A stretch of 64,000 nucleotides of DNA. Source: Plantibacter flavus (GTDB taxonomy: Bacteria > Actinomycetota > Actinomycetes > Actinomycetales > Microbacteriaceae). The DNA lies in contig NZ_FXAP01000001.1 of the NCBI RefSeq assembly GCF_900177615.1, positions 68,825-132,824 of the forward strand, read 5' to 3'. Below the pieces are notes generated by a model. That model did not search any database. It worked only from the letters and a program-made list of their open reading frames with translations, and was not told the DNA's origin. A program made the position numbers and the translations under genes. Below, piece by piece: positions 1 to 64,000 of the stretch (positions within the stretch are counted from its first letter, which is position 1; every line of letters begins with the position of its first letter).

Positions 1-430
1 CCCTGAGCTTGTCGAAGGGCGGGGTGAGTCGGGTGGGGCTGCACTTCGACAGGCTCAGTGACCGGGGGTGGTGGCTCGGTGACCGGGGGTGGTGGGGCTT
101 GGGGATCGGTGACGTTCTGGTTCGTGAGCGTGTTTCGGTCCCTGAGCTTGTCGAAGGGCGGGGTGAGTCGGGTGGGGCTGCACTTCGACAGGCTCAGTGA
201 CCGGGGGTGGTGGCTCGGTGACCGGGGATGGTGGCTCTCAGCGGCGGGTGGGGGTGGCTCGGTGACCGGGGACCCTTCGGTTCGTGATCGTGTTTCGGAC
301 CCTGAGCTTGTCGAAGGGCGGGGTGAGTCGGGTGGGGCTGCACTTCGACAGGCTCAGTGACCGGGGGTGGGGCTCAGTGGCCGGGGGTGGTGGCTCAGTG
401 ACCGGTGGTGGGGCTCAGTGACCGGTGGTG
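1..430. repeat. Cluster of three ~70-bp palindromic repeat copies plus short tandem repeats
   Basis: Three nearly identical copies start at 1, 140 and 300. Each opens with CCCTGAGCTTGTCGAAGGG and, 26 bases after the first half, carries the complementary half CTTCGACAGGCTCAG (pairs 3-17/44-58, 142-156/183-197, 302-316/343-357; one mismatch per pair). Copies 2 and 3 are also preceded by a shared 20-base stretch at 121-140 and 281-300. From about 360 to 445 the tail degenerates into tandem units of the type GGCTCAGTGACCGGTGGTGG. Small reading frames cross the block but show no gene-like protein. It looks like a REP-type intergenic element beyond the 3' end of nei. A related single unit lies at 6900-6960. 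Confidence 0.85.
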
Positions 431-478
431 GGGCTCAGCGACCGTGGGTGGGCGAGGGACCGGACCCATGCCGTCGGG

Positions 479-1252
479 TCAGGTCTGGCAGTGGGGACAC
501 CAGTAGGTGTCGCGGAGCGCGGTGGGGTCGGCGCCGAGTTTGCCCCGCTGGATCCGGGTGCCGCAGCGGAGGCAGCGTTGGCCGTCGCGTGAGTACACCC
601 AGGTCTTCCGGCCGGGCCGTGTGTCGCCCGTCGTGACCCGGTTGCGGCGGTCGCGATTGGCGTTGATGAGCCGGTAGCCGAGGCGCACGGCACCCGGTAG
701 ATCGACCTCGACGGTGGGTCTCGTCGGGAGGACGCCACGGATGAAGCACAGCTCGTTGACGTACTCGTTGCCGAGCCCCGCGAGGTTGCGCTGGTCGAGC
801 AGCGCGACGTGGATCTCTCGGCCGTCGGCCTCGAGGTTGTGGATGGCCCGCTCCTCGTCCCAGTCCGGGCCGAGGAGGTCGGGACCGAGCCAGCCGAAGC
901 GCTCCTCGTCCTCGTGGGAGGGGAACACCTCGACGAGGCCGAGTTCGAACCCGACCGTCACCCAGTGCTGCGTCGACACGATCGCGCGGGCCTTCCACGC
1001 CGGCCGCCGCCAGTGCTCGCCCGGCTGGTAGACGTGCCACAGCCCCTCCATCTTGAGGTGCGTGTGGAGCGTGTGGTCGCCGATGTGATGCAGGAGGTGC
1101 TTGCCGCGCGGGATGACGTCGTGGACGACGTCGCCCCGCAGGTCGACGGTCGCGAAGGCGGGCACCCGCAGGTCGAAGCCGGTGACGACCTCGCCGGCGA
1201 GCGCCTGCCGCAACCGGTGCGCGGCTTGGAAGACCGTGTCACCCTCTGGCAT
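479..1252 (-). CDS. nei: Fpg/Nei family DNA glycosylase (endonuclease VIII-like)
   Basis: Base-excision repair glycosylase/AP lyase of 257 residues, the usual family length. It begins with the MPEGDT signature, whose Pro2 is the Schiff-base nucleophile and Glu3 the catalytic acid after Met removal. Lys51 in RGKHL matches the conserved beta-clamp lysine. A helix-two-turn-helix region around residues 145-180 contains LDQRNLAGLGNEYVNE. The C-terminal zinc finger has C227-x2-C230 and C252-x2-C255. The gene lies 80 bases downstream of lhr on the same strand, so co-transcription is likely. The same lhr-nei neighbourhood exists in mycobacteria (Rv3296/Rv3297). The MPEGDT start favours a Nei over a MutM (MPELPE) assignment; the exact oxidised base recognised cannot be read from the sequence. 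Confidence 0.93.
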   Translation of the reverse strand: MPEGDTVFQAAHRLRQALAGEVVTGFDLRVPAFATVDLRGDVVHDVIPRGKHLLHHIGDHTLHTHLKMEGLWHVYQPGEHWRRPAWKARAIVSTQHWVTVGFELGLVEVFPSHEDEERFGWLGPDLLGPDWDEERAIHNLEADGREIHVALLDQRNLAGLGNEYVNELCFIRGVLPTRPTVEVDLPGAVRLGYRLINANRDRRNRVTTGDTRPGRKTWVYSRDGQRCLRCGTRIQRGKLGADPTALRDTYWCPHCQT

Positions 1253-1332
1253 GAACCGCTCCGTCCGTTCCGGCTACGGTGCCACCGGCACGGTGCCCGG
1301 CGCAACCCGTGGCGGGACGGCCGCGAGCCGGT

Positions 1333-4300
1333 TCACCCACGCCGGAGCCGCAATCCACGTGGCGTCTCGACGAATCCGGCGTCGCGCAGGGCGTAGCCCG
1401 TCGGGGTGCCGAGCACGAAGGCGCCGTTGACCTGCTCGATACCGAGTTTCTCGATCCGACCGGCCCGCACCGTCGTCGCCAGGGAACGCGCCCCGGCTCG
1501 GAGCTGGTCGTCGTCCTCCGAGAAGACGAGGGCCGTCTTGCCACCGCGTTCCAGGTAGTAGACCGGTGCTCCGTCGACGAGGACGACGAGCGCACCCGCC
1601 TTCCGCCCCGGCCGGTGCTTCACCCCGGTGACCTCCTGGCCGGGCCATCCGAGGGCGGCGCCGTAGGGGTTCGCCGGGTCGGTCGCGGCGAGGGTGACGG
1701 CGTCGAGCGGTGGTTCGTCGTCGGTCCGGATGAACCCGCGCAGGCGGTCGACGGTGCCGGAGGACGCGAACTGCGCCCCGCCGAGGCGCTCCACGAAGTA
1801 CCCGCGACGGCAGCGACCGTTCTCCTCGAACTGTTTCAGCACGCGGTAGGCGAGCGCGAAGCCGCCCGTCACGCCCTCCGCGACGACGGAGCCGCGCGTC
1901 ACGACGCCGTACCGTTCGAGCAGGGTCTCGCCTGTGGCGACGGCGCGGATGGTGGCATCCTGCTCGGCCAGCGGCAGGATCGACCACCGGCCGCCGAGGG
2001 TCTGACTCGCCCGCGTCGACATCGAGGGGCGCTGCAGGTTGCGTCCGCGGTACAGCTTCGAGCGCGGGGTCTGCCGTTGCACCCGGTGCGCCGAGTTCCC
2101 CGAGCCGGAACCCACCAGGGTGCGGAGCGGTGAGAACGTGTCGTTGGTGACGAGCCCGGCCCACACGAGCTCCCAGAGGGCGTCGACGAGGAGCTTGTCG
2201 TCCGTCGAGCCGACCGACTCCGCGAGCTGCCGGAAGAAGTACGCGCCGCCCCCGCCGAGCGTCGCGAGCAGTTCGGTCTGCAGGGCGTCGGGGGTGTGCG
2301 GCGTCGGGGCGAGGGGCAGCGTGAGCGGTGCCGTGTCGGCGAGGTGGAGCGCGACCCAGCCGTCGTTGCCGGGGATCGAACCGCTGCCCGACCACACGAC
2401 CTCGCCCGTCGCGGTGAGCTCGTCGAGCATCGCGGGACTGTAGTCGGCGACGCGCGAGGGCAGGATGAGCGACTCCCAGGCCGACGCCGGGATGGGCGCG
2501 CCGGCGAGCTGGTCGATGACCGTCGCGACGCCGTCGACGCCGCGGAGCGTCCCGCCGAGGTGCTGCCACACCGGCAGGAACCGGGCGAACGCCTGCTGCT
2601 CGACCGGCTCGACCTCGTGCCGCAGCGCGGCGAGCGAACGGATGCGGAGCTTGCGCAGCACGCCGGCGTCGCACCACTCGGTCGCGTCGGTTGGGCTGCG
2701 GTCGGCGTCGTCGTCCTCGCCCACCTGTTGCCGGCCGGCGGGGAGGAACTCGCCCTTGACCACGCGGCCGGCGTCGGCCAACCGGGCGAGCGTGTGCTGG
2801 ACCACCGCGGTCCCGAGACCGAAGCGCCTGGCCGTCTGCCCGGTCGTGAACGGCCCGTGTGTTCGCGCGTGGCGGGCGAGGAGGTCGCCCAGCGGATCGG
2901 CGACCGGCTCGGTGAACGCGACCGGGACGCCGATGGGCAGCGGGGTGCCCAACGCATCGCGGAGTCGACCGGCGTCCTCGATCGCGGCGAAGCGCTCCTC
3001 ACCGGCGATCGGAACGCGGATGACGCGCTTCGAGCGTTCGAGTTCGGCGACGGCGGCCGCCGAGCGAGCCGGATCGGGGGCCCAGGCTTGCGGGTCGTCG
3101 CCACGACTCGCCTCGCCGTCGGCGGAGACGGTGACGCCGTCGAAGGTCGTCCGGGCCGCGATCTCGTCGATGGTGAGCGGGCCGAGCATCCGCAGCGCGT
3201 CGGCGACGCCCTCGACCCCCTTGAGCCGACGCTCGGGGTCGAGACGCTGCAGCTCGAGCGCGGTCTGCTCGATGACGCCGGGGTCGAGGAGCTCGCGGAG
3301 TTCCACCCGACCGAGGAGCTCGCCGAGCATGGTGCTGTCGACCGCGAGCGCGGCGGCCCGGCGCTCGGCCAACGGGCTGTCGCCCTCGTACATGAACGCG
3401 CCGACGTAGCCGAACAGGAGCGAACGGGCGTAGGGCGAGGGCTGATCGGTCGTGGTCTCGACGATGCGGATCGCGCGCGACTGCAGCTCACGCGCGAGGT
3501 GGTCGAGGGCCGGGAGGTCGTAGACGTCCTGGAGACACTCGCGGAGCGTCTCGAGGATGATCGGGAACGTCGGGTACTGCTTCGCGACCTCGAGGAGCTG
3601 CGCCGAGCGCTGGCGTTGCTGCCAGAGCGGCGAGCGTTTCTGCGGCGAGTAGTTCGGGAGCAGCAGGGCGCGGGCGGCGCACTCGCGGAACCGTGAGGCG
3701 AACAGCGCCGAGCCGCCGACCTCCTGCGTGACGAGGGCGTCGAGCTCCTCCGGTTCGAAGACGAAGAGTTCCGCTCCCGGTGGCTCGCTCTCGGTGTCGG
3801 GCAGGCGGACGATGATGCCGTCGTCGCTCGCCACCGCCGAGCCGTCGACCCCCAGTCGCTCCTGTACCCGGGCGCCGACCGCGAGCGCCCAGGGGGCGTG
3901 CACACGGAGTCCGTAGGGGGAGTGGAGGATGACCCGCCAGTCGCCGAGTTCGTCGCGCGAGCGTTCGACGACGAGGGTCGTGTCGTTGGGGACGACGCCC
4001 GTCGCCTCGCGCTGCTCGCGGACGTAGGCGACGAGGTTGCTGATGGCCCGCTCGTCGAGGCCGGCTGCTTCCAGACGTGGGGTGGAGCCCGTGCCGGTGG
4101 TGTCGAGCTCGCGCACGAATGCGCCGATGGCGCGACCGAGCTCGGCCGGGCGACCGATGCCGTCGCCCTTCCAGAACGGCAGTCGCCCCGGCTGGCCGAA
4201 CGCCGGGGTCACGAGCACGCGGTCGTGGGTGATCTCCTGGATGCGCCAGCTCGTGGCGCCGAGGGCGAAGACGTCGCCGACGCGGGACTCGTAGACCATC

Positions 4301-6177
4301 TCCTCGTCGAGCTCGCCGACGCGCGCGCCGGCCCCCGACTCGCCGACCATGAACACGCCGAAGAGCCCGCGGTCGGGGATCGTTCCGCCGCTCGTGACCG
4401 CGAGGCGCTGGGCTCCCGGCCGCCCGGTCAGGACCCCGGCGTCGCGATCCCAGACGATGCGCGGACGCAGCTCGGCGAAGGCGTCGGAGGGGTAGCGTCC
4501 GGCCAGGAGGTCGAGCGTCGCCTCGAAGGCCGAGCGGGGCAGGGAGGCGAACGGGGCACTGCGCTTGACCGTCTCGAACCAGTCCTCCACACCGAGTTCG
4601 TCGAGCGCGACCGCCGCGACCGTCTGCTGCGCGAGGATGTCGAGCGGGTTCGAGGGGACCTCGATCGCCTCGATGAGCCCGGCCTCCATCCGCTCGGTCG
4701 CGACCGTGGTGCTGATGAGGTCGGCGCGGTGCTTCGGGAACAGGACACCTCGGGAGACCTCGCCCACCTGGTGGCCGGCACGGCCGACCCGCTGCAGGCC
4801 GCTCGCGACGCTCGGCGGGGACTCCACCTGGATGACGAGGTCGACCTCGCCCATGTCGATGCCGAGCTCGAGGCTCGAGGTCGCGACCACGCAGCGCAGG
4901 CGTCCGGACTTGAGGTCCTCCTCGATGCCCGCGCGCTGCTCCTTGGAGACGGATCCGTGGTGGGCGCGCGCGAGGAGGGGGATGTCGTCGTCGCTCTCCT
5001 CGGTGGCCGGCCGGGCCGCTGCGGCCGCGACGCTCGTCGATCCGCGGGTCTGGCCGCTCTGGGCCATGAGCTGCGCCGGTGGACGCCCGGCACCAGGGGT
5101 CGTGAGGGTGGCGTCGCTGAGTCGGGCCTCGTTGATCTCGTTGAGCCGGGCCGTGAGCCGCTCCGCCAGACGACGCGAGTTGGCGAACACGATGGTGGAA
5201 CGGTGCGCGAGCACGCGGTCGACGATCGCCTCCTCGACGTGCGGCCAGATGCTGCCGACGCGGTCTTCACCGCCGCCGTCGCTGTTCGGGGTGTACCCGG
5301 TGAACCCGCCACCGCTGCCGTCGTCGTCGGCCTCGCCGGGCGTCCGCATGCCGGCGTCGGGGTCGGTCATGTCGTCGACCGGGACGACCACGTGGAGGTC
5401 GAAGGTCTTCGCGGCCGGCGGGGCCACGATCTCGACCGGTGCGCGGCCCCCGAGGAACCGCGCGACCTCCTCGGCGGGGCGCACCGTGGCGGAGAGCCCG
5501 ATGCGCTGCACCGGCTTCTCGAGCATGGCGTCGAGCCGTTCGAGCGACACCGCGAGGTGCGCGCCGCGCTTCGTCGAGGCGACGGCGTGGATCTCGTCGA
5601 TGATGACGGTGTCGACCGTGCGGAGGGTCTCGCGTGCCGCACTCGTGAGCATGAGGAAGAGCGACTCGGGGGTGGTGATGAGGATGTCCGGTGGTTCTTT
5701 GGCCATCGCCCGGCGGTCGGCGGACGGGGTGTCGCCCGAGCGGACGCCGACACTGATGGTGGGTGGCTCGGTGCCGAGACGGCGCGCCGCCTGGGCGATA
5801 CCGACGAGCGGGGTGCGGAGGTTGCGCTCGACGTCGACGCCGAGGGCCTTCAGCGGCGAGATGTAGAGGACACGGGTGCCGCGGGAGCGCTCGCGCTGGG
5901 CGGCGGCGGCCTCCGCCTCGTCGGCCTCGAGCCCGGTGAGCGGGACGCCGGTGCGCGGCCGCACGGCGTGCTCGGCGATGGCCTCGGAGAGCAGGCGGTC
6001 GATCGACCAGAGGAACGCGGACAGGGTCTTGCCCGAACCGGTCGGCGCGACGACGAGGGCGTTGGCGCCGCGGGAGATCGCGTCCCAGGCACCCGCCTGC
6101 GCCGGCGTGGGCGCGACGAACGCCCCCTCGAACCAGTCGCGCGTCGCGGGGGAGAAGCGCTCGAGCACCTCGGTCAT
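1333..6177 (-). CDS. lhr: Lhr-type ATP-dependent DNA helicase
   Basis: Very large superfamily 2 helicase, 1614 residues from the chosen start, matching the long actinobacterial Lhr form. It has Walker A APTGSGKT at 44-51, DEIH box at 194-197, then a second RecA lobe with SSLELGIDMGEVDLVIQV and the QRVGRAGHQ motif VI. A long Lhr-specific winged-helix and C-terminal region follows. Known Lhr proteins are 3'-5' DNA-dependent ATPases linked to DNA damage responses, consistent with nei directly downstream. A low-complexity Gly/Ser/Asp insert near residues 290-330 is unusual but common in actinobacterial copies. The start is uncertain: Met codons occur at 6234, 6189, 6186 and 6177. I chose 6177 because MTEVLERFSP begins the conserved domain. 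Confidence 0.93.
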   Translation of the reverse strand: MTEVLERFSPATRDWFEGAFVAPTPAQAGAWDAISRGANALVVAPTGSGKTLSAFLWSIDRLLSEAIAEHAVRPRTGVPLTGLEADEAEAAAAQRERSRGTRVLYISPLKALGVDVERNLRTPLVGIAQAARRLGTEPPTISVGVRSGDTPSADRRAMAKEPPDILITTPESLFLMLTSAARETLRTVDTVIIDEIHAVASTKRGAHLAVSLERLDAMLEKPVQRIGLSATVRPAEEVARFLGGRAPVEIVAPPAAKTFDLHVVVPVDDMTDPDAGMRTPGEADDDGSGGGFTGYTPNSDGGGEDRVGSIWPHVEEAIVDRVLAHRSTIVFANSRRLAERLTARLNEINEARLSDATLTTPGAGRPPAQLMAQSGQTRGSTSVAAAAARPATEESDDDIPLLARAHHGSVSKEQRAGIEEDLKSGRLRCVVATSSLELGIDMGEVDLVIQVESPPSVASGLQRVGRAGHQVGEVSRGVLFPKHRADLISTTVATERMEAGLIEAIEVPSNPLDILAQQTVAAVALDELGVEDWFETVKRSAPFASLPRSAFEATLDLLAGRYPSDAFAELRPRIVWDRDAGVLTGRPGAQRLAVTSGGTIPDRGLFGVFMVGESGAGARVGELDEEMVYESRVGDVFALGATSWRIQEITHDRVLVTPAFGQPGRLPFWKGDGIGRPAELGRAIGAFVRELDTTGTGSTPRLEAAGLDERAISNLVAYVREQREATGVVPNDTTLVVERSRDELGDWRVILHSPYGLRVHAPWALAVGARVQERLGVDGSAVASDDGIIVRLPDTESEPPGAELFVFEPEELDALVTQEVGGSALFASRFRECAARALLLPNYSPQKRSPLWQQRQRSAQLLEVAKQYPTFPIILETLRECLQDVYDLPALDHLARELQSRAIRIVETTTDQPSPYARSLLFGYVGAFMYEGDSPLAERRAAALAVDSTMLGELLGRVELRELLDPGVIEQTALELQRLDPERRLKGVEGVADALRMLGPLTIDEIAARTTFDGVTVSADGEASRGDDPQAWAPDPARSAAAVAELERSKRVIRVPIAGEERFAAIEDAGRLRDALGTPLPIGVPVAFTEPVADPLGDLLARHARTHGPFTTGQTARRFGLGTAVVQHTLARLADAGRVVKGEFLPAGRQQVGEDDDADRSPTDATEWCDAGVLRKLRIRSLAALRHEVEPVEQQAFARFLPVWQHLGGTLRGVDGVATVIDQLAGAPIPASAWESLILPSRVADYSPAMLDELTATGEVVWSGSGSIPGNDGWVALHLADTAPLTLPLAPTPHTPDALQTELLATLGGGGAYFFRQLAESVGSTDDKLLVDALWELVWAGLVTNDTFSPLRTLVGSGSGNSAHRVQRQTPRSKLYRGRNLQRPSMSTRASQTLGGRWSILPLAEQDATIRAVATGETLLERYGVVTRGSVVAEGVTGGFALAYRVLKQFEENGRCRRGYFVERLGGAQFASSGTVDRLRGFIRTDDEPPLDAVTLAATDPANPYGAALGWPGQEVTGVKHRPGRKAGALVVLVDGAPVYYLERGGKTALVFSEDDDQLRAGARSLATTVRAGRIEKLGIEQVNGAFVLGTPTGYALRDAGFVETPRGLRLRRG

Positions 6178-6329
6178 GGGTTCCATCATCCTGCACCCCA
6201 CCGACACCGCGACCGGCGTCGCGCGCGGTCGCATGGCCCCGTATGATCCCGCCGCGCGTCGGGCGCGGTGTCCGGTCGAACCGCCGCCCGCCTGGATCGC
6301 CGCTCGGCTCCATACGGTATGAAGGAGCT

Positions 6330-6899
6330 ATGAGCGTTCGCACCCCTGATCCCAACCCGGAACCCGATCTCCCCGGCAATTCCAATCCGGGCTGGCTGTC
6401 GGACGTCGAACTCGAGGAGATCCGCCGCCGGCTCCCGCTGCTGTACGTGGAGGCCGTGCCGGTCCGCGTCGACGGCTTCGGCGTCGTCACCGAGGTTGGC
6501 GTCCTGCTCCGCGCCACGGCGCTCGGCGAGATGACGCGCACGCTCGTCTCCGGTCGCGTCATGTACGGCGAGACGATCCGCGACGCGCTCTTCCGGCACC
6601 TGGAGAAGGACCTCGGTCCGATGGCGTTCCCGTTGCTCCCCGCGTCGCCCGTGCCGTTCCAGGTGGCCGAGTACTTCCCGTTGCCGGGCCTGTCGCCGTA
6701 CTCCGACGACCGGCAGCATGCCGTCGCGCTGGCGTACGTCGTCCCGGTGACCGGCACCTGCGAACCCCGCCAGGACGCGCTCGAACTCACGTGGATGACT
6801 CCCGAGGCGGCATCCTCCGACGCCATCGCCGCCGAGATGGAGGGCGGCCGAGGCACGCTCCTCCGCGCGGCACTCGCCTCCGTCGGCCGCCTGCGCTAG
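6330..6899 (+). CDS. NUDIX-like protein of the DUF4916 type
   Basis: A 189-residue soluble protein resembling the actinobacterial DUF4916/NUDIX-family proteins. The core runs from GWLSDVELEEIRRRLPLLYVEAVPVRVD to the C-terminal LRAALASVGRLR. Typical NUDIX-box residues are not clearly present, so hydrolase activity is unproven. The start at 6330 is favoured over an upstream in-frame start at 6243 because GAAGGAG sits at 6321-6327, three bases before the ATG, and the upstream extension is Arg/Pro-rich and not domain-like. A TACGGT -10-like hexamer at 6313-6318 would give a very short leader. It is divergent from lhr, with which it shares a ~150-base intergenic region. Confidence 0.8.
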   Translation: MSVRTPDPNPEPDLPGNSNPGWLSDVELEEIRRRLPLLYVEAVPVRVDGFGVVTEVGVLLRATALGEMTRTLVSGRVMYGETIRDALFRHLEKDLGPMAFPLLPASPVPFQVAEYFPLPGLSPYSDDRQHAVALAYVVPVTGTCEPRQDALELTWMTPEAASSDAIAAEMEGGRGTLLRAALASVGRLR

Positions 6900-6966
6900 C
6901 CCTTCGACAGGCTCAGGGACCGGGGGAGCGGCTCGGGGACCGCGGAACGGCTCAGGGACCGATGCG
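6900..6966. repeat. Single copy of the CTTCGACAGGCTCAG repeat family
   Basis: CCCTTCGACAGGCTCAGGG begins at 6900 and is followed by degenerate units ending in GCTCGGGGACCG and GCTCAGGGACCG. This is the same half-palindrome and the same GGACCG-type tail as in the left-end repeats at 1-430. It fills the gap between two convergent genes, as expected for a REP-like intergenic element, and may serve as an mRNA 3'-end structure. Confidence 0.75.
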
Positions 6967-7461
6967 TCAGCGGGTGTAGCGGACCTCGTCGATCATCTCG
7001 CCGAGGAACGGCTCGGTCTTGGCTCCACCGTCGAGGACGAACCCGTTGCGCTGGTAGAAGCGGTGCGCACGCGGGTTGTCCGCGGCGACCCACAGGAACG
7101 AGGGCTGACCGTCGGGGATCGCGGCGTCGAACAGCTGCTGACCGATCCCGGTGCCGTGCCACGCGTCCAGCAGGTAGATGAAGTACAGCTCGCGCTCGCG
7201 GGGTGCGTCCTCCTCGCGGGCCGGACCCGAACCTGAGAACCCGACGATCTCTCCATCGACGAGGGCCGCGAAGTGCGTGTACTCGGGGCCCTGTGCGGCC
7301 CAGTGGGTCCAGAGCTCGGCCATGCGACGCGGCGACAGCTTCGCGAGCGTCGCAGCGCTGATGAGGTGGTCGTAGGTCTCGTGCCAGGACGTGGCGTGGA
7401 CGCGCCCCAGGGACTCGGCATCGACGTCGCGTACGGGGCGGACGACTGCGTTGACGTTCAT
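6967..7461 (-). CDS. GNAT family N-acetyltransferase
   Basis: A 164-residue acetyltransferase of the GNAT fold. The acetyl-CoA pyrophosphate-binding loop is HGTGIG at 102-107 (LLDAWHGTGIGQQLFDAAI), preceded by the beta-4 strand ELYFIYLLDA and followed by the typical NPRAHRFYQRNGF segment. The substrate is unknown. The start at 7461 (MNVNAVVRPV) is chosen because the GNAT domain begins there. Upstream in-frame sequence is low complexity and overlaps the neighbouring helicase gene antisense. A perfect TACGGT hexamer at 7468-7473 leaves exactly six bases before the ATG, and there is no Shine-Dalgarno sequence, so the mRNA is probably leaderless. Confidence 0.88.
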   Translation of the reverse strand: MNVNAVVRPVRDVDAESLGRVHATSWHETYDHLISAATLAKLSPRRMAELWTHWAAQGPEYTHFAALVDGEIVGFSGSGPAREEDAPRERELYFIYLLDAWHGTGIGQQLFDAAIPDGQPSFLWVAADNPRAHRFYQRNGFVLDGGAKTEPFLGEMIDEVRYTR

Positions 7462-7467
7462 GGTGGA

Positions 7468-7473
7468 ACCGTA
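7468..7473 (-). promoter_or_regulatory. -10 element for leaderless transcription of the GNAT gene
   Basis: TACGGT on the minus strand (TANNNT form), six bases upstream of the ATG at 7461. Transcription would start at the A of the start codon. No Shine-Dalgarno sequence can fit between them. The -35 position shows no consensus hexamer. Confidence 0.5.
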
Positions 7474-7518
7474 TCCCGAGCGCCCCCGTCTCGCGAAATC
7501 GAGCGGGTCCGCGAACGG

Positions 7519-7554
7519 CGAAGCGCCGCCCACCCTGCGGTGGACGGCGCTTCG
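7519..7554 (-). terminator. Stem-loop downstream of the DEAD-box helicase gene
   Basis: CGAAGCGCCG at 7519-7528 pairs perfectly with CGGCGCTTCG at 7545-7554. An inner CCAC/GTGG extension follows after one unpaired base, with a loop of about five bases. It lies 13-48 bases beyond the stop codon of the minus-strand helicase gene, the expected place for a terminator. No U-tract follows, so it may instead be an mRNA 3'-end stabiliser. Confidence 0.55.
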
Positions 7555-7567
7555 TTCGAGCGGTTCG

Positions 7568-9160
7568 CTACTCGTTGCCGCTGGACGCGCGACGGTTGGT
7601 CCGGGGCCGCGAGGACTCGGCGGGAGCGCCCGAGTTCGCGGCGTAGCCGGTGCTGTAGTGCGTGCGGCTGCCACCGGTGGCGGCACCGGCGCCGGCACGG
7701 GCGCCGCCCGAGCGACCGGCGCCGGAGCGCTGTCCGCCCTGACCACCGTTGCCGCCGGCGGGACGACCGCCACGACGACCGCCGCCGCCCTGGCCGCCCT
7801 CGCGAGGAGCGCTGTCGCGGCTCGCGCCGGCACGGGCGCCGTCGCGGTCGCGGTGGCCGTTGCCGAGGCCGTTGCCGTCGCGGGCAGCACGCTTGCGCTG
7901 CGCGTTGGCACCCTGCGAGCGACCACCACCGCCACCACCCTGCTGCTGCACGGCCGCACGCGGCGCGGGCTTCACGTAGGCGGCGACGTCGCCGATGAGC
8001 TCGAGGACCGCCGGGGAGGTCGCGGTGACCGCCTGCGGGGTGACGTTGATCTCGGCCTTGCGGAGGAGCTTCTTGAGGTCCTCCATCTGGCCGGGGATCG
8101 CGAGGGTGACGACGTCACCGGCGCTGCCAGCACGAGCCGTGCGGCCCGAGCGGTGCAGGTACGCCTTGTGCTCGGTCGGCGGGTCGACGTGGATGACGAG
8201 CTCGACGTCGTCGACGTGCACACCACGGGCGGCGACGTCGGTGGCGACGAGGACCTTGGCGGTCCCGGCGCTGAAGGCCGCGAGGTTGCGGTCGCGGGCC
8301 ACCTGCGAGAGGTTGCCGTGCAGGTCGACCGCGGGGATGCCGGAGTCGGTGAGCTGCTTCGCGAGCTTCTTGGCGTGGTGCTTCGTGCGCATGAAGAGGA
8401 TGCGACGGCCGCTGCCGGAGGCGAGAGCCTGGATGAGGTCCTTCTTCGACTCGACCGAGGGGGTCGTGAAGACGTGGTGGGTCATCGCGGCGACGGGCGA
8501 GTTCGCCTCGTCGACGGAGTGGAGCACCTCGTTCTGCAGGAACTTGCGGACGAGCTTGTCCACGCCGTTGTCGAGCGTCGCGGAGAACAGCAGACGCTGG
8601 CCGCCGCGAGGCGTCTTGTCGAGGATGCGCGTGACGACCGGCAGGAAGCCGAGGTCGGCCATGTGGTCGGCCTCGTCGAGGACGGTGATCTCCACGGCGT
8701 CGAGGTTCACGAAGCCCTGCTTCATGAGGTCCTCGAGGCGGCCGGGGCAGGCGATGACGATGTCGACGCCGGCGCGGAGCGCCTCTTCCTGACGCTTCTG
8801 CGAGACGCCGCCGAAGATCGTGGTGGTCTTCAGTGAGTAGGCGTCGGCCAGCGGCTGCATGACCGCGGCGATCTGGGTGGCGAGCTCGCGCGTCGGTGCG
8901 AGGACCAGTCCGAGCGGGCGACCCGGGCGGCGCTTGCCACCGGCGAGGGCGCCGCCGAGACGGGCGACCATCGGGATGCTGAAGGCCAGGGTCTTGCCGG
9001 AGCCGGTCTTGCCGCGGCCGAGGACGTCGCGTCCGCCGAGGGTGTCGGGGAGCGTGTCGATCTGGATGGGGAACGCGCTCGTCTTGCCGTCCTTCGCGAG
9101 GGAGGCGACGAGCGGTGCCGGGACGCCGAGGGCGTCGAAGGTGATGGTTGCTTCGGTCAT
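7568..9160 (-). CDS. DEAD-box RNA helicase with RGG-rich tail
   Basis: ATP-dependent RNA helicase of 530 residues, of the RhlE/DeaD type. Visible motifs: Q-motif glutamine at 33, motif I GKTGSGKT at 50-57, motif Ia APTRELA at 88-94, motif II DEAD at 162-165, motif III SAT at 193-195, and motif VI HRSGRTARAG. From about residue 400 the protein becomes a disordered basic tail rich in Gly, Arg and Ser (repeated RGG/GGR units), typical of actinobacterial cold- and RNA-metabolism helicases and likely to bind RNA non-specifically. The gene has a long upstream intergenic region and stands alone. The exact cellular role (ribosome assembly, mRNA decay) cannot be told from sequence. Confidence 0.93.
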   Translation of the reverse strand: MTEATITFDALGVPAPLVASLAKDGKTSAFPIQIDTLPDTLGGRDVLGRGKTGSGKTLAFSIPMVARLGGALAGGKRRPGRPLGLVLAPTRELATQIAAVMQPLADAYSLKTTTIFGGVSQKRQEEALRAGVDIVIACPGRLEDLMKQGFVNLDAVEITVLDEADHMADLGFLPVVTRILDKTPRGGQRLLFSATLDNGVDKLVRKFLQNEVLHSVDEANSPVAAMTHHVFTTPSVESKKDLIQALASGSGRRILFMRTKHHAKKLAKQLTDSGIPAVDLHGNLSQVARDRNLAAFSAGTAKVLVATDVAARGVHVDDVELVIHVDPPTEHKAYLHRSGRTARAGSAGDVVTLAIPGQMEDLKKLLRKAEINVTPQAVTATSPAVLELIGDVAAYVKPAPRAAVQQQGGGGGGRSQGANAQRKRAARDGNGLGNGHRDRDGARAGASRDSAPREGGQGGGGRRGGRPAGGNGGQGGQRSGAGRSGGARAGAGAATGGSRTHYSTGYAANSGAPAESSRPRTNRRASSGNE

Positions 9161-9542
9161 GGGTGTGTGTCTCTTTCAGGCACGGCCACGAGCTTCGATG
9201 ACGGCTGCCGGCGCACTCGTGTGCGGTAGCGGGCACTGCCGGGACCACGCACGTGATGACTCACGTGGATGGTACGGCGTGCTTCCGTCGGCGTCGTCGC
9301 TGGTGGGAGGTGGCGAAGGCGCAGGTCGCGCATCCGTTCGCCGTATGAAGTGTCATCGACCCTGGCATGCACCGCTGGGTGCCGTGCAGGGGAGAGAGGG
9401 AGCGTTCTACGACGCAAGCGAGTACCGCACCGGATGGCGCGATCGCAAGCAAGTTCCTCCAGCGTAGCGCATCAGGCGAGGAGTCTGCTGGGAGTGGCGC
9501 GTTACGGCTGTGTTTCCATCTCCTGGAATCGGTCGTCGGCGC
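9161..9542. other. Intergenic region between the helicase and the hydroxyproline operon
   Basis: About 380 bases without a convincing gene. Short reading frames here are basic and repetitive and lack ribosome binding sites. Two CACGTG palindromes lie at 9250-9255 and 9262-9267, six bases apart. The region must contain the helicase promoter on the minus strand, but I see no clear -35/-10 pair. A long leader for the helicase mRNA is possible, as is common for cold-induced RNA helicases. Confidence 0.5.
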
Positions 9543-9618
9543 TTGACAGTCCGCTGGAGCAGGTGAGTAATGTGTCACCCACCACAAACCCGGATCCGTG
9601 TACTGTGTCACACGGTAC
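9543..9618 (+). promoter_or_regulatory. Promoter and GntR-type operators of the arabinofuranosidase/peptide transporter operon
   Basis: TTGACA at 9543-9548 and AGTAAT at 9566-9571 are separated by 17 bases, a good sigma-A-type promoter. An operator half-site AATGTGTCAC (9569-9578) overlaps the -10 box. A second, nearly complete 19-base palindrome, GTACTGTGTCACACGGTAC, sits at 9600-9618 with one mismatched pair around a single central base. The core GTGT(C/G)ACAC recurs at 20734-20748. The position over and just after the -10 box suggests repression, probably by the GntR/FCD protein encoded at 19980. Confidence 0.75.
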
Positions 9619-9635
9619 AGAAAGGCCTGTCGCCC

Positions 9636-11654
9636 ATGAGCTTCGACGAAGACGCCCGAGCAGCGAGCACCGCGGTGCACGCGGGAGGCCGGTACGCCGC
9701 CGTCGCACCGATCGCCGGAGTCCGCCTCCCGCTGGGCGCCGGACAGGTCGCGCTGGGAGACGGCGAACTCGGTGCGTGGCAGCGTCGGAACCGGGGCGCC
9801 ACCGTCCCGCACTCGATCGAGCAGCTCCGCCTCGCCGGCAACCTCGACAACCTCGCCCGGATCGCCGACCCCGGCGACGGCACGTCACGCTTCCGCGGGC
9901 GCTACCCGTTCCTCGACACCGACGTCTTCAAGACCCTCGAAGGCCTCGCCTACCTGCTCGCCGAGGACGAGGCCGTCGGAGCGGCGCCCGGCGCTGTCCG
10001 CGACTTCTACGAGGAGGCCGTCGGCGTCATCGAAGCCGCGCAGCGCGAGGACGGATACCTCAACTCCTACTTCCAGGCTCCGGAGATCGAGAAGGAACTC
10101 TGGGAGGACCTCGCCTGGGGCCACGAGCTGTACAACCTCGGACACCTCATCCAGGCGGCGATCGCCGCGAAGCGCCGTCTCGGCGACGACCGTCTGCTGA
10201 ACGTCGCCCGGGCCTTCGCCGACCTCACCGTCGGACGGTTCGGACCGGACGGCGACCCGCAGGTGTGCGGGCACCCCGAGGTCGAGATGGCCCTGGTGGA
10301 GCTCTTCCGCGAGACCGGCGTGCGGTCCTACCTCGAGCTCGCGACCGCGTTCGTCGACCGACGTGGCCACGGCACGGTCGAGCTCCGGGTCTTCCCGGCG
10401 GAGTACTTCCAGGACTCGGCGCCCCTCCGCGAGCTCGACTCCGTGACCGGACACGCCGTCCGCATGGCGTACCTGGCCGCCGGAGCGACCGACGTCGCCC
10501 TCGAACGCGGCGACCAGGAGCTGCTCGCGTCGCTGCAGCGGCTCTGGGACGACATGGTGGAGACGAAGCTCTACCTCACGGGCGGCCTCGGCAGTCGGCA
10601 CTCCGACGAGGCGATCGGCGACCGGTACGAGCTGCCGTCCGAACGCTCGTACAGCGAGACGTGCGCCGCGATCGCCGTGATGCAGTGGGGCTGGCGTATG
10701 TACCTCGCGACCGGGTCGGCGGCCGTCCTCGACACCGTCGAGACCGTCCTCTACAACGGGTACGCCGCCGGGCTCTCCGCGGACGGCACGGCCTTCTTCT
10801 ACGACAACCCACTGCAGCGTCGTCCTGACCACCTCCAGCGGTCGGGGGCGGAGGCGGACGGCGAACTCCTCAGGCGGAGCTGGTTCGGCTGCCCGTGCTG
10901 CCCGCCGAACATCGTGCGCTGGACCGCGGAGCTGCAGGATCACCTCGCGACGTCGACCCCCGCCGGTGTCGAAGTGGCCCACCTCACCGCGGCGTCGATC
11001 ACGACCGAACGGCTCTCCGTCACCGTCGACACCGCGTACCCGTGGGACGGAGCGGTCACCGTGACGGTGGACACCGCCGCCGACGACGAGGTCGAGCTCG
11101 CGATCCGCATCCCCGCGTGGGTCGTCGGTGGCTCCATCCGTATGGGCGGATCGACCGCGCCGCTCGAACCCGTCGACGGGTGGATCCGTGTCCGGCGCTG
11201 GTGGCGTGCGGGCGACACCGTGGAGCTCGACCTCCCGATGCCCGTCCGGGCGCACGGCGCGCACCCCTCCGTCGACGCCCTCCGCGGCTCGATCGCCTTC
11301 GTCCGCGGACCGATCGTCTCCTGCGCCGAGCAGCAGGACACGACGACCGACCTCGACCTCCTGCGGTTCTCCGGAGCCGACGCGGATCGCGCGGTCGTCG
11401 AACACCGTCGGATCCTGGACCGGGAAGGTATCGACGCCGTCGCGCTCCTCGTCCCGGCGACCGTCGACGCCCCCGCTCCGGCCGTGCTCTACCCGGTCCT
11501 GTCCGGTGCGCCCGACGCCGAGTCCGCCACGGCACCACTCGCCGACACCGCGACGACGGCCTCGCTGACGCAGACCACCGCGACCCTCATCCCCTACGCC
11601 CTCTGGGGCAACCGCGAACCGGGCGCCATGCGCGTCTGGTTCCGCGCCCACTGA
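9636..11654 (+). CDS. GH127 family beta-L-arabinofuranosidase
   Basis: A 672-residue glycoside hydrolase of family GH127, related to Bifidobacterium HypBA1, which removes beta-L-arabinofuranose from hydroxyproline-linked oligosaccharides of plant glycoproteins. The zinc/thiolate active site is readable: Glu325, Cys343 (in YSETCAA), and Cys421-Cys422 (in FGCPCCPPN) match HypBA1 Glu322, Cys340, Cys417 and Cys418, with near-identical spacing. The nucleophile is the first Cys of the CC pair. There is no signal peptide, so the enzyme is predicted to be cytoplasmic and to act on imported substrate. The start at 9636 lies after the operator, with an AGAAAGG ribosome-binding stretch; an in-frame start at 9570 would fall at the promoter itself. 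First gene of an operon with a peptide transporter. Other GH127 substrates cannot be excluded. Confidence 0.88.
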   Translation: MSFDEDARAASTAVHAGGRYAAVAPIAGVRLPLGAGQVALGDGELGAWQRRNRGATVPHSIEQLRLAGNLDNLARIADPGDGTSRFRGRYPFLDTDVFKTLEGLAYLLAEDEAVGAAPGAVRDFYEEAVGVIEAAQREDGYLNSYFQAPEIEKELWEDLAWGHELYNLGHLIQAAIAAKRRLGDDRLLNVARAFADLTVGRFGPDGDPQVCGHPEVEMALVELFRETGVRSYLELATAFVDRRGHGTVELRVFPAEYFQDSAPLRELDSVTGHAVRMAYLAAGATDVALERGDQELLASLQRLWDDMVETKLYLTGGLGSRHSDEAIGDRYELPSERSYSETCAAIAVMQWGWRMYLATGSAAVLDTVETVLYNGYAAGLSADGTAFFYDNPLQRRPDHLQRSGAEADGELLRRSWFGCPCCPPNIVRWTAELQDHLATSTPAGVEVAHLTAASITTERLSVTVDTAYPWDGAVTVTVDTAADDEVELAIRIPAWVVGGSIRMGGSTAPLEPVDGWIRVRRWWRAGDTVELDLPMPVRAHGAHPSVDALRGSIAFVRGPIVSCAEQQDTTTDLDLLRFSGADADRAVVEHRRILDREGIDAVALLVPATVDAPAPAVLYPVLSGAPDAESATAPLADTATTASLTQTTATLIPYALWGNREPGAMRVWFRAH

Positions 11655-11732
11655 CCTCCTCCCGTCCCCCGACCCCGCTCCACCCTCTCCACCCGCGGGC
11701 GACCCGCCCGATCGACACGAAAGCAGAGCGTC

Positions 11733-13427
11733 ATGAAGCAACGATTCTCCATCCCCGCCCTCGCGGCGGCGGCCGTCCTCCTCCTCGCGGGGTGTACCTC
11801 CGCGGGTTCGGGCTCGGGAGGTGACGGACCGTCCAGCACCCCGGTGAAGGGCGGCACCGTCGACGTCCTCCTGAACGCGGACTTCTCGCACCTCGACCCG
11901 GTCCAGGGCTTCGACGGCGGCGTGAACAACTTCTACCGCCTCATCTACCGCACGTTGACGACGCAGTCCACGGGCGAGGGCGCCAAGGGCACCGAGATGG
12001 TCCCCGATCTCGCGACCGACCTCGGCACGGTGAGTGACGACGGCCTCCAGTGGACGTTCACGCTCAAGGACGACCTGAAGTTCGAGGACGGCACGCCGAT
12101 CACGAGCAAGGACGTGAAGTTCGGCGTCGAGCGCTCCTTCGACCCGGCCATCGCCGTCGGATCGCCCTACGCCCGCCTCACGATCGCCGGCACGGACTCG
12201 TACGAGGGCCCGTACATCACGGGTGACCTGCCGTCCATCCAGACGCCGGACGACCAGACCATCGTCTTCACGCTCAAGGAGCCGTTCGCCGACTTCGCGA
12301 GCGTCGTCGGGCAGAACAGCTTCACGCCCTTCCCAGCCGACACCGAGCGGGTGACGACGACGAGCCTCGACAAGATGCCGATCGCCTCCGGCCCCTACAA
12401 GGTCGACAGCTACGAGCGCGGCTCGCAGCTGAAGCTCGTCCGCAACGACTCGTGGGACCCGAAGACAGACGACGTCCGCAAGGCCTACCCGGACGGCTTC
12501 GACTTCACCTTCGGCCTCGACGCCTCGACCATCGACGAGCGCATGATCGCCGGCCAGGGTGACGACGCGAACGCGATCGCCGGGTCGGTCCAGGCGGCGT
12601 CCATCTCCCGGATCCAGACGCCGGCCCTCAAGGCACGCACCATCGCCGGTCTCCAGGGCTGCACCACGTACATGGGTCTGAACACGACCAAGCCGAACAT
12701 GGACAACCCGCTGGTCCGCCAGGCCATCGCCTACGCCATCGACCGCGAGTCGGTGAAGGACGCCTCGGGCGGATCGCAGCTCGCGGACATCGCGACCACC
12801 ATGCTGCCGCCCACCGTCGCCGGCCACACCGAGTTCGACCTCTACCCGAGCAAGGACAACGCAGGAGACCCGGAGAAGGCCAAGGAACTCCTCGCCGAGG
12901 CGGGTCTCCCCGACGGCTTCTCGTTCACGCTCGACATCCGCAGCCAGCCCAAGATGCAGGCGCAGGCCGAGGCGGTGCAGCAGGCGCTCGCGAAGGCCGG
13001 CATCACGGTGAACTTCAACCTCATCGACACCTCGACCTACTACGAGGTCATCGGCACGACGTCGCAGCAGAACGATGCCGCCATTACCGGCTGGTGCCCG
13101 GACTGGGCCTCCGGGTCGACCTTCCTGCCGCCGCTCTTCGACGGCTCGCAGATCTTCCCGAAGGGCAACTCGAACATCGCGCAGCTGAACGACCCCGCCG
13201 TCAACGAGCGCATCGCCGAGATCCGCGCGATGACCGACACCGACGAGGCCAACGCCGCTTGGGGCGCGCTCGACGAGCAGATCCAGAAGCTCGTGCCGAC
13301 GGTGCCGCTGCTGTTCGAGAAGACGGTCATGGTCGTCGGAGCCAACGTCGCCGGTGCGTACTCGCACGCCGGGTACTCCGGTGGCATCGACTACGTGTCC
13401 GTCGGCCTGTCCTCGGCCGGCAAGTAG
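11733..13427 (+). CDS. Peptide ABC transporter substrate-binding lipoprotein
   Basis: A 564-residue extracytoplasmic solute-binding protein of the OppA/DppA type (SBP family 5). A lipoprotein signal peptide with lipobox LLAGC (Cys21) anchors it to the outer face of the membrane. The mature part opens with a Gly/Ser linker and the typical GGTVDVLLNADFSHLDPV strand. Later segments include the VPDLATDLGTVSDDGLQWTFTLKDDLKFEDGTP pattern region (residues ~85-125), characteristic of the family. It precedes the two permease and two ATPase genes. In this context the cargo is probably proline/hydroxyproline-rich (glyco)peptides, an inference from the neighbouring peptidases and GH127 enzyme. Confidence 0.92.
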   Translation: MKQRFSIPALAAAAVLLLAGCTSAGSGSGGDGPSSTPVKGGTVDVLLNADFSHLDPVQGFDGGVNNFYRLIYRTLTTQSTGEGAKGTEMVPDLATDLGTVSDDGLQWTFTLKDDLKFEDGTPITSKDVKFGVERSFDPAIAVGSPYARLTIAGTDSYEGPYITGDLPSIQTPDDQTIVFTLKEPFADFASVVGQNSFTPFPADTERVTTTSLDKMPIASGPYKVDSYERGSQLKLVRNDSWDPKTDDVRKAYPDGFDFTFGLDASTIDERMIAGQGDDANAIAGSVQAASISRIQTPALKARTIAGLQGCTTYMGLNTTKPNMDNPLVRQAIAYAIDRESVKDASGGSQLADIATTMLPPTVAGHTEFDLYPSKDNAGDPEKAKELLAEAGLPDGFSFTLDIRSQPKMQAQAEAVQQALAKAGITVNFNLIDTSTYYEVIGTTSQQNDAAITGWCPDWASGSTFLPPLFDGSQIFPKGNSNIAQLNDPAVNERIAEIRAMTDTDEANAAWGALDEQIQKLVPTVPLLFEKTVMVVGANVAGAYSHAGYSGGIDYVSVGLSSAGK

Positions 13428-13448
13428 TCGGAAGACCGGTAACCGCAG

Positions 13449-14408
13449 ATGTCGTCGTCCGTTCCCAGTGAGCTGACCACCGTCGCCGAGGAGGTGGGTG
13501 CGCCGGTCGGTGCGCCCACCCCCGCGCGGCGGGTGATCGCCACCCTCCGTTCCAGCCCACCGGTGCTGCTCAGCGTCGCGTTCATCGTGCTCGTCGTGCT
13601 GCTCGCGATCCTCGCCCCGCTGATCACCGCGATCAGCGGCTGGGGTCCGTACACCTTCGACAAGTCGGCGGTGGACTCCGACCTCGGCGGCGTGCCGATC
13701 GGCAACCTCGGCGGGATCTCCTCCGAGCACTGGTTCGGGGTCGAACCCGGGAACGGACGCGACATCTTCGCGCGGATCGCCTTCGGTGCGCAGGTGTCGC
13801 TGTCGATCGCCGTCTCGGCGACGATCGTCACGACCGTGCTCGGCGTCGTGCTCGGCATGCTCGCCGGCTTCTACGGCGGGTGGGTCGACCAGGTCGTCTC
13901 CCGCGTCATGGACTTCCTCATGGCGTTCCCGTCGCTCATCTTCATGATCGCGCTCCTGTCGGCCCTGCCCGCCGGCAACCGACCGGTCCTGCTCGTCGTG
14001 GTGCTGAGCCTCTTCGGTTGGCCGTACACCGCCCGGGTGGTGCGCGGCCAGGCGATGTCGCTGCGGACGAGCGAGTTCGTCGAGTCGGCGCGCGCGTCGG
14101 GCGCCGGGGGCATCCGCATCGTCTTCCGCGAGATCCTGCCGAACCTCCGCGGCACCATCATCGTCCTGGCCACCCTCGCCGTTCCCGGGTACATCGGCAC
14201 GGAGGCGGGCCTCTCCTTCCTCGGCGTCGGCGTCACCCCGCCCACACCGAGCTGGGGTCAGATGATCGCGACCGCGGTCGGTTGGTACGCGGTCGACCCG
14301 ATGTACTTCCTGATCCCCGGCACCTTCCTGTTCCTCACGGTGCTGTCCTTCACCGTGCTCGGAGACCGCCTGCGCAAGGCCCTCGACTCGGGAGACGCCG
14401 CCTCATGA
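13449..14408 (+). CDS. Peptide ABC transporter permease (DppC/OppC type)
   Basis: A 319-residue inner-membrane permease. A first membrane helix (about residues 39-61, VLLSVAFIVLVVLLAILAPL) is followed by an extracytoplasmic loop with the family pattern HWFGVEPGNGRDIFARIAFGAQVSL, then five further helices. The cytoplasmic EAA-type loop that docks with the ATPases is visible as FVESARASGAGGIRIVFREILPN (~210-232). It forms the heterodimeric channel with the next gene and overlaps it by four bases (ATGA). Order SBP-C-B-D-F differs from the commoner A-B-C-D-F order but occurs in actinobacteria. Confidence 0.92.
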   Translation: MSSSVPSELTTVAEEVGAPVGAPTPARRVIATLRSSPPVLLSVAFIVLVVLLAILAPLITAISGWGPYTFDKSAVDSDLGGVPIGNLGGISSEHWFGVEPGNGRDIFARIAFGAQVSLSIAVSATIVTTVLGVVLGMLAGFYGGWVDQVVSRVMDFLMAFPSLIFMIALLSALPAGNRPVLLVVVLSLFGWPYTARVVRGQAMSLRTSEFVESARASGAGGIRIVFREILPNLRGTIIVLATLAVPGYIGTEAGLSFLGVGVTPPTPSWGQMIATAVGWYAVDPMYFLIPGTFLFLTVLSFTVLGDRLRKALDSGDAAS

Positions 14409-15400
14409 CCCTCTACCTGCTGCGCCGGATCGCGTCGGCGATCGGCATCCTGCTGCTCATCAGCCTGTTCACCTACGTCATCTTCTTCCTGCTGTCGCCC
14501 GACCCGGCGGTGCAGATCTGCGGCAAGACCTGCACCCCCGACCGCATCGACCAGATCCGGGCGCAGCTCGGGCTCGACCAGCCGTTCTGGCAGCAGTACC
14601 TCGAGTTCATCCGGGGGATCGTCATGGGCCGGAGCTACGGGGAGGGCGCCTCGGCGGTCTCCTGCGCGGCGCCGTGCCTCGGCTTCAGCTTCCAGACCAA
14701 CGAGTCCGTCATGGACATGATCACCGCGCGCTTCCCCGTGACCGCGACGGTCGCGATCGGTGCGGCGGTCCTCTGGCTGCTCGTCGGCGTCAGCGGTGGC
14801 CTGCTCAGCGCCGTCAAGCAGGGGACCGGCTGGGACCGTGGGGCGATGATGGTCGCGCTCGCCGGCATCAGCCTGCCGAACTACTTCCTCGCGCTCCTCC
14901 TGCAGTACGTCCTCGTCGTGCAACTGCAGATCCTGCCGTTCCCGCAGGCCGTGCCCTTCGCCGAGGACCCGGTCCGGTGGTTCCAGAACTACCTCATGCC
15001 GTGGATCGTGCTCGCCCTCGGCTACGCGTCGATGTACGCGAGGCTCGTCAGGGCGAACGTCATCGACACCCTCGGTGAGAACTTCATGCGGACCGCCCGG
15101 GCGAAGGGCCTGCCCGCGCCGCTCATCCTGCGCCGCCACGCGTTGCGCCCGGCGCTCACGCCCGTCGTCACGCTCTTCGGCATGGACTTCGCGGGCCTCC
15201 TCGGTGGCGCCCTCATCACGGAGACGGTGTTCGGACTGAACGGCGTCGGCAAGCTCGCCGCCGACTCGATCGCGAAGAACGACCAGCCCGTCATCATGGG
15301 CGTCACCCTCCTGGCCGCGTTCTTCGTGGTCATCGGCAACGTCGTGGTCGACGTCGTGTACACGTTCCTCGACCCGAGAGTGAGAGTGAAGAGCGCATGA
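14405..15400 (+). CDS. Peptide ABC transporter permease (DppB/OppB type)
   Basis: A 331-residue permease starting MTLYLLRRIASAIGILLLIS, the canonical N-terminus of the B subunit with its first membrane helix. Periplasmic-loop residues DQPFWQQYLEFIRGIVMGR are family-typical. The ATPase-docking loop reads FMRTARAKGLPAPLILRRHALRPALTP. A Cys-containing insert (CGKTCTPDR, ~41-49) near the first loop is unusual, and a disulfide there is possible. The start at 14405 overlaps the preceding stop (ATGA) and its own stop overlaps the next gene by four bases, so the set is translationally coupled. Confidence 0.92.
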   Translation: MTLYLLRRIASAIGILLLISLFTYVIFFLLSPDPAVQICGKTCTPDRIDQIRAQLGLDQPFWQQYLEFIRGIVMGRSYGEGASAVSCAAPCLGFSFQTNESVMDMITARFPVTATVAIGAAVLWLLVGVSGGLLSAVKQGTGWDRGAMMVALAGISLPNYFLALLLQYVLVVQLQILPFPQAVPFAEDPVRWFQNYLMPWIVLALGYASMYARLVRANVIDTLGENFMRTARAKGLPAPLILRRHALRPALTPVVTLFGMDFAGLLGGALITETVFGLNGVGKLAADSIAKNDQPVIMGVTLLAAFFVVIGNVVVDVVYTFLDPRVRVKSA

Positions 15401-16278
15401 GCCCCACCGTCACCAGGACCATCTCCCTGCCCGTCCCCGGGGCGGCGCTGCTCGAGGTCGACGACCTCACGGTCACCTTCCCGACCACCGCCGGCGACAT
15501 CGACGTGGTGCGGAAGGCGTCGTTCGCGGTCCAGCACGGCCAGACCCTCGGCATCGTGGGTGAGTCCGGCTCCGGCAAGTCGATGACCTCGCTCGCGATC
15601 ATGGGGCTGCTCCCGAACGGCGGGCGCACGACCGGCAGCGTCCGACTGAGCGGACACGAGCTCGTCGGTCGCAGCGACCGCGAGATGCGCCGCGTACGCG
15701 GCGACCGGATCGCGATGGTCTTCCAGGACCCGCTCTCCTCGCTCAACCCGTACTACACCGTCGGGCTGCAGATCGAGGAGGCGTACCGCGCCCATCGCGG
15801 CGGTTCCCGGAAGGCCGCCAGGGCCGTCACGATCGAAGCCCTCGAACGGGTCCGCATCGCCGACGCCTCCCGGCGCGTCGACCACTACCCGCACCAGTTC
15901 TCGGGCGGCATGCGGCAGCGCATCATGATCGCCATGGCGCTCTGCCTGGAACCCGACCTGCTCATCGCGGACGAACCGACGACGGCGCTCGACGTCACCG
16001 TCCAGGCGCAGATCCTCGACCTCCTCTCCGAACTGCAACGGGAGACCGGTGCCGGCATGATCTTCATCACCCACGACCTCGCCGTCGTCAGTCAAGTCGC
16101 CGACGACGTGCTCGTCATGCGCGGCGGCGACCCCGTCGAGATGGGCACGGCCGAGCAGATCTTCTCCCGGCCGCAGGCGGCGTACACCCGGGCGCTCCTC
16201 GACGCCCTCCCGCGGATCGACGACCCGTTCACCGAGCGGCCGACGGCACCCGCCACGACCGGAGAGGGACAGGCATGA
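15397..16278 (+). CDS. Peptide ABC transporter ATP-binding protein (DppD/OppD type)
   Basis: A 293-residue ABC ATPase. Walker A GESGSGKS is near residues 55-62, followed by the Q-loop [11 protein letters not shown], signature FSGGMRQR, Walker [10 protein letters not shown] and switch histidine THDL. It drives peptide import together with the following ATPase. The oligopeptide-type C-terminal segment of the family appears as [20 protein letters not shown], but the Cys-rich cluster seen in some OppD/DppD subunits is absent. Coupled to both neighbours by ATGA overlaps. Confidence 0.92.
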
Positions 16279-17153
16279 ACGACGCACCAGTGCTCCTGCA
16301 GGCCACCGGGCTGACGAAGGACTTCACCACGAGGGGCGACGGCGCGTTCCGCGCAAGCACCACCCGGTTCCGCGCCGTCGACGACGTCGGGTTCGCCGTC
16401 CGCGCCGGCCAGACCCTCGGCATCGTCGGCGAGTCGGGCAGCGGCAAGTCGACGACCGCGCGGATGATCGCGAAGCTCATCGAACCGACCGCCGGCACGA
16501 TCACCTTCGACGGCGAGGACGTCACCACTGCGCGTGGGCCGGCGCTCGCCGCGTTCCGGACGAAGGTGCAGGTGGTCTTCCAAGACCCGTTCTCCTCCCT
16601 CAACCCGAGGCACACCGTCGAGCGCATCGTGTCGGCACCGCTCGACTACCAGGGCATCACCCCGAAGCAGGGCAAGCGCGCCCTCGTGCGCGACCTGCTC
16701 GACCGCGTCGGCCTGAACCCCGACCACCTGCAGCGCTACCCGCGGCAGTTCTCCGGCGGCCAGGCTCAGCGCATCGGGATCGCCCGGGCGCTCGCCGTCT
16801 CCCCGAAGCTCGTGATCTGCGACGAGGCGGTGTCGGCGCTCGACGTGTCGGTGCAGGCACGCATCATCGACCTGCTGCGCGACCTGCAGGCCGAGCGCGG
16901 GCTGAGCTACCTGTTCATCGCGCACGACCTCGCCGTCGTGCGGCAGATCGCCCACGACGTCGCCGTCATGCACCGGGGCAAGGTGGTCGAGCAGGGTGAC
17001 CGCGAGGCGATCTTCGACCACCCGCAGGACGAGTACACGAAGACCCTGCTCGCCGCCGTGCCCACGATCGACCCGAGCTGGGAGGCCGCGCGTGCCACCA
17101 TGCTCGAACAGGAGCGGACGCACGGATCGGCCGCCGGAAGGACAGAGGCATGA
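16275..17153 (+). CDS. Peptide ABC transporter ATP-binding protein (DppF/OppF type)
   Basis: A 292-residue partner ATPase. It has Walker [10 protein letters not shown] (~53-61), VFQDPFSSLNPRHTV, signature FSGGQAQR, Walker B LVICDEAVSALDVSVQ and AHDLAVVRQIAHDVAVMHRGK. It lacks the longer N-terminal extension of some fused DF proteins, so transport uses a D/F heterodimer. It overlaps the preceding gene and the following prolyl aminopeptidase gene by four bases each. The peptidase is therefore made in register with the importer, which supports peptide rather than metal or sugar cargo. Confidence 0.92.
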   Translation: MNDAPVLLQATGLTKDFTTRGDGAFRASTTRFRAVDDVGFAVRAGQTLGIVGESGSGKSTTARMIAKLIEPTAGTITFDGEDVTTARGPALAAFRTKVQVVFQDPFSSLNPRHTVERIVSAPLDYQGITPKQGKRALVRDLLDRVGLNPDHLQRYPRQFSGGQAQRIGIARALAVSPKLVICDEAVSALDVSVQARIIDLLRDLQAERGLSYLFIAHDLAVVRQIAHDVAVMHRGKVVEQGDREAIFDHPQDEYTKTLLAAVPTIDPSWEAARATMLEQERTHGSAAGRTEA

Positions 17154-18463
17154 CCCACCGCACCACCACCTCCCTGCTGCCGGGGATCCACGTCACCGAC
17201 CACACGGTCGACGTCCCGCTCGACTGGCGGCGGCCCGACGACGGCCGCACGATCAGCCTGTTCGCCCGCGAACTCGTCGACCCGCTGCGTCGCGACGAGC
17301 AGCTCCCGGTCCTCGTGTTCCTCCAGGGCGGACCGGGCGGCAAGGGCCCACGCCCGGTGTCCAGGGACGGCTGGATCGCCGAGGCCCTCCGCACCTTCCG
17401 CCTCGTGCTGCTCGACCAGCGCGGCACCGGCCGGAGCACCAGGATCGACGGCCGGTCCATCGCGGCCGTCGGTGACGCCGCCGCACAGGCCGAGTACCTG
17501 GAACGCTTCCGGGCCGACTCGATCGTCGACGACGCCGAGTACCTGCGCCGCACCGTCTTCGGAGGCCGTCGCTGGTCGACGCTCGGTCAGAGCTACGGCG
17601 GGTTCCTCACCCTGACCTACCTCTCGCGAGCCCCGGAGGGACTGGCCGCCTGCTACGTCACCGGTGGTCTGGCAGGCATCCACCCGTCGGCGGCCGAGGT
17701 CTACCGCCGCACCTATCCGCGCACCGAGCGCAAGAACCGGGCCTTCGCCGAGCGGTACCCCCAGGACGTCGACACCGTCGCGCGGATCGCCGACCGACTC
17801 GCCGCCGAGGAGGTGCTCCTGCCGGACGGCGACCGACTCACCGTGCGGCGCTTCCAGAACCTCGGGATCGACTTCGGGATGAAGCCCGGCTACGAGCGCG
17901 TCCACTGGCTGCTCGACGAGGCGTTCGACAGTGGCGACCGCCTGAGCGACACCTTCCTCGCGCAGGTCTGGGGGAGGACGTCCTACGTCGACAACCCCCT
18001 CTTCATCGCCCTGCAGGAGAGCATCTACGGAGCCGCCGGCGCGGGGGCGACCGCGTGGGCGGCGCAGGCCGAGCGCGATGCACGGCCGGCGTTCGCCGAG
18101 ACGGCCAGGCCGCTGCTGTTCACCGGCGAGATGGTGTACCCCTGGATGTTCGAGGAGATCCGCTCGCTCCGGCCCTTCCAGGGTGCGGTGGAGCGCCTGG
18201 CGGCCAAGACGGACTGGGACCCGCTGTACGACCCCGCGGTCCTGCAGGCGAGCACGGTGCCGCTCGCCGCGGCCGTGTACTTCGACGACATGTACGTGGA
18301 TGCGCAGCTGCAGTTGGAGACGGTCGACGCCGTCGGCGGGGCGACCGCCTGGGTCACGAACGAGTACGAGCACGACGGGATCCAGGACGCCGCCGTGGTG
18401 CGCCGCCTGTTCTCGATGGTGGACGAGCGCGGCGGCCGTCGCGCGGATGAGGAGCAGGCATGA
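17150..18463 (+). CDS. Alpha/beta-hydrolase peptidase, prolyl aminopeptidase-like (S33)
   Basis: A 437-residue alpha/beta-hydrolase of the S33 prolyl aminopeptidase type, which removes N-terminal proline (and in many cases hydroxyproline) from peptides. The oxyanion motif is QGGPG at 59-63 (HGGPG in the classic form), followed by LLDQRGTGRS, and the nucleophile is Ser148 in GQSYGG. A cap domain of about 200 residues follows, with the catalytic Asp region VYFDDMYVD and the His in NEYEHDGI near the C-terminus. The length is close to the Streptomyces enzymes. No signal peptide, so it is cytoplasmic. Four-base overlaps join it to the transporter and to the Xaa-Pro aminopeptidase. Confidence 0.9.
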   Translation: MTHRTTTSLLPGIHVTDHTVDVPLDWRRPDDGRTISLFARELVDPLRRDEQLPVLVFLQGGPGGKGPRPVSRDGWIAEALRTFRLVLLDQRGTGRSTRIDGRSIAAVGDAAAQAEYLERFRADSIVDDAEYLRRTVFGGRRWSTLGQSYGGFLTLTYLSRAPEGLAACYVTGGLAGIHPSAAEVYRRTYPRTERKNRAFAERYPQDVDTVARIADRLAAEEVLLPDGDRLTVRRFQNLGIDFGMKPGYERVHWLLDEAFDSGDRLSDTFLAQVWGRTSYVDNPLFIALQESIYGAAGAGATAWAAQAERDARPAFAETARPLLFTGEMVYPWMFEEIRSLRPFQGAVERLAAKTDWDPLYDPAVLQASTVPLAAAVYFDDMYVDAQLQLETVDAVGGATAWVTNEYEHDGIQDAAVVRRLFSMVDERGGRRADEEQA

Positions 18464-19950
18464 CCGACACGCAGCAGCAGGCACCCGAGCAGACGGCGGG
18501 CCTCGCGCCGGCCACCACGGAGGCACCAGCGACGTCCATGCCGCGCCCGGCGAACCCCGACCCGAAGCTGCCCCGCCTGGCCGAGGTGCCGGCGTTCCGC
18601 GAGTTCCTCGGCACGGGCTGGGGCACTCCCGACCGCACGCCGCCGGTCGAGCCCGGGATCGCTGCGGCCGCAGCCGAGCACCGTCGTCGGCTGAGCGAGG
18701 CCTTCGTCGGGCGGACGCTCGTCGTCGCCGCCGGTCGCGCGCCCGTCCGGGCCAACGACTCGAACTACGACTTCCGCCCCGACAGCGACTTCTTCTGGCT
18801 CACCGGATGCTCCGCCGAGGACGCGGTCCTCGTGCTGCGTCCGAGCGGTGCCGGTCACGACGCGACGTTGTACATCCCGGCACCGGCGCACCCGGGCGAG
18901 ACCGGGTTCTTCGCCGACGCCAACCACGGTGAGCTCTGGGTCGGCTCTGCGCCGGGGCCGGCCGACTGGTCGGCGGTGCTCGACCTCCGGGTCGAGGTGC
19001 TCGCCGCGCTGCCCGACGCGCTCCGAGGCGTCGAACGACCGCTCCTCGCGGGGACCCTGACCTCGGGGCACCGCGCGCTCGAGCCGCTGACGGTCGCGCC
19101 GGAACTCGGCCGCGTGCTCTCGGAACTGCGCATGATCAAGGACGACTGGGAGATCGCGGAGCTGCGGCGAGCGGTCGACGCGACCGTCGGTGGGTTCTCC
19201 GCCGTGATCCGGGAGCTGCCGACGGCCGTCGCCGGCGGCGGTGAGCGCTGGTTGCAGGGGACCTTCGACCGGCACGCGCGCACCACTGGGAACGGCCCCG
19301 GCTACTCGACCATCGTCGGGAGCGGCGCGCACGCACCCACGCTCCACTGGGTGCGCTGCGACGGCCCGGTCCGCCCCGAGGACGCGATCCTGCTCGACAT
19401 GGGCGTGGAGACGCGTGCGTTCTACACGGCGGACGTCACCCGCACCTTCCCCGTCTCGGGCACCTTCAGCCCGGAGCAGCGTCGCGTCCACGACCTCGTC
19501 GAGGCGTCCCACCGCGCCGGGATGGCCGCCGTGCGACCGGGCCGTGACTTCACCGACTTCCACCACGCGGCCATGGAGGTCATCGCGCAGGGACTCCACG
19601 ACTGGGACCTCCTGCCGGTGTCCGTCGACGAGGCGCTCAGCCCGGTCGGGCAACAGCACCGGCGGTACCTCGTGTGCGGCATCGGTCACCATCTCGGCCT
19701 CGACGTCCACGACTGCGCCAAGTCCTCCTACGAGGCCTACCAGGGTGGCTCGATGGCCTCCGGCATGGTGCTCACGGTCGAGCCGGGGCTGTACTTCCAC
19801 GCCTTCGACGAGACGGTGCCGCCGGAACTGCGCGGTATCGGCGTCCGGCTCGAGGACGACCTCCTCGTGACGGCCGACGGCGCCGAGGTGCTGTCGGATG
19901 CGCTACCCATCGACGCGTCGGGCATCGAAGCGTGGATGCGCGCCCAGTAA
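18460..19950 (+). CDS. Xaa-Pro aminopeptidase (M24B)
   Basis: A 496-residue aminopeptidase P that releases the first residue before proline or hydroxyproline. The N-terminal creatinase-like domain (~65-215) is followed by the pita-bread catalytic domain with all dinuclear metal ligands: Asp313, Asp325, His410, Glu441 and Glu465 (motifs LLDMG, TADVTRTFP, GIGHHLGLDVHD, TVEPGLYF, GVRLEDD). The spacing between the first two Asp residues is one longer than in E. coli PepP. The N-terminal 35 residues are Ala/Thr/Pro-rich and probably disordered. Together with the preceding enzyme it can strip both Xaa-Pro and Pro-Xaa ends, which fits proline/hydroxyproline-rich peptides. Confidence 0.93.
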   Translation: MTDTQQQAPEQTAGLAPATTEAPATSMPRPANPDPKLPRLAEVPAFREFLGTGWGTPDRTPPVEPGIAAAAAEHRRRLSEAFVGRTLVVAAGRAPVRANDSNYDFRPDSDFFWLTGCSAEDAVLVLRPSGAGHDATLYIPAPAHPGETGFFADANHGELWVGSAPGPADWSAVLDLRVEVLAALPDALRGVERPLLAGTLTSGHRALEPLTVAPELGRVLSELRMIKDDWEIAELRRAVDATVGGFSAVIRELPTAVAGGGERWLQGTFDRHARTTGNGPGYSTIVGSGAHAPTLHWVRCDGPVRPEDAILLDMGVETRAFYTADVTRTFPVSGTFSPEQRRVHDLVEASHRAGMAAVRPGRDFTDFHHAAMEVIAQGLHDWDLLPVSVDEALSPVGQQHRRYLVCGIGHHLGLDVHDCAKSSYEAYQGGSMASGMVLTVEPGLYFHAFDETVPPELRGIGVRLEDDLLVTADGAEVLSDALPIDASGIEAWMRAQ

Positions 19951-19979
19951 CCTGAGCGGACCGTGGTGGGAGACGAAGG

Positions 19980-20669
19980 ATGGGAGTCGCGATGAGCATG
20001 TCGGCGATCCGACCGGCCGAGGAACGGCTGAGCCTGCGGGCGCAGGTGGAGCGGGCGGTGTCCGCGGCGATCATCTCGGGCGAGCTCGCTCCGGGGACGA
20101 TGATCTCGGTACCGACGCTGGCGGTGCAGTTCAACGTCTCGGCGACCCCCGTCCGCGAAGCGATGCTCGATCTCGAGAAACGCGACTTCGTGGAGGCGGT
20201 CCGGAACAAGGGCTTCCGCGTCACGGTCGTCAGCGAGGCCTCGCTCCGCAACACGGCGCAGATCCGCCAGCTCCTCGAGCCGCCCGCGATGGCGGACCTG
20301 GCGGAGGTCTTCGACCACGAGTCGCTGCCCGAGCTCCGGCAACAGGCTGACGACATCGTGGCCGGTGCCCGCGACGGCGACCTGACCCGGTACCTCGAAG
20401 CCGACCAGGCGTTCCACCTCGCGCTCACCGCGAAGCTCGGCAACCCGCTGCTCGTCGAGCTCGTCGCCGACCTCCGCGGACGCACCCGGCTCGTGGGGCT
20501 GGCGGCCATGCTCGATTCGCAGCAGCTCGACCGCTCGGCCGTGGAGCACCACGAGCTCCTCGACGCCCTCGAGCGGGGTGACGGGGTGGTCGCTCGCGAG
20601 CTCATGCATCGACACATCGGGCACACCACCGGCTGGTGGGCCGGCAAGCCCGAATCCGACGCCGAGTAG
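19980..20669 (+). CDS. GntR family transcriptional regulator (FadR subfamily, FCD domain)
   Basis: A 229-residue regulator. The N-terminal winged helix (~20-80) contains ISGELAPGTMISVPTLAVQFNVSATPVREAM, the GntR hallmark. The C-terminal FCD ligand domain (~90-220) is all-helical and has the EADQAFHLAL and HHELLDALERGD segments. FCD domains bind small organic acids or amino acids, often with a metal. The start at 19980 has GGGAG at 19968-19972; a second in-frame ATG at 19992 is possible. It lies between the two operons that carry GTGTSACAC palindromes and is the obvious candidate for their repressor, with hydroxyproline or a pathway intermediate as inducer (inference). Confidence 0.9.
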   Translation: MGVAMSMSAIRPAEERLSLRAQVERAVSAAIISGELAPGTMISVPTLAVQFNVSATPVREAMLDLEKRDFVEAVRNKGFRVTVVSEASLRNTAQIRQLLEPPAMADLAEVFDHESLPELRQQADDIVAGARDGDLTRYLEADQAFHLALTAKLGNPLLVELVADLRGRTRLVGLAAMLDSQQLDRSAVEHHELLDALERGDGVVARELMHRHIGHTTGWWAGKPESDAE

Positions 20670-20719
20670 CCCGTGGCGTGCGTGCGCGGACCTCGACCAG
20701 GATCCGCGATCGTTCACGC

Positions 20720-20748
20720 TTGCCTGATCAGTGAATGTGTGACACATT
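20720..20748 (+). promoter_or_regulatory. Promoter and GntR-type operator of the hydroxyproline oxidation operon
   Basis: A perfect 15-base palindrome AATGTGTGACACATT at 20734-20748 lies 40 bases upstream of the GTG at 20788. A possible -35 TTGCCT (20720-20725) and weak -10 CACATT (20743-20748, spacing 17) place the operator over the spacer and -10. The core GTGTGACAC is the same as at 9600-9618 (GTGTCACAC). The palindrome identification is strong; the -35/-10 assignment is weak. Confidence 0.75.
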
Positions 20749-20787
20749 ACTGAAAGCCCTTCCCCGTACCGACCGAGAGGACCGCCC

Positions 20788-21984
20788 GTGACCCGCATCG
20801 TCATCGTCGGCGCCGGCATCGTCGGAGCGGCCTGCGCGCGCATCCTCGCCCGTCGCGGTGCCGAGGTCGTCGTCCTCGACCGTTCTGCGGCCGCCGGCGG
20901 CACGAGCGGCTCGGGGGAGGGGAACATCCTCGTCTCCGACAAGGGGCCCGGCCCCGAACTCGACCTCGCCCGGTACGCCTCACGCCTCTGGCCCGTCGTC
21001 ACCGCCGAACTCAGCGCCGAACTGGGACCGACCTTCCCGAGCATCGAGTTCGAGCGCAAGGGCGGCATCGTGGTCGCCACCACCGAGGCCGGCGCGCAGC
21101 CCCTGCTCGACTTCGCCGCCGCCCAGCGCTCCGCCGGGGTCGACGCCAGACCCCTCACCGAGGACGAGCTGCTCGCGGCGGAGCCGTCGATCACCCGCTC
21201 GTCCACGGCGGCCGTCCACTACCCAGAGGACGCACAGGTCCAGCCCGTCATCGCCACGGAGGCCCTGCTCGCCTCGGCCCGGCGGGCGGGCGCGGTCGTG
21301 CGCACCGGCGTCACCGTGACGGGCGGCGTCCGGAGCGCGACCGGTCGCCTCACGGGTGTCCGGACCTCCGTGGGCGACGTCTCGGGCGATGCGGTCCTCG
21401 TCTGCGCCGGACCGTGGTCGGCCGAGCTCGGCGAGGTGCTCGGCGCACCCGTCCCGGTCCGTCCCCGTCGTGGCATGGTGCTCGTCACCACCCGCATGCC
21501 GCACCGCGTGCACCACAAGGTCTACGACGGCGACTACTTCGGGGCCACGCAGTCGAGCGACGCCTCGCTCCAGACCTCGAGCGTCGTCGAGTCGACCGCC
21601 GCGGGCACCGTCCTCATCGGGTCGAGCCGGCAGCAGATCGGCTTCGACGCGCGCCTCGACGTCGACGTGCTCCGCGAGGTCGCGGCGAAGTCGCTGCGCC
21701 TCTTCCCGTTCCTCCGCGACGCCTCGGTCATGCGCAGCTACGGCGGCTTCCGGCCGTACATGCCCGACCACCTCCCGGTCATCGGCCCCGACCACCGCGT
21801 CGACGGCCTCTGGCATGCGACGGGCCACGAGGGCGCCGGCATCGGACTGGCCCTCGCGACGGCCGAGCTCATCGCCGCCCGCCTGCTCGGCGGATCGGCC
21901 GACCTCGACGACGCCCCGTTCCAACTCGACCGCCCGGGGCTCGCCCCGCACCTGCGCGTCGACCGGCCGGCGGAGGTTGCCTGA
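20788..21984 (+). CDS. FAD-dependent oxidoreductase, D-hydroxyproline dehydrogenase-like beta subunit
   Basis: A 398-residue DAO-family flavoprotein. The FAD-binding motif GAGIVGAACARILARRG begins at residue 7, and the C-terminal DAO signature is GGFRPYMPDHLPVIGP...GHEGAGIGLA. This type (HcnC/SoxB-like) pairs with a small [2Fe-2S] protein and an HcnB-like flavoprotein, exactly the next two genes. In hydroxyproline catabolism the heterotrimer oxidises cis-4-hydroxy-D-proline to pyrroline-4-hydroxy-2-carboxylate. The GTG start at 20788 has GAGAGGA just upstream. Closely related complexes act on glycine, octopine or nopaline, but the downstream epimerase and deaminase favour hydroxyproline. Confidence 0.88.
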   Translation: MTRIVIVGAGIVGAACARILARRGAEVVVLDRSAAAGGTSGSGEGNILVSDKGPGPELDLARYASRLWPVVTAELSAELGPTFPSIEFERKGGIVVATTEAGAQPLLDFAAAQRSAGVDARPLTEDELLAAEPSITRSSTAAVHYPEDAQVQPVIATEALLASARRAGAVVRTGVTVTGGVRSATGRLTGVRTSVGDVSGDAVLVCAGPWSAELGEVLGAPVPVRPRRGMVLVTTRMPHRVHHKVYDGDYFGATQSSDASLQTSSVVESTAAGTVLIGSSRQQIGFDARLDVDVLREVAAKSLRLFPFLRDASVMRSYGGFRPYMPDHLPVIGPDHRVDGLWHATGHEGAGIGLALATAELIAARLLGGSADLDDAPFQLDRPGLAPHLRVDRPAEVA

Positions 21985-22334
21985 TGGTCTCGAGACGACT
22001 GCCCGCGACGGACGACCGGATCGTGCCCGGCACGGAGGACGCGCTGAGCATCGACCTCGACGGGACGCCCGTCGACGGACTCCGAGGACAGACGATCGCC
22101 GGCGTCCTGTTGGGCTCCGGCGTCCTCGCCTGGCGCCGCACCAGCGGGTCCGGGAAGCCACGCGGCGTCTTCTGCGGCATCGGGGTCTGCTTCGACTGCA
22201 TCGTCACGGTGAACGGCCAGCGGGACGTCCGCGCCTGCCAGCGTCGCGCCGCGGACGGCGACCGCATCGAGACGCAACATGACGCCCTCCCGGAACCCAC
22301 GACGGAGAACGACCCGTTCGGGGACCGGACATGA
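21984..22334 (+). CDS. (2Fe-2S)-binding small subunit of the oxidoreductase
   Basis: A 116-residue ferredoxin-like protein, equivalent to HcnA or the gamma subunit of D-hydroxyproline dehydrogenase. The plant-type cluster motif is complete: Cys64-x4-Cys69-x2-Cys72 in CGIGVCFDC and Cys85 in RACQ. Its start shares one base with the upstream stop (TGATG) and its end overlaps the next gene by four bases, consistent with stoichiometric synthesis of a complex. It should pass electrons between the two flavoprotein subunits. The last ~15 residues are acidic and probably flexible. Confidence 0.88.
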   Translation: MVSRRLPATDDRIVPGTEDALSIDLDGTPVDGLRGQTIAGVLLGSGVLAWRRTSGSGKPRGVFCGIGVCFDCIVTVNGQRDVRACQRRAADGDRIETQHDALPEPTTENDPFGDRT

Positions 22335-23848
22335 GCGCCCGGCAGCGCGAGGTCGTCGTCATCGGAGCAGGTCCCGCCGGCCTCCAGGCCGCGCTCGCCG
22401 CCCGGGCCCTCGGCGCCGCAGTCACGCTGCTCGACGCCTCGGACGAGCTCGGCGGTCAGTACTGGCGGCACCTGCCGGCCAGTCGGCCGTCGGAAGCCGA
22501 GGCCTCGCTGCACCACGGGTTCGAGCGCTTCGTCGCCATGCGCGCGGCGCTCGACGCCGACGACGGCTGCACGGTGATCACCGAGGCGCAGGTGTGGGCG
22601 ATCGACGTCGACCGCGCCGCCGCCGACCACGGCTCCGACGGCACCTCCGGGGCGACCGGCCTGCGTCTGCACGTCCTCATCGGACCGCCGGACGGCGCCG
22701 ACCGCACGCCGCTCACCCTCCGGCCCGACGCGCTCGTCCTCGCGACCGGCGCGCACGACCGCACGCTGCCGTTCCCCGGCTGGGACCTCCCCGGCGTCTT
22801 CTCGGCCGGTGCCGCCCAGGCCCTCGCGAAGGGCGAGCGGGTCACCGTCGGTCAGCGGGTGGTCGTGGCCGGCGCCGGACCGTTCCTGTTGCCGGTGGCC
22901 GCGTCCTTGACCGCGACCGGATCGCGCGTACTCGGGGTCTACGAGGCCACGACCGTCGGCGGACTCGCCAGGGGCTGGCTCCCCAAGCCCTGGCAACTGC
23001 TCGGTGTGACCGGGAAGGCCGGTGAGCTGCTCGGCTACGTCGGCGGCCACCTCCGCCACCGGATCCCGTACCGCGTCGGCCACGCGGTGGTCGCTGCGCA
23101 CGGCACCGACCGGGTCGAGCGCGTGACCATCGCCGCCGTCGACGCCGACTGGTCGCCGATCCCCGGGACCGAGCGCACGGTCGAAGCGGACGCCGTGTGC
23201 GTCAGTCACGGGTTCACCCCGCGGCTCGAACTGCCCGTCGCGGTCGGCTGCGCGCTCACCGAAGCCCGGTTCGTCCAGGTCGACGCCGAGCAGCGCACGA
23301 GCGTCCCGACCGTCTTCGCGGCGGGGGAGATCACCGGGATCGGGGGCGTCGACGCCGCGCTCGCCGAGGGCGCGATCGCGGGACACGCTGCGGCCGGCGG
23401 CCTCCCCGGTGCCTCCGGGATCCGTGCCGCCGTGAGCCGACGCGACACGTTCCTCGCCTTCGCCGACCGGCTCGAACGCGCCCACGGCATCCGCGCCGGC
23501 TGGAGCGATTGGCTCGACGACGACACCACCATCTGCCGCTGCGAGGAGGTCGACTACGGCTCGTTGCGCACGACGGCGACCGCCACCTGCGCGACCGGCC
23601 TGCGCTCCCTCAAACTCAGCACGCGCGCCGGGCTCGGGATCTGCCAGGGCCGCATGTGCGGACGCACCGTCGAGGAGCTCCTCCACCGCGTCGCCTCCGA
23701 ATCCGGCGGCAGCGGCCTCATCGACGGCGTCTCGAGCGACCGCCGGCCCATCGCCTCCCCGCTGCGCATCGGCGAACTCGCCGCGCAGGCACCGGGACAC
23801 CCTCCCCACGAACCGCCGTCGACCCCGACGGCCGAACACCCAGGATGA
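22331..23848 (+). CDS. FAD/NAD(P)-binding oxidoreductase with C-terminal Cys cluster, dehydrogenase alpha subunit
   Basis: A 505-residue HcnB-like flavoprotein. An N-terminal FAD motif GAGPAGLQAA (~12-21) is followed by a second dinucleotide motif VVVAGAGPF near 178-186. A C-terminal BFD-like iron-sulfur segment has Cys402-x-Cys404 (ICRCEEV) and Cys438-x4-Cys443 (ICQGRMC). With the two preceding proteins it forms the predicted heterotrimeric D-hydroxyproline dehydrogenase that feeds electrons to the respiratory chain. Coupled to the small subunit by ATGA. Confidence 0.88.
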   Translation: MSARQREVVVIGAGPAGLQAALAARALGAAVTLLDASDELGGQYWRHLPASRPSEAEASLHHGFERFVAMRAALDADDGCTVITEAQVWAIDVDRAAADHGSDGTSGATGLRLHVLIGPPDGADRTPLTLRPDALVLATGAHDRTLPFPGWDLPGVFSAGAAQALAKGERVTVGQRVVVAGAGPFLLPVAASLTATGSRVLGVYEATTVGGLARGWLPKPWQLLGVTGKAGELLGYVGGHLRHRIPYRVGHAVVAAHGTDRVERVTIAAVDADWSPIPGTERTVEADAVCVSHGFTPRLELPVAVGCALTEARFVQVDAEQRTSVPTVFAAGEITGIGGVDAALAEGAIAGHAAAGGLPGASGIRAAVSRRDTFLAFADRLERAHGIRAGWSDWLDDDTTICRCEEVDYGSLRTTATATCATGLRSLKLSTRAGLGICQGRMCGRTVEELLHRVASESGGSGLIDGVSSDRRPIASPLRIGELAAQAPGHPPHEPPSTPTAEHPG

Positions 23849-23889
23849 CCGACCGGTCTCCGCACCACTCCCTCGGAAAGGAACCACCC

Positions 23890-24804
23890 ATGGCCAAGCA
23901 GTTCGACCTCGGCGGCGTCATCGTCGCGACCACCCTCGCGTTCAAGGAGGACGCCTCGGCGCCCGCAGGCCTCGCCGTCGACTACGACCGCTTCGCCGAG
24001 CACTGCAACTGGCTCATCGAGAACGGTTGCCGCGGCGTCGGCCCGAACGGCTCGCTCGGCGAGTACTCGTCGCTGACGGACGCCGAGCGTCGCAAGGTCA
24101 TCCAGGTCGCGGTCGACACCGTCGGCGACCGCGGCCTCGTCGTCGCCGGGGTGCACGGCGTCGGCTGGCACCAAGCCCAGCAGTGGGCCGAGTACGCGAA
24201 GGAGGACGGCGCGGACGGCGTCCTGCTCCTGCCGCCCACCATCTACCGGGCGAACGACGACGAGGTCATCGAGCACTACAGCCGCGTGGACGAAGTCGGC
24301 CTGCCGATCATGGCCTACAACAACCCGATCGACACCAAGGTCGACCTCACGCCCGACCTGCTCGTCGAACTCGCCAAGCTCGAGCACGTCGTCGCCGTGA
24401 AGGAGTTCTCGGCCGACATCCGTCGGGTGCTTGAGATCCAGGACAAGACCGACCTCGACGTCATCGCGGGGGCGGACGACCTCCTCTTCGAGTCCCTCGT
24501 CGCCGGCGCGGTCGGCTGGTTCGCCGGTTACCCGAACGCCTTCCCGCGCGAGGCCGTCGAGCTGTACACGCTCGTCACCTCGGGTCGCGTCGACGAGGCC
24601 CGCACCCTCTACCGTGAGCTCGTGCCCGTCTTCGGATGGGACTCGAAGACGGAGTTCGTCCAGGCCATCAAGCTGTCGATCGACATCGCCGGCGAGAGCT
24701 ACGGTGGTCCGACGCGTCCGCCGCGCGGTCCGCTGAACGCGCTCCAGAGGGAGCAGGTCACGACGCAGACGCGTCGCGCGCTCGACTACCTCGCCGCGCG
24801 CTGA
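23890..24804 (+). CDS. DapA/NAL-family lyase, pyrroline-4-hydroxy-2-carboxylate deaminase-like
   Basis: A 304-residue TIM-barrel enzyme of the dihydrodipicolinate synthase family. The Schiff-base lysine is Lys171 (VAVKEFS), the catalytic tyrosine Tyr143 (MAYNNP), and the substrate loop GPNGSLGEYSSLT is at 51-63. In hydroxyproline degradation this family converts pyrroline-4-hydroxy-2-carboxylate to alpha-ketoglutarate semialdehyde with loss of ammonia. Its place between the dehydrogenase and epimerase genes supports that role over lysine biosynthesis. GGAAAGGA lies just upstream of the ATG at 23890. Alternative substrates within the family (keto-deoxy sugar acids) cannot be excluded by motif alone. 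Confidence 0.87.
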   Translation: MAKQFDLGGVIVATTLAFKEDASAPAGLAVDYDRFAEHCNWLIENGCRGVGPNGSLGEYSSLTDAERRKVIQVAVDTVGDRGLVVAGVHGVGWHQAQQWAEYAKEDGADGVLLLPPTIYRANDDEVIEHYSRVDEVGLPIMAYNNPIDTKVDLTPDLLVELAKLEHVVAVKEFSADIRRVLEIQDKTDLDVIAGADDLLFESLVAGAVGWFAGYPNAFPREAVELYTLVTSGRVDEARTLYRELVPVFGWDSKTEFVQAIKLSIDIAGESYGGPTRPPRGPLNALQREQVTTQTRRALDYLAAR

Positions 24805-24859
24805 GCCTGACGGCCGACGCGACACCCCGACCACGACCACCAGTCCTGAGAGGCACACC

Positions 24860-25861
24860 ATGAAGTCCTCCCGCATGATCAGTGCGGTCGACTCGCACAC
24901 CGAGGGCATGCCGACCCGCGTCGTCACCGGCGGGGTCGGCGTGATCCCCGGCGCGACCATGAACGAGAAGCGCCTGCACTTCATGGAGCACCTCGACGAC
25001 CTGCGGCTCTTCCTCATGAACGAGCCCCGCGGTCATGCGGCGATGAGCGGGGCGATCCTGCAGCCGTCCACGCGTGCGGACTGCGACTGGGGCGTCGTGT
25101 ACATCGAGGTGTCCGGCTGCCTGCCGATGTGCGGGCACGGCACCATCGGGGTCGCGACGGTCCTCGTGGAGACCGGCATGGTGGAGGTGGTCGAGCCGGT
25201 CACGACGATCCGGCTCGACACCCCCGCCGGACTCGTGATCGCGCGGGTCGACGTCAGCGACGGGCACGCCGACCGCGTGACCATCGAGAACGTCCCGAGC
25301 TACGTCGACCGCCTCGACGCCACGATCGAGGTGCCCGGCCTCGGCACCGTGCCCTACAGCCTCGCGTTCGGCGGCAACTTCTACGCGATGGTCGACCTCG
25401 ACGACGTGGGCCTGCCCTTCGACCGCGACCGTCAGCAGGACATCCTCGACGCGGGTCTGCGGATCATGGCGGCGATCAACGAGCAGGTGCCGCCCGTGCA
25501 CCCCGAGATCGCGGGCCTCGACCACTGCCACCACGTCGAGTTCATCGCGCCGGGATCCGACGCCGTGCTGTCCCGGCATGCGATGGCCATCTTCCCGGGG
25601 TGGTTCGACCGCTCGCCCTGTGGCACCGGCACTTCGGCGCGCATGGCCGAGCTCTGGGCCCGCGGTGAGCTGCCGCTCGACCAGGACTTCGTCAACGAGT
25701 CCTTCATCGGCAGCCGGTTCACCGGCCGGCTGATCGCCGAGACGACGGTGGCGGGCAGGCCGGCCGTCATCCCGACCATCTCCGGTCGGGCCTGGGTCAC
25801 CGGAATCGGCTCCTACCTCCTCGACCCCGCCGATCCGTTCCCGACCGGCTTCCAATTCTGA
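24860..25861 (+). CDS. Proline racemase family, 4-hydroxyproline 2-epimerase
   Basis: A 333-residue member of the proline racemase superfamily. Both catalytic cysteines are present: Cys91 in PMCGHGT and Cys254 in PCGTGTSA. This excludes trans-3-hydroxy-L-proline dehydratase, in which the second is Thr. In this pathway it would interconvert trans-4-hydroxy-L-proline and cis-4-hydroxy-D-proline, the first step. The Cys pair is shared with true proline racemase, so the hydroxyproline preference is inferred from the neighbourhood (dehydrogenase, deaminase, semialdehyde dehydrogenase). Its ATG lies 55 bases after the deaminase stop, in the same operon. Confidence 0.9.
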   Translation: MKSSRMISAVDSHTEGMPTRVVTGGVGVIPGATMNEKRLHFMEHLDDLRLFLMNEPRGHAAMSGAILQPSTRADCDWGVVYIEVSGCLPMCGHGTIGVATVLVETGMVEVVEPVTTIRLDTPAGLVIARVDVSDGHADRVTIENVPSYVDRLDATIEVPGLGTVPYSLAFGGNFYAMVDLDDVGLPFDRDRQQDILDAGLRIMAAINEQVPPVHPEIAGLDHCHHVEFIAPGSDAVLSRHAMAIFPGWFDRSPCGTGTSARMAELWARGELPLDQDFVNESFIGSRFTGRLIAETTVAGRPAVIPTISGRAWVTGIGSYLLDPADPFPTGFQF

Positions 25862-25887
25862 ACCACACCACGATCCCGGAGGATCAC

Positions 25888-27417
25888 ATGACGACCACGC
25901 CAGCCCCCGACGCCACCATCGCTGAGACCACCCCCGAGGAGCTCGAGCAGGTCCTCCGTCGGGCCGCCGTTGCGGCACCCGCGTGGGCCGCGACGCAGGC
26001 GGACGCCCGTGCGCGAGCGCTCGTCGCCGTCGCCGACGCCCTGCAGGCCCACGCGGACGAGCTCGTCCCCGTCGGCATGGTGGAGACAGGGCTCGCCGAG
26101 GCCCGGCTCCGCGGCGAGCTCCTCCGCACCGCCGTGCAGCTGCGGCTCTTCGCGGAGACGATCGTCGACGGCTCCTACCTCGATGTCCGGATCGACGAAG
26201 CGGACCCGGACTTCGCACTCGGCGCGCGCCCGGAACTCCGCCGCGTCCTCGTGCCGCTCGGCCCGGTCGTGAACTTCGCGGCGAGCAACTTCCCCTTCGC
26301 CTTCTCCGTCGCCGGTGGTGACACCGCGTCGATCCTCGCGGCCGGATGCCCGGTGATCCTCAAGGTGCACGACGGCCACCCGCGGCTCTCGCTCGCGACG
26401 GCGGCCGTCGTCGCGGCCGCGCTCCGGGCGTCCGGGGCTCCTGACGGCGTGTTCCAGACGATCATCGGCCAGGAGGCCGGGGTCGTCGCCCTGCAGGACG
26501 AGCGCGTCCGGGCCGGTTCCTTCACGGGCTCCCTGCGGGCCGGCCGGATCCTCGCGGACCTCGCGGCGGCGCGCCCCGTCCCGATCCCGTTCTTCGGCGA
26601 GCTCGGCAGCGTCAACCCCGTGTTCGTGACGCAGACCGCCCTCGACGAGTCCGCGACGGCCATCGCGACGGGATTCGTCACGAGTGTCGCGGGCTCGGCG
26701 GGTCAGCTGTGCACGAAGCCCGGCTTCGTCTATTTGCCGGACGGCGCGGGGCTCGACGGGTCGATCCGTGAGGCCGCTGCCGCGGTTCCCGAGCACCGAC
26801 TCCTGAACGACCGCATCTCGGCCGGGTACGAGGCGAGGCGAGACACCATCCTCGGCACCGACGGCGTGCGGGTCATCGCCGAGGGTTCGCTGCGGATCGA
26901 CGAGGACGGCGACGGCTGGGCGACCCCCACGATCGTCGCGGTCTCACTCGACGCGCTGCGGGCCGGTCGGCACGCCCTGCTCGACGAGGCCTTCGGTCCG
27001 TTGTCGATCCTCGTCGAGGTCCCGGCCGGTACGGCGTTCGCGCCGCTCGTGCCGGAGTTCTGCGAGGGCAACCTGACGGCCACCCTGCACGCCGGCGCCG
27101 ACGAGACGAGCGACGACCTCGTGGAGCTCGTCCAGCAGCTCTCGGCGCACGCCGGCCGGGTGCTGTTCGGCGGTTGGCCCACCGGCGTCGCCGTCACGCC
27201 CGCCATGCAGCACGGCGGACCGTGGCCGGCGACGACGAACGACTCCAGCACCTCGGTGGGGACGGCCGCGATCACCCGTTTCCTGCGGCCGGTCGCGTTC
27301 CAGAACATGCCGGACCGGTTCCTGCCCGAGGTGCTGCGGTCGTCGGCCACCGGTGTCCCGCGTACGGTCGCGCCCGCGGGTGAATCGACGCACTGGGGCG
27401 AGGCGGCGGAGCGCTGA
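25888..27417 (+). CDS. Aldehyde dehydrogenase, alpha-ketoglutarate semialdehyde dehydrogenase-like
   Basis: A 509-residue NAD(P)-dependent aldehyde dehydrogenase. Asn134 (ASNFPFAFS), Glu238 (FFGELGSVNP) and catalytic Cys275 (AGQLCTKPG) are in place. The atypical motifs SNFPFAFS and GQLCTKPG are those of the clade that contains bacterial alpha-ketoglutarate semialdehyde dehydrogenases. It completes the route from hydroxyproline to alpha-ketoglutarate. The ATG follows CCGGAGGA, an excellent ribosome-binding site, only 26 bases after the epimerase. Last gene of the region; the next gene is on the opposite strand. Confidence 0.9.
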   Translation: MTTTPAPDATIAETTPEELEQVLRRAAVAAPAWAATQADARARALVAVADALQAHADELVPVGMVETGLAEARLRGELLRTAVQLRLFAETIVDGSYLDVRIDEADPDFALGARPELRRVLVPLGPVVNFAASNFPFAFSVAGGDTASILAAGCPVILKVHDGHPRLSLATAAVVAAALRASGAPDGVFQTIIGQEAGVVALQDERVRAGSFTGSLRAGRILADLAAARPVPIPFFGELGSVNPVFVTQTALDESATAIATGFVTSVAGSAGQLCTKPGFVYLPDGAGLDGSIREAAAAVPEHRLLNDRISAGYEARRDTILGTDGVRVIAEGSLRIDEDGDGWATPTIVAVSLDALRAGRHALLDEAFGPLSILVEVPAGTAFAPLVPEFCEGNLTATLHAGADETSDDLVELVQQLSAHAGRVLFGGWPTGVAVTPAMQHGGPWPATTNDSSTSVGTAAITRFLRPVAFQNMPDRFLPEVLRSSATGVPRTVAPAGESTHWGEAAER

Positions 27418-27454
27418 CGCACGGCTGGGCGGGACGTCGCCGGCGGTCGAGGCG

Positions 27455-27991
27455 TCAGATCGCGCCTTCGACCGTCGCGCCGACCTCGTCGTCCTCCTCG
27501 TCGCCAGGAAGTGGCGGGTCGTAGGCCCAGCTCGGCGCGAGCGCCTTGATGCGGGCACCGCGCCACTGCCACGTCGCCCACAGCGGGTACCAGTAGAGCG
27601 GGGCGATCGCGCCGGTGATCACGAGTCGGTCGCGGTACAGGGTCTTCGTCGGGTCGTGCTTGTCGCGGGCGACCGCCATCTGGTGGTCCCACCCGGCGAG
27701 CTTGCTGAGCGGCCCGCTGACCGGGTCGCCCTGGTCGTGGAGGATGCGGGTGCCGTCGCGGCGCTCGATGAACTCGAGGTCGATGATCTGGTCGCCGACC
27801 GGGATCGCGCCGGCGGCCTTCACGCGGACGCGGTGCGCTCCCGGCTCCCAGATGGTCGGGAACCCGTCGGCGTCGAGCGCCTCGAGTCCCATGACGGGGC
27901 TGTAGAGCTCCCGCAGGACGGCCGGGGAGCGGAGTGCCCGCCAGGCGACGTCGACATCACAGTCCAGGACGAGTTTCAGCATCACGCGCAT
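27455..27991 (-). CDS. SRPBCC-like (polyketide cyclase/START fold) hypothetical protein
   Basis: A 178-residue protein whose N-terminus, MLKLVLDCDVDVAWRALRSPAVLREL, has the strand-helix pattern of SRPBCC/START-like hydrophobic-ligand proteins. The C-terminal helix region (LYRDRLVITGAIAPLYWYPLWATWQWRGARIKAL) fits the same fold. The last ~20 residues are acidic. No enzymatic residues can be assigned and no ligand can be named. The stop is 38 bases from the convergent aldehyde dehydrogenase gene. An internal Met at 27982 is an equally possible start. Confidence 0.75.
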   Translation of the reverse strand: MRVMLKLVLDCDVDVAWRALRSPAVLRELYSPVMGLEALDADGFPTIWEPGAHRVRVKAAGAIPVGDQIIDLEFIERRDGTRILHDQGDPVSGPLSKLAGWDHQMAVARDKHDPTKTLYRDRLVITGAIAPLYWYPLWATWQWRGARIKALAPSWAYDPPLPGDEEDDEVGATVEGAI

Positions 27992-28055
27992 GCCTCAGTG
28001 TCGCATGTGCGGCTCGGCGGCTGCAGGGGGTGCGCCGGTAGGGAAGACTGTGCCT

Positions 28056-28529
28056 ATGGCGATCCGGTACTGGCTGGGCGTGATCCAGCGGGATCACGTC
28101 GTCCTCGGCGTCCGGCAGGGTTTCGTGCAGATCAACCACGGGCAGCGCGGCGGGCTCGACCAGATGCGCGAGTCCGACGGCTTCGTGTACTACTCACCGC
28201 GGGTCAGCACCCCTGACGGCGAGCCGCTCAAGGCGTTCACCGCGATCGGGCGGGTCTCCGACGACACCGTCTACCAGGCGGCTGTGCCGCGACCGGACGG
28301 TGCCGATTGGCGACCCTGGCGGCGGAGTGTCGACTGGTACCCGGACGCGGTCGAGGCGCCCATCCGTCCGATGCTCGCGCTCCTCGACTTCACGAGCTTC
28401 ACCCGGAACTGGGGTGTCCAGCTCCGCCGGGGGTTCCTCGAGCTCAGTCGTCACGACTTCGAGCTCATCCGCAACGAGATGCGCCCGCCTCACCCCGACG
28501 ACCGTCGTTTCCCCACCGCCTCCCGCTGA
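28056..28529 (+). CDS. EVE domain-containing protein
   Basis: A 157-residue protein with the EVE (PUA-like) fold signature: MAIRYWLGVIQRDHVVLGVRQGFVQINHG at the start, then RMRESDGFVYYSPR-type and AFTAIGRVSDD strands. EVE proteins bind modified bases in DNA or RNA through a small pocket, and many are involved in RNA modification or defence. The start at 28056 is chosen because the domain begins there; an upstream in-frame ATG at 27990 would overlap the divergent gene's start. No clear Shine-Dalgarno sequence. It stands alone, without adjacent nuclease or restriction genes, so a defence role is not suggested by context. Confidence 0.82.
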   Translation: MAIRYWLGVIQRDHVVLGVRQGFVQINHGQRGGLDQMRESDGFVYYSPRVSTPDGEPLKAFTAIGRVSDDTVYQAAVPRPDGADWRPWRRSVDWYPDAVEAPIRPMLALLDFTSFTRNWGVQLRRGFLELSRHDFELIRNEMRPPHPDDRRFPTASR

Positions 28530-28542
28530 CCCCCTGCCCGTG

Positions 28543-28653
28543 CGCCAGCGCGGTGCGCTGACGTCACCGCGGGTCTGGCGCGTGAGCGCGCCCCTCCGGA
28601 GGCCCGCGCTCACGTCCGATGACCCGCGCTCGCGTCAGCGCACCGCGCTGGCG
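28543..28653. repeat. 111-base nested inverted repeat
   Basis: The outer arms are 21 bases each and perfectly complementary (28543-28563 with 28633-28653). Inside them lies a 10-base perfect pair CGTGAGCGCG/CGCGCTCACG (28581-28590/28605-28614), and at its centre the palindrome CCTCCGGAGG. The whole intergenic space between the EVE gene and the next gene is thus one hierarchical palindrome. No U-tract follows. It could extrude as a cruciform, end or stabilise mRNA, or be a decayed mobile palindromic element. Confidence 0.8.
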
Positions 28654-28711
28654 ACCACCCCCACGGAGGTCTTCGGACGCAACACTCGTGGGGTGGGTGG
28701 GTGCGCCTGGA

Positions 28712-28717
28712 TACGAT
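28712..28717 (+). promoter_or_regulatory. -10 element for leaderless transcription of the phosphosulfolactate phosphatase-like gene
   Basis: TACGAT lies exactly six bases before the GTG at 28724, so transcription would begin at the start codon. There is no Shine-Dalgarno sequence in the gap. No convincing -35 hexamer. Confidence 0.5.
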
Positions 28718-28723
28718 GAACGG

Positions 28724-29374
28724 GTGAGTACCGCAGCCGCCACACCGCCGCCCGTCCACCCGCCGTTCGCCCAGACCAAGTACCAGGTCAGGTTCGACTG
28801 GGGCGTCGCAGGAGCCGGGCGGATCGATACGGCGGACGTCGCGGTCGTCGTGGACGTGCTCCACGCGACGACCTCCGTCGAGCAGCGCGTGAGCGGCGGG
28901 GAGGCCGTCGCCGTCGCCGAGCTGGACGACCGCGGGGAGACGGCTCAGATCGCGACACTGCTCGCCGACGCGGGGGCGACGGTCGTCGCCGGGTGCCTGC
29001 GCAACCGGTCGGCGGTCGCGGACTGGATCATCGCGAAGCAGGCCGAGCTCGGTCGGCGCACGAGCATCGTCGTCATCGCGGTCGGCGAACTCGACGACAC
29101 GGCCGAGACCCGGTTCGCCGTCGAGGACCTCTTCGGGGCCGGTGCCGTGATCGAGGCGCTGGGGCTCCGCGGCATCGACTTCACCTCACCGGAGGCCGCC
29201 GCCGCTGCCGCCGCGTACGAGGGCCTGCGCAACGGCGTCGGGCATCTGCTGTCCGCCTCCGCCACCGCCCAGCAGCTCGCGCAGGCGGGTGCGACGCAGC
29301 ACGTCCAGGCGGCACGCGAGGTCGACGTGTCAAGCGTCGTCCCGGTCCTGGACGGAGCCGTGTTCCGGGCGTAG
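28724..29374 (+). CDS. 2-phosphosulfolactate phosphatase family protein (ComB-like)
   Basis: A 216-residue protein (GTG start) resembling the 2-phosphosulfolactate phosphatase/ComB family: QVRFDWGVAGAGRIDTADVAVVVDVLHATTSV at the N-terminus, GATVVAGCLRNRSAVADW in the middle, and EDLFGAGAVIEALGLRGIDFTSPEA later. ComB makes sulfolactate in coenzyme M biosynthesis of methanogens. Actinobacterial homologues have no known role, and no partner ComA/ComC is visible here, so the substrate is unknown. The start is set by the TACGAT box six bases upstream and by the position of the conserved strand. Confidence 0.78.
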   Translation: MSTAAATPPPVHPPFAQTKYQVRFDWGVAGAGRIDTADVAVVVDVLHATTSVEQRVSGGEAVAVAELDDRGETAQIATLLADAGATVVAGCLRNRSAVADWIIAKQAELGRRTSIVVIAVGELDDTAETRFAVEDLFGAGAVIEALGLRGIDFTSPEAAAAAAAYEGLRNGVGHLLSASATAQQLAQAGATQHVQAAREVDVSSVVPVLDGAVFRA

Positions 29375-29377
29375 TCT
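29372..29377 (+). promoter_or_regulatory. -10 element for leaderless transcription of the DUF427 gene
   Basis: TAGTCT begins at the TAG stop codon of the preceding gene and ends six bases before the ATG at 29384. Same geometry as the boxes at 7468, 28712, 32233 and 34396. The overlap with a stop codon makes chance more likely here than at the others. Confidence 0.35.
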
Positions 29378-29383
29378 CGGCGC

Positions 29384-29686
29384 ATGCGCGCACTCCTCGG
29401 AACCACCGTCCTCGCCGAAGCCCCCGAATCGGAGCTCATCAAGATCGAGGGCAACTGGTACTTCCCGCCGTCGAGCCTCAACCGCGAGCGCTTCGTCGAG
29501 ACCGACACCCAGTACCACTGCCCATGGAAGGGCGACGCCCAGTACTGGGGCGTCACCGACGGCGGCGAGGTCAAGCCCGATGTGGCCTGGTCGTACCCGA
29601 CCCCGTATCCGACCGCGTTCGACCGCGTCGGCAAGGACTTCTCAGGCTACGTCGCCTTCGGGAACGAGGTCGAGGTCGTCGACTGA
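29384..29686 (+). CDS. DUF427 domain protein
   Basis: A 100-residue single-domain protein of the DUF427 type. Conserved features are the NWYFPPSSLN segment, the YHCPWKGDAQYW motif (~45-56) and the DVAWSYPTPYPTAFDRVGKDFSGYVAF region (~66-92). Function unknown in general. It overlaps the DinB-like gene by one base (TGATG), so the two are likely co-translated. No signal peptide or membrane segment. Confidence 0.85.
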   Translation: MRALLGTTVLAEAPESELIKIEGNWYFPPSSLNRERFVETDTQYHCPWKGDAQYWGVTDGGEVKPDVAWSYPTPYPTAFDRVGKDFSGYVAFGNEVEVVD

Positions 29687-30189
29687 TGGCCGACTGGGGC
29701 GACCGCCCGCAGCCGCCTGAGCGCGGTGGCGAGCGCGAGACGATCGAGGGTTTCCTCGACCTGCAGCGCGCGAGCATCGCCTGGAAGGCGCGCGGACTCA
29801 CCGACGAGCTCGCGGCCAAGCGGTTGCTGCCGAGCATCACGACCGTCTCGGGTGTCATCCGACACCTCGCCGATGTCGAGCGCAGCTGGTTCCGCGAGGA
29901 CATGGACGGGCAGTCGGACGTCCCAGCACGGTGGACGGACGACGACCCCGACGGCGAATGGCGCGTCACGGCCGACGACAGCCTGACCGAGATCATCGCC
30001 GACTACGAGGCGGCCTGTGCGGAGTCCCGCGAGGTGGCGTCGCGGTATCAGCTCGACGATGTCTGCCTCGGCAACGACCAGCGGTTCACGCTGCGGTGGA
30101 TCGAGCTCCACATGATCGAGGAGACGGCCCGGCATCTCGGGCACATCGACGTCCTCCGCGAACAGCTCGACGGCCGAACAGGCGAGTAG
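29686..30189 (+). CDS. DinB family protein (DUF664-like)
   Basis: A 167-residue four-helix protein of the DinB/YfiT superfamily. The pattern ERETIEGFLDLQRASIAWKARGLTDELAAKRLLPS, the first metal-region histidine in GVIRHLADVERSWF, and the C-terminal HMIEETARHLGHIDVLREQLDG (two further His) match the mycothiol- or bacillithiol-dependent transferase fold. Three His residues in helices 1, 3 and 4 would hold a metal. In actinobacteria many such proteins are thiol-dependent S-transferases; the substrate cannot be told. Confidence 0.85.
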   Translation: MADWGDRPQPPERGGERETIEGFLDLQRASIAWKARGLTDELAAKRLLPSITTVSGVIRHLADVERSWFREDMDGQSDVPARWTDDDPDGEWRVTADDSLTEIIADYEAACAESREVASRYQLDDVCLGNDQRFTLRWIELHMIEETARHLGHIDVLREQLDGRTGE

Positions 30190-30216
30190 CGCCGCGGCCG
30201 TCGAGCGTGCGGAGCG

Positions 30217-31038
30217 TCAGGCGCTCACGAGCGCTGCTCGGTCGCGTCCCCGCGAGACGCGGACGACCACGGTGACGACGGCCACCACGACCGCGACGAC
30301 CAGTGCCGTGACCCCGGCTTCGGTCGACAGCAGTTCGCCGGTGAAGCGGCCCACGGCCACCCACGCGAGCCCCCAGCAGAGCGACAGCATGGGGGCGATC
30401 CGTCCGCGGCCGACGATCGCGAGCAGGATCCCGACCGCACCGGCGACCGCGAGGACGATGATCGACCAGACACCGGCGGCCGGGCCGTCCGCGCTCCCGA
30501 TCCCGGATCCGACGAGCGCTGCGGTGATGTTCGCCGCCGTCGCGACGCACACCCACCCGAGGTAGAGCCCCATCGTGCCGTCCGTGATGATCGTGTCGAC
30601 CACGCCGGACGGCGTGGTCCGGAGCACGATCACGAAGATGCGGGCCAGGACACCCAGGAGGGCGATGATCACGAACACGCTCAGGATCAGGAAGCCCGCC
30701 TGCACCACGAGGATCCACGCCGCGTTCAGCAGGAGGCTCGCCACGACCCAGTAGCCGAGACGACGGTGGTGCTCGCGGGTGGTCTGCGAGGGCAGGAACT
30801 GCCAGACCGCGTAGGCGACGAGCCCGAGGTAGATGACGCTCCAGATGGAGAACGCGGGCCCGTCCGGTGCGATCGGCGTCGACGAGGCGCTCAACGCGCC
30901 GTTCGCCGCGTTCTGGACCTGGGTGCCCCCGGCGGCTCCCGACCCGATGTAGGAGCCGATGATCGCGAGGACCGCGCTGACGGCGACGGCGATCTGCCGG
31001 ACGCGGTCCGCGGTGGTGGGTGAATCGGTGCCGGTCAT
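30217..31038 (-). CDS. TspO/MBR-related membrane protein
   Basis: A 273-residue integral membrane protein with about seven to eight hydrophobic helices. The segment GPAFSIWSVIYLGLVAYAVWQ (~66-86) and the LLLNAAWILVVQAG segment are typical of the TspO tryptophan-rich sensory family, but the protein is about 100 residues longer than classic TspO, with extra C-terminal helices. TspO proteins bind porphyrins and other hydrophobic ligands; the cargo here is unknown. Start at 31038 with TGGAGG ten bases upstream of the ATG. A 26-base palindrome 15-40 bases upstream suggests control by a dedicated repressor. Confidence 0.8.
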   Translation of the reverse strand: MTGTDSPTTADRVRQIAVAVSAVLAIIGSYIGSGAAGGTQVQNAANGALSASSTPIAPDGPAFSIWSVIYLGLVAYAVWQFLPSQTTREHHRRLGYWVVASLLLNAAWILVVQAGFLILSVFVIIALLGVLARIFVIVLRTTPSGVVDTIITDGTMGLYLGWVCVATAANITAALVGSGIGSADGPAAGVWSIIVLAVAGAVGILLAIVGRGRIAPMLSLCWGLAWVAVGRFTGELLSTEAGVTALVVAVVVAVVTVVVRVSRGRDRAALVSA

Positions 31039-31052
31039 GACGCATGCCTCCA

Positions 31053-31078
31053 GAATTGTGCAGCTAGCTGATCAATTC
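31053..31078. promoter_or_regulatory. 26-base palindromic operator upstream of the TspO-like gene
   Basis: GAATTG at 31053-31058 and CAATTC at 31073-31078 flank the perfect palindrome CAGCTAGCTG at 31061-31070, with two unpaired bases on each side. The palindrome ends 14 bases from the minus-strand ATG at 31038, so a bound protein would block the promoter or start region. It is one of the few AT-rich islands in this region. The form (GATCAATT-type half-sites) recalls MarR- or TetR-type sites, but no such regulator gene is in the window. Confidence 0.65.
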
Positions 31079-31138
31079 AGCGTACGCCACCGTGGAGCAC
31101 CTCGCAGGGGCTTGCGCCGGTGCCGCGGAACAGCCTGC

Positions 31139-31705
31139 TCAGAGGAGCTTGCGCAGCGTCCGCAGGTTGCGCGTGGTGACGTGCGGCTTGAACCGGGCCT
31201 TCGAGGACTCCTTCGCGAAGGCGGTGTCGGTGCTCGACCCCTTCGGGACCTCCCAGTAGAGGACGCCGTCGCCGGGTGCGACGCGGTCGGGCTGCTCCCC
31301 GGCTGCCGCCGAGAACGCGAGCAGGGCGTCGAGGGAGGTCTGCTCGGAGGAGAACATGACGTACGGCTGGACCTGCTCGGCCTCCGGCCAGGGATAGGCC
31401 TCGACGACGTCGGCGAGTGCGAGCTGATGTGTGAGCACGATCCACGCCTCGTAGCCGAAGGCCGCCGCGAGCGACCGCTCGATGCGCCGTTTCAGCACAC
31501 CGCGTGCATCGTCCGCGGTCTCGTCGGGCTGGTGCCCGGGGTCGTCGAAGACGACGTTGCCGCTCGCGAGGACCGTGCGGACTCCCGTGAACCCGGCCGA
31601 TCGGAACACCTCGGCGAGGTCGGCGGAGCGGATCGTGACGCCGCCGACGTTGACCCCGCGGAGGAGCGCGATCCAGCTGTCGGTGGGAACCGCGCCACCG
31701 GTCAT
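31139..31705 (-). CDS. DUF1697 family protein
   Basis: A 188-residue protein with the DUF1697 signature: WIALLRGVNVGG at residues 11-22, then ADLAEVFRSAGFTGVRTVLASGNVVF, and a C-terminal TTRNLRTLRKLL. The family is widespread in Microbacteriaceae and other soil bacteria, with unknown function. It overlaps the upstream SprT-like gene by four bases (ATGA on the minus strand), which sets the start at 31705. No signal or membrane segment. Confidence 0.88.
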   Translation of the reverse strand: MTGGAVPTDSWIALLRGVNVGGVTIRSADLAEVFRSAGFTGVRTVLASGNVVFDDPGHQPDETADDARGVLKRRIERSLAAAFGYEAWIVLTHQLALADVVEAYPWPEAEQVQPYVMFSSEQTSLDALLAFSAAAGEQPDRVAPGDGVLYWEVPKGSSTDTAFAKESSKARFKPHVTTRNLRTLRKLL

Positions 31706-32226
31706 GACCCGGGACCCGGCTCGGGCGGGGTGGAGCCGTCGAACGCGGCCGCCCGACGCCGCATGGCCGGCGTCACCTCGCGGTGCACCCAGCTGAGGAG
31801 GAACCGTTCGTCCCAGGAGCGCGAGCACTTGCCGCAGGAGGTCGCCCGGCTCGGGCGCCGGTGCCGGTAGAGGACATGGCCCGACGGGCAGGTGCCGACC
31901 CACGGGGCGAGCTCGTCGGCCGTCTGGCCCTCGTGGAGCCGCGAGCCCTCGTAGCCGATCTCCTCGGCGACCTTGCGCCACTTGGGTCCGTGCCCGGCGC
32001 GCGCCCCGGCGAGGGCGTGCGCGACCTCGTGGAGGAGGATCTGGTGGATCTCGTCGTCGTCGTAGCGCGCCGCGAGATAGCGCGAGACGGTGATCCGCTT
32101 CGTCGTGAAGTTGCACAGGCCGGCGCGTCGCTTGGCGTTGTCGAAGCCGAAGGTCCAGACCGTCGGGTCGAGGTGCAGCACGATGAGCGCCTGTGCCCAC
32201 GCCGTGACCCGACTGAGTTCTGCCAT
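31702..32226 (-). CDS. SprT-like zinc metalloprotease domain protein
   Basis: A 174-residue protein of the SprT family. The zinc protease motif HEVAH is at 66-70 (LLHEVAHALAG) with a following His79. A second zinc site is suggested by CPSGH and CGKC near 113-133, as in the SprT zinc-ribbon. Eukaryotic relatives (SPRTN) degrade DNA-protein crosslinks; bacterial SprT proteins are poorly characterised. First gene of a two-gene unit with the DUF1697 gene. TACCAT at 32233-32238, six bases before the ATG, indicates a leaderless mRNA. Confidence 0.87.
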   Translation of the reverse strand: MAELSRVTAWAQALIVLHLDPTVWTFGFDNAKRRAGLCNFTTKRITVSRYLAARYDDDEIHQILLHEVAHALAGARAGHGPKWRKVAEEIGYEGSRLHEGQTADELAPWVGTCPSGHVLYRHRRPSRATSCGKCSRSWDERFLLSWVHREVTPAMRRRAAAFDGSTPPEPGPGS

Positions 32227-32232
32227 GCCTGG

Positions 32233-32238
32233 ATGGTA
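32233..32238 (-). promoter_or_regulatory. -10 element for leaderless transcription of the SprT-like gene
   Basis: TACCAT on the minus strand, exactly six bases upstream of the ATG at 32226, with no Shine-Dalgarno sequence between. Same geometry as the box at 34396. Confidence 0.5.
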
Positions 32239-32299
32239 CTCCCGGCGACCGACACCGGACCGCAGGTGCGGGATGACCCACAGGTGTGGCGGTGAGTCC

Positions 32300-33532
32300 T
32301 CAGTGGGCCGCGAGCGGGGTGAGGGGGAGTTCGACGATCCGGTCGTCCCCGGACCCGGGCGAACCGCGGCCGTCGGTGTTGTTCGTGAGGATCCAGGCGG
32401 TCCCCGGCGGGCCGGCCACGACGTCGCGGATCCGTCCGAACTCGCCGACGAGGTAGGGCACCGCGTCGACCACGCCCACGAGCGCGCTGCTCCCCGCCGG
32501 GACGTGTACGCCGTCGGTGATGCCGTACAGGCGCTCGCCGCGGAGCGAGGCCATGAAGATCGTGTCGTCGATGATCGCGAGGCCGCTCGGGCTCGCGTCC
32601 TCCGTGGCCCACTGCGCGACCGGGTCGATCATGCCCGGTGCTCCGGCGATGCCCTCGGCGACCGGCCAGCCGTAGTCGCCACCGGGGGTGATCCGGTTGA
32701 GCTCGTCCCAGGTGTTCTGGCCGAACTCGCTCGCCCACAGGCCGCCGTCGCGATCCCACGCGATGCCCTGCGGGTTGCGATGGCCGAGGGAGTAGACGGG
32801 CGATCCTGGGAAGGGGTTGTCGCCCGGCACCGCGCCGTCGGGTGCGAGCCGCAGGATCTTCCCACCGAGGCTGTCCACGTCCTGAGCCAGGCTCCGGTCA
32901 CCGGCGTCACCCGCGGTCGCGTAGAGCATGCCGTCCGGTCCGAACGCGATGCGTCCGCCGTTGTGGTTCCCGGCCCGGGGGATGCCGACGAGGACCTCCT
33001 CGACGCCGCCGAGCGCGTACGACCCGGCCGCTCCCGTGAGCGGGAACCGCACGATGCGGTTGTCGGACGACGTCGTCAGGTAGGCGTAGAGCCAGGTTCC
33101 CGCGGTCTCCGATCCCGTCGGCGTGAGGACGGCGAGCCCGAGCAGCCCGCCCTCGCCTCCCGCGGACACCCCGGGGACCACGCCGACCTGCCGCACCGCG
33201 CCGCCGCTGACGACCTCGAGGACGTCGCCCGCGTCGCGCTGGCTCACCAGCGTGCTGCCCGAGGTGAGTCGGACCATCGACCAAGGCGCGTCGAGGCCGC
33301 CGACGACCGTGGTGGCCTCACCGGTCGGGGCGACCGGCACGGTGGGAACCGCGGATGCGGGAATCGACGCGGAGGCGCTCGGCGCGGGGAAGGGCGAGAG
33401 GGAGGCCGTACCCGGTGATCGTGGCTCCCCGTCGGTGCAGGCCACGAGCGCCAGGGCGGTGGCGGCGAGCAGGGTGGTGAGCGAGGCGGGCGCACGCAGG
33501 CCCCGTCGTCGCGGCGTCTGCGTGGTGGCCAT
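32300..33532 (-). CDS. PQQ-dependent sugar dehydrogenase-like lipoprotein (GSDH family)
   Basis: A 410-residue six-bladed beta-propeller of the soluble quinoprotein glucose/sorbosone dehydrogenase family. A signal peptide with lipobox LVAC (Cys32) predicts anchoring on the outer membrane face, followed by a Ser/Pro/Ala-rich linker to about residue 70. Family landmarks: APWSMVRL, GGEGGLLGLAV, NHNGGRIAFGPDGMLY, GHRNPQGIAWD and GDYGWPVAEG. Homologues oxidise aldose sugars using PQQ; whether this host makes PQQ is not visible. The gene begins two bases after the spermidine synthase-like stop, so the two are co-transcribed. The start at 33532 directly precedes the lipoprotein signal. Confidence 0.87.
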   Translation of the reverse strand: MATTQTPRRRGLRAPASLTTLLAATALALVACTDGEPRSPGTASLSPFPAPSASASIPASAVPTVPVAPTGEATTVVGGLDAPWSMVRLTSGSTLVSQRDAGDVLEVVSGGAVRQVGVVPGVSAGGEGGLLGLAVLTPTGSETAGTWLYAYLTTSSDNRIVRFPLTGAAGSYALGGVEEVLVGIPRAGNHNGGRIAFGPDGMLYATAGDAGDRSLAQDVDSLGGKILRLAPDGAVPGDNPFPGSPVYSLGHRNPQGIAWDRDGGLWASEFGQNTWDELNRITPGGDYGWPVAEGIAGAPGMIDPVAQWATEDASPSGLAIIDDTIFMASLRGERLYGITDGVHVPAGSSALVGVVDAVPYLVGEFGRIRDVVAGPPGTAWILTNNTDGRGSPGSGDDRIVELPLTPLAAH

Positions 33533-33534
33533 GG

Positions 33535-34389
33535 TCAGCCCTTCGTCTGGAAGATGCCCTGGGCGGGGTTCGGGGAGGGGACGGCGGTCGTGTCCGTCAC
33601 GACCTGTGCCCCCGCGATGAAGGCGCGCAGCTCGGCGCCCGCCACCGCCTTGGCGGGGTGGGGGCCGGCCGCGAGGAGCCTCGGCAGGAAGTCGAGCGGG
33701 AGGGCGGTGTTCGAGCCGACGAGGACGACGTTGCCGAAGCGGCGGCCTTTGAGGATCTGCGTCTCCGCGAGGGCGGCGACGTGCGACACGGAGTCGGCGA
33801 GCGTCGCGGCCTGTCCGCGGGCGAACGCGAGTCCGCGGCCGTCGGCGACGTTCACGACGATGACGCCGGTCGGCGACAGCAGCTCGACCGCCGAGGCGTA
33901 GAACTCCGTGCTCGTGACATGGGCCGGCGTGTTGGCGCCGCTGAAGATGTCGACGACGACGAGGTCGACGGTGCCCCGCAGGCCTGGCGGCAGCTTCGCG
34001 ACGATCTCGCGGGCGTCGCCGTATCGGACGCGGATCTGGGCGCGCTTCGACCAGGGGAGGTGCTCGCGCACGAGATCGATGAGTTCGCGCTCGAGCTCGA
34101 CGACCTGCTGCCGCGAGCCCGGCCTCGTCGCCTCCACGTAACGGGGGAGGGTGAGCGCGCCGGCACCGAGGTGCACCGCCGTGATCGGCTGGCCGGGGTC
34201 CGCGATCTCGTCGATGATGTGACCGATCCGCTGGATGTACTCGAAGAAGAGTTCCTCGGGCTGATCGAGGTTGACGTGCGACTGCGGCGTGCCGTCGACC
34301 ACCAGCTGATAGGTGCCCGGCACGAAGCGGTCGGCCTCGATCCTGGCCAGGTATCCGCTGACGCCGAGTCGTACCTGTGCCTCGTCCAT
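33535..34389 (-). CDS. Spermidine synthase-like methyltransferase-fold protein
   Basis: A 284-residue Rossmann-fold protein of the spermidine synthase superfamily. The SAM/dcSAM-binding loop is AVHLGAGALTLPRYVEATRPG (~90-110), followed by the acidic strand-end VELE, the YGDAREIV motif and the VVVDIFSGA strand (~148-156). It lacks the N-terminal beta-hairpin domain of true polyamine aminopropyltransferases, so polyamine synthesis is doubtful. It starts at a leaderless-type box (TAGGGT at 34396-34401). Divergent from pxpA. Confidence 0.8.
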   Translation of the reverse strand: MDEAQVRLGVSGYLARIEADRFVPGTYQLVVDGTPQSHVNLDQPEELFFEYIQRIGHIIDEIADPGQPITAVHLGAGALTLPRYVEATRPGSRQQVVELERELIDLVREHLPWSKRAQIRVRYGDAREIVAKLPPGLRGTVDLVVVDIFSGANTPAHVTSTEFYASAVELLSPTGVIVVNVADGRGLAFARGQAATLADSVSHVAALAETQILKGRRFGNVVLVGSNTALPLDFLPRLLAAGPHPAKAVAGAELRAFIAGAQVVTDTTAVPSPNPAQGIFQTKG

Positions 34390-34395
34390 ACCCCC

Positions 34396-34401
34396 ACCCT
34401 A
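34396..34401 (-). promoter_or_regulatory. -10 element for leaderless transcription of the spermidine synthase-like gene
   Basis: TAGGGT on the minus strand, six bases before the ATG at 34389. No Shine-Dalgarno sequence is possible in the gap. The best case in the window together with 32233 and 7468. Confidence 0.5.
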
Positions 34402-34445
34402 GACTTTCCCGCAGTGGCGGGAGGCGGAGCGGAAGGGGTGCGGCC

Positions 34446-35234
34446 GTGGCGCAGGTGGACCTCAACAGCGACCTCGGTGAGGTCTGGCGCGGTGTGCCGA
34501 CCGCCGACGACGAGGCGATGTTCGCCCTGATCACGAGCGCGAACATCGCTTGCGGCTTCCACGCCGGGGACGATGCCTCCATGCGCGACGCCGTCCGCCG
34601 CTCGACGGCCCACGGGGTGTCGCTGGGAGCCCACCCCTCTTACCGGGACGAGGCGGGCTTCGGGCGCCGCGACCAGGACGTACCCGCCGAGGTGCTCGAG
34701 GCCGAGGTCCTGGAGCAGCTCCGCGCCCTGCAGCGAGCGGTCGACGAGGTCGGCGAGGCCGACGGGGTCGGCGCACGGCTCGTCTACGTGAAGCCGCACG
34801 GCGCCCTCTACAACCGGATCGCGCACGACCGGGTCCAGGCATGCGCGGTCGTCCGCGCGGTGGTCACGGCCTCCGAGGAGCTCGGGCGACCACTTCCCGT
34901 CCTCGGGATGTCCGGCTCCTCGATCGAACGCGAGACCCTCGCCGCCGGACTCCACTTCGTCGCGGAGGCCTTCGTCGACCGCGGCTACCGCTCCGACGGT
35001 TCGCTCGTCCCGCGCGACGCCCCTGGGGCGTTGGTCACCGACGAGACGGCGGCCGTCCGCCGGGCCGTCTCCCTCGTCCTCGACCGACGCATCAGCAGCG
35101 TCGACGGTGCCGACGTCGAACTCGACGCGGTCTCGCTCTGCGTGCATGGCGACACCCCGGGAGCCGTGTCGCTCGCCACGGCGGTCAGGGCCGCCCTGCT
35201 GGACGCCGGCGTCGAACTGGTCGCGCCGTGGTGA
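34446..35234 (+). CDS. pxpA: 5-oxoprolinase subunit PxpA (LamB/YcsF family)
   Basis: A 262-residue protein of the LamB/YcsF family, with VDLNSDLGE at the N-terminus, the metal/substrate-region ANIACGFHAGD, GAHPSYRDEAGFGRR, YVKPHGALYN and CVHGDTPGA. PxpA works with PxpB and PxpC to hydrolyse 5-oxoproline (pyroglutamate) to glutamate with ATP. The GTG start at 34446 lies seven bases after GGAAGGGG and directly before the conserved VDLNSD. Its stop overlaps the pxpB start by four bases (GTGA). First gene of a three-gene operon placed just before rpoB. Confidence 0.93.
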   Translation: MAQVDLNSDLGEVWRGVPTADDEAMFALITSANIACGFHAGDDASMRDAVRRSTAHGVSLGAHPSYRDEAGFGRRDQDVPAEVLEAEVLEQLRALQRAVDEVGEADGVGARLVYVKPHGALYNRIAHDRVQACAVVRAVVTASEELGRPLPVLGMSGSSIERETLAAGLHFVAEAFVDRGYRSDGSLVPRDAPGALVTDETAAVRRAVSLVLDRRISSVDGADVELDAVSLCVHGDTPGAVSLATAVRAALLDAGVELVAPW

Positions 35235-35923
35235 ACGCGGACATTCCCACCGGACCCGTGCTCCGAGCGATGGGGGAGGAGGCCGTACTCCTCGAACTGG
35301 CATCGCTCGAGGACGTCCTGCTCGTGCACCGGGCGCTCGCCGCCTCACGCCCGGCGGGGCTGGTCGACCTCGTCCCGGCCGCCCGGACCGTGCTCGCCGT
35401 GACGGACGCGCGGGGGCCGGCGCTCGCCGCGGTGGGGGCCTGGTTGCTCGCGACCGCGGAACGGGCGCTCGCACCCGGCGCGGGACGGTCGACCGGCCCT
35501 GTCGACGAGGCGGGGAGACGCTCGGACACCCTCATCCACGTCCGCTACGACGGCCAGGACCTCGCCGAGACCGCGGCGCTGCTCGGCAGGGACGCCGACG
35601 GCCTCATCGCCTGGCACACCGGTCGCCTGTGGACCGTCGCCTTCAGCGGCTTCGCGCCGGGGTTCGCCTACCTCGTGCCGGAGCGGGAGGACGAGACGAT
35701 CGGCCGGCCGCTCGAGGTCCCGCGCCTGAGCGTGCCGCGGACGACCGTCCCCGCCGGTTCGGTGGCGCTCGCCGGAACGTTCAGCGGCGTCTACCCGCGA
35801 GCCTCCCCGGGTGGGTGGCGCATCATCGGGACGACGGACGCCGTCCTGTGGGACGACGCAGCGGATCCACCAGCCCTCCTCGTCCCCGGCGATCGGGTCC
35901 GGTTCGTGCAGGTCCCCGCGTGA
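35231..35923 (+). CDS. pxpB: 5-oxoprolinase subunit PxpB
   Basis: A 230-residue protein of the allophanate hydrolase subunit 1 type (KipI-like). The motifs AFSGFAPGFAYL and PRTTVPAGSVALAGTFSGVYPRASPGGWRIIG (~163-199) are diagnostic. The N-terminal part (~12-80) has the typical GEEAVLLEL start. A GTG at 35231 gives a four-base overlap with pxpA; a GTG one codon earlier (35228) is also in frame. With PxpC it forms the ATP-dependent part of 5-oxoprolinase. Confidence 0.92.
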   Translation: MNADIPTGPVLRAMGEEAVLLELASLEDVLLVHRALAASRPAGLVDLVPAARTVLAVTDARGPALAAVGAWLLATAERALAPGAGRSTGPVDEAGRRSDTLIHVRYDGQDLAETAALLGRDADGLIAWHTGRLWTVAFSGFAPGFAYLVPEREDETIGRPLEVPRLSVPRTTVPAGSVALAGTFSGVYPRASPGGWRIIGTTDAVLWDDAADPPALLVPGDRVRFVQVPA

Positions 35924-36789
35924 TGGGCGGGACGCTGCTCGTGGAGACGGCTGGACCGGCGACCACCGTGCAGGACCTGGGGCGACCGGGTGCGGCTGCC
36001 CTCGGGGTCGGCCCGTCCGGCGCTCTCGACCGCGGTGCCCTGCGACTCGCCAACCGCCTCGTCGGCAACCCGGAGGGCCGTGCGGCGCTCGAGGTCGTCC
36101 TGGGCCCGTTCGCGGCCGTCCCCGACGTCGACCTCTGGATCGCCGTGACCGGCGCGTGGGGTGCGATCACGGTCGACGGTCGACCGGTCGACGGACACCG
36201 CGCCGTCCGCGTGGCGGCCGGTTCCCGGCTCGAACTCGGCGCGGCGACCCACGGGCTCCGGTACGTCCTCGCCGTCCGCGGCGGCTTCGACGGCCCGCAG
36301 CTCCTCGGCTCGCGGTCGACCGACACCCTGGCCGGCCTCGGCCCGGCACCGGTCGTCGGCGGCGATCGACTCGTCGTCCTGCCCACCCCGCGCCGCCGCG
36401 TCCCTCCGCTCGACATCGCCCCGTGGACGAGGCCGGAAGCCGGGGAGCGGCTCATACGGGTCTCGCCGGGACCTCGCCGGAACTGGTTCGACGCCGGCTC
36501 CCTGCAGCGTCTCGTCGAGCAGTCGTGGAGCGTGACGGCCGACGCCGATCGCATCGGGATGCGCCTCGACGGGACGCCGCTCGAGCGTCTCGATCCCGGT
36601 CGTGAACTGCCGAGTGAGGGCATGGTCGCCGGGGCGGTCCAGGTGCCGCCGAGCGGTCTGCCGACGATCCTGGCGGCGGACCACCCCGTCACCGGCGGGT
36701 ATCCGGTCATCGCGGTCGTGCGTGCCGCGGACCGCGACCTCCTGGCGCAACTCCGGCCCGGTCAGCGCCTGCGGTTCAGCACGGGTTGA
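35923..36789 (+). CDS. pxpC: 5-oxoprolinase subunit PxpC
   Basis: A 288-residue biotin-dependent-carboxyltransferase-like (allophanate hydrolase subunit 2, KipA-like) protein. Signature segments: VETAGPATTVQDLGRPG at the start, GVGPSGALDRGALRLANRLVGN, YVLAVRGGF, and SEGMVAGAVQVPPSGLPTILAADHPVTGGYPVIA near the C-terminus. Completes the PxpABC set. The start shares one base with the pxpB stop (TGATG). After it, no terminator is seen before the rpoB promoter. Confidence 0.92.
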   Translation: MGGTLLVETAGPATTVQDLGRPGAAALGVGPSGALDRGALRLANRLVGNPEGRAALEVVLGPFAAVPDVDLWIAVTGAWGAITVDGRPVDGHRAVRVAAGSRLELGAATHGLRYVLAVRGGFDGPQLLGSRSTDTLAGLGPAPVVGGDRLVVLPTPRRRVPPLDIAPWTRPEAGERLIRVSPGPRRNWFDAGSLQRLVEQSWSVTADADRIGMRLDGTPLERLDPGRELPSEGMVAGAVQVPPSGLPTILAADHPVTGGYPVIAVVRAADRDLLAQLRPGQRLRFSTG

Positions 36790-36851
36790 CGGGAACACCG
36801 GGGGCGGCGCGGCGGTTATACCGGAAAGTCGAAAACTCGTCAAGGAAAGAG

Positions 36852-36880
36852 TAGACACGCCGAGGATTCCGGCCTATAGT
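36852..36880 (+). promoter_or_regulatory. rpoBC promoter
   Basis: TAGACA (36852-36857) and TATAGT (36875-36880) are separated by exactly 17 bases, a strong sigma-A-type promoter in an AT-enriched stretch. It would give a leader of about 140 bases before the TTG of rpoB at 37027. The leader holds no obvious gene. The ribosome-binding site GGAGG is at 37014-37018. No rplJ/rplL genes lie upstream, so rpoBC has its own promoter here. Confidence 0.8.
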
Positions 36881-37026
36881 TGTTCTTTGCGCTCCCAGAA
36901 TCTCTATGCCTTCATATTGCGGTCGGCTGGTGTGCGGGTCCAACCCGCCACATGTTCTCTTTCTGGTGAGTAACTCCACTGACGACCAGTAACTCGGCCC
37001 CCAACAGGCCTCCGGAGGTTATCCCC

Positions 37027-40000
37027 TTGGCTGCTGCGCGCAACGCAACCACCAACTCACCCAAGAACGGCCGCGGAGCATCCCGCCTCTCGTTCGCGAA
37101 GATCACCGACACGCTCACGGTTCCAGACCTCCTGGCTCTGCAGACCGAGAGCTTCGACTGGCTGGTCGGCAACGACGTGTGGAAGGCACGCGTCGAAGAA
37201 GCCACCCAGGCCGGCCGACAGGACCTGCCCACGAAGAGCGGCCTCGACGAGATCTTCGAGGAGATCTCGCCCATCGAGGACCTCGGCGAGACGATGCAGC
37301 TCTCCTTCGCCAACCCGTACCTCGAGCCCGAGAAGTACTCCATCGACGAGTGCAAGGAACGCGGCAAGACGTACGCGGCCCCGCTCTACGTCGAGGCCGA
37401 GTTCATGAACCACCTCACCGGTGAGATCAAGACGCAGACGGTCTTCATGGGCGACTTCCCGCTCATGACCGAGCGCGGTACCTTCATCATCAACGGCACC
37501 GAGCGTGTCGTCGTCTCGCAGCTCGTCCGCAGCCCGGGCGTGTACTTCGAGTCGGCTCAGGAGAAGACCTCCGACAAGGACATCTTCTCCGCTCGCGTCA
37601 TCCCGAGCCGCGGTGCCTGGCTCGAGTTCGAGATCGACAAGCGCGACCAGGTCGGCGTCCGCATCGACCGCAAGCGCAAGCAGTCCGTCACCGTGTTCCT
37701 CAAGGCGCTCGGCATGACGAGCGAGGAGATCCTCGAGGAGTTCAAGGGCTACGAGTCGATCGAGCTCACCCTCGAGAAGGACACGATCCTCACCAAGGAG
37801 GACGCGCTCCGCGACATCTACCGCAAGCTCCGTCCGGGCGAGCAGGTCGCAGCCGAGGCCGCGCGTGCGCTCCTCGACAACTTCTACTTCAACTCGAAGC
37901 GCTACGACCTCGCGAAGGTCGGCCGGTACAAGATCAACAACAAGCTCGGTCTCGACAAGCCGCTCAGTGACTCCGTCCTGACGACCGACGACATCGTCGC
38001 CACGATCAAGTACCTCGTCGCCCTCCACCGCGGCACGGCCACCCTCCCGGGTGTCCGCAACGGCAAGCCCGTCGACCTCCGTCTCGACACGGACGACATC
38101 GACAACTTCGGCAACCGTCGCATCCGCGCCGTCGGCGAGCTCATCCAGAACCAGGTCCGCACCGGTCTGTCCCGCATGGAGCGCGTCGTCCGCGAGCGCA
38201 TGACCACGCAGGACATCGAGGCCATCACGCCGCAGACCCTGATCAACGTGCGCCCCGTCGTCGCCGCGATCAAGGAGTTCTTCGGGACCTCGCAGCTGTC
38301 GCAGTTCATGGACCAGAACAACCCGCTCGCGGGCCTGACCCACAAGCGTCGCCTCTCGGCGCTCGGCCCCGGTGGTCTGTCGCGTGAGCGTGCAGGCGTC
38401 GAGGTGCGAGACGTCCACCCGTCGCACTACGGCCGCATGTGCCCGATCGAGACCCCGGAAGGCCCGAACATCGGCCTGATCGGTTCGCTCGCATCGTTCG
38501 CGCGGATCAACTCGTTCGGTTTCATCGAGACCCCGTACCGTCGCGTCGTCGACGGCCGGGTCACCGAGGACATCGACTACCTGACCGCGATGGAAGAGGA
38601 CAACTACATCGTCGCGCAGGCCAACGCTCCGCTGAAGAGCGACGGCCACTTCCAGGAGGACCGCGTCCTCGCCCGGAAGAAGGGCGGCGAGGTCGACCTC
38701 ATCCCGTCCGAGGAGATCGGCTACATGGACGTCTCCCCGCGCCAGATGGTGTCGGTCGCGACCTCCCTCATCCCGTTCCTCGAGCACGACGACGCGAACC
38801 GCGCACTCATGGGTGCCAACATGCAGCGTCAGGCCGTCCCGCTCCTCATGTCGGACTCGCCGCTCGTCGGTACCGGTATGGAGGGCTACGCAGCCATCGA
38901 CGCGGGTGACGTCGTCACCGCCGACAAGGCCGGCGTCGTCCAGGAGGTGTCGGCCGAGTCCGTCACCATCCAGCTCGACGAGGGTGGCACGCAGACCTAC
39001 TACCTGCGCAAGTTCGACCGCTCCAACCAGGGCACGAGCTACAACAACCGCGTCATCGTCTCCGAGGGTGCACGCATCGAGGCCGGCGAGGTCATCGCAG
39101 ACGGCCCCGCCACGGAGAACGGCGAGCTCGCGCTCGGCAAGAACCTCCTCGTCGCCTTCATGACGTGGGAGGGTCACAACTTCGAGGACGCGATCATCCT
39201 CAGCCAGAACCTGGTGAAGGACGACGTCCTCTCCTCGATCCACATCGAGGAGTACGAGGTCGACGCCCGCGACACCAAGCTCGGCAAGGAGGAGATCACC
39301 CGTGATCTCCCGAACGTCAGCCCGGAGCTGCTCAAGGACCTCGACGAGCGCGGCATCATCCGCATCGGTGCCGAGGTCCGCCCCGGCGACATCCTCGTCG
39401 GCAAGGTCACGCCGAAGGGTGAGACCGAGCTCTCCGCCGAGGAGCGCCTGCTCCGCGCCATCTTCAACGAGAAGAGCCGCGAAGTCCGCGACACCTCGCT
39501 GAAGGTCCCCCACGGTGAAGCCGGCACGATCATCGCCGTCAAGGTGTTCGACGCACAGGACGGCGACGACGAGCTCGGCTCGGGCGTCAACCAGCGTGTG
39601 GTCGTCTACATCGCCCAGAAGCGCAAGATCACCGAGGGCGACAAGCTCGCCGGCCGTCACGGCAACAAGGGTGTCATCGCGAAGATCCTGCCCGTCGAGG
39701 ACATGCCGTTCCTCGAGGACGGAACGCCGGTCGACGTCATCCTCAACCCGCTCGGTATCCCCGGTCGAATGAACTTCGGTCAGGTCCTCGAGATCCACCT
39801 GGGGTGGATCGCGAAGCAGGGCTGGAACGTCGAGGGCAAGCCCAGCTGGGCCAAGAAGCTCCCGGCTGCCGCGCACTCGGCCGAGCCGAACACCAAGGTC
39901 GCGACCCCGGTGTTCGACGGCGCTTCCGAGGAGGAGATCGCCGGTCTGCTCGATTCGACCAACGTCACCCGCGACGGCGACCGCCTCATCGGTTCCTCCG

Positions 40001-40518
40001 GAAAGGCCCGTCTGTTCGACGGCCGCTCCGGCGAGCCGTTCCCGGCACCGGTCTCGGTCGGCTACATGTACATCCTCAAGCTGCACCACCTCGTGGACGA
40101 CAAGATCCACGCGCGTTCGACGGGTCCGTACTCGATGATCACGCAGCAGCCGCTCGGTGGTAAGGCTCAGTTCGGTGGACAGCGCTTCGGTGAGATGGAG
40201 GTCTGGGCCCTCGAGGCCTATGGAGCCGCGTACGCGCTCCAGGAGCTCCTGACCATCAAGTCCGACGACATCCTCGGCCGCGTCAAGGTGTACGAGGCCA
40301 TCGTCAAGGGCGAGAACATCCAGGAGCCGGGTATCCCCGAGAGCTTCAAGGTGCTCATCAAGGAGATGCAGTCGCTGTGCTTGAACGTCGAGGTCCTCTC
40401 GGCCGACGGCACCGCGGTGAGCCTGCGCGACACCGACGACGACGCGTTCCGCGCCGCCGAGGAGCTCGGGATCAACATTTCCTCCAGGTTCGAGTCGTCG
40501 TCCATCGACGAGATCTAA
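37027..40518 (+). CDS. rpoB: RNA polymerase beta subunit
   Basis: A 1163-residue beta subunit, full length for actinobacteria, with strong conservation throughout ([12 protein letters not shown], the rifampicin region at about 420-446, [40 protein letters not shown]). The rifampicin-resistance positions are wild type: Asp429, His439 and Ser444 in QFMDQ, THKRR and RLSAL. It starts with TTG at 37027, eight bases after GGAGG, giving an N-terminus AAARNATT like that of related Microbacteriaceae. Transcribed with rpoC after a 45-base gap. Confidence 0.98.
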
Positions 40519-40563
40519 GCCTGACCACTGTAGAGACTGACGAAACCTTTCATAGGAGATACA

Positions 40564-44445
<3,882 letters not shown>

Positions 44446-44462
44446 GGCTGAACGACTCACCC

Positions 44463-44505
44463 GGAGGGCCCGTCCCGATCGTTTCTCGATCGGGACGGGC
44501 CCTCC
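44463..44505 (+). terminator. Terminator hairpin after rpoC
   Basis: Perfect 19-base arms (44463-44481 and 44487-44505) joined by the five-base loop TTTCT. The stem is extremely GC-rich. It lies 18 bases after the rpoC stop. No strong U-tract follows, as often in high-GC actinobacteria. Confidence 0.85.
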
Positions 44506-44511
44506 GTCGTC

Positions 44512-44565
44512 CGTTCGCCCATTCTTGGGCGAGCGAACGCCGATTCGCCCAGGAATGGGCGAACG
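44512..44565. repeat. Pair of palindromes forming a larger inverted repeat
   Basis: Two 21-base arms (44512-44532, 44545-44565) are complementary with one mismatch. Each arm is itself a small palindrome: TCGCCCA-TTCT-TGGGCGA and TCGCCCA-GGAA-TGGGCGA. So the segment holds four copies of the TCGCCCA half-site in alternating orientation. It lies between the rpoC terminator and the next gene and may be a second terminator or a regulator binding array. Confidence 0.75.
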
Positions 44566-44617
44566 AATCGAGCACCGGTGAGTTGTGTGGCGGATCTCCG
44601 CACGACATGCTGGTCCG

Positions 44618-45385
44618 ATGAGTGATCAGCCCGAGCAGCCCACCGGTCAGTTCCAGCCGCTGGAGCCGGACGCGACCCCGGGGCAGCCGGACGTCCGCTA
44701 CGGTGCTCCGGCACCCAAGCGGAAGCGCAATCCCGTCGTCATCGGCTTGAGTGTGCTCGCCGGTGTGCTGGCGATAGCACTCGTCGTGGTCATCGGGCTC
44801 CTGGTCGTCGGCCCGGGCGGCACCCCCGCCGCCGACTCGACCCGCACACCGAGTGCGACGGCGACCGCTGGCTCCACTCCTGCTCCGACCCTGACGGACG
44901 CCGCTGAGACTCCTGCTGCGCCGGTGCGCCCGACCGAGTGCACGCAGCTCTTCCCCGCCGGCTACATCGAGTCACTCACCGCGGACGGCTTCCTCGAGTT
45001 GAATCCGGCGTGGGCGCAGCCGATGCTGTCTGAGAGCTTCGGGTCGAACGACGATGCGCTGCTGGCGTTGCTCGAGCCGACCGACCGACTCACCTGTGAT
45101 CTCAACAAAGCGAGCGGCGCCGGCGAGGTCTTCATCCTGACGAACGTGGCCTCGGTGGAGGCAGCTGTCCAAGCGGCGGCGATCGCGCGGATGAACGAGG
45201 CCGGTTTCACCTGCTCCGAGGAGACCGGCGGGACGATGTGCTTCACGGAACGTGCCGACCCCTCAGGGAACACCGTCGGTGAGCGTCACTTCCTGCGTGA
45301 CGGCACCTGGGTGGCGACCCGCTGGGCGAACGTCGCCATCACTGGTTGGACGCAGACCATCGTCGCCACACTCTTCCCCGCCTGA
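44618..45385 (+). CDS. Single-pass membrane protein with extracellular Cys-containing domain, hypothetical
   Basis: A 255-residue protein. Residues 1-35 are a Pro/Gln-rich cytoplasmic tail ending in KRKR, 39-64 is one membrane helix (VVIGLSVLAGVLAIALVVVIGLL), then a Thr/Ala/Pro-rich linker to ~107 and a folded extracellular domain with four cysteines (CTQLF, LTCDL, FTCSEE, TMCF) that could form two disulfides. I do not recognise the domain. The start at 44618 is chosen because the charged tail begins there; CATGCT six bases upstream could be a weak leaderless-type -10. Convergent with the following gene. Confidence 0.78.
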   Translation: MSDQPEQPTGQFQPLEPDATPGQPDVRYGAPAPKRKRNPVVIGLSVLAGVLAIALVVVIGLLVVGPGGTPAADSTRTPSATATAGSTPAPTLTDAAETPAAPVRPTECTQLFPAGYIESLTADGFLELNPAWAQPMLSESFGSNDDALLALLEPTDRLTCDLNKASGAGEVFILTNVASVEAAVQAAAIARMNEAGFTCSEETGGTMCFTERADPSGNTVGERHFLRDGTWVATRWANVAITGWTQTIVATLFPA

Positions 45386-45403
45386 CGGCCGGGCGACCGC
45401 TCG

Positions 45404-45459
45404 CAGGACGTCTGCGGTGTGTCGTGCTCCCAGCCACTCGACACACTGCAGACCTCCTG
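45404..45459. terminator. Bidirectional stem-loop between convergent genes
   Basis: The arms 45404-45424 and 45439-45459 pair over 21 bases with one C/C and one G/A interruption; the loop is 14 bases. It lies between the stop of the plus-strand gene (45385) and the stop of the minus-strand gene (45482), so it can end both transcripts. Confidence 0.7.
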
Positions 45460-45481
45460 AGAACGGGTCCGAGGGTGGCGG

Positions 45482-46477
45482 CTAGGCGATGCTCCAGTAG
45501 TACACGGAGGCGCCGGGGTGGATGACGGTGATCGCCTCGTCGACGGTTCGGTAGTCGGTGTCGTCGGTGTGCCCCGCGTAGTACACCTGGGTGCCGGCGT
45601 CCGTGGTCTCGACCTTGGACACGATGCCCGTGTGGTCGCGGTCGCCGCTGTTGTCCCAGTCGAACTGCACGATGTCGCCGACCTTCACCTGATCGCGCTG
45701 GGTGTCGTCCAAGGCGGTGGCGAGCTCGGGGTGCTCCTCGACGTAGTTCATGAAGAACGTCGAGCTGACCCAGGCCTTCGAGAAGTCGAAGTCGTCGCCG
45801 GTCCCTTCGGCCCACCAGTCCTCGTCCATCGTCCACCCGCGTTCCAGCAGACTCTGGCTGGCGAAGTTCGCGCAGTCGGTGTCGACCAGCGAGCCGTATT
45901 CAGCCAGGTTGTAGTCGTTCCAGTGGGTGAACACGTAGGCCATCTGCGCGTCGACGGGGCTCGTGATGTCGTAGCTGTAGCTCAGCGCGTCACCGTCGAC
46001 CCGGAGCTCGTCCGCGTAGACGGCGATACCGACGTCGGCGGGGGAGAAGCCGGTGGCTGCCGGTACGGCGACGGTCACCTCGGTGCTCGTCGCCGACAGG
46101 ATCCGGGCCTCCTGCTCACCGAACACGACGCGGGTCACGCCGTCCACGTCGACACCGCTCACGGTGAGGGTGCTGCCACCCGCGACGGAACCGGTCGTGG
46201 CGGAGATCGCGGTGACCGCCGTGGCGTTGACCGTGGAGGCCGGGACCGTGGACGTCGTCTCGTCCGCCACCTGCGCGGCCGGTGCGGAGGCCGTCGTGTC
46301 GGACTGCTGCAGCACGATCGGGGTGATGACCGCGGTGGCGAGCAGGAGGGCGGCTCCGGCAGCGGTACCGGCGACCACGCGTCGCCCGCGGAGGGGGAGG
46401 GCGCGGTAGCGAGCGGAGAGCCGACCGAACGGGGAACGGGCGTCGGCGTGACGGGCGTGGGGGAGTTGCTCGGGCAT
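45482..46477 (-). CDS. Secreted/membrane-anchored amidase-domain protein with IPT/TIG domain
   Basis: A 331-residue cell-envelope protein. After a cytoplasmic basic N-terminus, one hydrophobic segment (VVAGTAAGAALLLATAVITPIVL, ~34-56) acts as anchor or signal. An IPT/TIG-like immunoglobulin domain follows (~88-165, VTAISATTGSVAGGSTLTVSGV). The C-terminal ~150 residues resemble the Amidase_6 papain-like fold: the nucleophile region DCANFASQSLLERGW with its Cys, then WDNSGDRDHTGIVSKV with the His. This suggests a peptidoglycan or peptide amidase. Start 46477 has GGAAAGG four bases upstream. The substrate is unknown. Confidence 0.8.
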   Translation of the reverse strand: MPEQLPHARHADARSPFGRLSARYRALPLRGRRVVAGTAAGAALLLATAVITPIVLQQSDTTASAPAAQVADETTSTVPASTVNATAVTAISATTGSVAGGSTLTVSGVDVDGVTRVVFGEQEARILSATSTEVTVAVPAATGFSPADVGIAVYADELRVDGDALSYSYDITSPVDAQMAYVFTHWNDYNLAEYGSLVDTDCANFASQSLLERGWTMDEDWWAEGTGDDFDFSKAWVSSTFFMNYVEEHPELATALDDTQRDQVKVGDIVQFDWDNSGDRDHTGIVSKVETTDAGTQVYYAGHTDDTDYRTVDEAITVIHPGASVYYWSIA

Positions 46478-46738
46478 GGGGCCTTTCCGGGGGATGCGCC
46501 GTGGGGGATCGGCGTCGCGGGATCGGCAGTGATCCGACATATGTCTGTTAGGACCTCCACTCAACTGCGCGGAGCTGAGGAGACCGTTTCCTCCGGATAT
46601 GAATCAGACCTGAATCGGGTCGACGGGAGTGAGCGAGTCCCGGCGAGGTTGCCGGGCATCCGTGCCCCGGCTTGCTACCGTGGCGAACGGAGTGCCGTGA
46701 GGGCGCTCCTGAACTGGCTTCCGCCGAAGGAGTACGCG
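46478..46738. promoter_or_regulatory. Divergent promoter region between the amidase and membrane-protein genes
   Basis: About 260 bases without a gene. For the plus-strand gene an extended -10, TGCTACCGT, lies at 46673-46681, and GAAGGAG (46726-46732) is its ribosome-binding site. A palindrome GACATATGTC is at 46536-46545 and two TGAATC direct repeats are near 46600-46620, both in an AT-richer stretch that probably serves the minus-strand gene. No regulator can be named. Confidence 0.5.
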
Positions 46739-47788
46739 ATGAGCACCCAGAACCCCGAGCCCGGATCGCCGACCGACCCGAGCACTCCGGCGGCTGCCCA
46801 GACCGCGTCTGGCTCCGCGCGTCCCATGAACGCATCCGAGCGGCCCGCGGCCGAGCAGCCTGCGCCCGAGCGGCCCGCGGCCGAGCGGGACATCCTCTCC
46901 GAGGACACTGTGCAGCAGGACACCATCACCACGGCGGACGGCGTCGGGGCGGACCCGGTCGTCGACGACCGCCGGGTCGCCGACCGCGCCGACACGGCCT
47001 CGGACGCCGGGGTGCACGAGACGCGCCCCTACCAGCCACACACCCCGCAGCGTGCGTACTCGAACATCGATCTCGACGATGACGACACCGCTTCAACACC
47101 CACGTCGACCGCTTCGCAGGCCGACACCGGTGCGCACCCGTACCCGGCCGCCGCGTACGAGCCGGTCGCCCGCTCCGGCGCGACGGCCACCGCCACCGCC
47201 GCGGAGACCGAGCAGCAGCAGGCCTTCCCGCTGTACGTCCAGGCGCCGTCCGAGCCCGAGGTCCGCGGCAACCGCGGCTTCGGCATCCTCATCGGTCTCC
47301 TCGGCACCATCATCTTCGCCGGCCTCTACGCGGCAGCCGTCGCGGGCCTCCAGCTGGTGCTGGAAGGCGACGGCACGTTCGTCGAGAACCTCATCCAGAT
47401 CGCCACCAGCTGGCCGTTCCTCATGGCCGCAGCAGGCTTCTTCCTGTCCTGGGTCGTCACGGCGACCATCGTGAACCGATCGGGCTGGGTGCACTGGGTG
47501 CTCGGCGGCTTCATCATCGGCCTCGTCGTGTTCCTCGCGTGGGTCGGCGGGTTCCTGATCCAGGAGCGCGCTTGGACGCTCAGCGTCGACGAGATCCTCG
47601 CCGAGGTCACCGGGGTCGCCTTCACCTTCGGGCCGGTCCTCGCCTTCGTCGTCGCCCGCGAGATCCCCGTCTGGTTCGGTGGCTGGATCGCCGCCCGCGG
47701 CCGCAAGGTGCGCGAGGCGAACCTCGAGGCCCGTGCCGAGTACGAGCGCGTCCTCGAAGCCGGACCGACGACCGCCCGCTTAGCATGA
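46739..47788 (+). CDS. Multi-pass membrane protein with long acidic N-terminal tail, hypothetical
   Basis: A 349-residue protein. Residues 1-175 are disordered, rich in Pro, Ala, Thr, Glu and Asp. They are followed by four hydrophobic helices (about 182-204, 222-243, 252-276, 288-308) and a basic C-terminal cytoplasmic tail (RGRKVREANLEARAEYERVLE). I do not recognise a domain. It overlaps the next small membrane-protein gene by four bases (ATGA), so they may form one complex. Start at 46739 with a good GAAGGAG site six bases upstream. Confidence 0.8.
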   Translation: MSTQNPEPGSPTDPSTPAAAQTASGSARPMNASERPAAEQPAPERPAAERDILSEDTVQQDTITTADGVGADPVVDDRRVADRADTASDAGVHETRPYQPHTPQRAYSNIDLDDDDTASTPTSTASQADTGAHPYPAAAYEPVARSGATATATAAETEQQQAFPLYVQAPSEPEVRGNRGFGILIGLLGTIIFAGLYAAAVAGLQLVLEGDGTFVENLIQIATSWPFLMAAAGFFLSWVVTATIVNRSGWVHWVLGGFIIGLVVFLAWVGGFLIQERAWTLSVDEILAEVTGVAFTFGPVLAFVVAREIPVWFGGWIAARGRKVREANLEARAEYERVLEAGPTTARLA

Positions 47789-48273
47789 CCGGTGACGCGG
47801 ACGGAGCACGCGGTCCCTGGTGGATCGCCCCGTTCGCGGCGGTCACCTACGTGGCGCTCGTCGTCTGCGCCTTCGGGTTCATCAGCTTGCTGGCGGACCT
47901 GGACGTCGTGACCGACCCGGACGCCGGCCCCCTGACCGGTCCGCTCATGGTCGTGGTCGCCACGATCGTGGTCCTCTGGGCGATCATCCGTGAGACGCGC
48001 CGCACCCCGCTGCGCGTCTCGGTCGGCTCGGCGGTCCTCGCGGGCCTCCTCGCCTGGCTCGCGTACGGCGTGAGTGGCGGCGTGTTCGACGCGATCGCCA
48101 GCCGGGACGGAGCGGACGCCGCCGCCTTCGCCGTGACGACACTGACCGGGCCGTTCTCGGTCACCGTCGGTGTGCTGGCGCTCGTCATCGTCCTCGCGGC
48201 CGCCGCCGTCGCCACGTCGTCGACCGGGCGGCGTCCGACCCCGCGCTGGCCCTGGGAGCACGACGCGCGGTGA
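47785..48273 (+). CDS. Small four-helix membrane protein, hypothetical
   Basis: A 162-residue protein with four predicted membrane helices (about 13-36, 52-67, 78-97, 123-145) and a short basic C-terminus (RRPTPRWPWEHDAR). It resembles uncharacterised Microbacteriaceae membrane proteins found next to the same upstream gene type; I cannot name a function. Translationally coupled to the preceding gene by ATGA. A gap of about 130 bases with a -10-like GATAAT (48349-48354) separates it from the FHA gene. Confidence 0.78.
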   Translation: MTGDADGARGPWWIAPFAAVTYVALVVCAFGFISLLADLDVVTDPDAGPLTGPLMVVVATIVVLWAIIRETRRTPLRVSVGSAVLAGLLAWLAYGVSGGVFDAIASRDGADAAAFAVTTLTGPFSVTVGVLALVIVLAAAAVATSSTGRRPTPRWPWEHDAR

Positions 48274-48401
48274 GCCGATGCGACGTCCACCCAGGTCCGC
48301 CTGCGAGGTGCACTGCCCGTCCCTCCCCACGAGGGCGACGGCGTAGGCGATAATCGATCCGTTGCCGTCGTCGGCCGACGGCGCTTGGGGAGGAACCACC
48401 G

Positions 48402-49730
48402 ATGAGATCACCCGACCTGACCGACACCGGTCTGGATCTCGACCTCGCGGGCACCGCCGACGACGTCGTCACGCTCGTCCAACGTGCGGTCGCCGCCTCC
48501 GGTGAGGATGCGCAGCAGACCAGGCACTACGTCGCGATCGACGGTGGGACGAGCGCGGACATCCGCCTGCGGGTCGTCTCGGTCGACGATCCGGCTCCGC
48601 TGCTCGCATTCGCGATCACGACCGCCCCGTCCGCACGGGGAACGGCCGCGGCGACGTTCATCATGCAACACGGCGTGCAGAAGCGGCGGCGTCAGCGCTC
48701 CTTGCTCGGGCAGGAGCCGTTCCTGGCCTTCCTGCGCGCGCTCGTCGAGCTGGTGACCGAGTCCGACCCCGACGCCTCGGCCACCCTGCGGGTGCACGGT
48801 GCTCGGACCGTCCTCGCTCCGCGTCCGGCAGCGGCGCCGGGCAGCGCGGAACCGTCGCCTGCAGGTGCGCCCACCGACGTCCCCGTCGCGGACGGACCGG
48901 TGGCCCCGGGCTGGGCTCCGGCGACGTCCGATGCGCCGACACCGACACCGGCCCCAGACGTCTCGGCCCCGACGTCCGCCGAGCCGGTTCCGGTCTTCGA
49001 GGCTCCGGCTGCCCAGGTGCCGGCGCCCGAGCGTGCCGTTCCCGAGACTCCGGTCCCTGGGGCCCCGGCTCCCGCAGCTCCGGCTCCCGGACCGACGTGG
49101 GCTCCCGCGGGCTCCGCGCCTGAACCGACGCCGGTCGTCGTCGAGCCACCCGCTCCCGAGCCGCAGTTCCGCGAGCCGCCGGTCGCACCCGCTCAGACGC
49201 GCGCTCCGGCCGCATCGACGTCCTCGGTCCCGCCGGAGCTGCAGATCACCGTTCCACCGGGACTGTTCGCCGGTGCGCAGGTGTCCCAGTGGGCGCCGGA
49301 GCCGAACGTGTCGGGGCCGGTCCGGCCGGCAGCGGACACGGTGGTCCCGACCCCTGGAGCGGATCTCGGTGCCACCGTCGTCTCGGCGTCGCTGCGGGCG
49401 GGGGACTTCGCCCTGGAGCTCCCCGACGGCGAGCGCATCCCGCTCCGCGGGCCGCTCCTGCTCGGACGCAACCCCTCGGCACGGCCGGAACAGCCCGACG
49501 CCGAGTTGCGCTCGCTCGTCGACCCGCGCATGTCCGTCTCGAAGACGCACACGGTCGTCGTGCCCGGTCGGCGGTCGCTCCGCGTGACCGACCTGCACTC
49601 CACGAACGGCACGACGATCACGGACGCGTCCGGCGCGGTCACCGTCTGTCAGCCGGGCGAGGCCTACGTCGCGGAAGCCGGATCGACGATCGGGATCGGC
49701 GAGTTCCCGATCCGGGTCGTCGTCGGCTGA
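48402..49730 (+). CDS. FHA domain protein at the left end of the type VII secretion-like locus
   Basis: A 442-residue cytoplasmic protein in three parts: an alpha/beta N-terminal domain (~1-135, unknown), a long Pro/Ala/Val-rich linker (~140-330), and a C-terminal FHA domain (~343-442). The FHA motifs LLGRNPS, MSVSKTH and TDLHSTNGT supply the Gly-Arg, Ser-x-x-His and Asn that bind phosphothreonine. The same plan occurs in the partial protein at 62743. FHA proteins read threonine phosphorylation, and a PP2C phosphatase lies in the same locus. The ribosome-binding site GGGGAGGA (48387-48394) supports the start. Confidence 0.85.
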   Translation: MRSPDLTDTGLDLDLAGTADDVVTLVQRAVAASGEDAQQTRHYVAIDGGTSADIRLRVVSVDDPAPLLAFAITTAPSARGTAAATFIMQHGVQKRRRQRSLLGQEPFLAFLRALVELVTESDPDASATLRVHGARTVLAPRPAAAPGSAEPSPAGAPTDVPVADGPVAPGWAPATSDAPTPTPAPDVSAPTSAEPVPVFEAPAAQVPAPERAVPETPVPGAPAPAAPAPGPTWAPAGSAPEPTPVVVEPPAPEPQFREPPVAPAQTRAPAASTSSVPPELQITVPPGLFAGAQVSQWAPEPNVSGPVRPAADTVVPTPGADLGATVVSASLRAGDFALELPDGERIPLRGPLLLGRNPSARPEQPDAELRSLVDPRMSVSKTHTVVVPGRRSLRVTDLHSTNGTTITDASGAVTVCQPGEAYVAEAGSTIGIGEFPIRVVVG

Positions 49731-49744
49731 CGGGGCTGCGCGGC

Positions 49745-49790
49745 ATGGGGAGTGCTCCCCATCGTCGCGGTCCGGGCTCTCGGATACGCT
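49745..49790 (+). promoter_or_regulatory. 18-base palindrome and -10 element upstream of the Esx-like operon
   Basis: ATGGGGAGTGCTCCCCAT at 49745-49762 is identical to the sequence at 57765-57782. A TACGCT -10 at 49785-49790 lies 22 bases further on, so the palindrome sits just upstream of the -35 position, a typical site for a dimeric activator. The -35 itself has no consensus, consistent with activator dependence. Confidence 0.7.
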
Positions 49791-49865
49791 GGTGGCCGGC
49801 GGGGCGAAACCCGCTGTCGGTGACTGTCAGACGGTCGCCGATTCAGTGACGACCCAAGGGGAACT

Positions 49866-50141
49866 ATGGCCGGGGATCAGCTCTTCGTCGACGTCGAAGC
49901 CATTCGGACGATCGCATCCGGACTGGAGACGAGCGGATACAGCCTTCCGACCGAGGTGGCCGTCGACCTGAGCGGCAGCTCCAGCTCGAGCGTCTCCGGC
50001 GCCGCCGAGAGCTTCGCCATGTGGGCGACGGTGCAGACGATGCTTGCGTCGGGTCAGATCACGAACGCTGCGCAGATCGCCAGGGACGCCGCTGCCACGT
50101 GGCAGGAGACCGAGGCATTGCTCGATGAAGGGGCCAACTGA
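49866..50141 (+). CDS. Small Esx-like (WXG100 superfamily-like) protein
   Basis: A 91-residue, mainly helical protein of the size of WXG100 substrates. Two helices (about 9-22 and 44-85) flank a Ser-rich turn (SGSSSSSVSG, ~36-45). No W-x-G is present. It is followed directly (TGATG, one shared base) by a large protein whose N-terminus carries a W-S-G motif, so the pair could be secreted as a heterodimer. AAGGGGA lies just upstream of the ATG. Hypothetical, but the context is strong. Confidence 0.72.
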   Translation: MAGDQLFVDVEAIRTIASGLETSGYSLPTEVAVDLSGSSSSSVSGAAESFAMWATVQTMLASGQITNAAQIARDAAATWQETEALLDEGAN

Positions 50142-52465
50142 TGGGTAACTGGACGAGGGAAGACCCGGGACTGTTCGACGCCGGATCGCTCGGAACGGCC
50201 GCGACCGGCCTGCAGACGGTGGAGACGACGCTCGGCGAGGCTCGCACGGTCACGACCAATTCGCAGGCGGGCATGACCGCGGAGGTCTGGAGCGGAGACG
50301 CACCGGTCACCTGGACGGCCTCGCTCGACACTCCGGTCGCCACGATCGACGCGGTCACCACCGCCCTGAGCGCAGCTCGGACGGCCATCGGCGCGTACTC
50401 CGAGACCGTGTCCGGAATCGCCACACGCGCGACGTCGGTGAAGCAGACCATGTTCGAGTCGAACCAGGTCATCAACCGCCAATACGCGGACCCCGCAGGT
50501 GGCCCGACTCCGGAGCAGGCGCAGCACCGACAGCTGCAGGAGCAGGCGGCGATGGGAGACCTCACGCTGGCCCGCAATGCGCTCGAAGGGTTGGCCGACG
50601 AGCGCACCCTGGCCGACAGCACCCTGGTCCTCGCGTTGACCCCTCCGAACGCGACCGCGTGGGAGGCGCAGCGCCAGGCGCTCGCCGCCATCGGCATCAC
50701 CGACTCCGGCTCGCTGACGCCGACGGCCGTCGCGCAGGCCATGGCGGAGCTCGGGAACCAGATCGCCTCCGGCGACTACTCCGAGGCCGACGTCTCGAAC
50801 CTGCAGACGCTCTACGACCTGTACGGCAAGAACCCGCAGGTCATGGCCCAGATGAACCTCGCCATGGGCGGCGAGAACGTCGTCAGCCTCATCGACGAGC
50901 TCGGCCGTGGCGTGGTGGACGGAAGCATCCCTGCCGCCGCGGCACTCGCATTGGCGCAGAGCGTGCGTGGCGGCCTGTCGGTCGGCTCGGAGCGATGGTC
51001 CCCGCTGACGGGGCAGAGCTTCGCCGAAGAGATGATGGCGAATGCCAGCACGACGGTCGGCGGCGACCCCGCGGCGATCGGCTTCCTGTTCGGTGATCCG
51101 GCGAACGCCCCGATCGGCGTCACCACCACGCTCGCGCTCGCCGACATGATCGACCAGGAGGAGCGCGGGAACTACCACATCTGGCAGGACGGCTCCCCGC
51201 TCCCGGGAGGCACGACGCTGGCGCTGCTCGAGGAGGAGCAGACCGGTGTCCCCGGGCTTCGTGTCATCGACTTGGCCGGTCGTGTACTCGAGACCCTCGG
51301 ACAGTACCCGGACGAGGCGCTCGACTGGTTGACCGACGCTTCCGGAGACGACGTCACCGGCGAGGGCTCTCTCGGACAGAACCGGGTCGAATACTGGTAC
51401 GGAGACCGGGACTGGTCGCAGTACGACGAGTTCGCCGGACCAGCGGGCCTGTGGGCGGGGACGCAGTACGCCACGGGCGGCCCGGGCGCGACGACGGGTC
51501 AGCCGGTCGACACCACCGGCCCCGCATGGGTCGATGCCGCGACCCTTTCGACGAAGATCATGGAAGAGCTCGCCGGCAACGAGTCCTTCGAGGGGGAGAA
51601 CGTCAGCAGCTACGCTTCGGTCGAGATCGTCCGGGCGCTCGCTCCGCAGATGCCCGGCCTCGTCGAGGCACCGCTCTATTCGGAGACCAGCCAAGACGGT
51701 CCGACGCAGACCGTGAGCTTCTTCGGCATCAGCGACCAGGAGGGTGTCTACGCGAACGTGTCGCAGGACGTCCTGGCCAAGGTCCTGGGAGCCGCCGCCT
51801 CAGATCCCTATGGCCATTCGGCCCTGGAATCCGTCGTATCGCAGTATCAGGATGCCCTGGTCGGCGCGGCGGCGAATGTCGAGGACACCTCGGTCCACGG
51901 TCTGGCTGAGCGGATCGCCGTTCTCCAGGGTATGGTCGACGGCGCGGGTTCCGGCGAACAACTGGGCGAAGCGGGACGCGAGGATCAGGCGATCATGGAT
52001 GCGATCGACAGTCTCGAGACGGCCGTCGGGCTCATCCCGATCCCCGGCCTCGGAGGGGTGGTCGGGGGCGCCGCCGGCGCGGTGATCGATGCCGGGCAGA
52101 GCTACGCGCTCGGCGAGCTGATCGGATGGGGTGGCGACACGCTCGACGGCGGGTTCGCGACGAACCACGCGGCGCTGCTGGAAGACCTCGAGGGCCAGCA
52201 GGACGCGAGCCTGGACGCAGTCCGCCTGCAGACGGCTCAACTCGTCTGGGAGCTCGAGCACGACACCCCGGGCGGTCCGCTGGCAGCAGTGCCGGATCCG
52301 AGCGGGCTGAACGCCACCGACCTGCAGACCTGGTTCGACGACTGGAACGACGAACTGCTCGACGCCCTCGACGAGGATCGCGGTGGATCCACCTTCGACT
52401 CGTTGGCGAGAGCGTATCGCGACGGCTCGGCCAACGCCCAGAGCGACAACGATTCGGAGCACTGA
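50141..52465 (+). CDS. Large alpha-helical probable type VII secretion substrate
   Basis: A 774-residue acidic protein without a signal peptide. The N-terminal ~110 residues form an Esx/LXG-like helical hairpin with W50-S51-G52. The middle (~130-600) resembles the DUF6571-type proteins of actinobacterial ESX clusters, with the repeated GQSFAEEMM and HSALESVVS-like segments. Near 635-665 is a Gly/Ala/Ile-rich hydrophobic stretch (VGLIPIPGLGGVVGGAAGAVIDAG) that could insert in membranes. The C-terminus is acidic, with no recognised toxin domain. Coupled upstream to a small Esx-like gene and downstream to a lipoprotein gene. Confidence 0.75.
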   Translation: MGNWTREDPGLFDAGSLGTAATGLQTVETTLGEARTVTTNSQAGMTAEVWSGDAPVTWTASLDTPVATIDAVTTALSAARTAIGAYSETVSGIATRATSVKQTMFESNQVINRQYADPAGGPTPEQAQHRQLQEQAAMGDLTLARNALEGLADERTLADSTLVLALTPPNATAWEAQRQALAAIGITDSGSLTPTAVAQAMAELGNQIASGDYSEADVSNLQTLYDLYGKNPQVMAQMNLAMGGENVVSLIDELGRGVVDGSIPAAAALALAQSVRGGLSVGSERWSPLTGQSFAEEMMANASTTVGGDPAAIGFLFGDPANAPIGVTTTLALADMIDQEERGNYHIWQDGSPLPGGTTLALLEEEQTGVPGLRVIDLAGRVLETLGQYPDEALDWLTDASGDDVTGEGSLGQNRVEYWYGDRDWSQYDEFAGPAGLWAGTQYATGGPGATTGQPVDTTGPAWVDAATLSTKIMEELAGNESFEGENVSSYASVEIVRALAPQMPGLVEAPLYSETSQDGPTQTVSFFGISDQEGVYANVSQDVLAKVLGAAASDPYGHSALESVVSQYQDALVGAAANVEDTSVHGLAERIAVLQGMVDGAGSGEQLGEAGREDQAIMDAIDSLETAVGLIPIPGLGGVVGGAAGAVIDAGQSYALGELIGWGGDTLDGGFATNHAALLEDLEGQQDASLDAVRLQTAQLVWELEHDTPGGPLAAVPDPSGLNATDLQTWFDDWNDELLDALDEDRGGSTFDSLARAYRDGSANAQSDNDSEH

Positions 52466-53148
52466 TGACCGCACGAGCTCATGGTCGCGCCCGGATCGGA
52501 CGTCTCGCGATCATCGTTCCCGTCGTCGTGTCCGTTGTGGCGCTCGCCGGTTGCACGCCGAATCCGGCTCCAGCAGAACAGCCGTACCCGGAGGTCTCCT
52601 GGCCGGATGGCGAGCCGTCAGGGCCGTATGAAGCGGACGCGGCGGTCAAGGCCACCCGGGACGCCCTTGTCGCCATGGCCGTCGCCGCGAACCGCAACGA
52701 CTTCCGTCTGCCCGAACTCGTCGACACCGTCGGTTACGAGGTGCGGACCGAGCTGTGGAGCGCTGCAGAGCAGCGCCTGCAGGACGGCGAGGCGACCGAG
52801 TTGTCTCCCGGCCCGCTGCCGTTCGAGGTGACGTCCGTGACCGCTGACGGCGACGGATCGAGGGTACGTGGGTGCGCTTTCGACGACTGGACCTCGGCCG
52901 ACGGAGCGCATCCTTCGACGACGCCGGTGACGGGATCCATGAGCGGCAGGGAGTTCCGGGTGGTCGACGTCGACGGGCGGTTGAAGGTCGATGCGGTCAT
53001 CGTCGCGCCGCAGGACGACTGCTCGTCGGCCTCGCCCGCTCGAGGCTTCTTCAGTCCTGAGCCGGTCGTTTCGGCTGTCACGGATCCTGCCGACCTGCAG
53101 AAGCCGTTGACCGATGAGCAGAGTACGGCCGCACCCTCCGCTGGATAG
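52465..53148 (+). CDS. Lipoprotein of unknown function
   Basis: A 227-residue lipoprotein. Signal peptide with lipobox VALAGC (Cys30). The mature domain (~50-200) is compact, alpha/beta, with a Cys pair (RGCAFDDW and DDCSS) that may form a disulfide. The C-terminus is a Ser/Ala/Pro tail. It begins within the stop of the large Esx-like substrate gene (TGATG). A lipoprotein placed directly after a secreted protein gene could be a partner, a membrane-side chaperone or an immunity factor; nothing in its sequence decides between these. Confidence 0.8.
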   Translation: MTARAHGRARIGRLAIIVPVVVSVVALAGCTPNPAPAEQPYPEVSWPDGEPSGPYEADAAVKATRDALVAMAVAANRNDFRLPELVDTVGYEVRTELWSAAEQRLQDGEATELSPGPLPFEVTSVTADGDGSRVRGCAFDDWTSADGAHPSTTPVTGSMSGREFRVVDVDGRLKVDAVIVAPQDDCSSASPARGFFSPEPVVSAVTDPADLQKPLTDEQSTAAPSAG

Positions 53149-53213
53149 TCGACAGCCGTCGCTAGGCTGATCGAGGTCGCGTCGAGCGGCCCGCACTTCC
53201 AAGGGGATCCTGC

Positions 53214-56200
53214 ATGCGCATCAAGCTGACGTTGACCAGGCCGTCGGGGTCGTCCGCCGACATCGTCGTGACGACGGACGCGGCGGCGAGCATCGCCGAG
53301 GTCGCGTCGACGATCGCGCGCGTCGACCCGCAGGGGCCCGATTCCGCGAACGCCGACTTCACGCTGCACGCTCGCCTGCCGGGCTCGACCGAGACCCTCC
53401 CGCTCCCGCCGGAGGCCCCCATCGGCGAGGCGTGGGTCGGTTCGGGAGCCGTCATCGAGCTCGCCGACGCGGGCGTCTACTACTCCGCGGCGCGCACCGG
53501 CCAGGCACCTGCCGTCGCCGTCGTGCGGGTCCTCTCCGGCGACGACGCCGGACGCGAGTTCACCCTTCCCGCAGGAAGCTGGACCATCGGTCGCGAGGCG
53601 AGCTGCGACATCGTCCTCGACGACCCGCTCGTCTCGAAGCGGCACGCACGCCTCGAGGTCGGTGGCGAGATCGAACTCGTCGACCTCGGCGCGGCCAACG
53701 GCATCGTCGTCGACGGCGGCATCGTGCCGCGACTCAAGGTCGTCGAACCGGAGCGGGTCCTCATCGGTGACACCGAGGTCGAGATCGGCTTCGCCGGGAC
53801 CGTCGGCCGCGCGGGCGTCGTCCCGAAGGCCGGCCCGGTGTACTTCAACCGCTCGCCGCGTGTCGAGCAGCGCTACGCGGGGGAGACCTTCCCCGCCCCC
53901 GAGCCGCCGACGGAGCGTGAGAACCAGCCCTTCCCGCTCCTCGGCATGCTCACGCCGATGCTCCTCGGCGGGGCGATGTACTTCTTCACTCGGAATCCGC
54001 TGTCGCTGATCTTCATCGCCATGACGCCGCTCATGCTCATCGGCAACTACTTCACCGGTCGCGGGCGCAACAAGCGCAAGCTCAAGCAGCAGATCAAGAT
54101 CTTCGACGAGCGGCTCGAGTCCCTCGGGAAGCAGCTCGCGGCCGAGCGGGAGATCGAGCACGACGTCCGCATGCGCGAGGCACCGTCCACCTCGGAGGCG
54201 CTCAAGCACGCGCTCACGAGAGGTCCGCTGCTGTGGACGAGGCGACCCGAACACTGGTCCTTCCTGAACCTCCGACTCGGGGTCGGCACGATGCCGTCGC
54301 GGAACGAGGTCTCGGCGAAGGCGCGCGACAGCTTCCTGCCGGAGTTCCAGGAGCGGCTCGAGAAGCTGAAAGACCAGTACGCGACGGTCGCCGACGTCCC
54401 CATCATCGACAACCTCTACGACGCCGGCGCGCTCGGCATCGCCGGTTCGCCGCAGACCGCCGGGGGCGCGGTGAACGGCATCCTCGTCCAGCTCACCGCC
54501 CTCCACTCGCCGGCCGAGGTCGTCGTCTCGGCGATCGTCTCGCCCGCGTGGTCGAACGCTCTCTCGTGGGTCAAGTGGCTCCCGCACGCGTCCTCCCCGA
54601 ACAGTCCGCTCGACGTCGGCCACCTCGCCGACAGCGTGTCGAGCGGCAACCTGCTGCTTGCCGCGATCGAGGAACTCGTCCAGACCCGCCTGAAAGCGGC
54701 GCGGGCCGGCGATGCCCGACGCGGCGCCATCTCCGAGAAGCAGGCGGCGCAGGAGCGCGGCGCCGACATCGGGACGAAGAGCTCCAACGACACCGGCACG
54801 AAGTCTCCGATCCCCGCGATCGTCCTGCTCATCTCCGACGACGTCGGCGTCGACCGTGCACGCCTCGTCCAGCTCGCCGAGATCGCGGCGGACGCGGGGG
54901 TCTTCCCGATCTGGATCGCCGACGACGTCGTCTCCCTCCCCGCCGCCTGCCGCACCTTCCTGCAGGTGCCGGAGGCCGGGGCGGGCGTCGACGCACCGGC
55001 GACGGTCGGCATGGTCCGCCTCGGTTACTCCGTCGACGACGCCCGCCCGGAGTTCGTCGACCCGGTGACGGCCCTCGACTACGCGCGACGCATGGCGTCC
55101 GTGATCGACGCCGGTGCCCTCGTCGAGGACTCGAGCGACCTCCCGCGCTCGGTGTCCATGGTGACGCTGCTCGGCCCGGAGCTCACGACCTCGAGCGACG
55201 CGGTGGTCGACCGGTGGCGGCAGAACTCCTCGATCCACGACCGCACGCCAGGGCTCCCGCCGAAGCCCCGCCGGGCGGGCCAGCTGCGCGCGACCGTCGG
55301 GTCGGGTGGTGTCGACGCCATGCACCTCGATCTCCGCGCCCAGGGTCCGCACGCCCTCGTCGGCGGGACGACGGGTGCCGGTAAGAGCGAGTTCCTGCAG
55401 GCCTGGGTGCTCGGCATGGCGGCGGAGTACAGCCCCGACCGCGTCTCGTTCCTCTTCGTCGACTACAAGGGTGGCTCGGCCTTCGCGGACTGCGTGACGC
55501 TCCCGCACTGCGTCGGACTCGTCACCGACCTCAGCCCGCACCTCGTCCGCCGGGCGCTCACGAGCCTCCGGGCCGAGCTGCACTTCCGCGAGCACCTGCT
55601 CAACCGGAAGAAGGCCAAAGACCTCCTCGAGCTCGAGAAGCGCGGCGACCCCGACTCGCCGCCCGCCCTCGTCCTCGTCATCGACGAGTTCGCGGCGCTC
55701 GTCGGCGAGGTCCCGGAGTTCGTCGACGGCGTCGTCGACATCGCCCAGCGCGGTCGTTCCCTCGGGATCCACCTCATCATGGCGACCCAACGACCCGCCG
55801 GCGTCATCAAGGACAACCTGCGTGCCAACACCAACCTCCGCGTCGCGCTGCGTATGGCAGACGAGTCCGACAGCCAGGACGTGGTCGGCGTGAAGGATGC
55901 GGCGCACTTCGACCCGGGTGTGCCCGGGCGCGGCATCGCGAAGACCGGCCCGGGCCGCCTGAGCATCTTCCAGTCCGGCTATGCGGGCGGCTGGACGAGC
56001 GACGAGCCCAAGCGCTCGGACATCGAGGTCCGCGAGTTGCGGTTCGGCGGTGAGACGCGCTGGGAGGAGCCCCGCGCGGCCGACGCCGAGGAGGAGCGCG
56101 ACCTCGGCCCCACCGACCAGCAGCGGCTCGTCGCGAGCATCATCGCCGCAGCCGACCGCGCATCCATCCCGGCGCCGCGACGGCCCTGGCTCGACGAGCT

Positions 56201-57734
56201 CGCACCGGTCTACGACCTCAGCAAGCTCCGTCAGCGGTCCGACGCCGAGCTGCTCATCGGCGTCGCCGACCTCCCGGACTCGCAGGAGCAGCGCCCGGTC
56301 TACTTCCGGCCGGACGTCGACGGCCACATCGCCGTGTTCGGCACCGGCGGCTCGGGCAAGAGCACCGTCCTCCGGACCCTCGCCACGGCGGCGGGCATCA
56401 CGCCGCGCGGCGGTCCGGTCGAGGTGTACGGCCTCGACTTCGGCGCGGGCAGCCTCCGCATGCTGGAGGCCTTGCCCCACGTCGGCTCGATCATCCCCGG
56501 CGACGACCAGGAGCGGGTCATCCGACTGCTCCGCCGGATCAAGGAGATCATCGACGAGCGCAGCGTCCGGTACGCCGAGGCGAACGCGTCCTCCATCACC
56601 GACTACCGCCGCGTCTCGGGTCGCAACGACGAGCGCCGCATCCTGTTGCTCGTCGACGGCTTCCAGTCCTTCCGGCAGGAGTACGAGACGACGCTCGGCC
56701 TGTCCTCCTGGTACACGCTGTTCCAGCAGCTCATCACCGACGGCCGGCAGCTCGGCGTGAACATCGCGTTCTCGGCCGACCGCCCGGGCTCCGTCCCGAC
56801 GAACATCAGTTCCGGTGTGCAGCGGCGCGTGGTGCTGCGCCTCGCGGACGAGACCGGCTACCAGCTCCTCGGCGTGCCGAAGGACATCCTCGGCCCCGAG
56901 TCGCCCGCCGGCCGGGCGATCGTCGACGGCCTCGAGGTCCAGGTCGCGATCCTCGGTGGTTCGCCGGTGCTCTCGGACCAGTCGGTCGCGACGGTCCGGC
57001 TCGCGGAGGCGATGTCGCGCGCGGGAGCCACGATCACGGCCCCGCCGATCGGCGCGCTGCCGAAGGAGATCGAGGCCCGCGAGCTGCCCGAGCGCGTCGG
57101 CGACCGCCCTGTGCTCGGCATCGGCGACGCCGACCTCGCACCGATCGGGTTCGATCCCAGTGGCGCGTTCCTCGTCGGAGGCCCGCCCGGCAGCGGTCGG
57201 ACGAACGCCGTCGCGTCCCTCGTCGGCGCCATGCGTCGCTTCGATCCGGCGACACGCTTCGTCTACTTCGGCTCCAAGCGCTCGGAGCTGCTGCGGGAGC
57301 TGCGCTTCGACGAGTCTGCCGTCACCCCCGAGACGATCGCCGAGCAGGCGAAGGCGCTGTCCGCGGCGATCGCGGCGGAGACGGTCACCGGCCGGACGGT
57401 CGTCGTCATCGAGACGCTGTCGGACTACCTCAACGGCATCGCCGACCCGCCGCTGGTGGAGCTCATCAAGGCCATCAAGCGCAGCGACCATCTCGTGATC
57501 GCCGAGAACGAGGTGTCGGGCTGGTCGTCGTCCTGGCCGCTCATGGGCGAGATCAAGAGCGCCAGGCGGGGCATCCTGTTGCAGCCGGAGCAGATGGAGG
57601 GCGACCTCGTCCTCCGGACGACCTTCCCCAGGCTCGCGCGCAAGGACTTCCCGCAGGGGCGCGGGATCTACGCGAACCGCGGTGCGCTGTCGCGCGTGCA
57701 GCTGCCGATCGCGCCCGAGTCCCCCGTCGCCTGA
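53214..57734 (+). CDS. EssC/EccC-like FtsK/SpoIIIE-family secretion ATPase with FHA domain
   Basis: A 1506-residue motor protein. Residues 1-85 form an FHA-like or ubiquitin-like domain. A clear FHA domain spans 101-192 (IGREASCDIVLDD, SKRHARLE, GAANGIVVDG). Two membrane helices lie at about 241-258 and 262-280, then three ATPase modules. Walker A 1 is GGTTGAGKS at 717-725 with Walker B LVLVIDEFAAL. Walker A 2 is GTGGSGKS at 1043-1050, with ILLLVDGF in place of a DE Walker B. The third is degenerate (GGPPGSGRT at 1322-1330, Arg for Lys). The domain order is that of Firmicutes-type EssC rather than mycobacterial EccC. Start with AAGGGGA six bases before the ATG. Confidence 0.92.
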   Translation: MRIKLTLTRPSGSSADIVVTTDAAASIAEVASTIARVDPQGPDSANADFTLHARLPGSTETLPLPPEAPIGEAWVGSGAVIELADAGVYYSAARTGQAPAVAVVRVLSGDDAGREFTLPAGSWTIGREASCDIVLDDPLVSKRHARLEVGGEIELVDLGAANGIVVDGGIVPRLKVVEPERVLIGDTEVEIGFAGTVGRAGVVPKAGPVYFNRSPRVEQRYAGETFPAPEPPTERENQPFPLLGMLTPMLLGGAMYFFTRNPLSLIFIAMTPLMLIGNYFTGRGRNKRKLKQQIKIFDERLESLGKQLAAEREIEHDVRMREAPSTSEALKHALTRGPLLWTRRPEHWSFLNLRLGVGTMPSRNEVSAKARDSFLPEFQERLEKLKDQYATVADVPIIDNLYDAGALGIAGSPQTAGGAVNGILVQLTALHSPAEVVVSAIVSPAWSNALSWVKWLPHASSPNSPLDVGHLADSVSSGNLLLAAIEELVQTRLKAARAGDARRGAISEKQAAQERGADIGTKSSNDTGTKSPIPAIVLLISDDVGVDRARLVQLAEIAADAGVFPIWIADDVVSLPAACRTFLQVPEAGAGVDAPATVGMVRLGYSVDDARPEFVDPVTALDYARRMASVIDAGALVEDSSDLPRSVSMVTLLGPELTTSSDAVVDRWRQNSSIHDRTPGLPPKPRRAGQLRATVGSGGVDAMHLDLRAQGPHALVGGTTGAGKSEFLQAWVLGMAAEYSPDRVSFLFVDYKGGSAFADCVTLPHCVGLVTDLSPHLVRRALTSLRAELHFREHLLNRKKAKDLLELEKRGDPDSPPALVLVIDEFAALVGEVPEFVDGVVDIAQRGRSLGIHLIMATQRPAGVIKDNLRANTNLRVALRMADESDSQDVVGVKDAAHFDPGVPGRGIAKTGPGRLSIFQSGYAGGWTSDEPKRSDIEVRELRFGGETRWEEPRAADAEEERDLGPTDQQRLVASIIAAADRASIPAPRRPWLDELAPVYDLSKLRQRSDAELLIGVADLPDSQEQRPVYFRPDVDGHIAVFGTGGSGKSTVLRTLATAAGITPRGGPVEVYGLDFGAGSLRMLEALPHVGSIIPGDDQERVIRLLRRIKEIIDERSVRYAEANASSITDYRRVSGRNDERRILLLVDGFQSFRQEYETTLGLSSWYTLFQQLITDGRQLGVNIAFSADRPGSVPTNISSGVQRRVVLRLADETGYQLLGVPKDILGPESPAGRAIVDGLEVQVAILGGSPVLSDQSVATVRLAEAMSRAGATITAPPIGALPKEIEARELPERVGDRPVLGIGDADLAPIGFDPSGAFLVGGPPGSGRTNAVASLVGAMRRFDPATRFVYFGSKRSELLRELRFDESAVTPETIAEQAKALSAAIAAETVTGRTVVVIETLSDYLNGIADPPLVELIKAIKRSDHLVIAENEVSGWSSSWPLMGEIKSARRGILLQPEQMEGDLVLRTTFPRLARKDFPQGRGIYANRGALSRVQLPIAPESPVA

Positions 57735-57764
57735 GTGGTGACGTCCCTGAGCGGGGACCACCAC

Positions 57765-57810
57765 ATGGGGAGTGCTCCCCATGTGCTCCCGCGAGGCGTT
57801 GTGGTTACAT
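57765..57810 (+). promoter_or_regulatory. Second copy of the 18-base palindrome, upstream of the WXG100 gene
   Basis: ATGGGGAGTGCTCCCCAT at 57765-57782, extended by CAC/GTG on the outside. A TTACAT -10-like element follows at 57805-57810, 22 bases after the palindrome, matching the arrangement at 49745. It indicates a promoter of its own for the WXG100 gene, activated with the upstream operon. Confidence 0.7.
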
Positions 57811-57858
57811 GATGAAGGCACCGACGGTGCCGGTGACCACAACGAAGGAGCAAGACTC

Positions 57859-58155
57859 ATGGCCAACATCAACGTCAACTACAGCGAGATCAAGCAGGCC
57901 GCCGTCAACCTGACGACGGGTAAGGGCGAGGTCGAGACCACGCTCAACCGCCTCCAGACCCTCATCAACAACCTCGTTTCCTCCGGGTTCCAGACCGACA
58001 CCGCGTCCGGCACGTTCAACGAGACCTACACGGCCTTCACGCAGAGCGCGACGGTCACGATCCAGCACCTCGACAAGCTGTCGGGCTACCTCAACAACGC
58101 CGTGACCACGCTCGAGCAGACCGACGCAGCGCTCGCTGCCGGCGCCGGCCAGTAG
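57859..58155 (+). CDS. WXG100 family type VII secretion protein
   Basis: A 98-residue helical-hairpin protein of WXG100 size. Helix one is ~8-43, turn ~44-51, helix two ~52-92. The W-x-G turn is replaced by F44-Q-T46; the downstream aromatic is Phe53. Strong GAAGGAG site eight bases upstream. It is a single-gene unit between the shared palindrome and a clear terminator, so it is probably highly expressed as the main substrate or an extracellular part of the secretion machine. Confidence 0.85.
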   Translation: MANINVNYSEIKQAAVNLTTGKGEVETTLNRLQTLINNLVSSGFQTDTASGTFNETYTAFTQSATVTIQHLDKLSGYLNNAVTTLEQTDAALAAGAGQ

Positions 58156-58177
58156 TCACCACCGTCGGCTTCGCTCT

Positions 58178-58220
58178 GCGCGCCCTCCCGACCACGTGTC
58201 GGTGAGGGCGCGCGGGTTTT
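58178..58220 (+). terminator. Rho-independent terminator after the WXG100 gene
   Basis: GCGCGCCCTC (58178-58187) pairs with GAGGGCGCGC (58204-58213), extended inward by CGAC/GTCG around a five-base loop, and is followed by GGGTTTT. The most classical terminator in the window. Confidence 0.9.
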
Positions 58221-58277
58221 CCGGCGAAGGTGACCCACGGCGACAGCGACGCAGCACCACCCGACGAGGAGCGAGCA

Positions 58278-58772
58278 GTGTACGGCGACACCCGACAGAT
58301 CCGCCTCCGCGCGACGGAGCTACGAACCCTCGCGACCGAGGTCCGTAGCCGCGCCGGAGACCTCCGCTCGGCGGCCGAGCTCGCGTGGACCTCAACCGCG
58401 GCGGAGACCTTCGTCGAGCAGCTCGGCACCCGGGCGGTCTCGCTCGAGAACTCGGCGACGCAGCTCGACGACGCGGCCGACAACCTCGACGCGCACGCGA
58501 CCGCCGTCGAACACGTCAAGCAGCTCATCGAGGACGCCGCGCGCTGGGTGGGGGACCGCTGGAACGACGCGGTGAACCTCGTCTCCGGCGCGGTCGAGAC
58601 CGTCAAGGACGGCGCCGCGAAGGTGTTCGAGTTCTTCGGCCAGGAGGTCCCGGACTTCCTCGTGCACCAGGCCAAGGACATCGTCGCCTCCACGCCATCG
58701 CTTCCGACACCCGGTGACCGCAGCTGGCTGGACCTGGCAGACCTGTACCGCAGCCGAGGATGGACCCACTGA
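58278..58772 (+). CDS. WXG100-like secretion protein with C-terminal extension
   Basis: A 164-residue protein (GTG start). The first ~95 residues form an Esx-like helical hairpin with W37-T-S39 at the turn (ELAWTSTAAETFVEQL), close to the W-x-G pattern. The C-terminal part has an amphipathic helix and ends in DLADLYRSRGWTH. GAGGAG lies just before the GTG at 58278; an earlier GTG at 58230 has no ribosome-binding site and lies directly at the terminator. The next gene starts within its stop codon. Confidence 0.8.
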   Translation: MYGDTRQIRLRATELRTLATEVRSRAGDLRSAAELAWTSTAAETFVEQLGTRAVSLENSATQLDDAADNLDAHATAVEHVKQLIEDAARWVGDRWNDAVNLVSGAVETVKDGAAKVFEFFGQEVPDFLVHQAKDIVASTPSLPTPGDRSWLDLADLYRSRGWTH

Positions 58773-59716
58773 TGCCCATGACCCGTACCCGCCCGGCTCC
58801 GGCCGCCGCAGCCTTCCTGCTGACCGCGGACGAACTCCACGTCCTGGAGCACCGCACCCCGCACATCGTGCTGCCACCCGCCTTCCACACCGAATGGGGT
58901 TCGGACGTGTCGCCCGCCGAATCCCGAGAGCGCGAGCAGCGAGCCGTCGCGCGGCTCCGGGAGCGGCGACTCCTCGCCCGCGGGGACGACAGCCTCCCGG
59001 ACGACCTCACCGCTGACGTCGATCCCGATTTCGCCGCATTCCTGTCGATGCCACAGTTCGCGACGGCGGCCGTCGACGCCTCCTGCTGGTCCCTCGATCG
59101 CACGGCGATCCAGTCCGTCTCCGTGATCGGCGCGCACGCCCTGGCGCTGTTGCGGACGCAGCGGGTCGACCACTCGGACGCGTCCGTCGCCGAGCACGGC
59201 ACGGCCGCGCGCGACGAGGACGCGGTCGAGATCCGCGCCTTCGACACCGCCGGCCTGGCGCAGCAACTCCTACGACCCCTCTCCGCGCTCCACGACGTCC
59301 CCGACACGCGGGGTCGTTCTACCGACGTGGTCGTCCTTCCGCTCGCGGACGCCGAGGCGCTCGTCCTCGCGCTCCGCCAGGACCGACCGGACGTCGTCGG
59401 CGCGGTCGTCGAACAGCTCCACAGCCCACAGGCCGCAGTGCTCCTCGGCGGCGTCGCCCAGCGGATCGACGGCGGCTTCCGGCTCGACGCACTCTCACGG
59501 AGCAGGGAGCCCGTGCGACGTTGGACGGACACCTGGCTCCGTGGTGCCGACGGCTGGGTCGCGGTGTCGGTCGACACCCCGGACCTCGAAGCGGCGGGTA
59601 TGGACCCGTCCACCGTCGCCGAGGGGACCCGGGTCTCGCTCCGGGCCGTCCGTCGCGCGGACATCGTCGCCGAGGTGTTGGCGATCGCCGCGACGATCCA
59701 GGGAGCACGAGCGTGA
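58772..59716 (+). CDS. Probable EspG-like secretion chaperone
   Basis: A 314-residue soluble protein with no signal peptide. The opening (FLLTADELHVLEHRTPHIVLPPAF, ~11-34) resembles the first strand and helix of ESX EspG chaperones. The body is alpha/beta with Ala/Arg-rich helices, and a pattern of about 300 residues fits that family. EspG binds substrates before secretion. The assignment rests on weak similarity plus position between a WXG100-like gene and a large effector-like gene. The start at 58772 shares a base with the upstream stop; Met codons at 58760 and 58778 are alternatives. Confidence 0.6.
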   Translation: MPMTRTRPAPAAAAFLLTADELHVLEHRTPHIVLPPAFHTEWGSDVSPAESREREQRAVARLRERRLLARGDDSLPDDLTADVDPDFAAFLSMPQFATAAVDASCWSLDRTAIQSVSVIGAHALALLRTQRVDHSDASVAEHGTAARDEDAVEIRAFDTAGLAQQLLRPLSALHDVPDTRGRSTDVVVLPLADAEALVLALRQDRPDVVGAVVEQLHSPQAAVLLGGVAQRIDGGFRLDALSRSREPVRRWTDTWLRGADGWVAVSVDTPDLEAAGMDPSTVAEGTRVSLRAVRRADIVAEVLAIAATIQGARA

Positions 59717-61371
59717 GCGGGATCACGGTCTCCGGCGGTGCTGGCGGCGTCGGCGCGAAGCTCGACGACATGCGGCTGCAGGCGCAACAGCTGTCCACGC
59801 TGTCGACCGAGTTGATCGGACGCTCGGGCTCGGCCGCTGCGAAGGCGGTCGACGGCGACCTGCTCGAATCCATGATCCTGTCGCCGGTGACGGGGGCGGC
59901 CGCGGAAGGCGCCATCGTCCTCGCCTCCGGTTCCCTCCTCCTCGTCGCGACCGAGACCGGCGTCTCCGCCGTCTTCCTCGAGGGCGCCGTCGTCGCGTAC
60001 GAGACCGCCGACCAGCTGATCGCCGCCGCGACCGTCGCCCTCCACAACGGGGTCGCCTTCGTCATCGGCGTCCTCGCGGTGCCGGTCGGCCTCGTCGCAG
60101 CGGCGGGCGTCGCCGTGGTGGGAGGGGCGTGGATGCTCACCGTGGCTGGCGTCAACATCGTGGTCGAGGGTGTCGACTCGCTGGTCGAGGGCACCCAGCA
60201 GACGCTGGACCAGATCGGCGACAACCCGTGGCTGCTGCTTTCGCCGGCCGGCGTCGCGGGGCTGTTCGCGACGAACTCGGTCTCCGCCTACTCGCCGCAA
60301 GAGGTCGTGGACCGGACGGCGGCGACCTACGCCGACGCACTGTCGAGGCTGCAGGAACTCGCGCCGGTCGCGGCTCAGGCCGCCAACGAATGGTTGGGCG
60401 ACAACGCGTGGATCGAGGACATCCTCACGGATGGCGCCCCAGGCCTGCTGGCCGGCCTCACCTTCCTCCCCGGGCTGTTGCCCGGCTTCAACGGACTCAT
60501 GTCGGTCGTCACCGGCCAGGGCTGGCCGCCGCTCACCTATGAGCAGGCGATCGACGCCATCGCCACCGGTGGCGGCCGGTTCGGCCTCTTCGAGGACGGC
60601 ACCGCCGCTCTCGAGCTCGGTGCGGACGGGAAGCCGAAGCCTCATGCCGTCCCGGACACGGATGTGCGGGGGCTCGGCGATCTCATGAACGGTTCGAGCG
60701 AAATCGATCGGATCGGCGGCGACGACTTCAGCGACATCCGGATCGTGGAGAGCGCTGGCCCGCCGAAGTCGTACATCGTGCAGATCCCCAGTACCCAGGT
60801 GTGGAATCCCGACGCGGGGCCCGCCGCGAACGACTCCACCTCCGACGTCGTCGCCATGCAGGGGGAGCAGACCGCCTTGGCCTCCGCGGTGCTCGACGCC
60901 ATGCGCGCCGCCGGCATCTCATCGACCGATCCGGTCATGCTGGAAGGGTTCAGTCTGGGCGGGATCACGGCCGGGCTGATCGCCTCGGACCCGTCGGTAC
61001 CCTTCAACATCACCCATGTCGCCACCGCCGGCTCGCCGGTCGCGCGATACGACATCCCCGATGACGTCCAGGTGCTGTCACTCGAGTTCGAAGAGGACCC
61101 CGTGGCACGGTTGGACGGACGGGAGAATCCGGACAGGGCCAATTGGACGACGGTGCAGGGCGACGCACCACGGCTGATCGACCCGGCGACGCAGGAGCTC
61201 GAGGAGGACGGTCCGGGAATCGCGTTCTCGCACAATTCGCATCGGTACGAGGAGTTCGCCGATCATGTCGCGAGCGCTGGCGACCCGAGTGTCGACGCCT
61301 TCGTCGATTCAGCGGACCCGTTCTTCAGCGGCGATCAGACCGTCGTCGACTACCGGGGGACTCGCCAGTGA
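59713..61371 (+). CDS. Type VII secretion effector candidate with C-terminal alpha/beta-hydrolase (lipase-like) domain
   Basis: A 552-residue protein without a Sec signal. The N-terminal ~230 residues are helical, with a long hydrophobic Ala/Val/Gly-rich region (~70-150) that may span or insert in membranes. The C-terminal domain (~330-520) is an alpha/beta-hydrolase: nucleophile Ser414 in GFSLGG, likely acid Asp462 (FEEDPV) and His507 or His510 (FSHNSHRY). It resembles lipases delivered by type VII systems such as Staphylococcus TslA in general plan only. The GTG start overlaps the preceding stop by four bases, and the following lipoprotein gene overlaps in the same way. Confidence 0.75.
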   Translation: MSGITVSGGAGGVGAKLDDMRLQAQQLSTLSTELIGRSGSAAAKAVDGDLLESMILSPVTGAAAEGAIVLASGSLLLVATETGVSAVFLEGAVVAYETADQLIAAATVALHNGVAFVIGVLAVPVGLVAAAGVAVVGGAWMLTVAGVNIVVEGVDSLVEGTQQTLDQIGDNPWLLLSPAGVAGLFATNSVSAYSPQEVVDRTAATYADALSRLQELAPVAAQAANEWLGDNAWIEDILTDGAPGLLAGLTFLPGLLPGFNGLMSVVTGQGWPPLTYEQAIDAIATGGGRFGLFEDGTAALELGADGKPKPHAVPDTDVRGLGDLMNGSSEIDRIGGDDFSDIRIVESAGPPKSYIVQIPSTQVWNPDAGPAANDSTSDVVAMQGEQTALASAVLDAMRAAGISSTDPVMLEGFSLGGITAGLIASDPSVPFNITHVATAGSPVARYDIPDDVQVLSLEFEEDPVARLDGRENPDRANWTTVQGDAPRLIDPATQELEEDGPGIAFSHNSHRYEEFADHVASAGDPSVDAFVDSADPFFSGDQTVVDYRGTRQ

Positions 61372-61914
61372 GACGCAGGACGATGGCGTCGCTCATCGCA
61401 TCGGTGCTCCTGAGCGGACTCCTCGCCGGGTGCACGTTCATCCCGAGCGCTCAGCGCCCACCGGCCGGCGATCCGTCCCCGTCCGGTCCGGTCCGGTCCG
61501 TAGACGAGTCGGTGGAGGCGATCCAAGCCATCGACGGTGTGGCTGCTCGCATCGCGCGAGCGAACGACGGATCCAGGGGGGTACCTCTCGGTCAACGTGG
61601 AACTCGACGAGGCGTTCACCGCGGAGATCGCGGCGGGAGACGGCGAGACACGAGACGCGGCCCTCCTCGACTTCGTTCTCGGACAGGTCTGGTCTCAGGG
61701 TGAGGAGTCTCCGGAACGCTACGTGACGTTGGGCGTCACCGGTGCGGGTCGTGACCAGGCCGCCGTCACAGCGGCTCTCGCACAGATCGGTGTCTCGGCC
61801 ATCCCGTACTCGGGACAGTCGGTCTCGCTGAAGCTCGCCGACCTCGAGTCGCGCTACGGTAGCTGGCCGGGAGCAGTCCCCGAACTGCCCGCGACGTTCG
61901 GAGGCACGGGATGA
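61368..61914 (+). pseudogene. Lipoprotein gene with a frameshift at a G6 tract (possible immunity protein)
   Basis: Reading from GTG 61368 gives MRRRTMASLIASVLLSGLLAGC, a lipoprotein signal with lipobox Cys22, followed by a plausible mature sequence to about residue 70. At the run of six G (61576-61581) this frame changes to Arg/Gly-rich nonsense that stops at 61703. The +1 frame from the same point continues as a convincing protein (GYLSVNVELDEAFTAEI... to ATFGGTG, stop 61914) that overlaps the PP2C gene by four bases. Removing one G restores one continuous protein of about 181 residues. It may be a true null allele, phase variation or a sequencing error. Placed like a lipoprotein immunity gene after the lipase-like effector. 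Confidence 0.75.
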
Positions 61915-62732
61915 CGACGATCGAGACCGCGCGGTCGACGCACATCCTGCGCAGCGAGGGCCGGACCGACACCGGGCTGGTCCGACGCCTGAACGAGGAC
62001 GCGTTCTACGCCGGCGCGCCCGCCTTCGTGGTCGCGGACGGCATGGGCGGGCATGAACGCGGCGAGGTCGCGAGCCGTGAGGTCGCGGCGGCGCTCGAAC
62101 GCGGCATCCCGATCGGCATGCCGACGACGACCGAGGCGGTCGTGACCACGATCGTCGCCGCCAACGCGGTCATCCGCAGCATCCCCACACCGAACGGGGT
62201 CATCGGCACGACCGTCGCGGGCCTCGCGCTCGTGGCGCTGTCGCCGCAGACCGACCTCCACTGGATGGTGTTCAACGTGGGGGACTCCCGCGTCTACACC
62301 TGGGCCGACGGCGCACTCCGTCGGATCACCGTCGACCACTCGGCCGTCCAGGAACTCGTCGACGCCGGTTCCATCACGGAGGCGGAGGCGCGCGAACACC
62401 CCGACCGCAACATCGTGACGAAGGCGATCGGCGTCGAGGCCGGCATCGACCCGGACGTCTGGCTCCTCCCCGTCGCCGGGCGGCAGCGCTTCCTGCTGTG
62501 TTCGGACGGGCTCACCGGCGAGCTGTCCGACGAGCGGATCGCCGAAGTCCTGTCGCAGGGCTTCGAAGGAGCCGCAGACCGCCTCGTGGAGCTCGCGCTG
62601 GCCGCCGGTGGACGGGACAACGTGACCGCGCTCGTCGTCGACGTCGTGTCGACCTCGCTGATGTCCAGCGGCCCCGGCTACGATGACGCGGGTGGTCTCG
62701 GGTATCTTGAAGAGACGATGCCGCGAGGCTAG
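61911..62732 (+). CDS. PP2C-family serine/threonine protein phosphatase
   Basis: A 273-residue PPM/PP2C phosphatase, cytoplasmic (no membrane helix, unlike PstP). Motifs: RRLNEDAFYAG (Asp30), VVADGMGGH (Asp43, Gly44), GTTVAGLAL, NVGDSRVY, CSDGLTGE (Asp199) and GGRDNVTALV (Asp236), which supply the two-metal site. It should remove phosphate from Thr/Ser on proteins read by the FHA domains of this locus. Couples by ATGA to the frameshifted lipoprotein gene. The C-terminal ~25 residues are outside the domain. Confidence 0.92.
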   Translation: MTTIETARSTHILRSEGRTDTGLVRRLNEDAFYAGAPAFVVADGMGGHERGEVASREVAAALERGIPIGMPTTTEAVVTTIVAANAVIRSIPTPNGVIGTTVAGLALVALSPQTDLHWMVFNVGDSRVYTWADGALRRITVDHSAVQELVDAGSITEAEAREHPDRNIVTKAIGVEAGIDPDVWLLPVAGRQRFLLCSDGLTGELSDERIAEVLSQGFEGAADRLVELALAAGGRDNVTALVVDVVSTSLMSSGPGYDDAGGLGYLEETMPRG

Positions 62733-62742
62733 AGGAGTGGCC

Positions 62743-64000
62743 GTGTACTCGTACGAAATGGAACCGGCCGAGGTCCGCCGTTGGCTCGCTGTGGCGGGGC
62801 CCGGCAGACTGGTGCTGGTCGACGCCCAGGGCGACGACACCGCCGCTGCCGCATTCGCCGCAGACCTCCCGGGCGACGCGTCGCTGTCGCTGATCGTCGA
62901 CCGCCTCGCGGCCGGCGGTCTCTCGAACACGCCCGCGTTCGCCGCGGCCGTCTGGGACGAATCGGGCGCGACGGTCATCGTTCGCGGGCTCGCGGCCGCC
63001 GTCGTGACGAGCGCCGCCGGGACCGAGACGGTCCTGGGCGCCCGCGCGACCACCTGGGTCGAGGAACACCACGCGGACGCGGTGAGCGTCACGCTCCGGA
63101 GCGACCAGCCGAACCCGTCCGGCGTGCGCCTCCCGCTCGGGTCGGGAGCCGTCTGGACGACCTCCATCACGGCGACCCTCGACGAGGAGGCCACGGCTTC
63201 CCTCGCCACTCCGACCAGCGACGAGCGCCGGCCGTCCGAGTCCACGAGCGCGCCGACCGCGGCGGAGCAGCTCGCGGCCCCGCCCGTCCCGGCCCCCGCC
63301 GAGCCCGCTGCATCCGCGGCGACCTCGGACGACGCGGACGACGGGACGGCCGGCGATGAGGCGACCCCGGTGGCGCACGTCGAGCCCGTTCAGCCACTCC
63401 ACGTCGTGCCGTCCGTCTCCGACACCCAGTTCTTCCACGACGAGGACGACCCGGACGAGACCCCGTCGACCCCGGAGGAGCCCGTCGACGAGGGCTACGA
63501 CTTCCTGTTCGGCCAGACCGTGCTCCGTCCGGTCGGTGCAGCGGCGGTCGACGAGGCCGGCGACGCCGAACGCGCGGCGGCCGAGGCGTCGGCCCACCAG
63601 CAGGCGGCCGCCACCGCAGCCGCCGCGCCGGAACCCGCAGCAGCCGGACCATCGGACCTCGGCGACCACGACGGCCACACGATCCTCGCCGAGGATCTCG
63701 CCGCACTGCGTGCGCGTCGCGCGGCCGAGACCCCGCCTGCTCGGTCGAGCACCCCGTCGGCCACGCCGCTCACGTACCTCGAACTCCCCGGCGGCACTCG
63801 CCAGTCGCTCGCCTCGCCCGTCGTGCTCGGCCGGGCGCCGAGCGTCTCGCAGGTCCCGGCGTCAGTCGTCCCGACGCTCGTCACGCTCACGGGAGACGAC
63901 ATCTCGCGGAGCCACGTGCGCGTCGCGGTCGAGGGCGGCACGGTCGTCGTCACCGACCTCCACTCGCGGAACGGCACGCAGGTCGTCCTGCCCGGTCAGG
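62743..64000 (+). CDS. FHA domain protein, partial at the right edge
   Basis: Open from the GTG at 62743 (AGAGGAG five bases upstream) to the window end, 419 codons with no stop. An N-terminal domain (~1-145) with LAVAGPGRLVLVDAQGDD and ARATTWVEEHHADAVSV is followed by a long acidic Ala/Pro/Glu linker (~155-335). An FHA domain begins near 345 (LGRAPSVSQ, DISRSHVRV, TDLHSRNGT) and is cut by the window edge. Plan and length match the FHA protein at 48402, so the two are probably paralogous ends of one signalling module. Protein kinase genes are expected beyond the edge. Confidence 0.85.
   Translation, partial: MYSYEMEPAEVRRWLAVAGPGRLVLVDAQGDDTAAAAFAADLPGDASLSLIVDRLAAGGLSNTPAFAAAVWDESGATVIVRGLAAAVVTSAAGTETVLGARATTWVEEHHADAVSVTLRSDQPNPSGVRLPLGSGAVWTTSITATLDEEATASLATPTSDERRPSESTSAPTAAEQLAAPPVPAPAEPAASAATSDDADDGTAGDEATPVAHVEPVQPLHVVPSVSDTQFFHDEDDPDETPSTPEEPVDEGYDFLFGQTVLRPVGAAAVDEAGDAERAAAEASAHQQAAATAAAAPEPAAAGPSDLGDHDGHTILAEDLAALRARRAAETPPARSSTPSATPLTYLELPGGTRQSLASPVVLGRAPSVSQVPASVVPTLVTLTGDDISRSHVRVAVEGGTVVVTDLHSRNGTQVVLPGQ

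Follow-up and report, generated by a model that had tools for sequence, protein, structure and literature searches.

The DNA analysed here (the window) is a stretch of 64,000 nucleotides of the Plantibacter flavus contig NZ_FXAP01000001.1. Fifteen genes, all intact and all on the + strand, occupy positions 9636-27417 in two adjacent operons, which encode a GH127 enzyme, a five-part Opp/Dpp importer, a prolyl-iminopeptidase-like hydrolase, an aminopeptidase P, a GntR/FCD regulator, and a full set of predicted enzymes for the conversion of L-hydroxyproline (Hyp) to α-ketoglutarate. A profile search of the open reading frames of the window recovered, intact and on this strand, every gene that had been named in an earlier note on this DNA. 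The regulator gene (19980-20669) lies within the span of that note and is absent from its gene list. The Opp system is the sole importer encoded by the two operons, which include no sugar importer, LacI regulator, or GH121 and encode no secreted protease or glycosidase. The Plantibacter genome contains araA.

The GH127 β-L-arabinofuranosidase (672 residues, + strand, start 9636, stop 11654) has the complete three-domain architecture of its family, PF07944, PF20736, and PF20737 each scoring above the cut-off. The closest solved structure is 4qjy, and HypBA1 (3wkw) is matched at E 9e-82. In the alignment to 3wkw, residues E322, E338, C340, C417, and C418 of HypBA1 are each paired with an identical residue, in agreement with the claim that the active-site Glu and Cys residues are intact, and these positions are invariant across 16 aligned members of the subfamily, the enzyme of the window among them. 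We take C417, E322, E338, C340, and C418 of HypBA1 to be the catalytic Cys and Glu together with the zinc ligands. These roles are assigned partly after the available text of PMC10728902. No signal peptide is apparent, as a strongly hydrophobic leader is absent in a Kyte-Doolittle check. The sole NCBIfam match, aceric acid hydrolase, falls far under its cut-off (331 vs 950 bits). The predicted substrate is Hyp-linked β-L-arabinofuranose.

The next five genes, all on the + strand, constitute a complete Opp/Dpp importer in one operon, and all five parts that the earlier reading had implied are recognized by Pfam. They encode a solute-binding lipoprotein (SBP) of SBP family 5 with an LAGC lipobox-like N-terminus (11733-13427, PF00496), permeases of the OppC/DppC type (13449-14408, PF00528 and PF12911) and the OppB/DppB type (14405-15400, PF19300 and PF00528), and two oligopeptide-type ABC ATPases (15397-16278 and 16275-17153), each with PF00005 and the oligo_HPY domain PF08352. 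The closest solved structure to the SBP is the oligopeptide-binding protein 2wok (E 1.9e-86); nickel- and heme-binding proteins are among its further matches, and family 5 also takes non-peptide ligands. Peptides are the predicted ligand.

The two proline-directed peptidases are likewise present on the + strand. The prolyl-iminopeptidase-like α/β hydrolase (17150-18463, PF00561) gives weak matches, below cut-off, to TIGR01249 and TIGR01250; its closest structure is 8jgn, At3g61540 (E 1.3e-98), and proline iminopeptidases come next, none better than E 5e-6. It is expected to take off N-terminal Pro or Hyp. The M24 aminopeptidase P (18460-19950, PF00557 and PF05195), whose closest solved structure is the aminopeptidase P 4pv4 (E 6.8e-53), is expected to cleave Xaa-Pro and Xaa-Hyp bonds.

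The second operon, also on the + strand, contains a family member for every step from Hyp to α-ketoglutarate, as had been claimed. The predicted D-hydroxyproline dehydrogenase comprises a DAO (β) subunit (20788-21984, PF01266), a 2Fe-2S (γ) subunit of the Fer2_4 type (21981-22334, PF13510), and an FAD/BFD (α) subunit (22331-23848, PF07992 and PF04324). It is followed by a DHDPS-family pyrroline-4-hydroxy-2-carboxylate (Pyr4H2C) deaminase (23890-24804, PF00701), in which lysine 171 pairs with the lysine of DHDPS-family proteins, and by a 4-hydroxyproline epimerase of the Pro_racemase family (24860-25861, PF05544). The epimerase retains the two paired cysteines of proline racemases, C91 and C254, presumably the catalytic pair, and scores below every NCBIfam equivalog cut-off that separates Hyp epimerase from proline racemase; its activity on Hyp is a prediction. 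The last gene (25888-27417, PF00171) encodes an ALDH, named α-ketoglutaric semialdehyde (KGSA) dehydrogenase by family and place. Its closest solved structure is 3v4c, an aldehyde dehydrogenase (NADP+) (E 6e-100), and no NCBIfam profile lies above cut-off among the best 25 listed.

The final gene of operon 1 encodes the GntR/FCD (FadR-type) regulator (19980-20669, + strand, PF00392 and PF07729), which has a DQAFH motif and more His residues within its FCD part. FCD domains can bind metal through such His residues, according to the available text of PMC6608401. We propose that this protein is a HypR-type repressor. A predicted HypR-type operator box, GTAATGTGTCAC, is matched exactly 69 bases before the GH127 start codon (9567..9578, + strand), with a second, imperfect copy, GTACTGTGTCAC, at 9600..9611 (+ strand, one mismatch), which is also found upstream in the six other members of the genus. 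Another exact match precedes the dehydrogenase operon (20739..20750), reading GTAATGTGTCAC on the - strand. A promoter scan gave no sigma-70-like promoter at either promoter site. These are the only two exact matches of the 12-base box in the 4.3-Mb genome. The pattern was derived from these same promoters, so that finding it there is in part built in, and the telling point is its near absence elsewhere in the genome.

In 24 relatives the box has 53 exact matches, 45 of which lie at GH127 (21) or DAO (24) promoters, and the reversed pattern, used as a control, has 2. It precedes GH127 in 18 of the 24 and DAO in all 24. In G084 (3.8 Mb), the two halves of the system are 1.16 Mb apart, and of the three matches, two lie at GH127 and the third at the Hyp core. 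The retention of the box at both halves despite this split, together with the two of two genome-wide matches in Plantibacter, supports the claim of one regulon. In G009, where GH127 is unlinked, just a site with two mismatches is found at GH127.

The window box resembles, as a variant that keeps TGTCAC, the HypR operator of Streptomyces coelicolor, given as TACAATGTCAC or CTNTGC(A/C)ATGTCAC in the available text of PMC6608401. The exact 14-base consensus precedes GH127 in 7 of 74 named loci of the subfamily. The box reported for S. coelicolor, TGCAATGTCAC, whose derivation did not involve these genes, occurs with at most one mismatch before 39 of the 74 GH127 genes, with 0.1 expected in base shuffles, and one or the other box type is found before 57. 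The remaining 17 promoters, nine of them from Streptomyces, have neither box at ≤1 mismatch; in one of these loci (L106), an HTH/cupin regulator adjoins GH127. Kribbella breaks the shared-box rule: the S. coelicolor-type box is present at the GH127 promoters of all 12 loci, and the Hyp cores, which are unlinked to GH127 within the fetched stretches, lack such a box in 11 of 11 fetched Hyp loci and have another palindrome instead.

We sampled 329 genomes of the same family (Microbacteriaceae), defining the GH127 subfamily by E ≤ 1e-200. The subfamily occurs in 25 of them, and the Hyp epimerase is present in all 25 and within 16 kb in 23, which argues that the linkage is not due to chance (Fisher p = 1.6e-18 for the co-occurrence, the related genomes not being independent). 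At E ≤ 1e-150, 26 genomes have a GH127 match, 23 of them with the epimerase within 16 kb. All 15 genes are colinear with the window in 21 of the 25 fetched same-family loci. Loci other than that of the window were scanned for the window's genes only.

Several arrangements exist among the 74 named loci. In 71, GH127 is followed immediately, at a distance of up to 600 bases, by the SBP gene; the five-gene Opp set is full in 69, and Opp and both peptidases are complete in 47. An iminopeptidase match is found in 62 and aminopeptidase P in 55, and the fetched flank includes a Hyp-core gene in 45. For the other 29, 28 genomes have an epimerase outside the flank (68-89% identity). The Kribbella module loci yielded no aminopeptidase P, and L135 retains GH127, iminopeptidase, aminopeptidase P, deaminase, and epimerase without Opp. 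Around 20 control GH127 genes outside the subfamily, none had relatives of the SBP, permease, peptidase, or Hyp-core genes nearby, and four had a weak ABC-ATPase match (30-38% identity). In the GH127 tree, one branch (SH-aLRT 100) parts 99 module enzymes from 31 others. These results support the view that the gene combination is conserved in numerous genera of actinobacteria; its carriers include Nonomuraea, Kribbella, Streptosporangium, and an Acidipropionibacterium MAG. Of 33 Hyp loci from genomes without the GH127 subfamily, four (L051, L057, L059, and L080) have relatives of Opp, iminopeptidase, and aminopeptidase P, which indicates that the peptide route does not need arabinose.

Parts of this system resemble known ones. 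According to the available text of PMC6608401, S. coelicolor has a HypR regulon (SCO6289-6293, SCO6294, and SCO5912) with a GntR/FadR-type repressor, HypR. The five genes of its Hyp core (SCO6289-6293) follow the order of the first five Hyp-core genes of the window, and the experimental operator has the core ATGTCAC. Unlike in the window, its α-KGSA dehydrogenase gene is not near the Hyp operon and a putative secreted collagenase forms the polymer end; no GH127, Opp, or proline peptidase is named, "arabino" and "peptide" being absent as word beginnings in the main text. The same source describes the Sinorhizobium meliloti hyp genes, with a GntR repressor, and the Pseudomonas lhp genes as serving the use of Hyp itself, by way of an epimerase, a D-Hyp dehydrogenase, and a deaminase, with no mention of GH127 or a peptide importer. 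In the available accounts of Bifidobacterium longum HypAA/HypBA2/HypBA1 and BauR (PMC7263609, PMC5928203), an intracellular GH127 likewise stands beside an ABC importer and is aimed at Hyp-rich glycoproteins, but the sugar is cut outside by GH121 and GH43, β-Ara2 enters via a sugar ABC importer, and the regulator is of the LacI type, whereas the window has a peptide-type importer, peptidases, Hyp catabolism, and an adjoining GntR regulator. In plant-associated Xanthomonas euvesicatoria (PMC6085000), a HypBA1 homolog and two partner glycosidases (XeHypBA1/BA2/AA) act on Hyp-arabinosides; all three have signal peptides, a prolyl oligopeptidase gene lies nearby, and the neighbouring peptidase gene is described as a pseudogene. 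In its available text, "transporter" occurs 0 times and Hyp catabolism is not mentioned.

We consider it likely that both operons belong to a single HypR-type regulon for consuming plant hydroxyproline-rich glycopeptides, the imported peptides being probably arabinosylated. Short peptides would be freed from extensin-like proteins by enzymes encoded outside the cluster and taken up by the Opp-type importer with their short arabinose chains still on. A cytoplasmic GH127 would then remove the β-L-arabinofuranose units, including the one attached to Hyp, and the freed L-arabinose would enter the L-arabinose isomerase route. The terminal α-1,3-arabinose of Ara4-Hyp would need another enzyme. Aminopeptidase P would cleave before Hyp and the iminopeptidase-like hydrolase would remove N-terminal Hyp in turn, so that together they could dismantle Ser-Hyp-Hyp-Hyp-Hyp. 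Free trans-4-Hyp would be epimerized, oxidized by the three-subunit dehydrogenase, deaminated, and oxidized to α-ketoglutarate. The GntR/FCD protein would repress both operons via the shared box until relieved by Hyp or a Hyp product.

Peptide and sugar may instead be handled apart, which we regard as rather unlikely. Opp would import bare Hyp peptides, GH127 would split free β-arabinobiose or Hyp-arabinose from another transporter, and GH127 would be co-regulated because peptide and sugar come from the same plant protein. B. longum HypBA1, intracellular and cleaving imported β-Ara2 (PMC7263609, PMC5928203, available text), is a precedent, and the four Hyp-peptide operons without GH127 fit as well; against this stand Opp as the only importer in the two operons and the SBP gene adjoining GH127 at nearly every locus (71/74). 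Near the other loci, which were scanned for the window's genes only, a sugar importer may nonetheless lie. It is considerably less probable that the system serves proline-rich or collagen-like peptides and that GH127, acting on an unrelated β-L-arabinofuranoside (pectin, rhamnogalacturonan II), has its place by hitchhiking. The putative collagenase of the HypR regulon (PMC6608401, available text), an epimerase that profiles do not tell from proline racemase, and the sub-threshold aceric acid hydrolase match would agree with this, but a hitchhiker is expected to drift away, whereas GH127 heads the genes that follow the box and comes from a single subfamily bound to this setting in many genera.

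Least probable is the removal of arabinosylated plant peptide hormones as host manipulation. Some carriers presumably belong to plant-associated genera, but Nonomuraea, Kribbella, Streptosporangium, and Acidipropionibacterium are mainly soil or other organisms, and the route feeds into central metabolism, as that of a nutrient would. Beta-linked arabinose does occur on peptide hormones, as stated in the available text of PMC7263609. Nutrient salvage is nevertheless a simpler reading than the attack system, possibly on such hormones, that the earlier note had also envisaged.

Of the linked salvage regulon proposed there, the single regulon, the complete Hyp enzyme set, the intact GH127, and the conserved combination are supported, whereas we infer the arabinosylated cargo, the action of GH127 on Hyp-arabinose, and the preference of the epimerase for Hyp over proline. 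We found no description of the exact combination, or of a peptide-import arm with GH127, in the open-access literature searched; the Hyp core with HypR was already known in S. coelicolor. To our knowledge, the bacterial recycling of extensin-type Hyp is poorly known. In the Bifidobacterium and Xanthomonas routes into plant Hyp-rich glycoproteins, the available accounts have the sugars cut off first, B. longum then importing the sugar; a Plantibacter-type route, if true, takes in the peptide still bearing its sugar and consumes the whole. The chances appear even that actinobacteria import intact arabinosylated Hyp peptides via an Opp-type importer and that a specialized GH127 subfamily removes the sugar in the cytoplasm, so that peptide, sugar, and imino acid from plant glycoproteins are used together. 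In Plantibacter and its relatives, a single HypR-type repressor would control this pathway; in plant associates, the uptake could deplete arabinosylated peptide signals. One substrate prediction would then span a GH127 subfamily, an Opp importer family, and two peptidases, and the HypR regulon would be widened from collagen to plant cell-wall protein. Plantibacter, Kribbella, and Nonomuraea are organisms in which this can be tested.

The two operons of the window, both on the + strand, together comprise 15 genes (G+C of the window 70.5%; host genome 4.3 Mb). Operon 1 (9636-20669) opens with the GH127 gene (9636-11654), followed by the genes of a family 5 solute-binding lipoprotein (SBP), an OppC-like and then an OppB-like permease, and two ATPases of the oligopeptide type. 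After these come a prolyl-iminopeptidase-type alpha/beta hydrolase and aminopeptidase P, and the operon closes with a GntR/FCD regulator ending at 20669. Every gene from the second permease through aminopeptidase P overlaps the preceding one by four bases. Operon 2 (20788-27417) encodes the DAO, Fer2_4, and FAD/BFD dehydrogenase subunits, a DHDPS-family deaminase, and a Pro_racemase-family epimerase, which constitute the L-hydroxyproline (Hyp) core, and then an aldehyde dehydrogenase. The earlier note, which had placed a GH127, an importer, two peptidases, and the Hyp enzymes in one region, was right in this respect. A scan for promoters and terminators at both operon starts detected none. Some 10 kb downstream of the operons lie rpoB and rpoC (RNA polymerase beta and beta-prime, 37027-44445), and a 1506-aa FtsK/SpoIIIE-type ATPase with an FHA domain is found at 53214-57734; such ATPases are part of type VII secretion in other bacteria.

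The closest solved structures are GH127 arabinofuranosidases for the GH127, an oligopeptide-binding protein for the SBP, At3g61540 and next to it proline iminopeptidases for the hydrolase, an aminopeptidase P for its namesake, and an NADP-dependent aldehyde dehydrogenase for the last enzyme of operon 2. The GH127 retains all five residues E322, E338, C340, C417, and C418 of the Bifidobacterium longum enzyme HypBA1, the nucleophile of which is C417 (PMC10728902). The N-terminus of the SBP is lipoprotein-like, while a hydropathy check, which is not a signal-peptide predictor, finds no strongly hydrophobic leader in the GH127 and the two peptidases, and for this reason these three are taken as probably cytoplasmic. 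The five-part peptide importer (Opp) is the sole importer encoded in the two operons.

Operon 2 begins with five genes that correspond, in identical order, to SCO6289-6293 of Streptomyces coelicolor, where deletion of the epimerase gene abolishes growth on L-Hyp and where the GntR/FadR-type repressor HypR was footprinted on TACAATGTCAC, with the operator consensus CTNTGC(A/C)ATGTCAC (PMC6608401). The box GTAATRTGTSAC, derived from the window's own two promoters, has exactly two exact matches in the 4.3-Mb genome, located 69 bases before GH127 and 49 bases before DAO; four one-mismatch sites occur elsewhere, three of them inside called reading frames and discounted. From its gene place and its family, we infer that the GntR protein of the window is the binder of this box. 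A scan of the window alone at 2 mismatches yields 5 sites against 2.67 expected, a number reached by 15 of 100 shuffles and hence not significant, and the possibility that the box is a chance operator is rejected on the whole-genome scans of the own genome and its relatives. The 24 other genomes of the family (Microbacteriaceae) carrying the window-type GH127 (~86 Mb) contain 53 exact matches, as compared to 2 for the reversed control. Of the 53, 21 lie at the promoter of GH127 (in 18 genomes), 24 at that of DAO (in all 24), and 8 elsewhere. In one of these genomes (G084), the Hyp core lies 1.16 Mb from GH127, and of the genome's three box matches, two lie at GH127 and the third at DAO. Another genome with GH127 unlinked to the Hyp core (G009) has an exact box at DAO, a 2-mismatch box at GH127, and two more matches elsewhere.

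The linkage of the two halves was examined in a sample of 329 family genomes, with the window GH127 (E <= 1e-150) and epimerase (E <= 1e-60) as queries. The former matches 26 genomes, 25 of them at E <= 1e-200 (the subfamily), and the latter 74. The epimerase is present in all 25 subfamily genomes, within 16 kb of GH127 in 23 of them (Fisher p = 1.6e-18 for co-occurrence over the 329 genomes, a descriptive value as the genomes are kin). The 26th genome (G269), whose assembly is 87% complete, has a GH127 of 49% identity and no epimerase match. Gene order was compared at 25 family GH127 loci, the window's own left out: all 15 genes are colinear with the window in 21, the order is rearranged in one (G058), operon 1 is separate from the Hyp core in G009 and G084, lacking the regulator in G009, and the GH127 of G269 stands by itself.

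The module is also widespread in actinobacteria. A scan of named genomes with two subfamily peptide patterns gave 83 matches, and among the 80 listed, 74 loci are subfamily members (at least 53% identity); because they were found through these patterns, the set says little on other GH127s. The listed genera include Plantibacter, Agromyces, Glaciibacter, Okibacterium, Leifsonia, Clavibacter, Microbacterium, Planctomonas, Gryllotalpicola, Arthrobacter, Specibacter, Isoptericola, Krasilnikoviella, Terrabacter, Kribbella, Nonomuraea, Streptosporangium, Sphaerisporangium, Phytoactinopolyspora, Streptomyces, and Acidipropionibacterium, among others. In 71 of these 74 loci, no more than 600 bases separate GH127 from the start of an SBP gene downstream of it; the full five-gene Opp is present in 69, and the full Opp together with both peptidases in 47. 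Four of the five loci without a full Opp (L117, L131, L133, and L151) are truncated by contig ends, while the fifth (L135, Streptomyces sp. NBC_01669) has no Opp genes and the order GH127-iminopeptidase-aminopeptidase P-deaminase-epimerase, with the dehydrogenase divergent. The fetched flanks contain an iminopeptidase match at 62 of the 74 loci, aminopeptidase P at 55, and a Hyp-core gene at 45. Relative to GH127, the latter is downstream in the same orientation at 35 loci, upstream and divergent at 8, in both of these arrangements at 1, and upstream in the same orientation at 1. Whole-genome searches for the remaining 29 find an epimerase beyond the flank, at 68-89% identity, in 28, the best relative being only 40% identical for L108; the Hyp core lies just past the fetched flank in Arthrobacter sp. 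MYb227 (L104, L218), and at the other loci the epimerase is distant or on a different contig.

In the 250 bases upstream of GH127 at these 74 loci, TGCAATGTCAC occurs with at most 1 mismatch in 39, GTAATRTGTSAC in 34, and either one in 57, where base shuffles expect 0.1. The exact 14-base S. coelicolor consensus precedes 7 of the 74 genes, and 18 at no more than 1 mismatch. Since the published box was defined independently of these genes, the HypR-box matches at GH127 constitute independent support. Boxes are found at the Hyp core as well, exact and immediately before DAO in an Agromyces locus (L215), exact and near DAO in L219 and L217 (the DAO start of L217 being unsure), and as a variant in L216. 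Neither box type is present at this threshold in 17 of the 74 GH127 promoters, nine of them from Streptomyces; at one of the 17 (L106), an HTH/cupin regulator adjoins GH127. Extension of the shared-box rule to Kribbella fails: no such box is present in the Hyp-core promoters of the 11 loci examined (L204-L214), and therefore GH127 and the Hyp core do not share a box there. These cores have in common a palindrome like CGTTCATTTTAGTGAACG before DAO, in the place of the HypR box, pointing to a putative regulator other than the HypR type.

We have also considered that GH127 could be a hitchhiker in these loci, which is judged unlikely on the basis of the control loci and the GH127 tree. The 20 controls outside the subfamily, i.e., hits in 19 of 64 non-subfamily genomes (mostly from the top of the list) and G269, have no module genes nearby (0/20) apart from four weak ATPase matches, in flanks of ~8 kb that are shorter at contig ends or in short stretches (L196, L203; the latter is from the same genome as L049). 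The same holds for the flanks of the six listed loci at 40% GH127 identity or less, with one weak ATPase match. In a quick tree of 130 rows (121 different, with near copies and some genomes included twice, e.g., L026 and L092), calculated with no bootstrap and with long-branch warnings, one branch of SH-aLRT 100 splits the 99 module GH127 rows from the 31 others. A non-subfamily GH127, 39% identical, is seen at the left edge of L074 (G182), ~5 kb or less from a Hyp epimerase. The window's own genome holds two more non-subfamily GH127-family genes (C10:1016603 and C2:188877), each within a larger open frame (1009 and 1041 aa).

The best explanation, which we regard as probable, is that the two operons form one HypR-type regulon for the use of plant Hyp-rich glycopeptides. 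Extensin repeats are Ser-Hyp4 units with 1-4 arabinoses, all beta-linked but the last (PMC6085000, PMC7263609). In the order of steps that we infer, GH127 would act ahead of, or between, the peptidase steps, aminopeptidase P would release the Ser of Ser-Hyp, and the iminopeptidase would remove the Hyp residues singly. An L-arabinose isomerase is encoded in the genome. Among 33 Hyp loci drawn from 49 genomes that have the epimerase and lack the GH127 subfamily, four (L051, L057, L059, and L080) combine Opp-type genes and relatives of both peptidases without GH127. The existence of such Hyp-peptide operons suggests that GH127 is an addition to them by which glycosylated peptides are opened.

The Hyp pathway, HypR, and the GH127 chemistry are already known, and Bifidobacterium and Xanthomonas are known to use Hyp-arabinosides sugar first. 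For Latescibacteria, a metabolic reconstruction includes both GH127 and oligopeptide ABC transporters in a long list of genes; the part of its text covered does not describe such a cluster or Hyp catabolism (PMC4454575). No account of the combination of GH127, Opp, peptidases, and Hyp catabolism was found in searches of the open-licence PMC literature; subscription papers could have one. The earlier reading as a whole is mostly borne out. The system reads as a HypR-type Hyp regulon with a putative glycopeptide import arm, the arabinosylated peptides being its presumed cargo.

The regulon may extend further. Three of the 8 exact boxes found elsewhere (G152, G246, and G090; L173-L175) precede a sodium:alanine-type symporter, ~3-4 kb from GH127. 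In L174 (G246), the only one of the three on which profiles were run (L173 and L175 were matched by eye on first residues), the symporter is followed by a Pro_racemase-family protein, which scores best, below the cut-off, with the trans-3-hydroxy-L-proline dehydratase profile, and by a pyrroline-2-carboxylate-reductase-like protein, so that the regulon may include trans-3-Hyp there. The other five boxes have no assigned target, their surroundings being covered for four (all but the one in G120 C7). In the window's own genome, a one-mismatch box outside called reading frames (C11:55712, L091) is possibly a further target.
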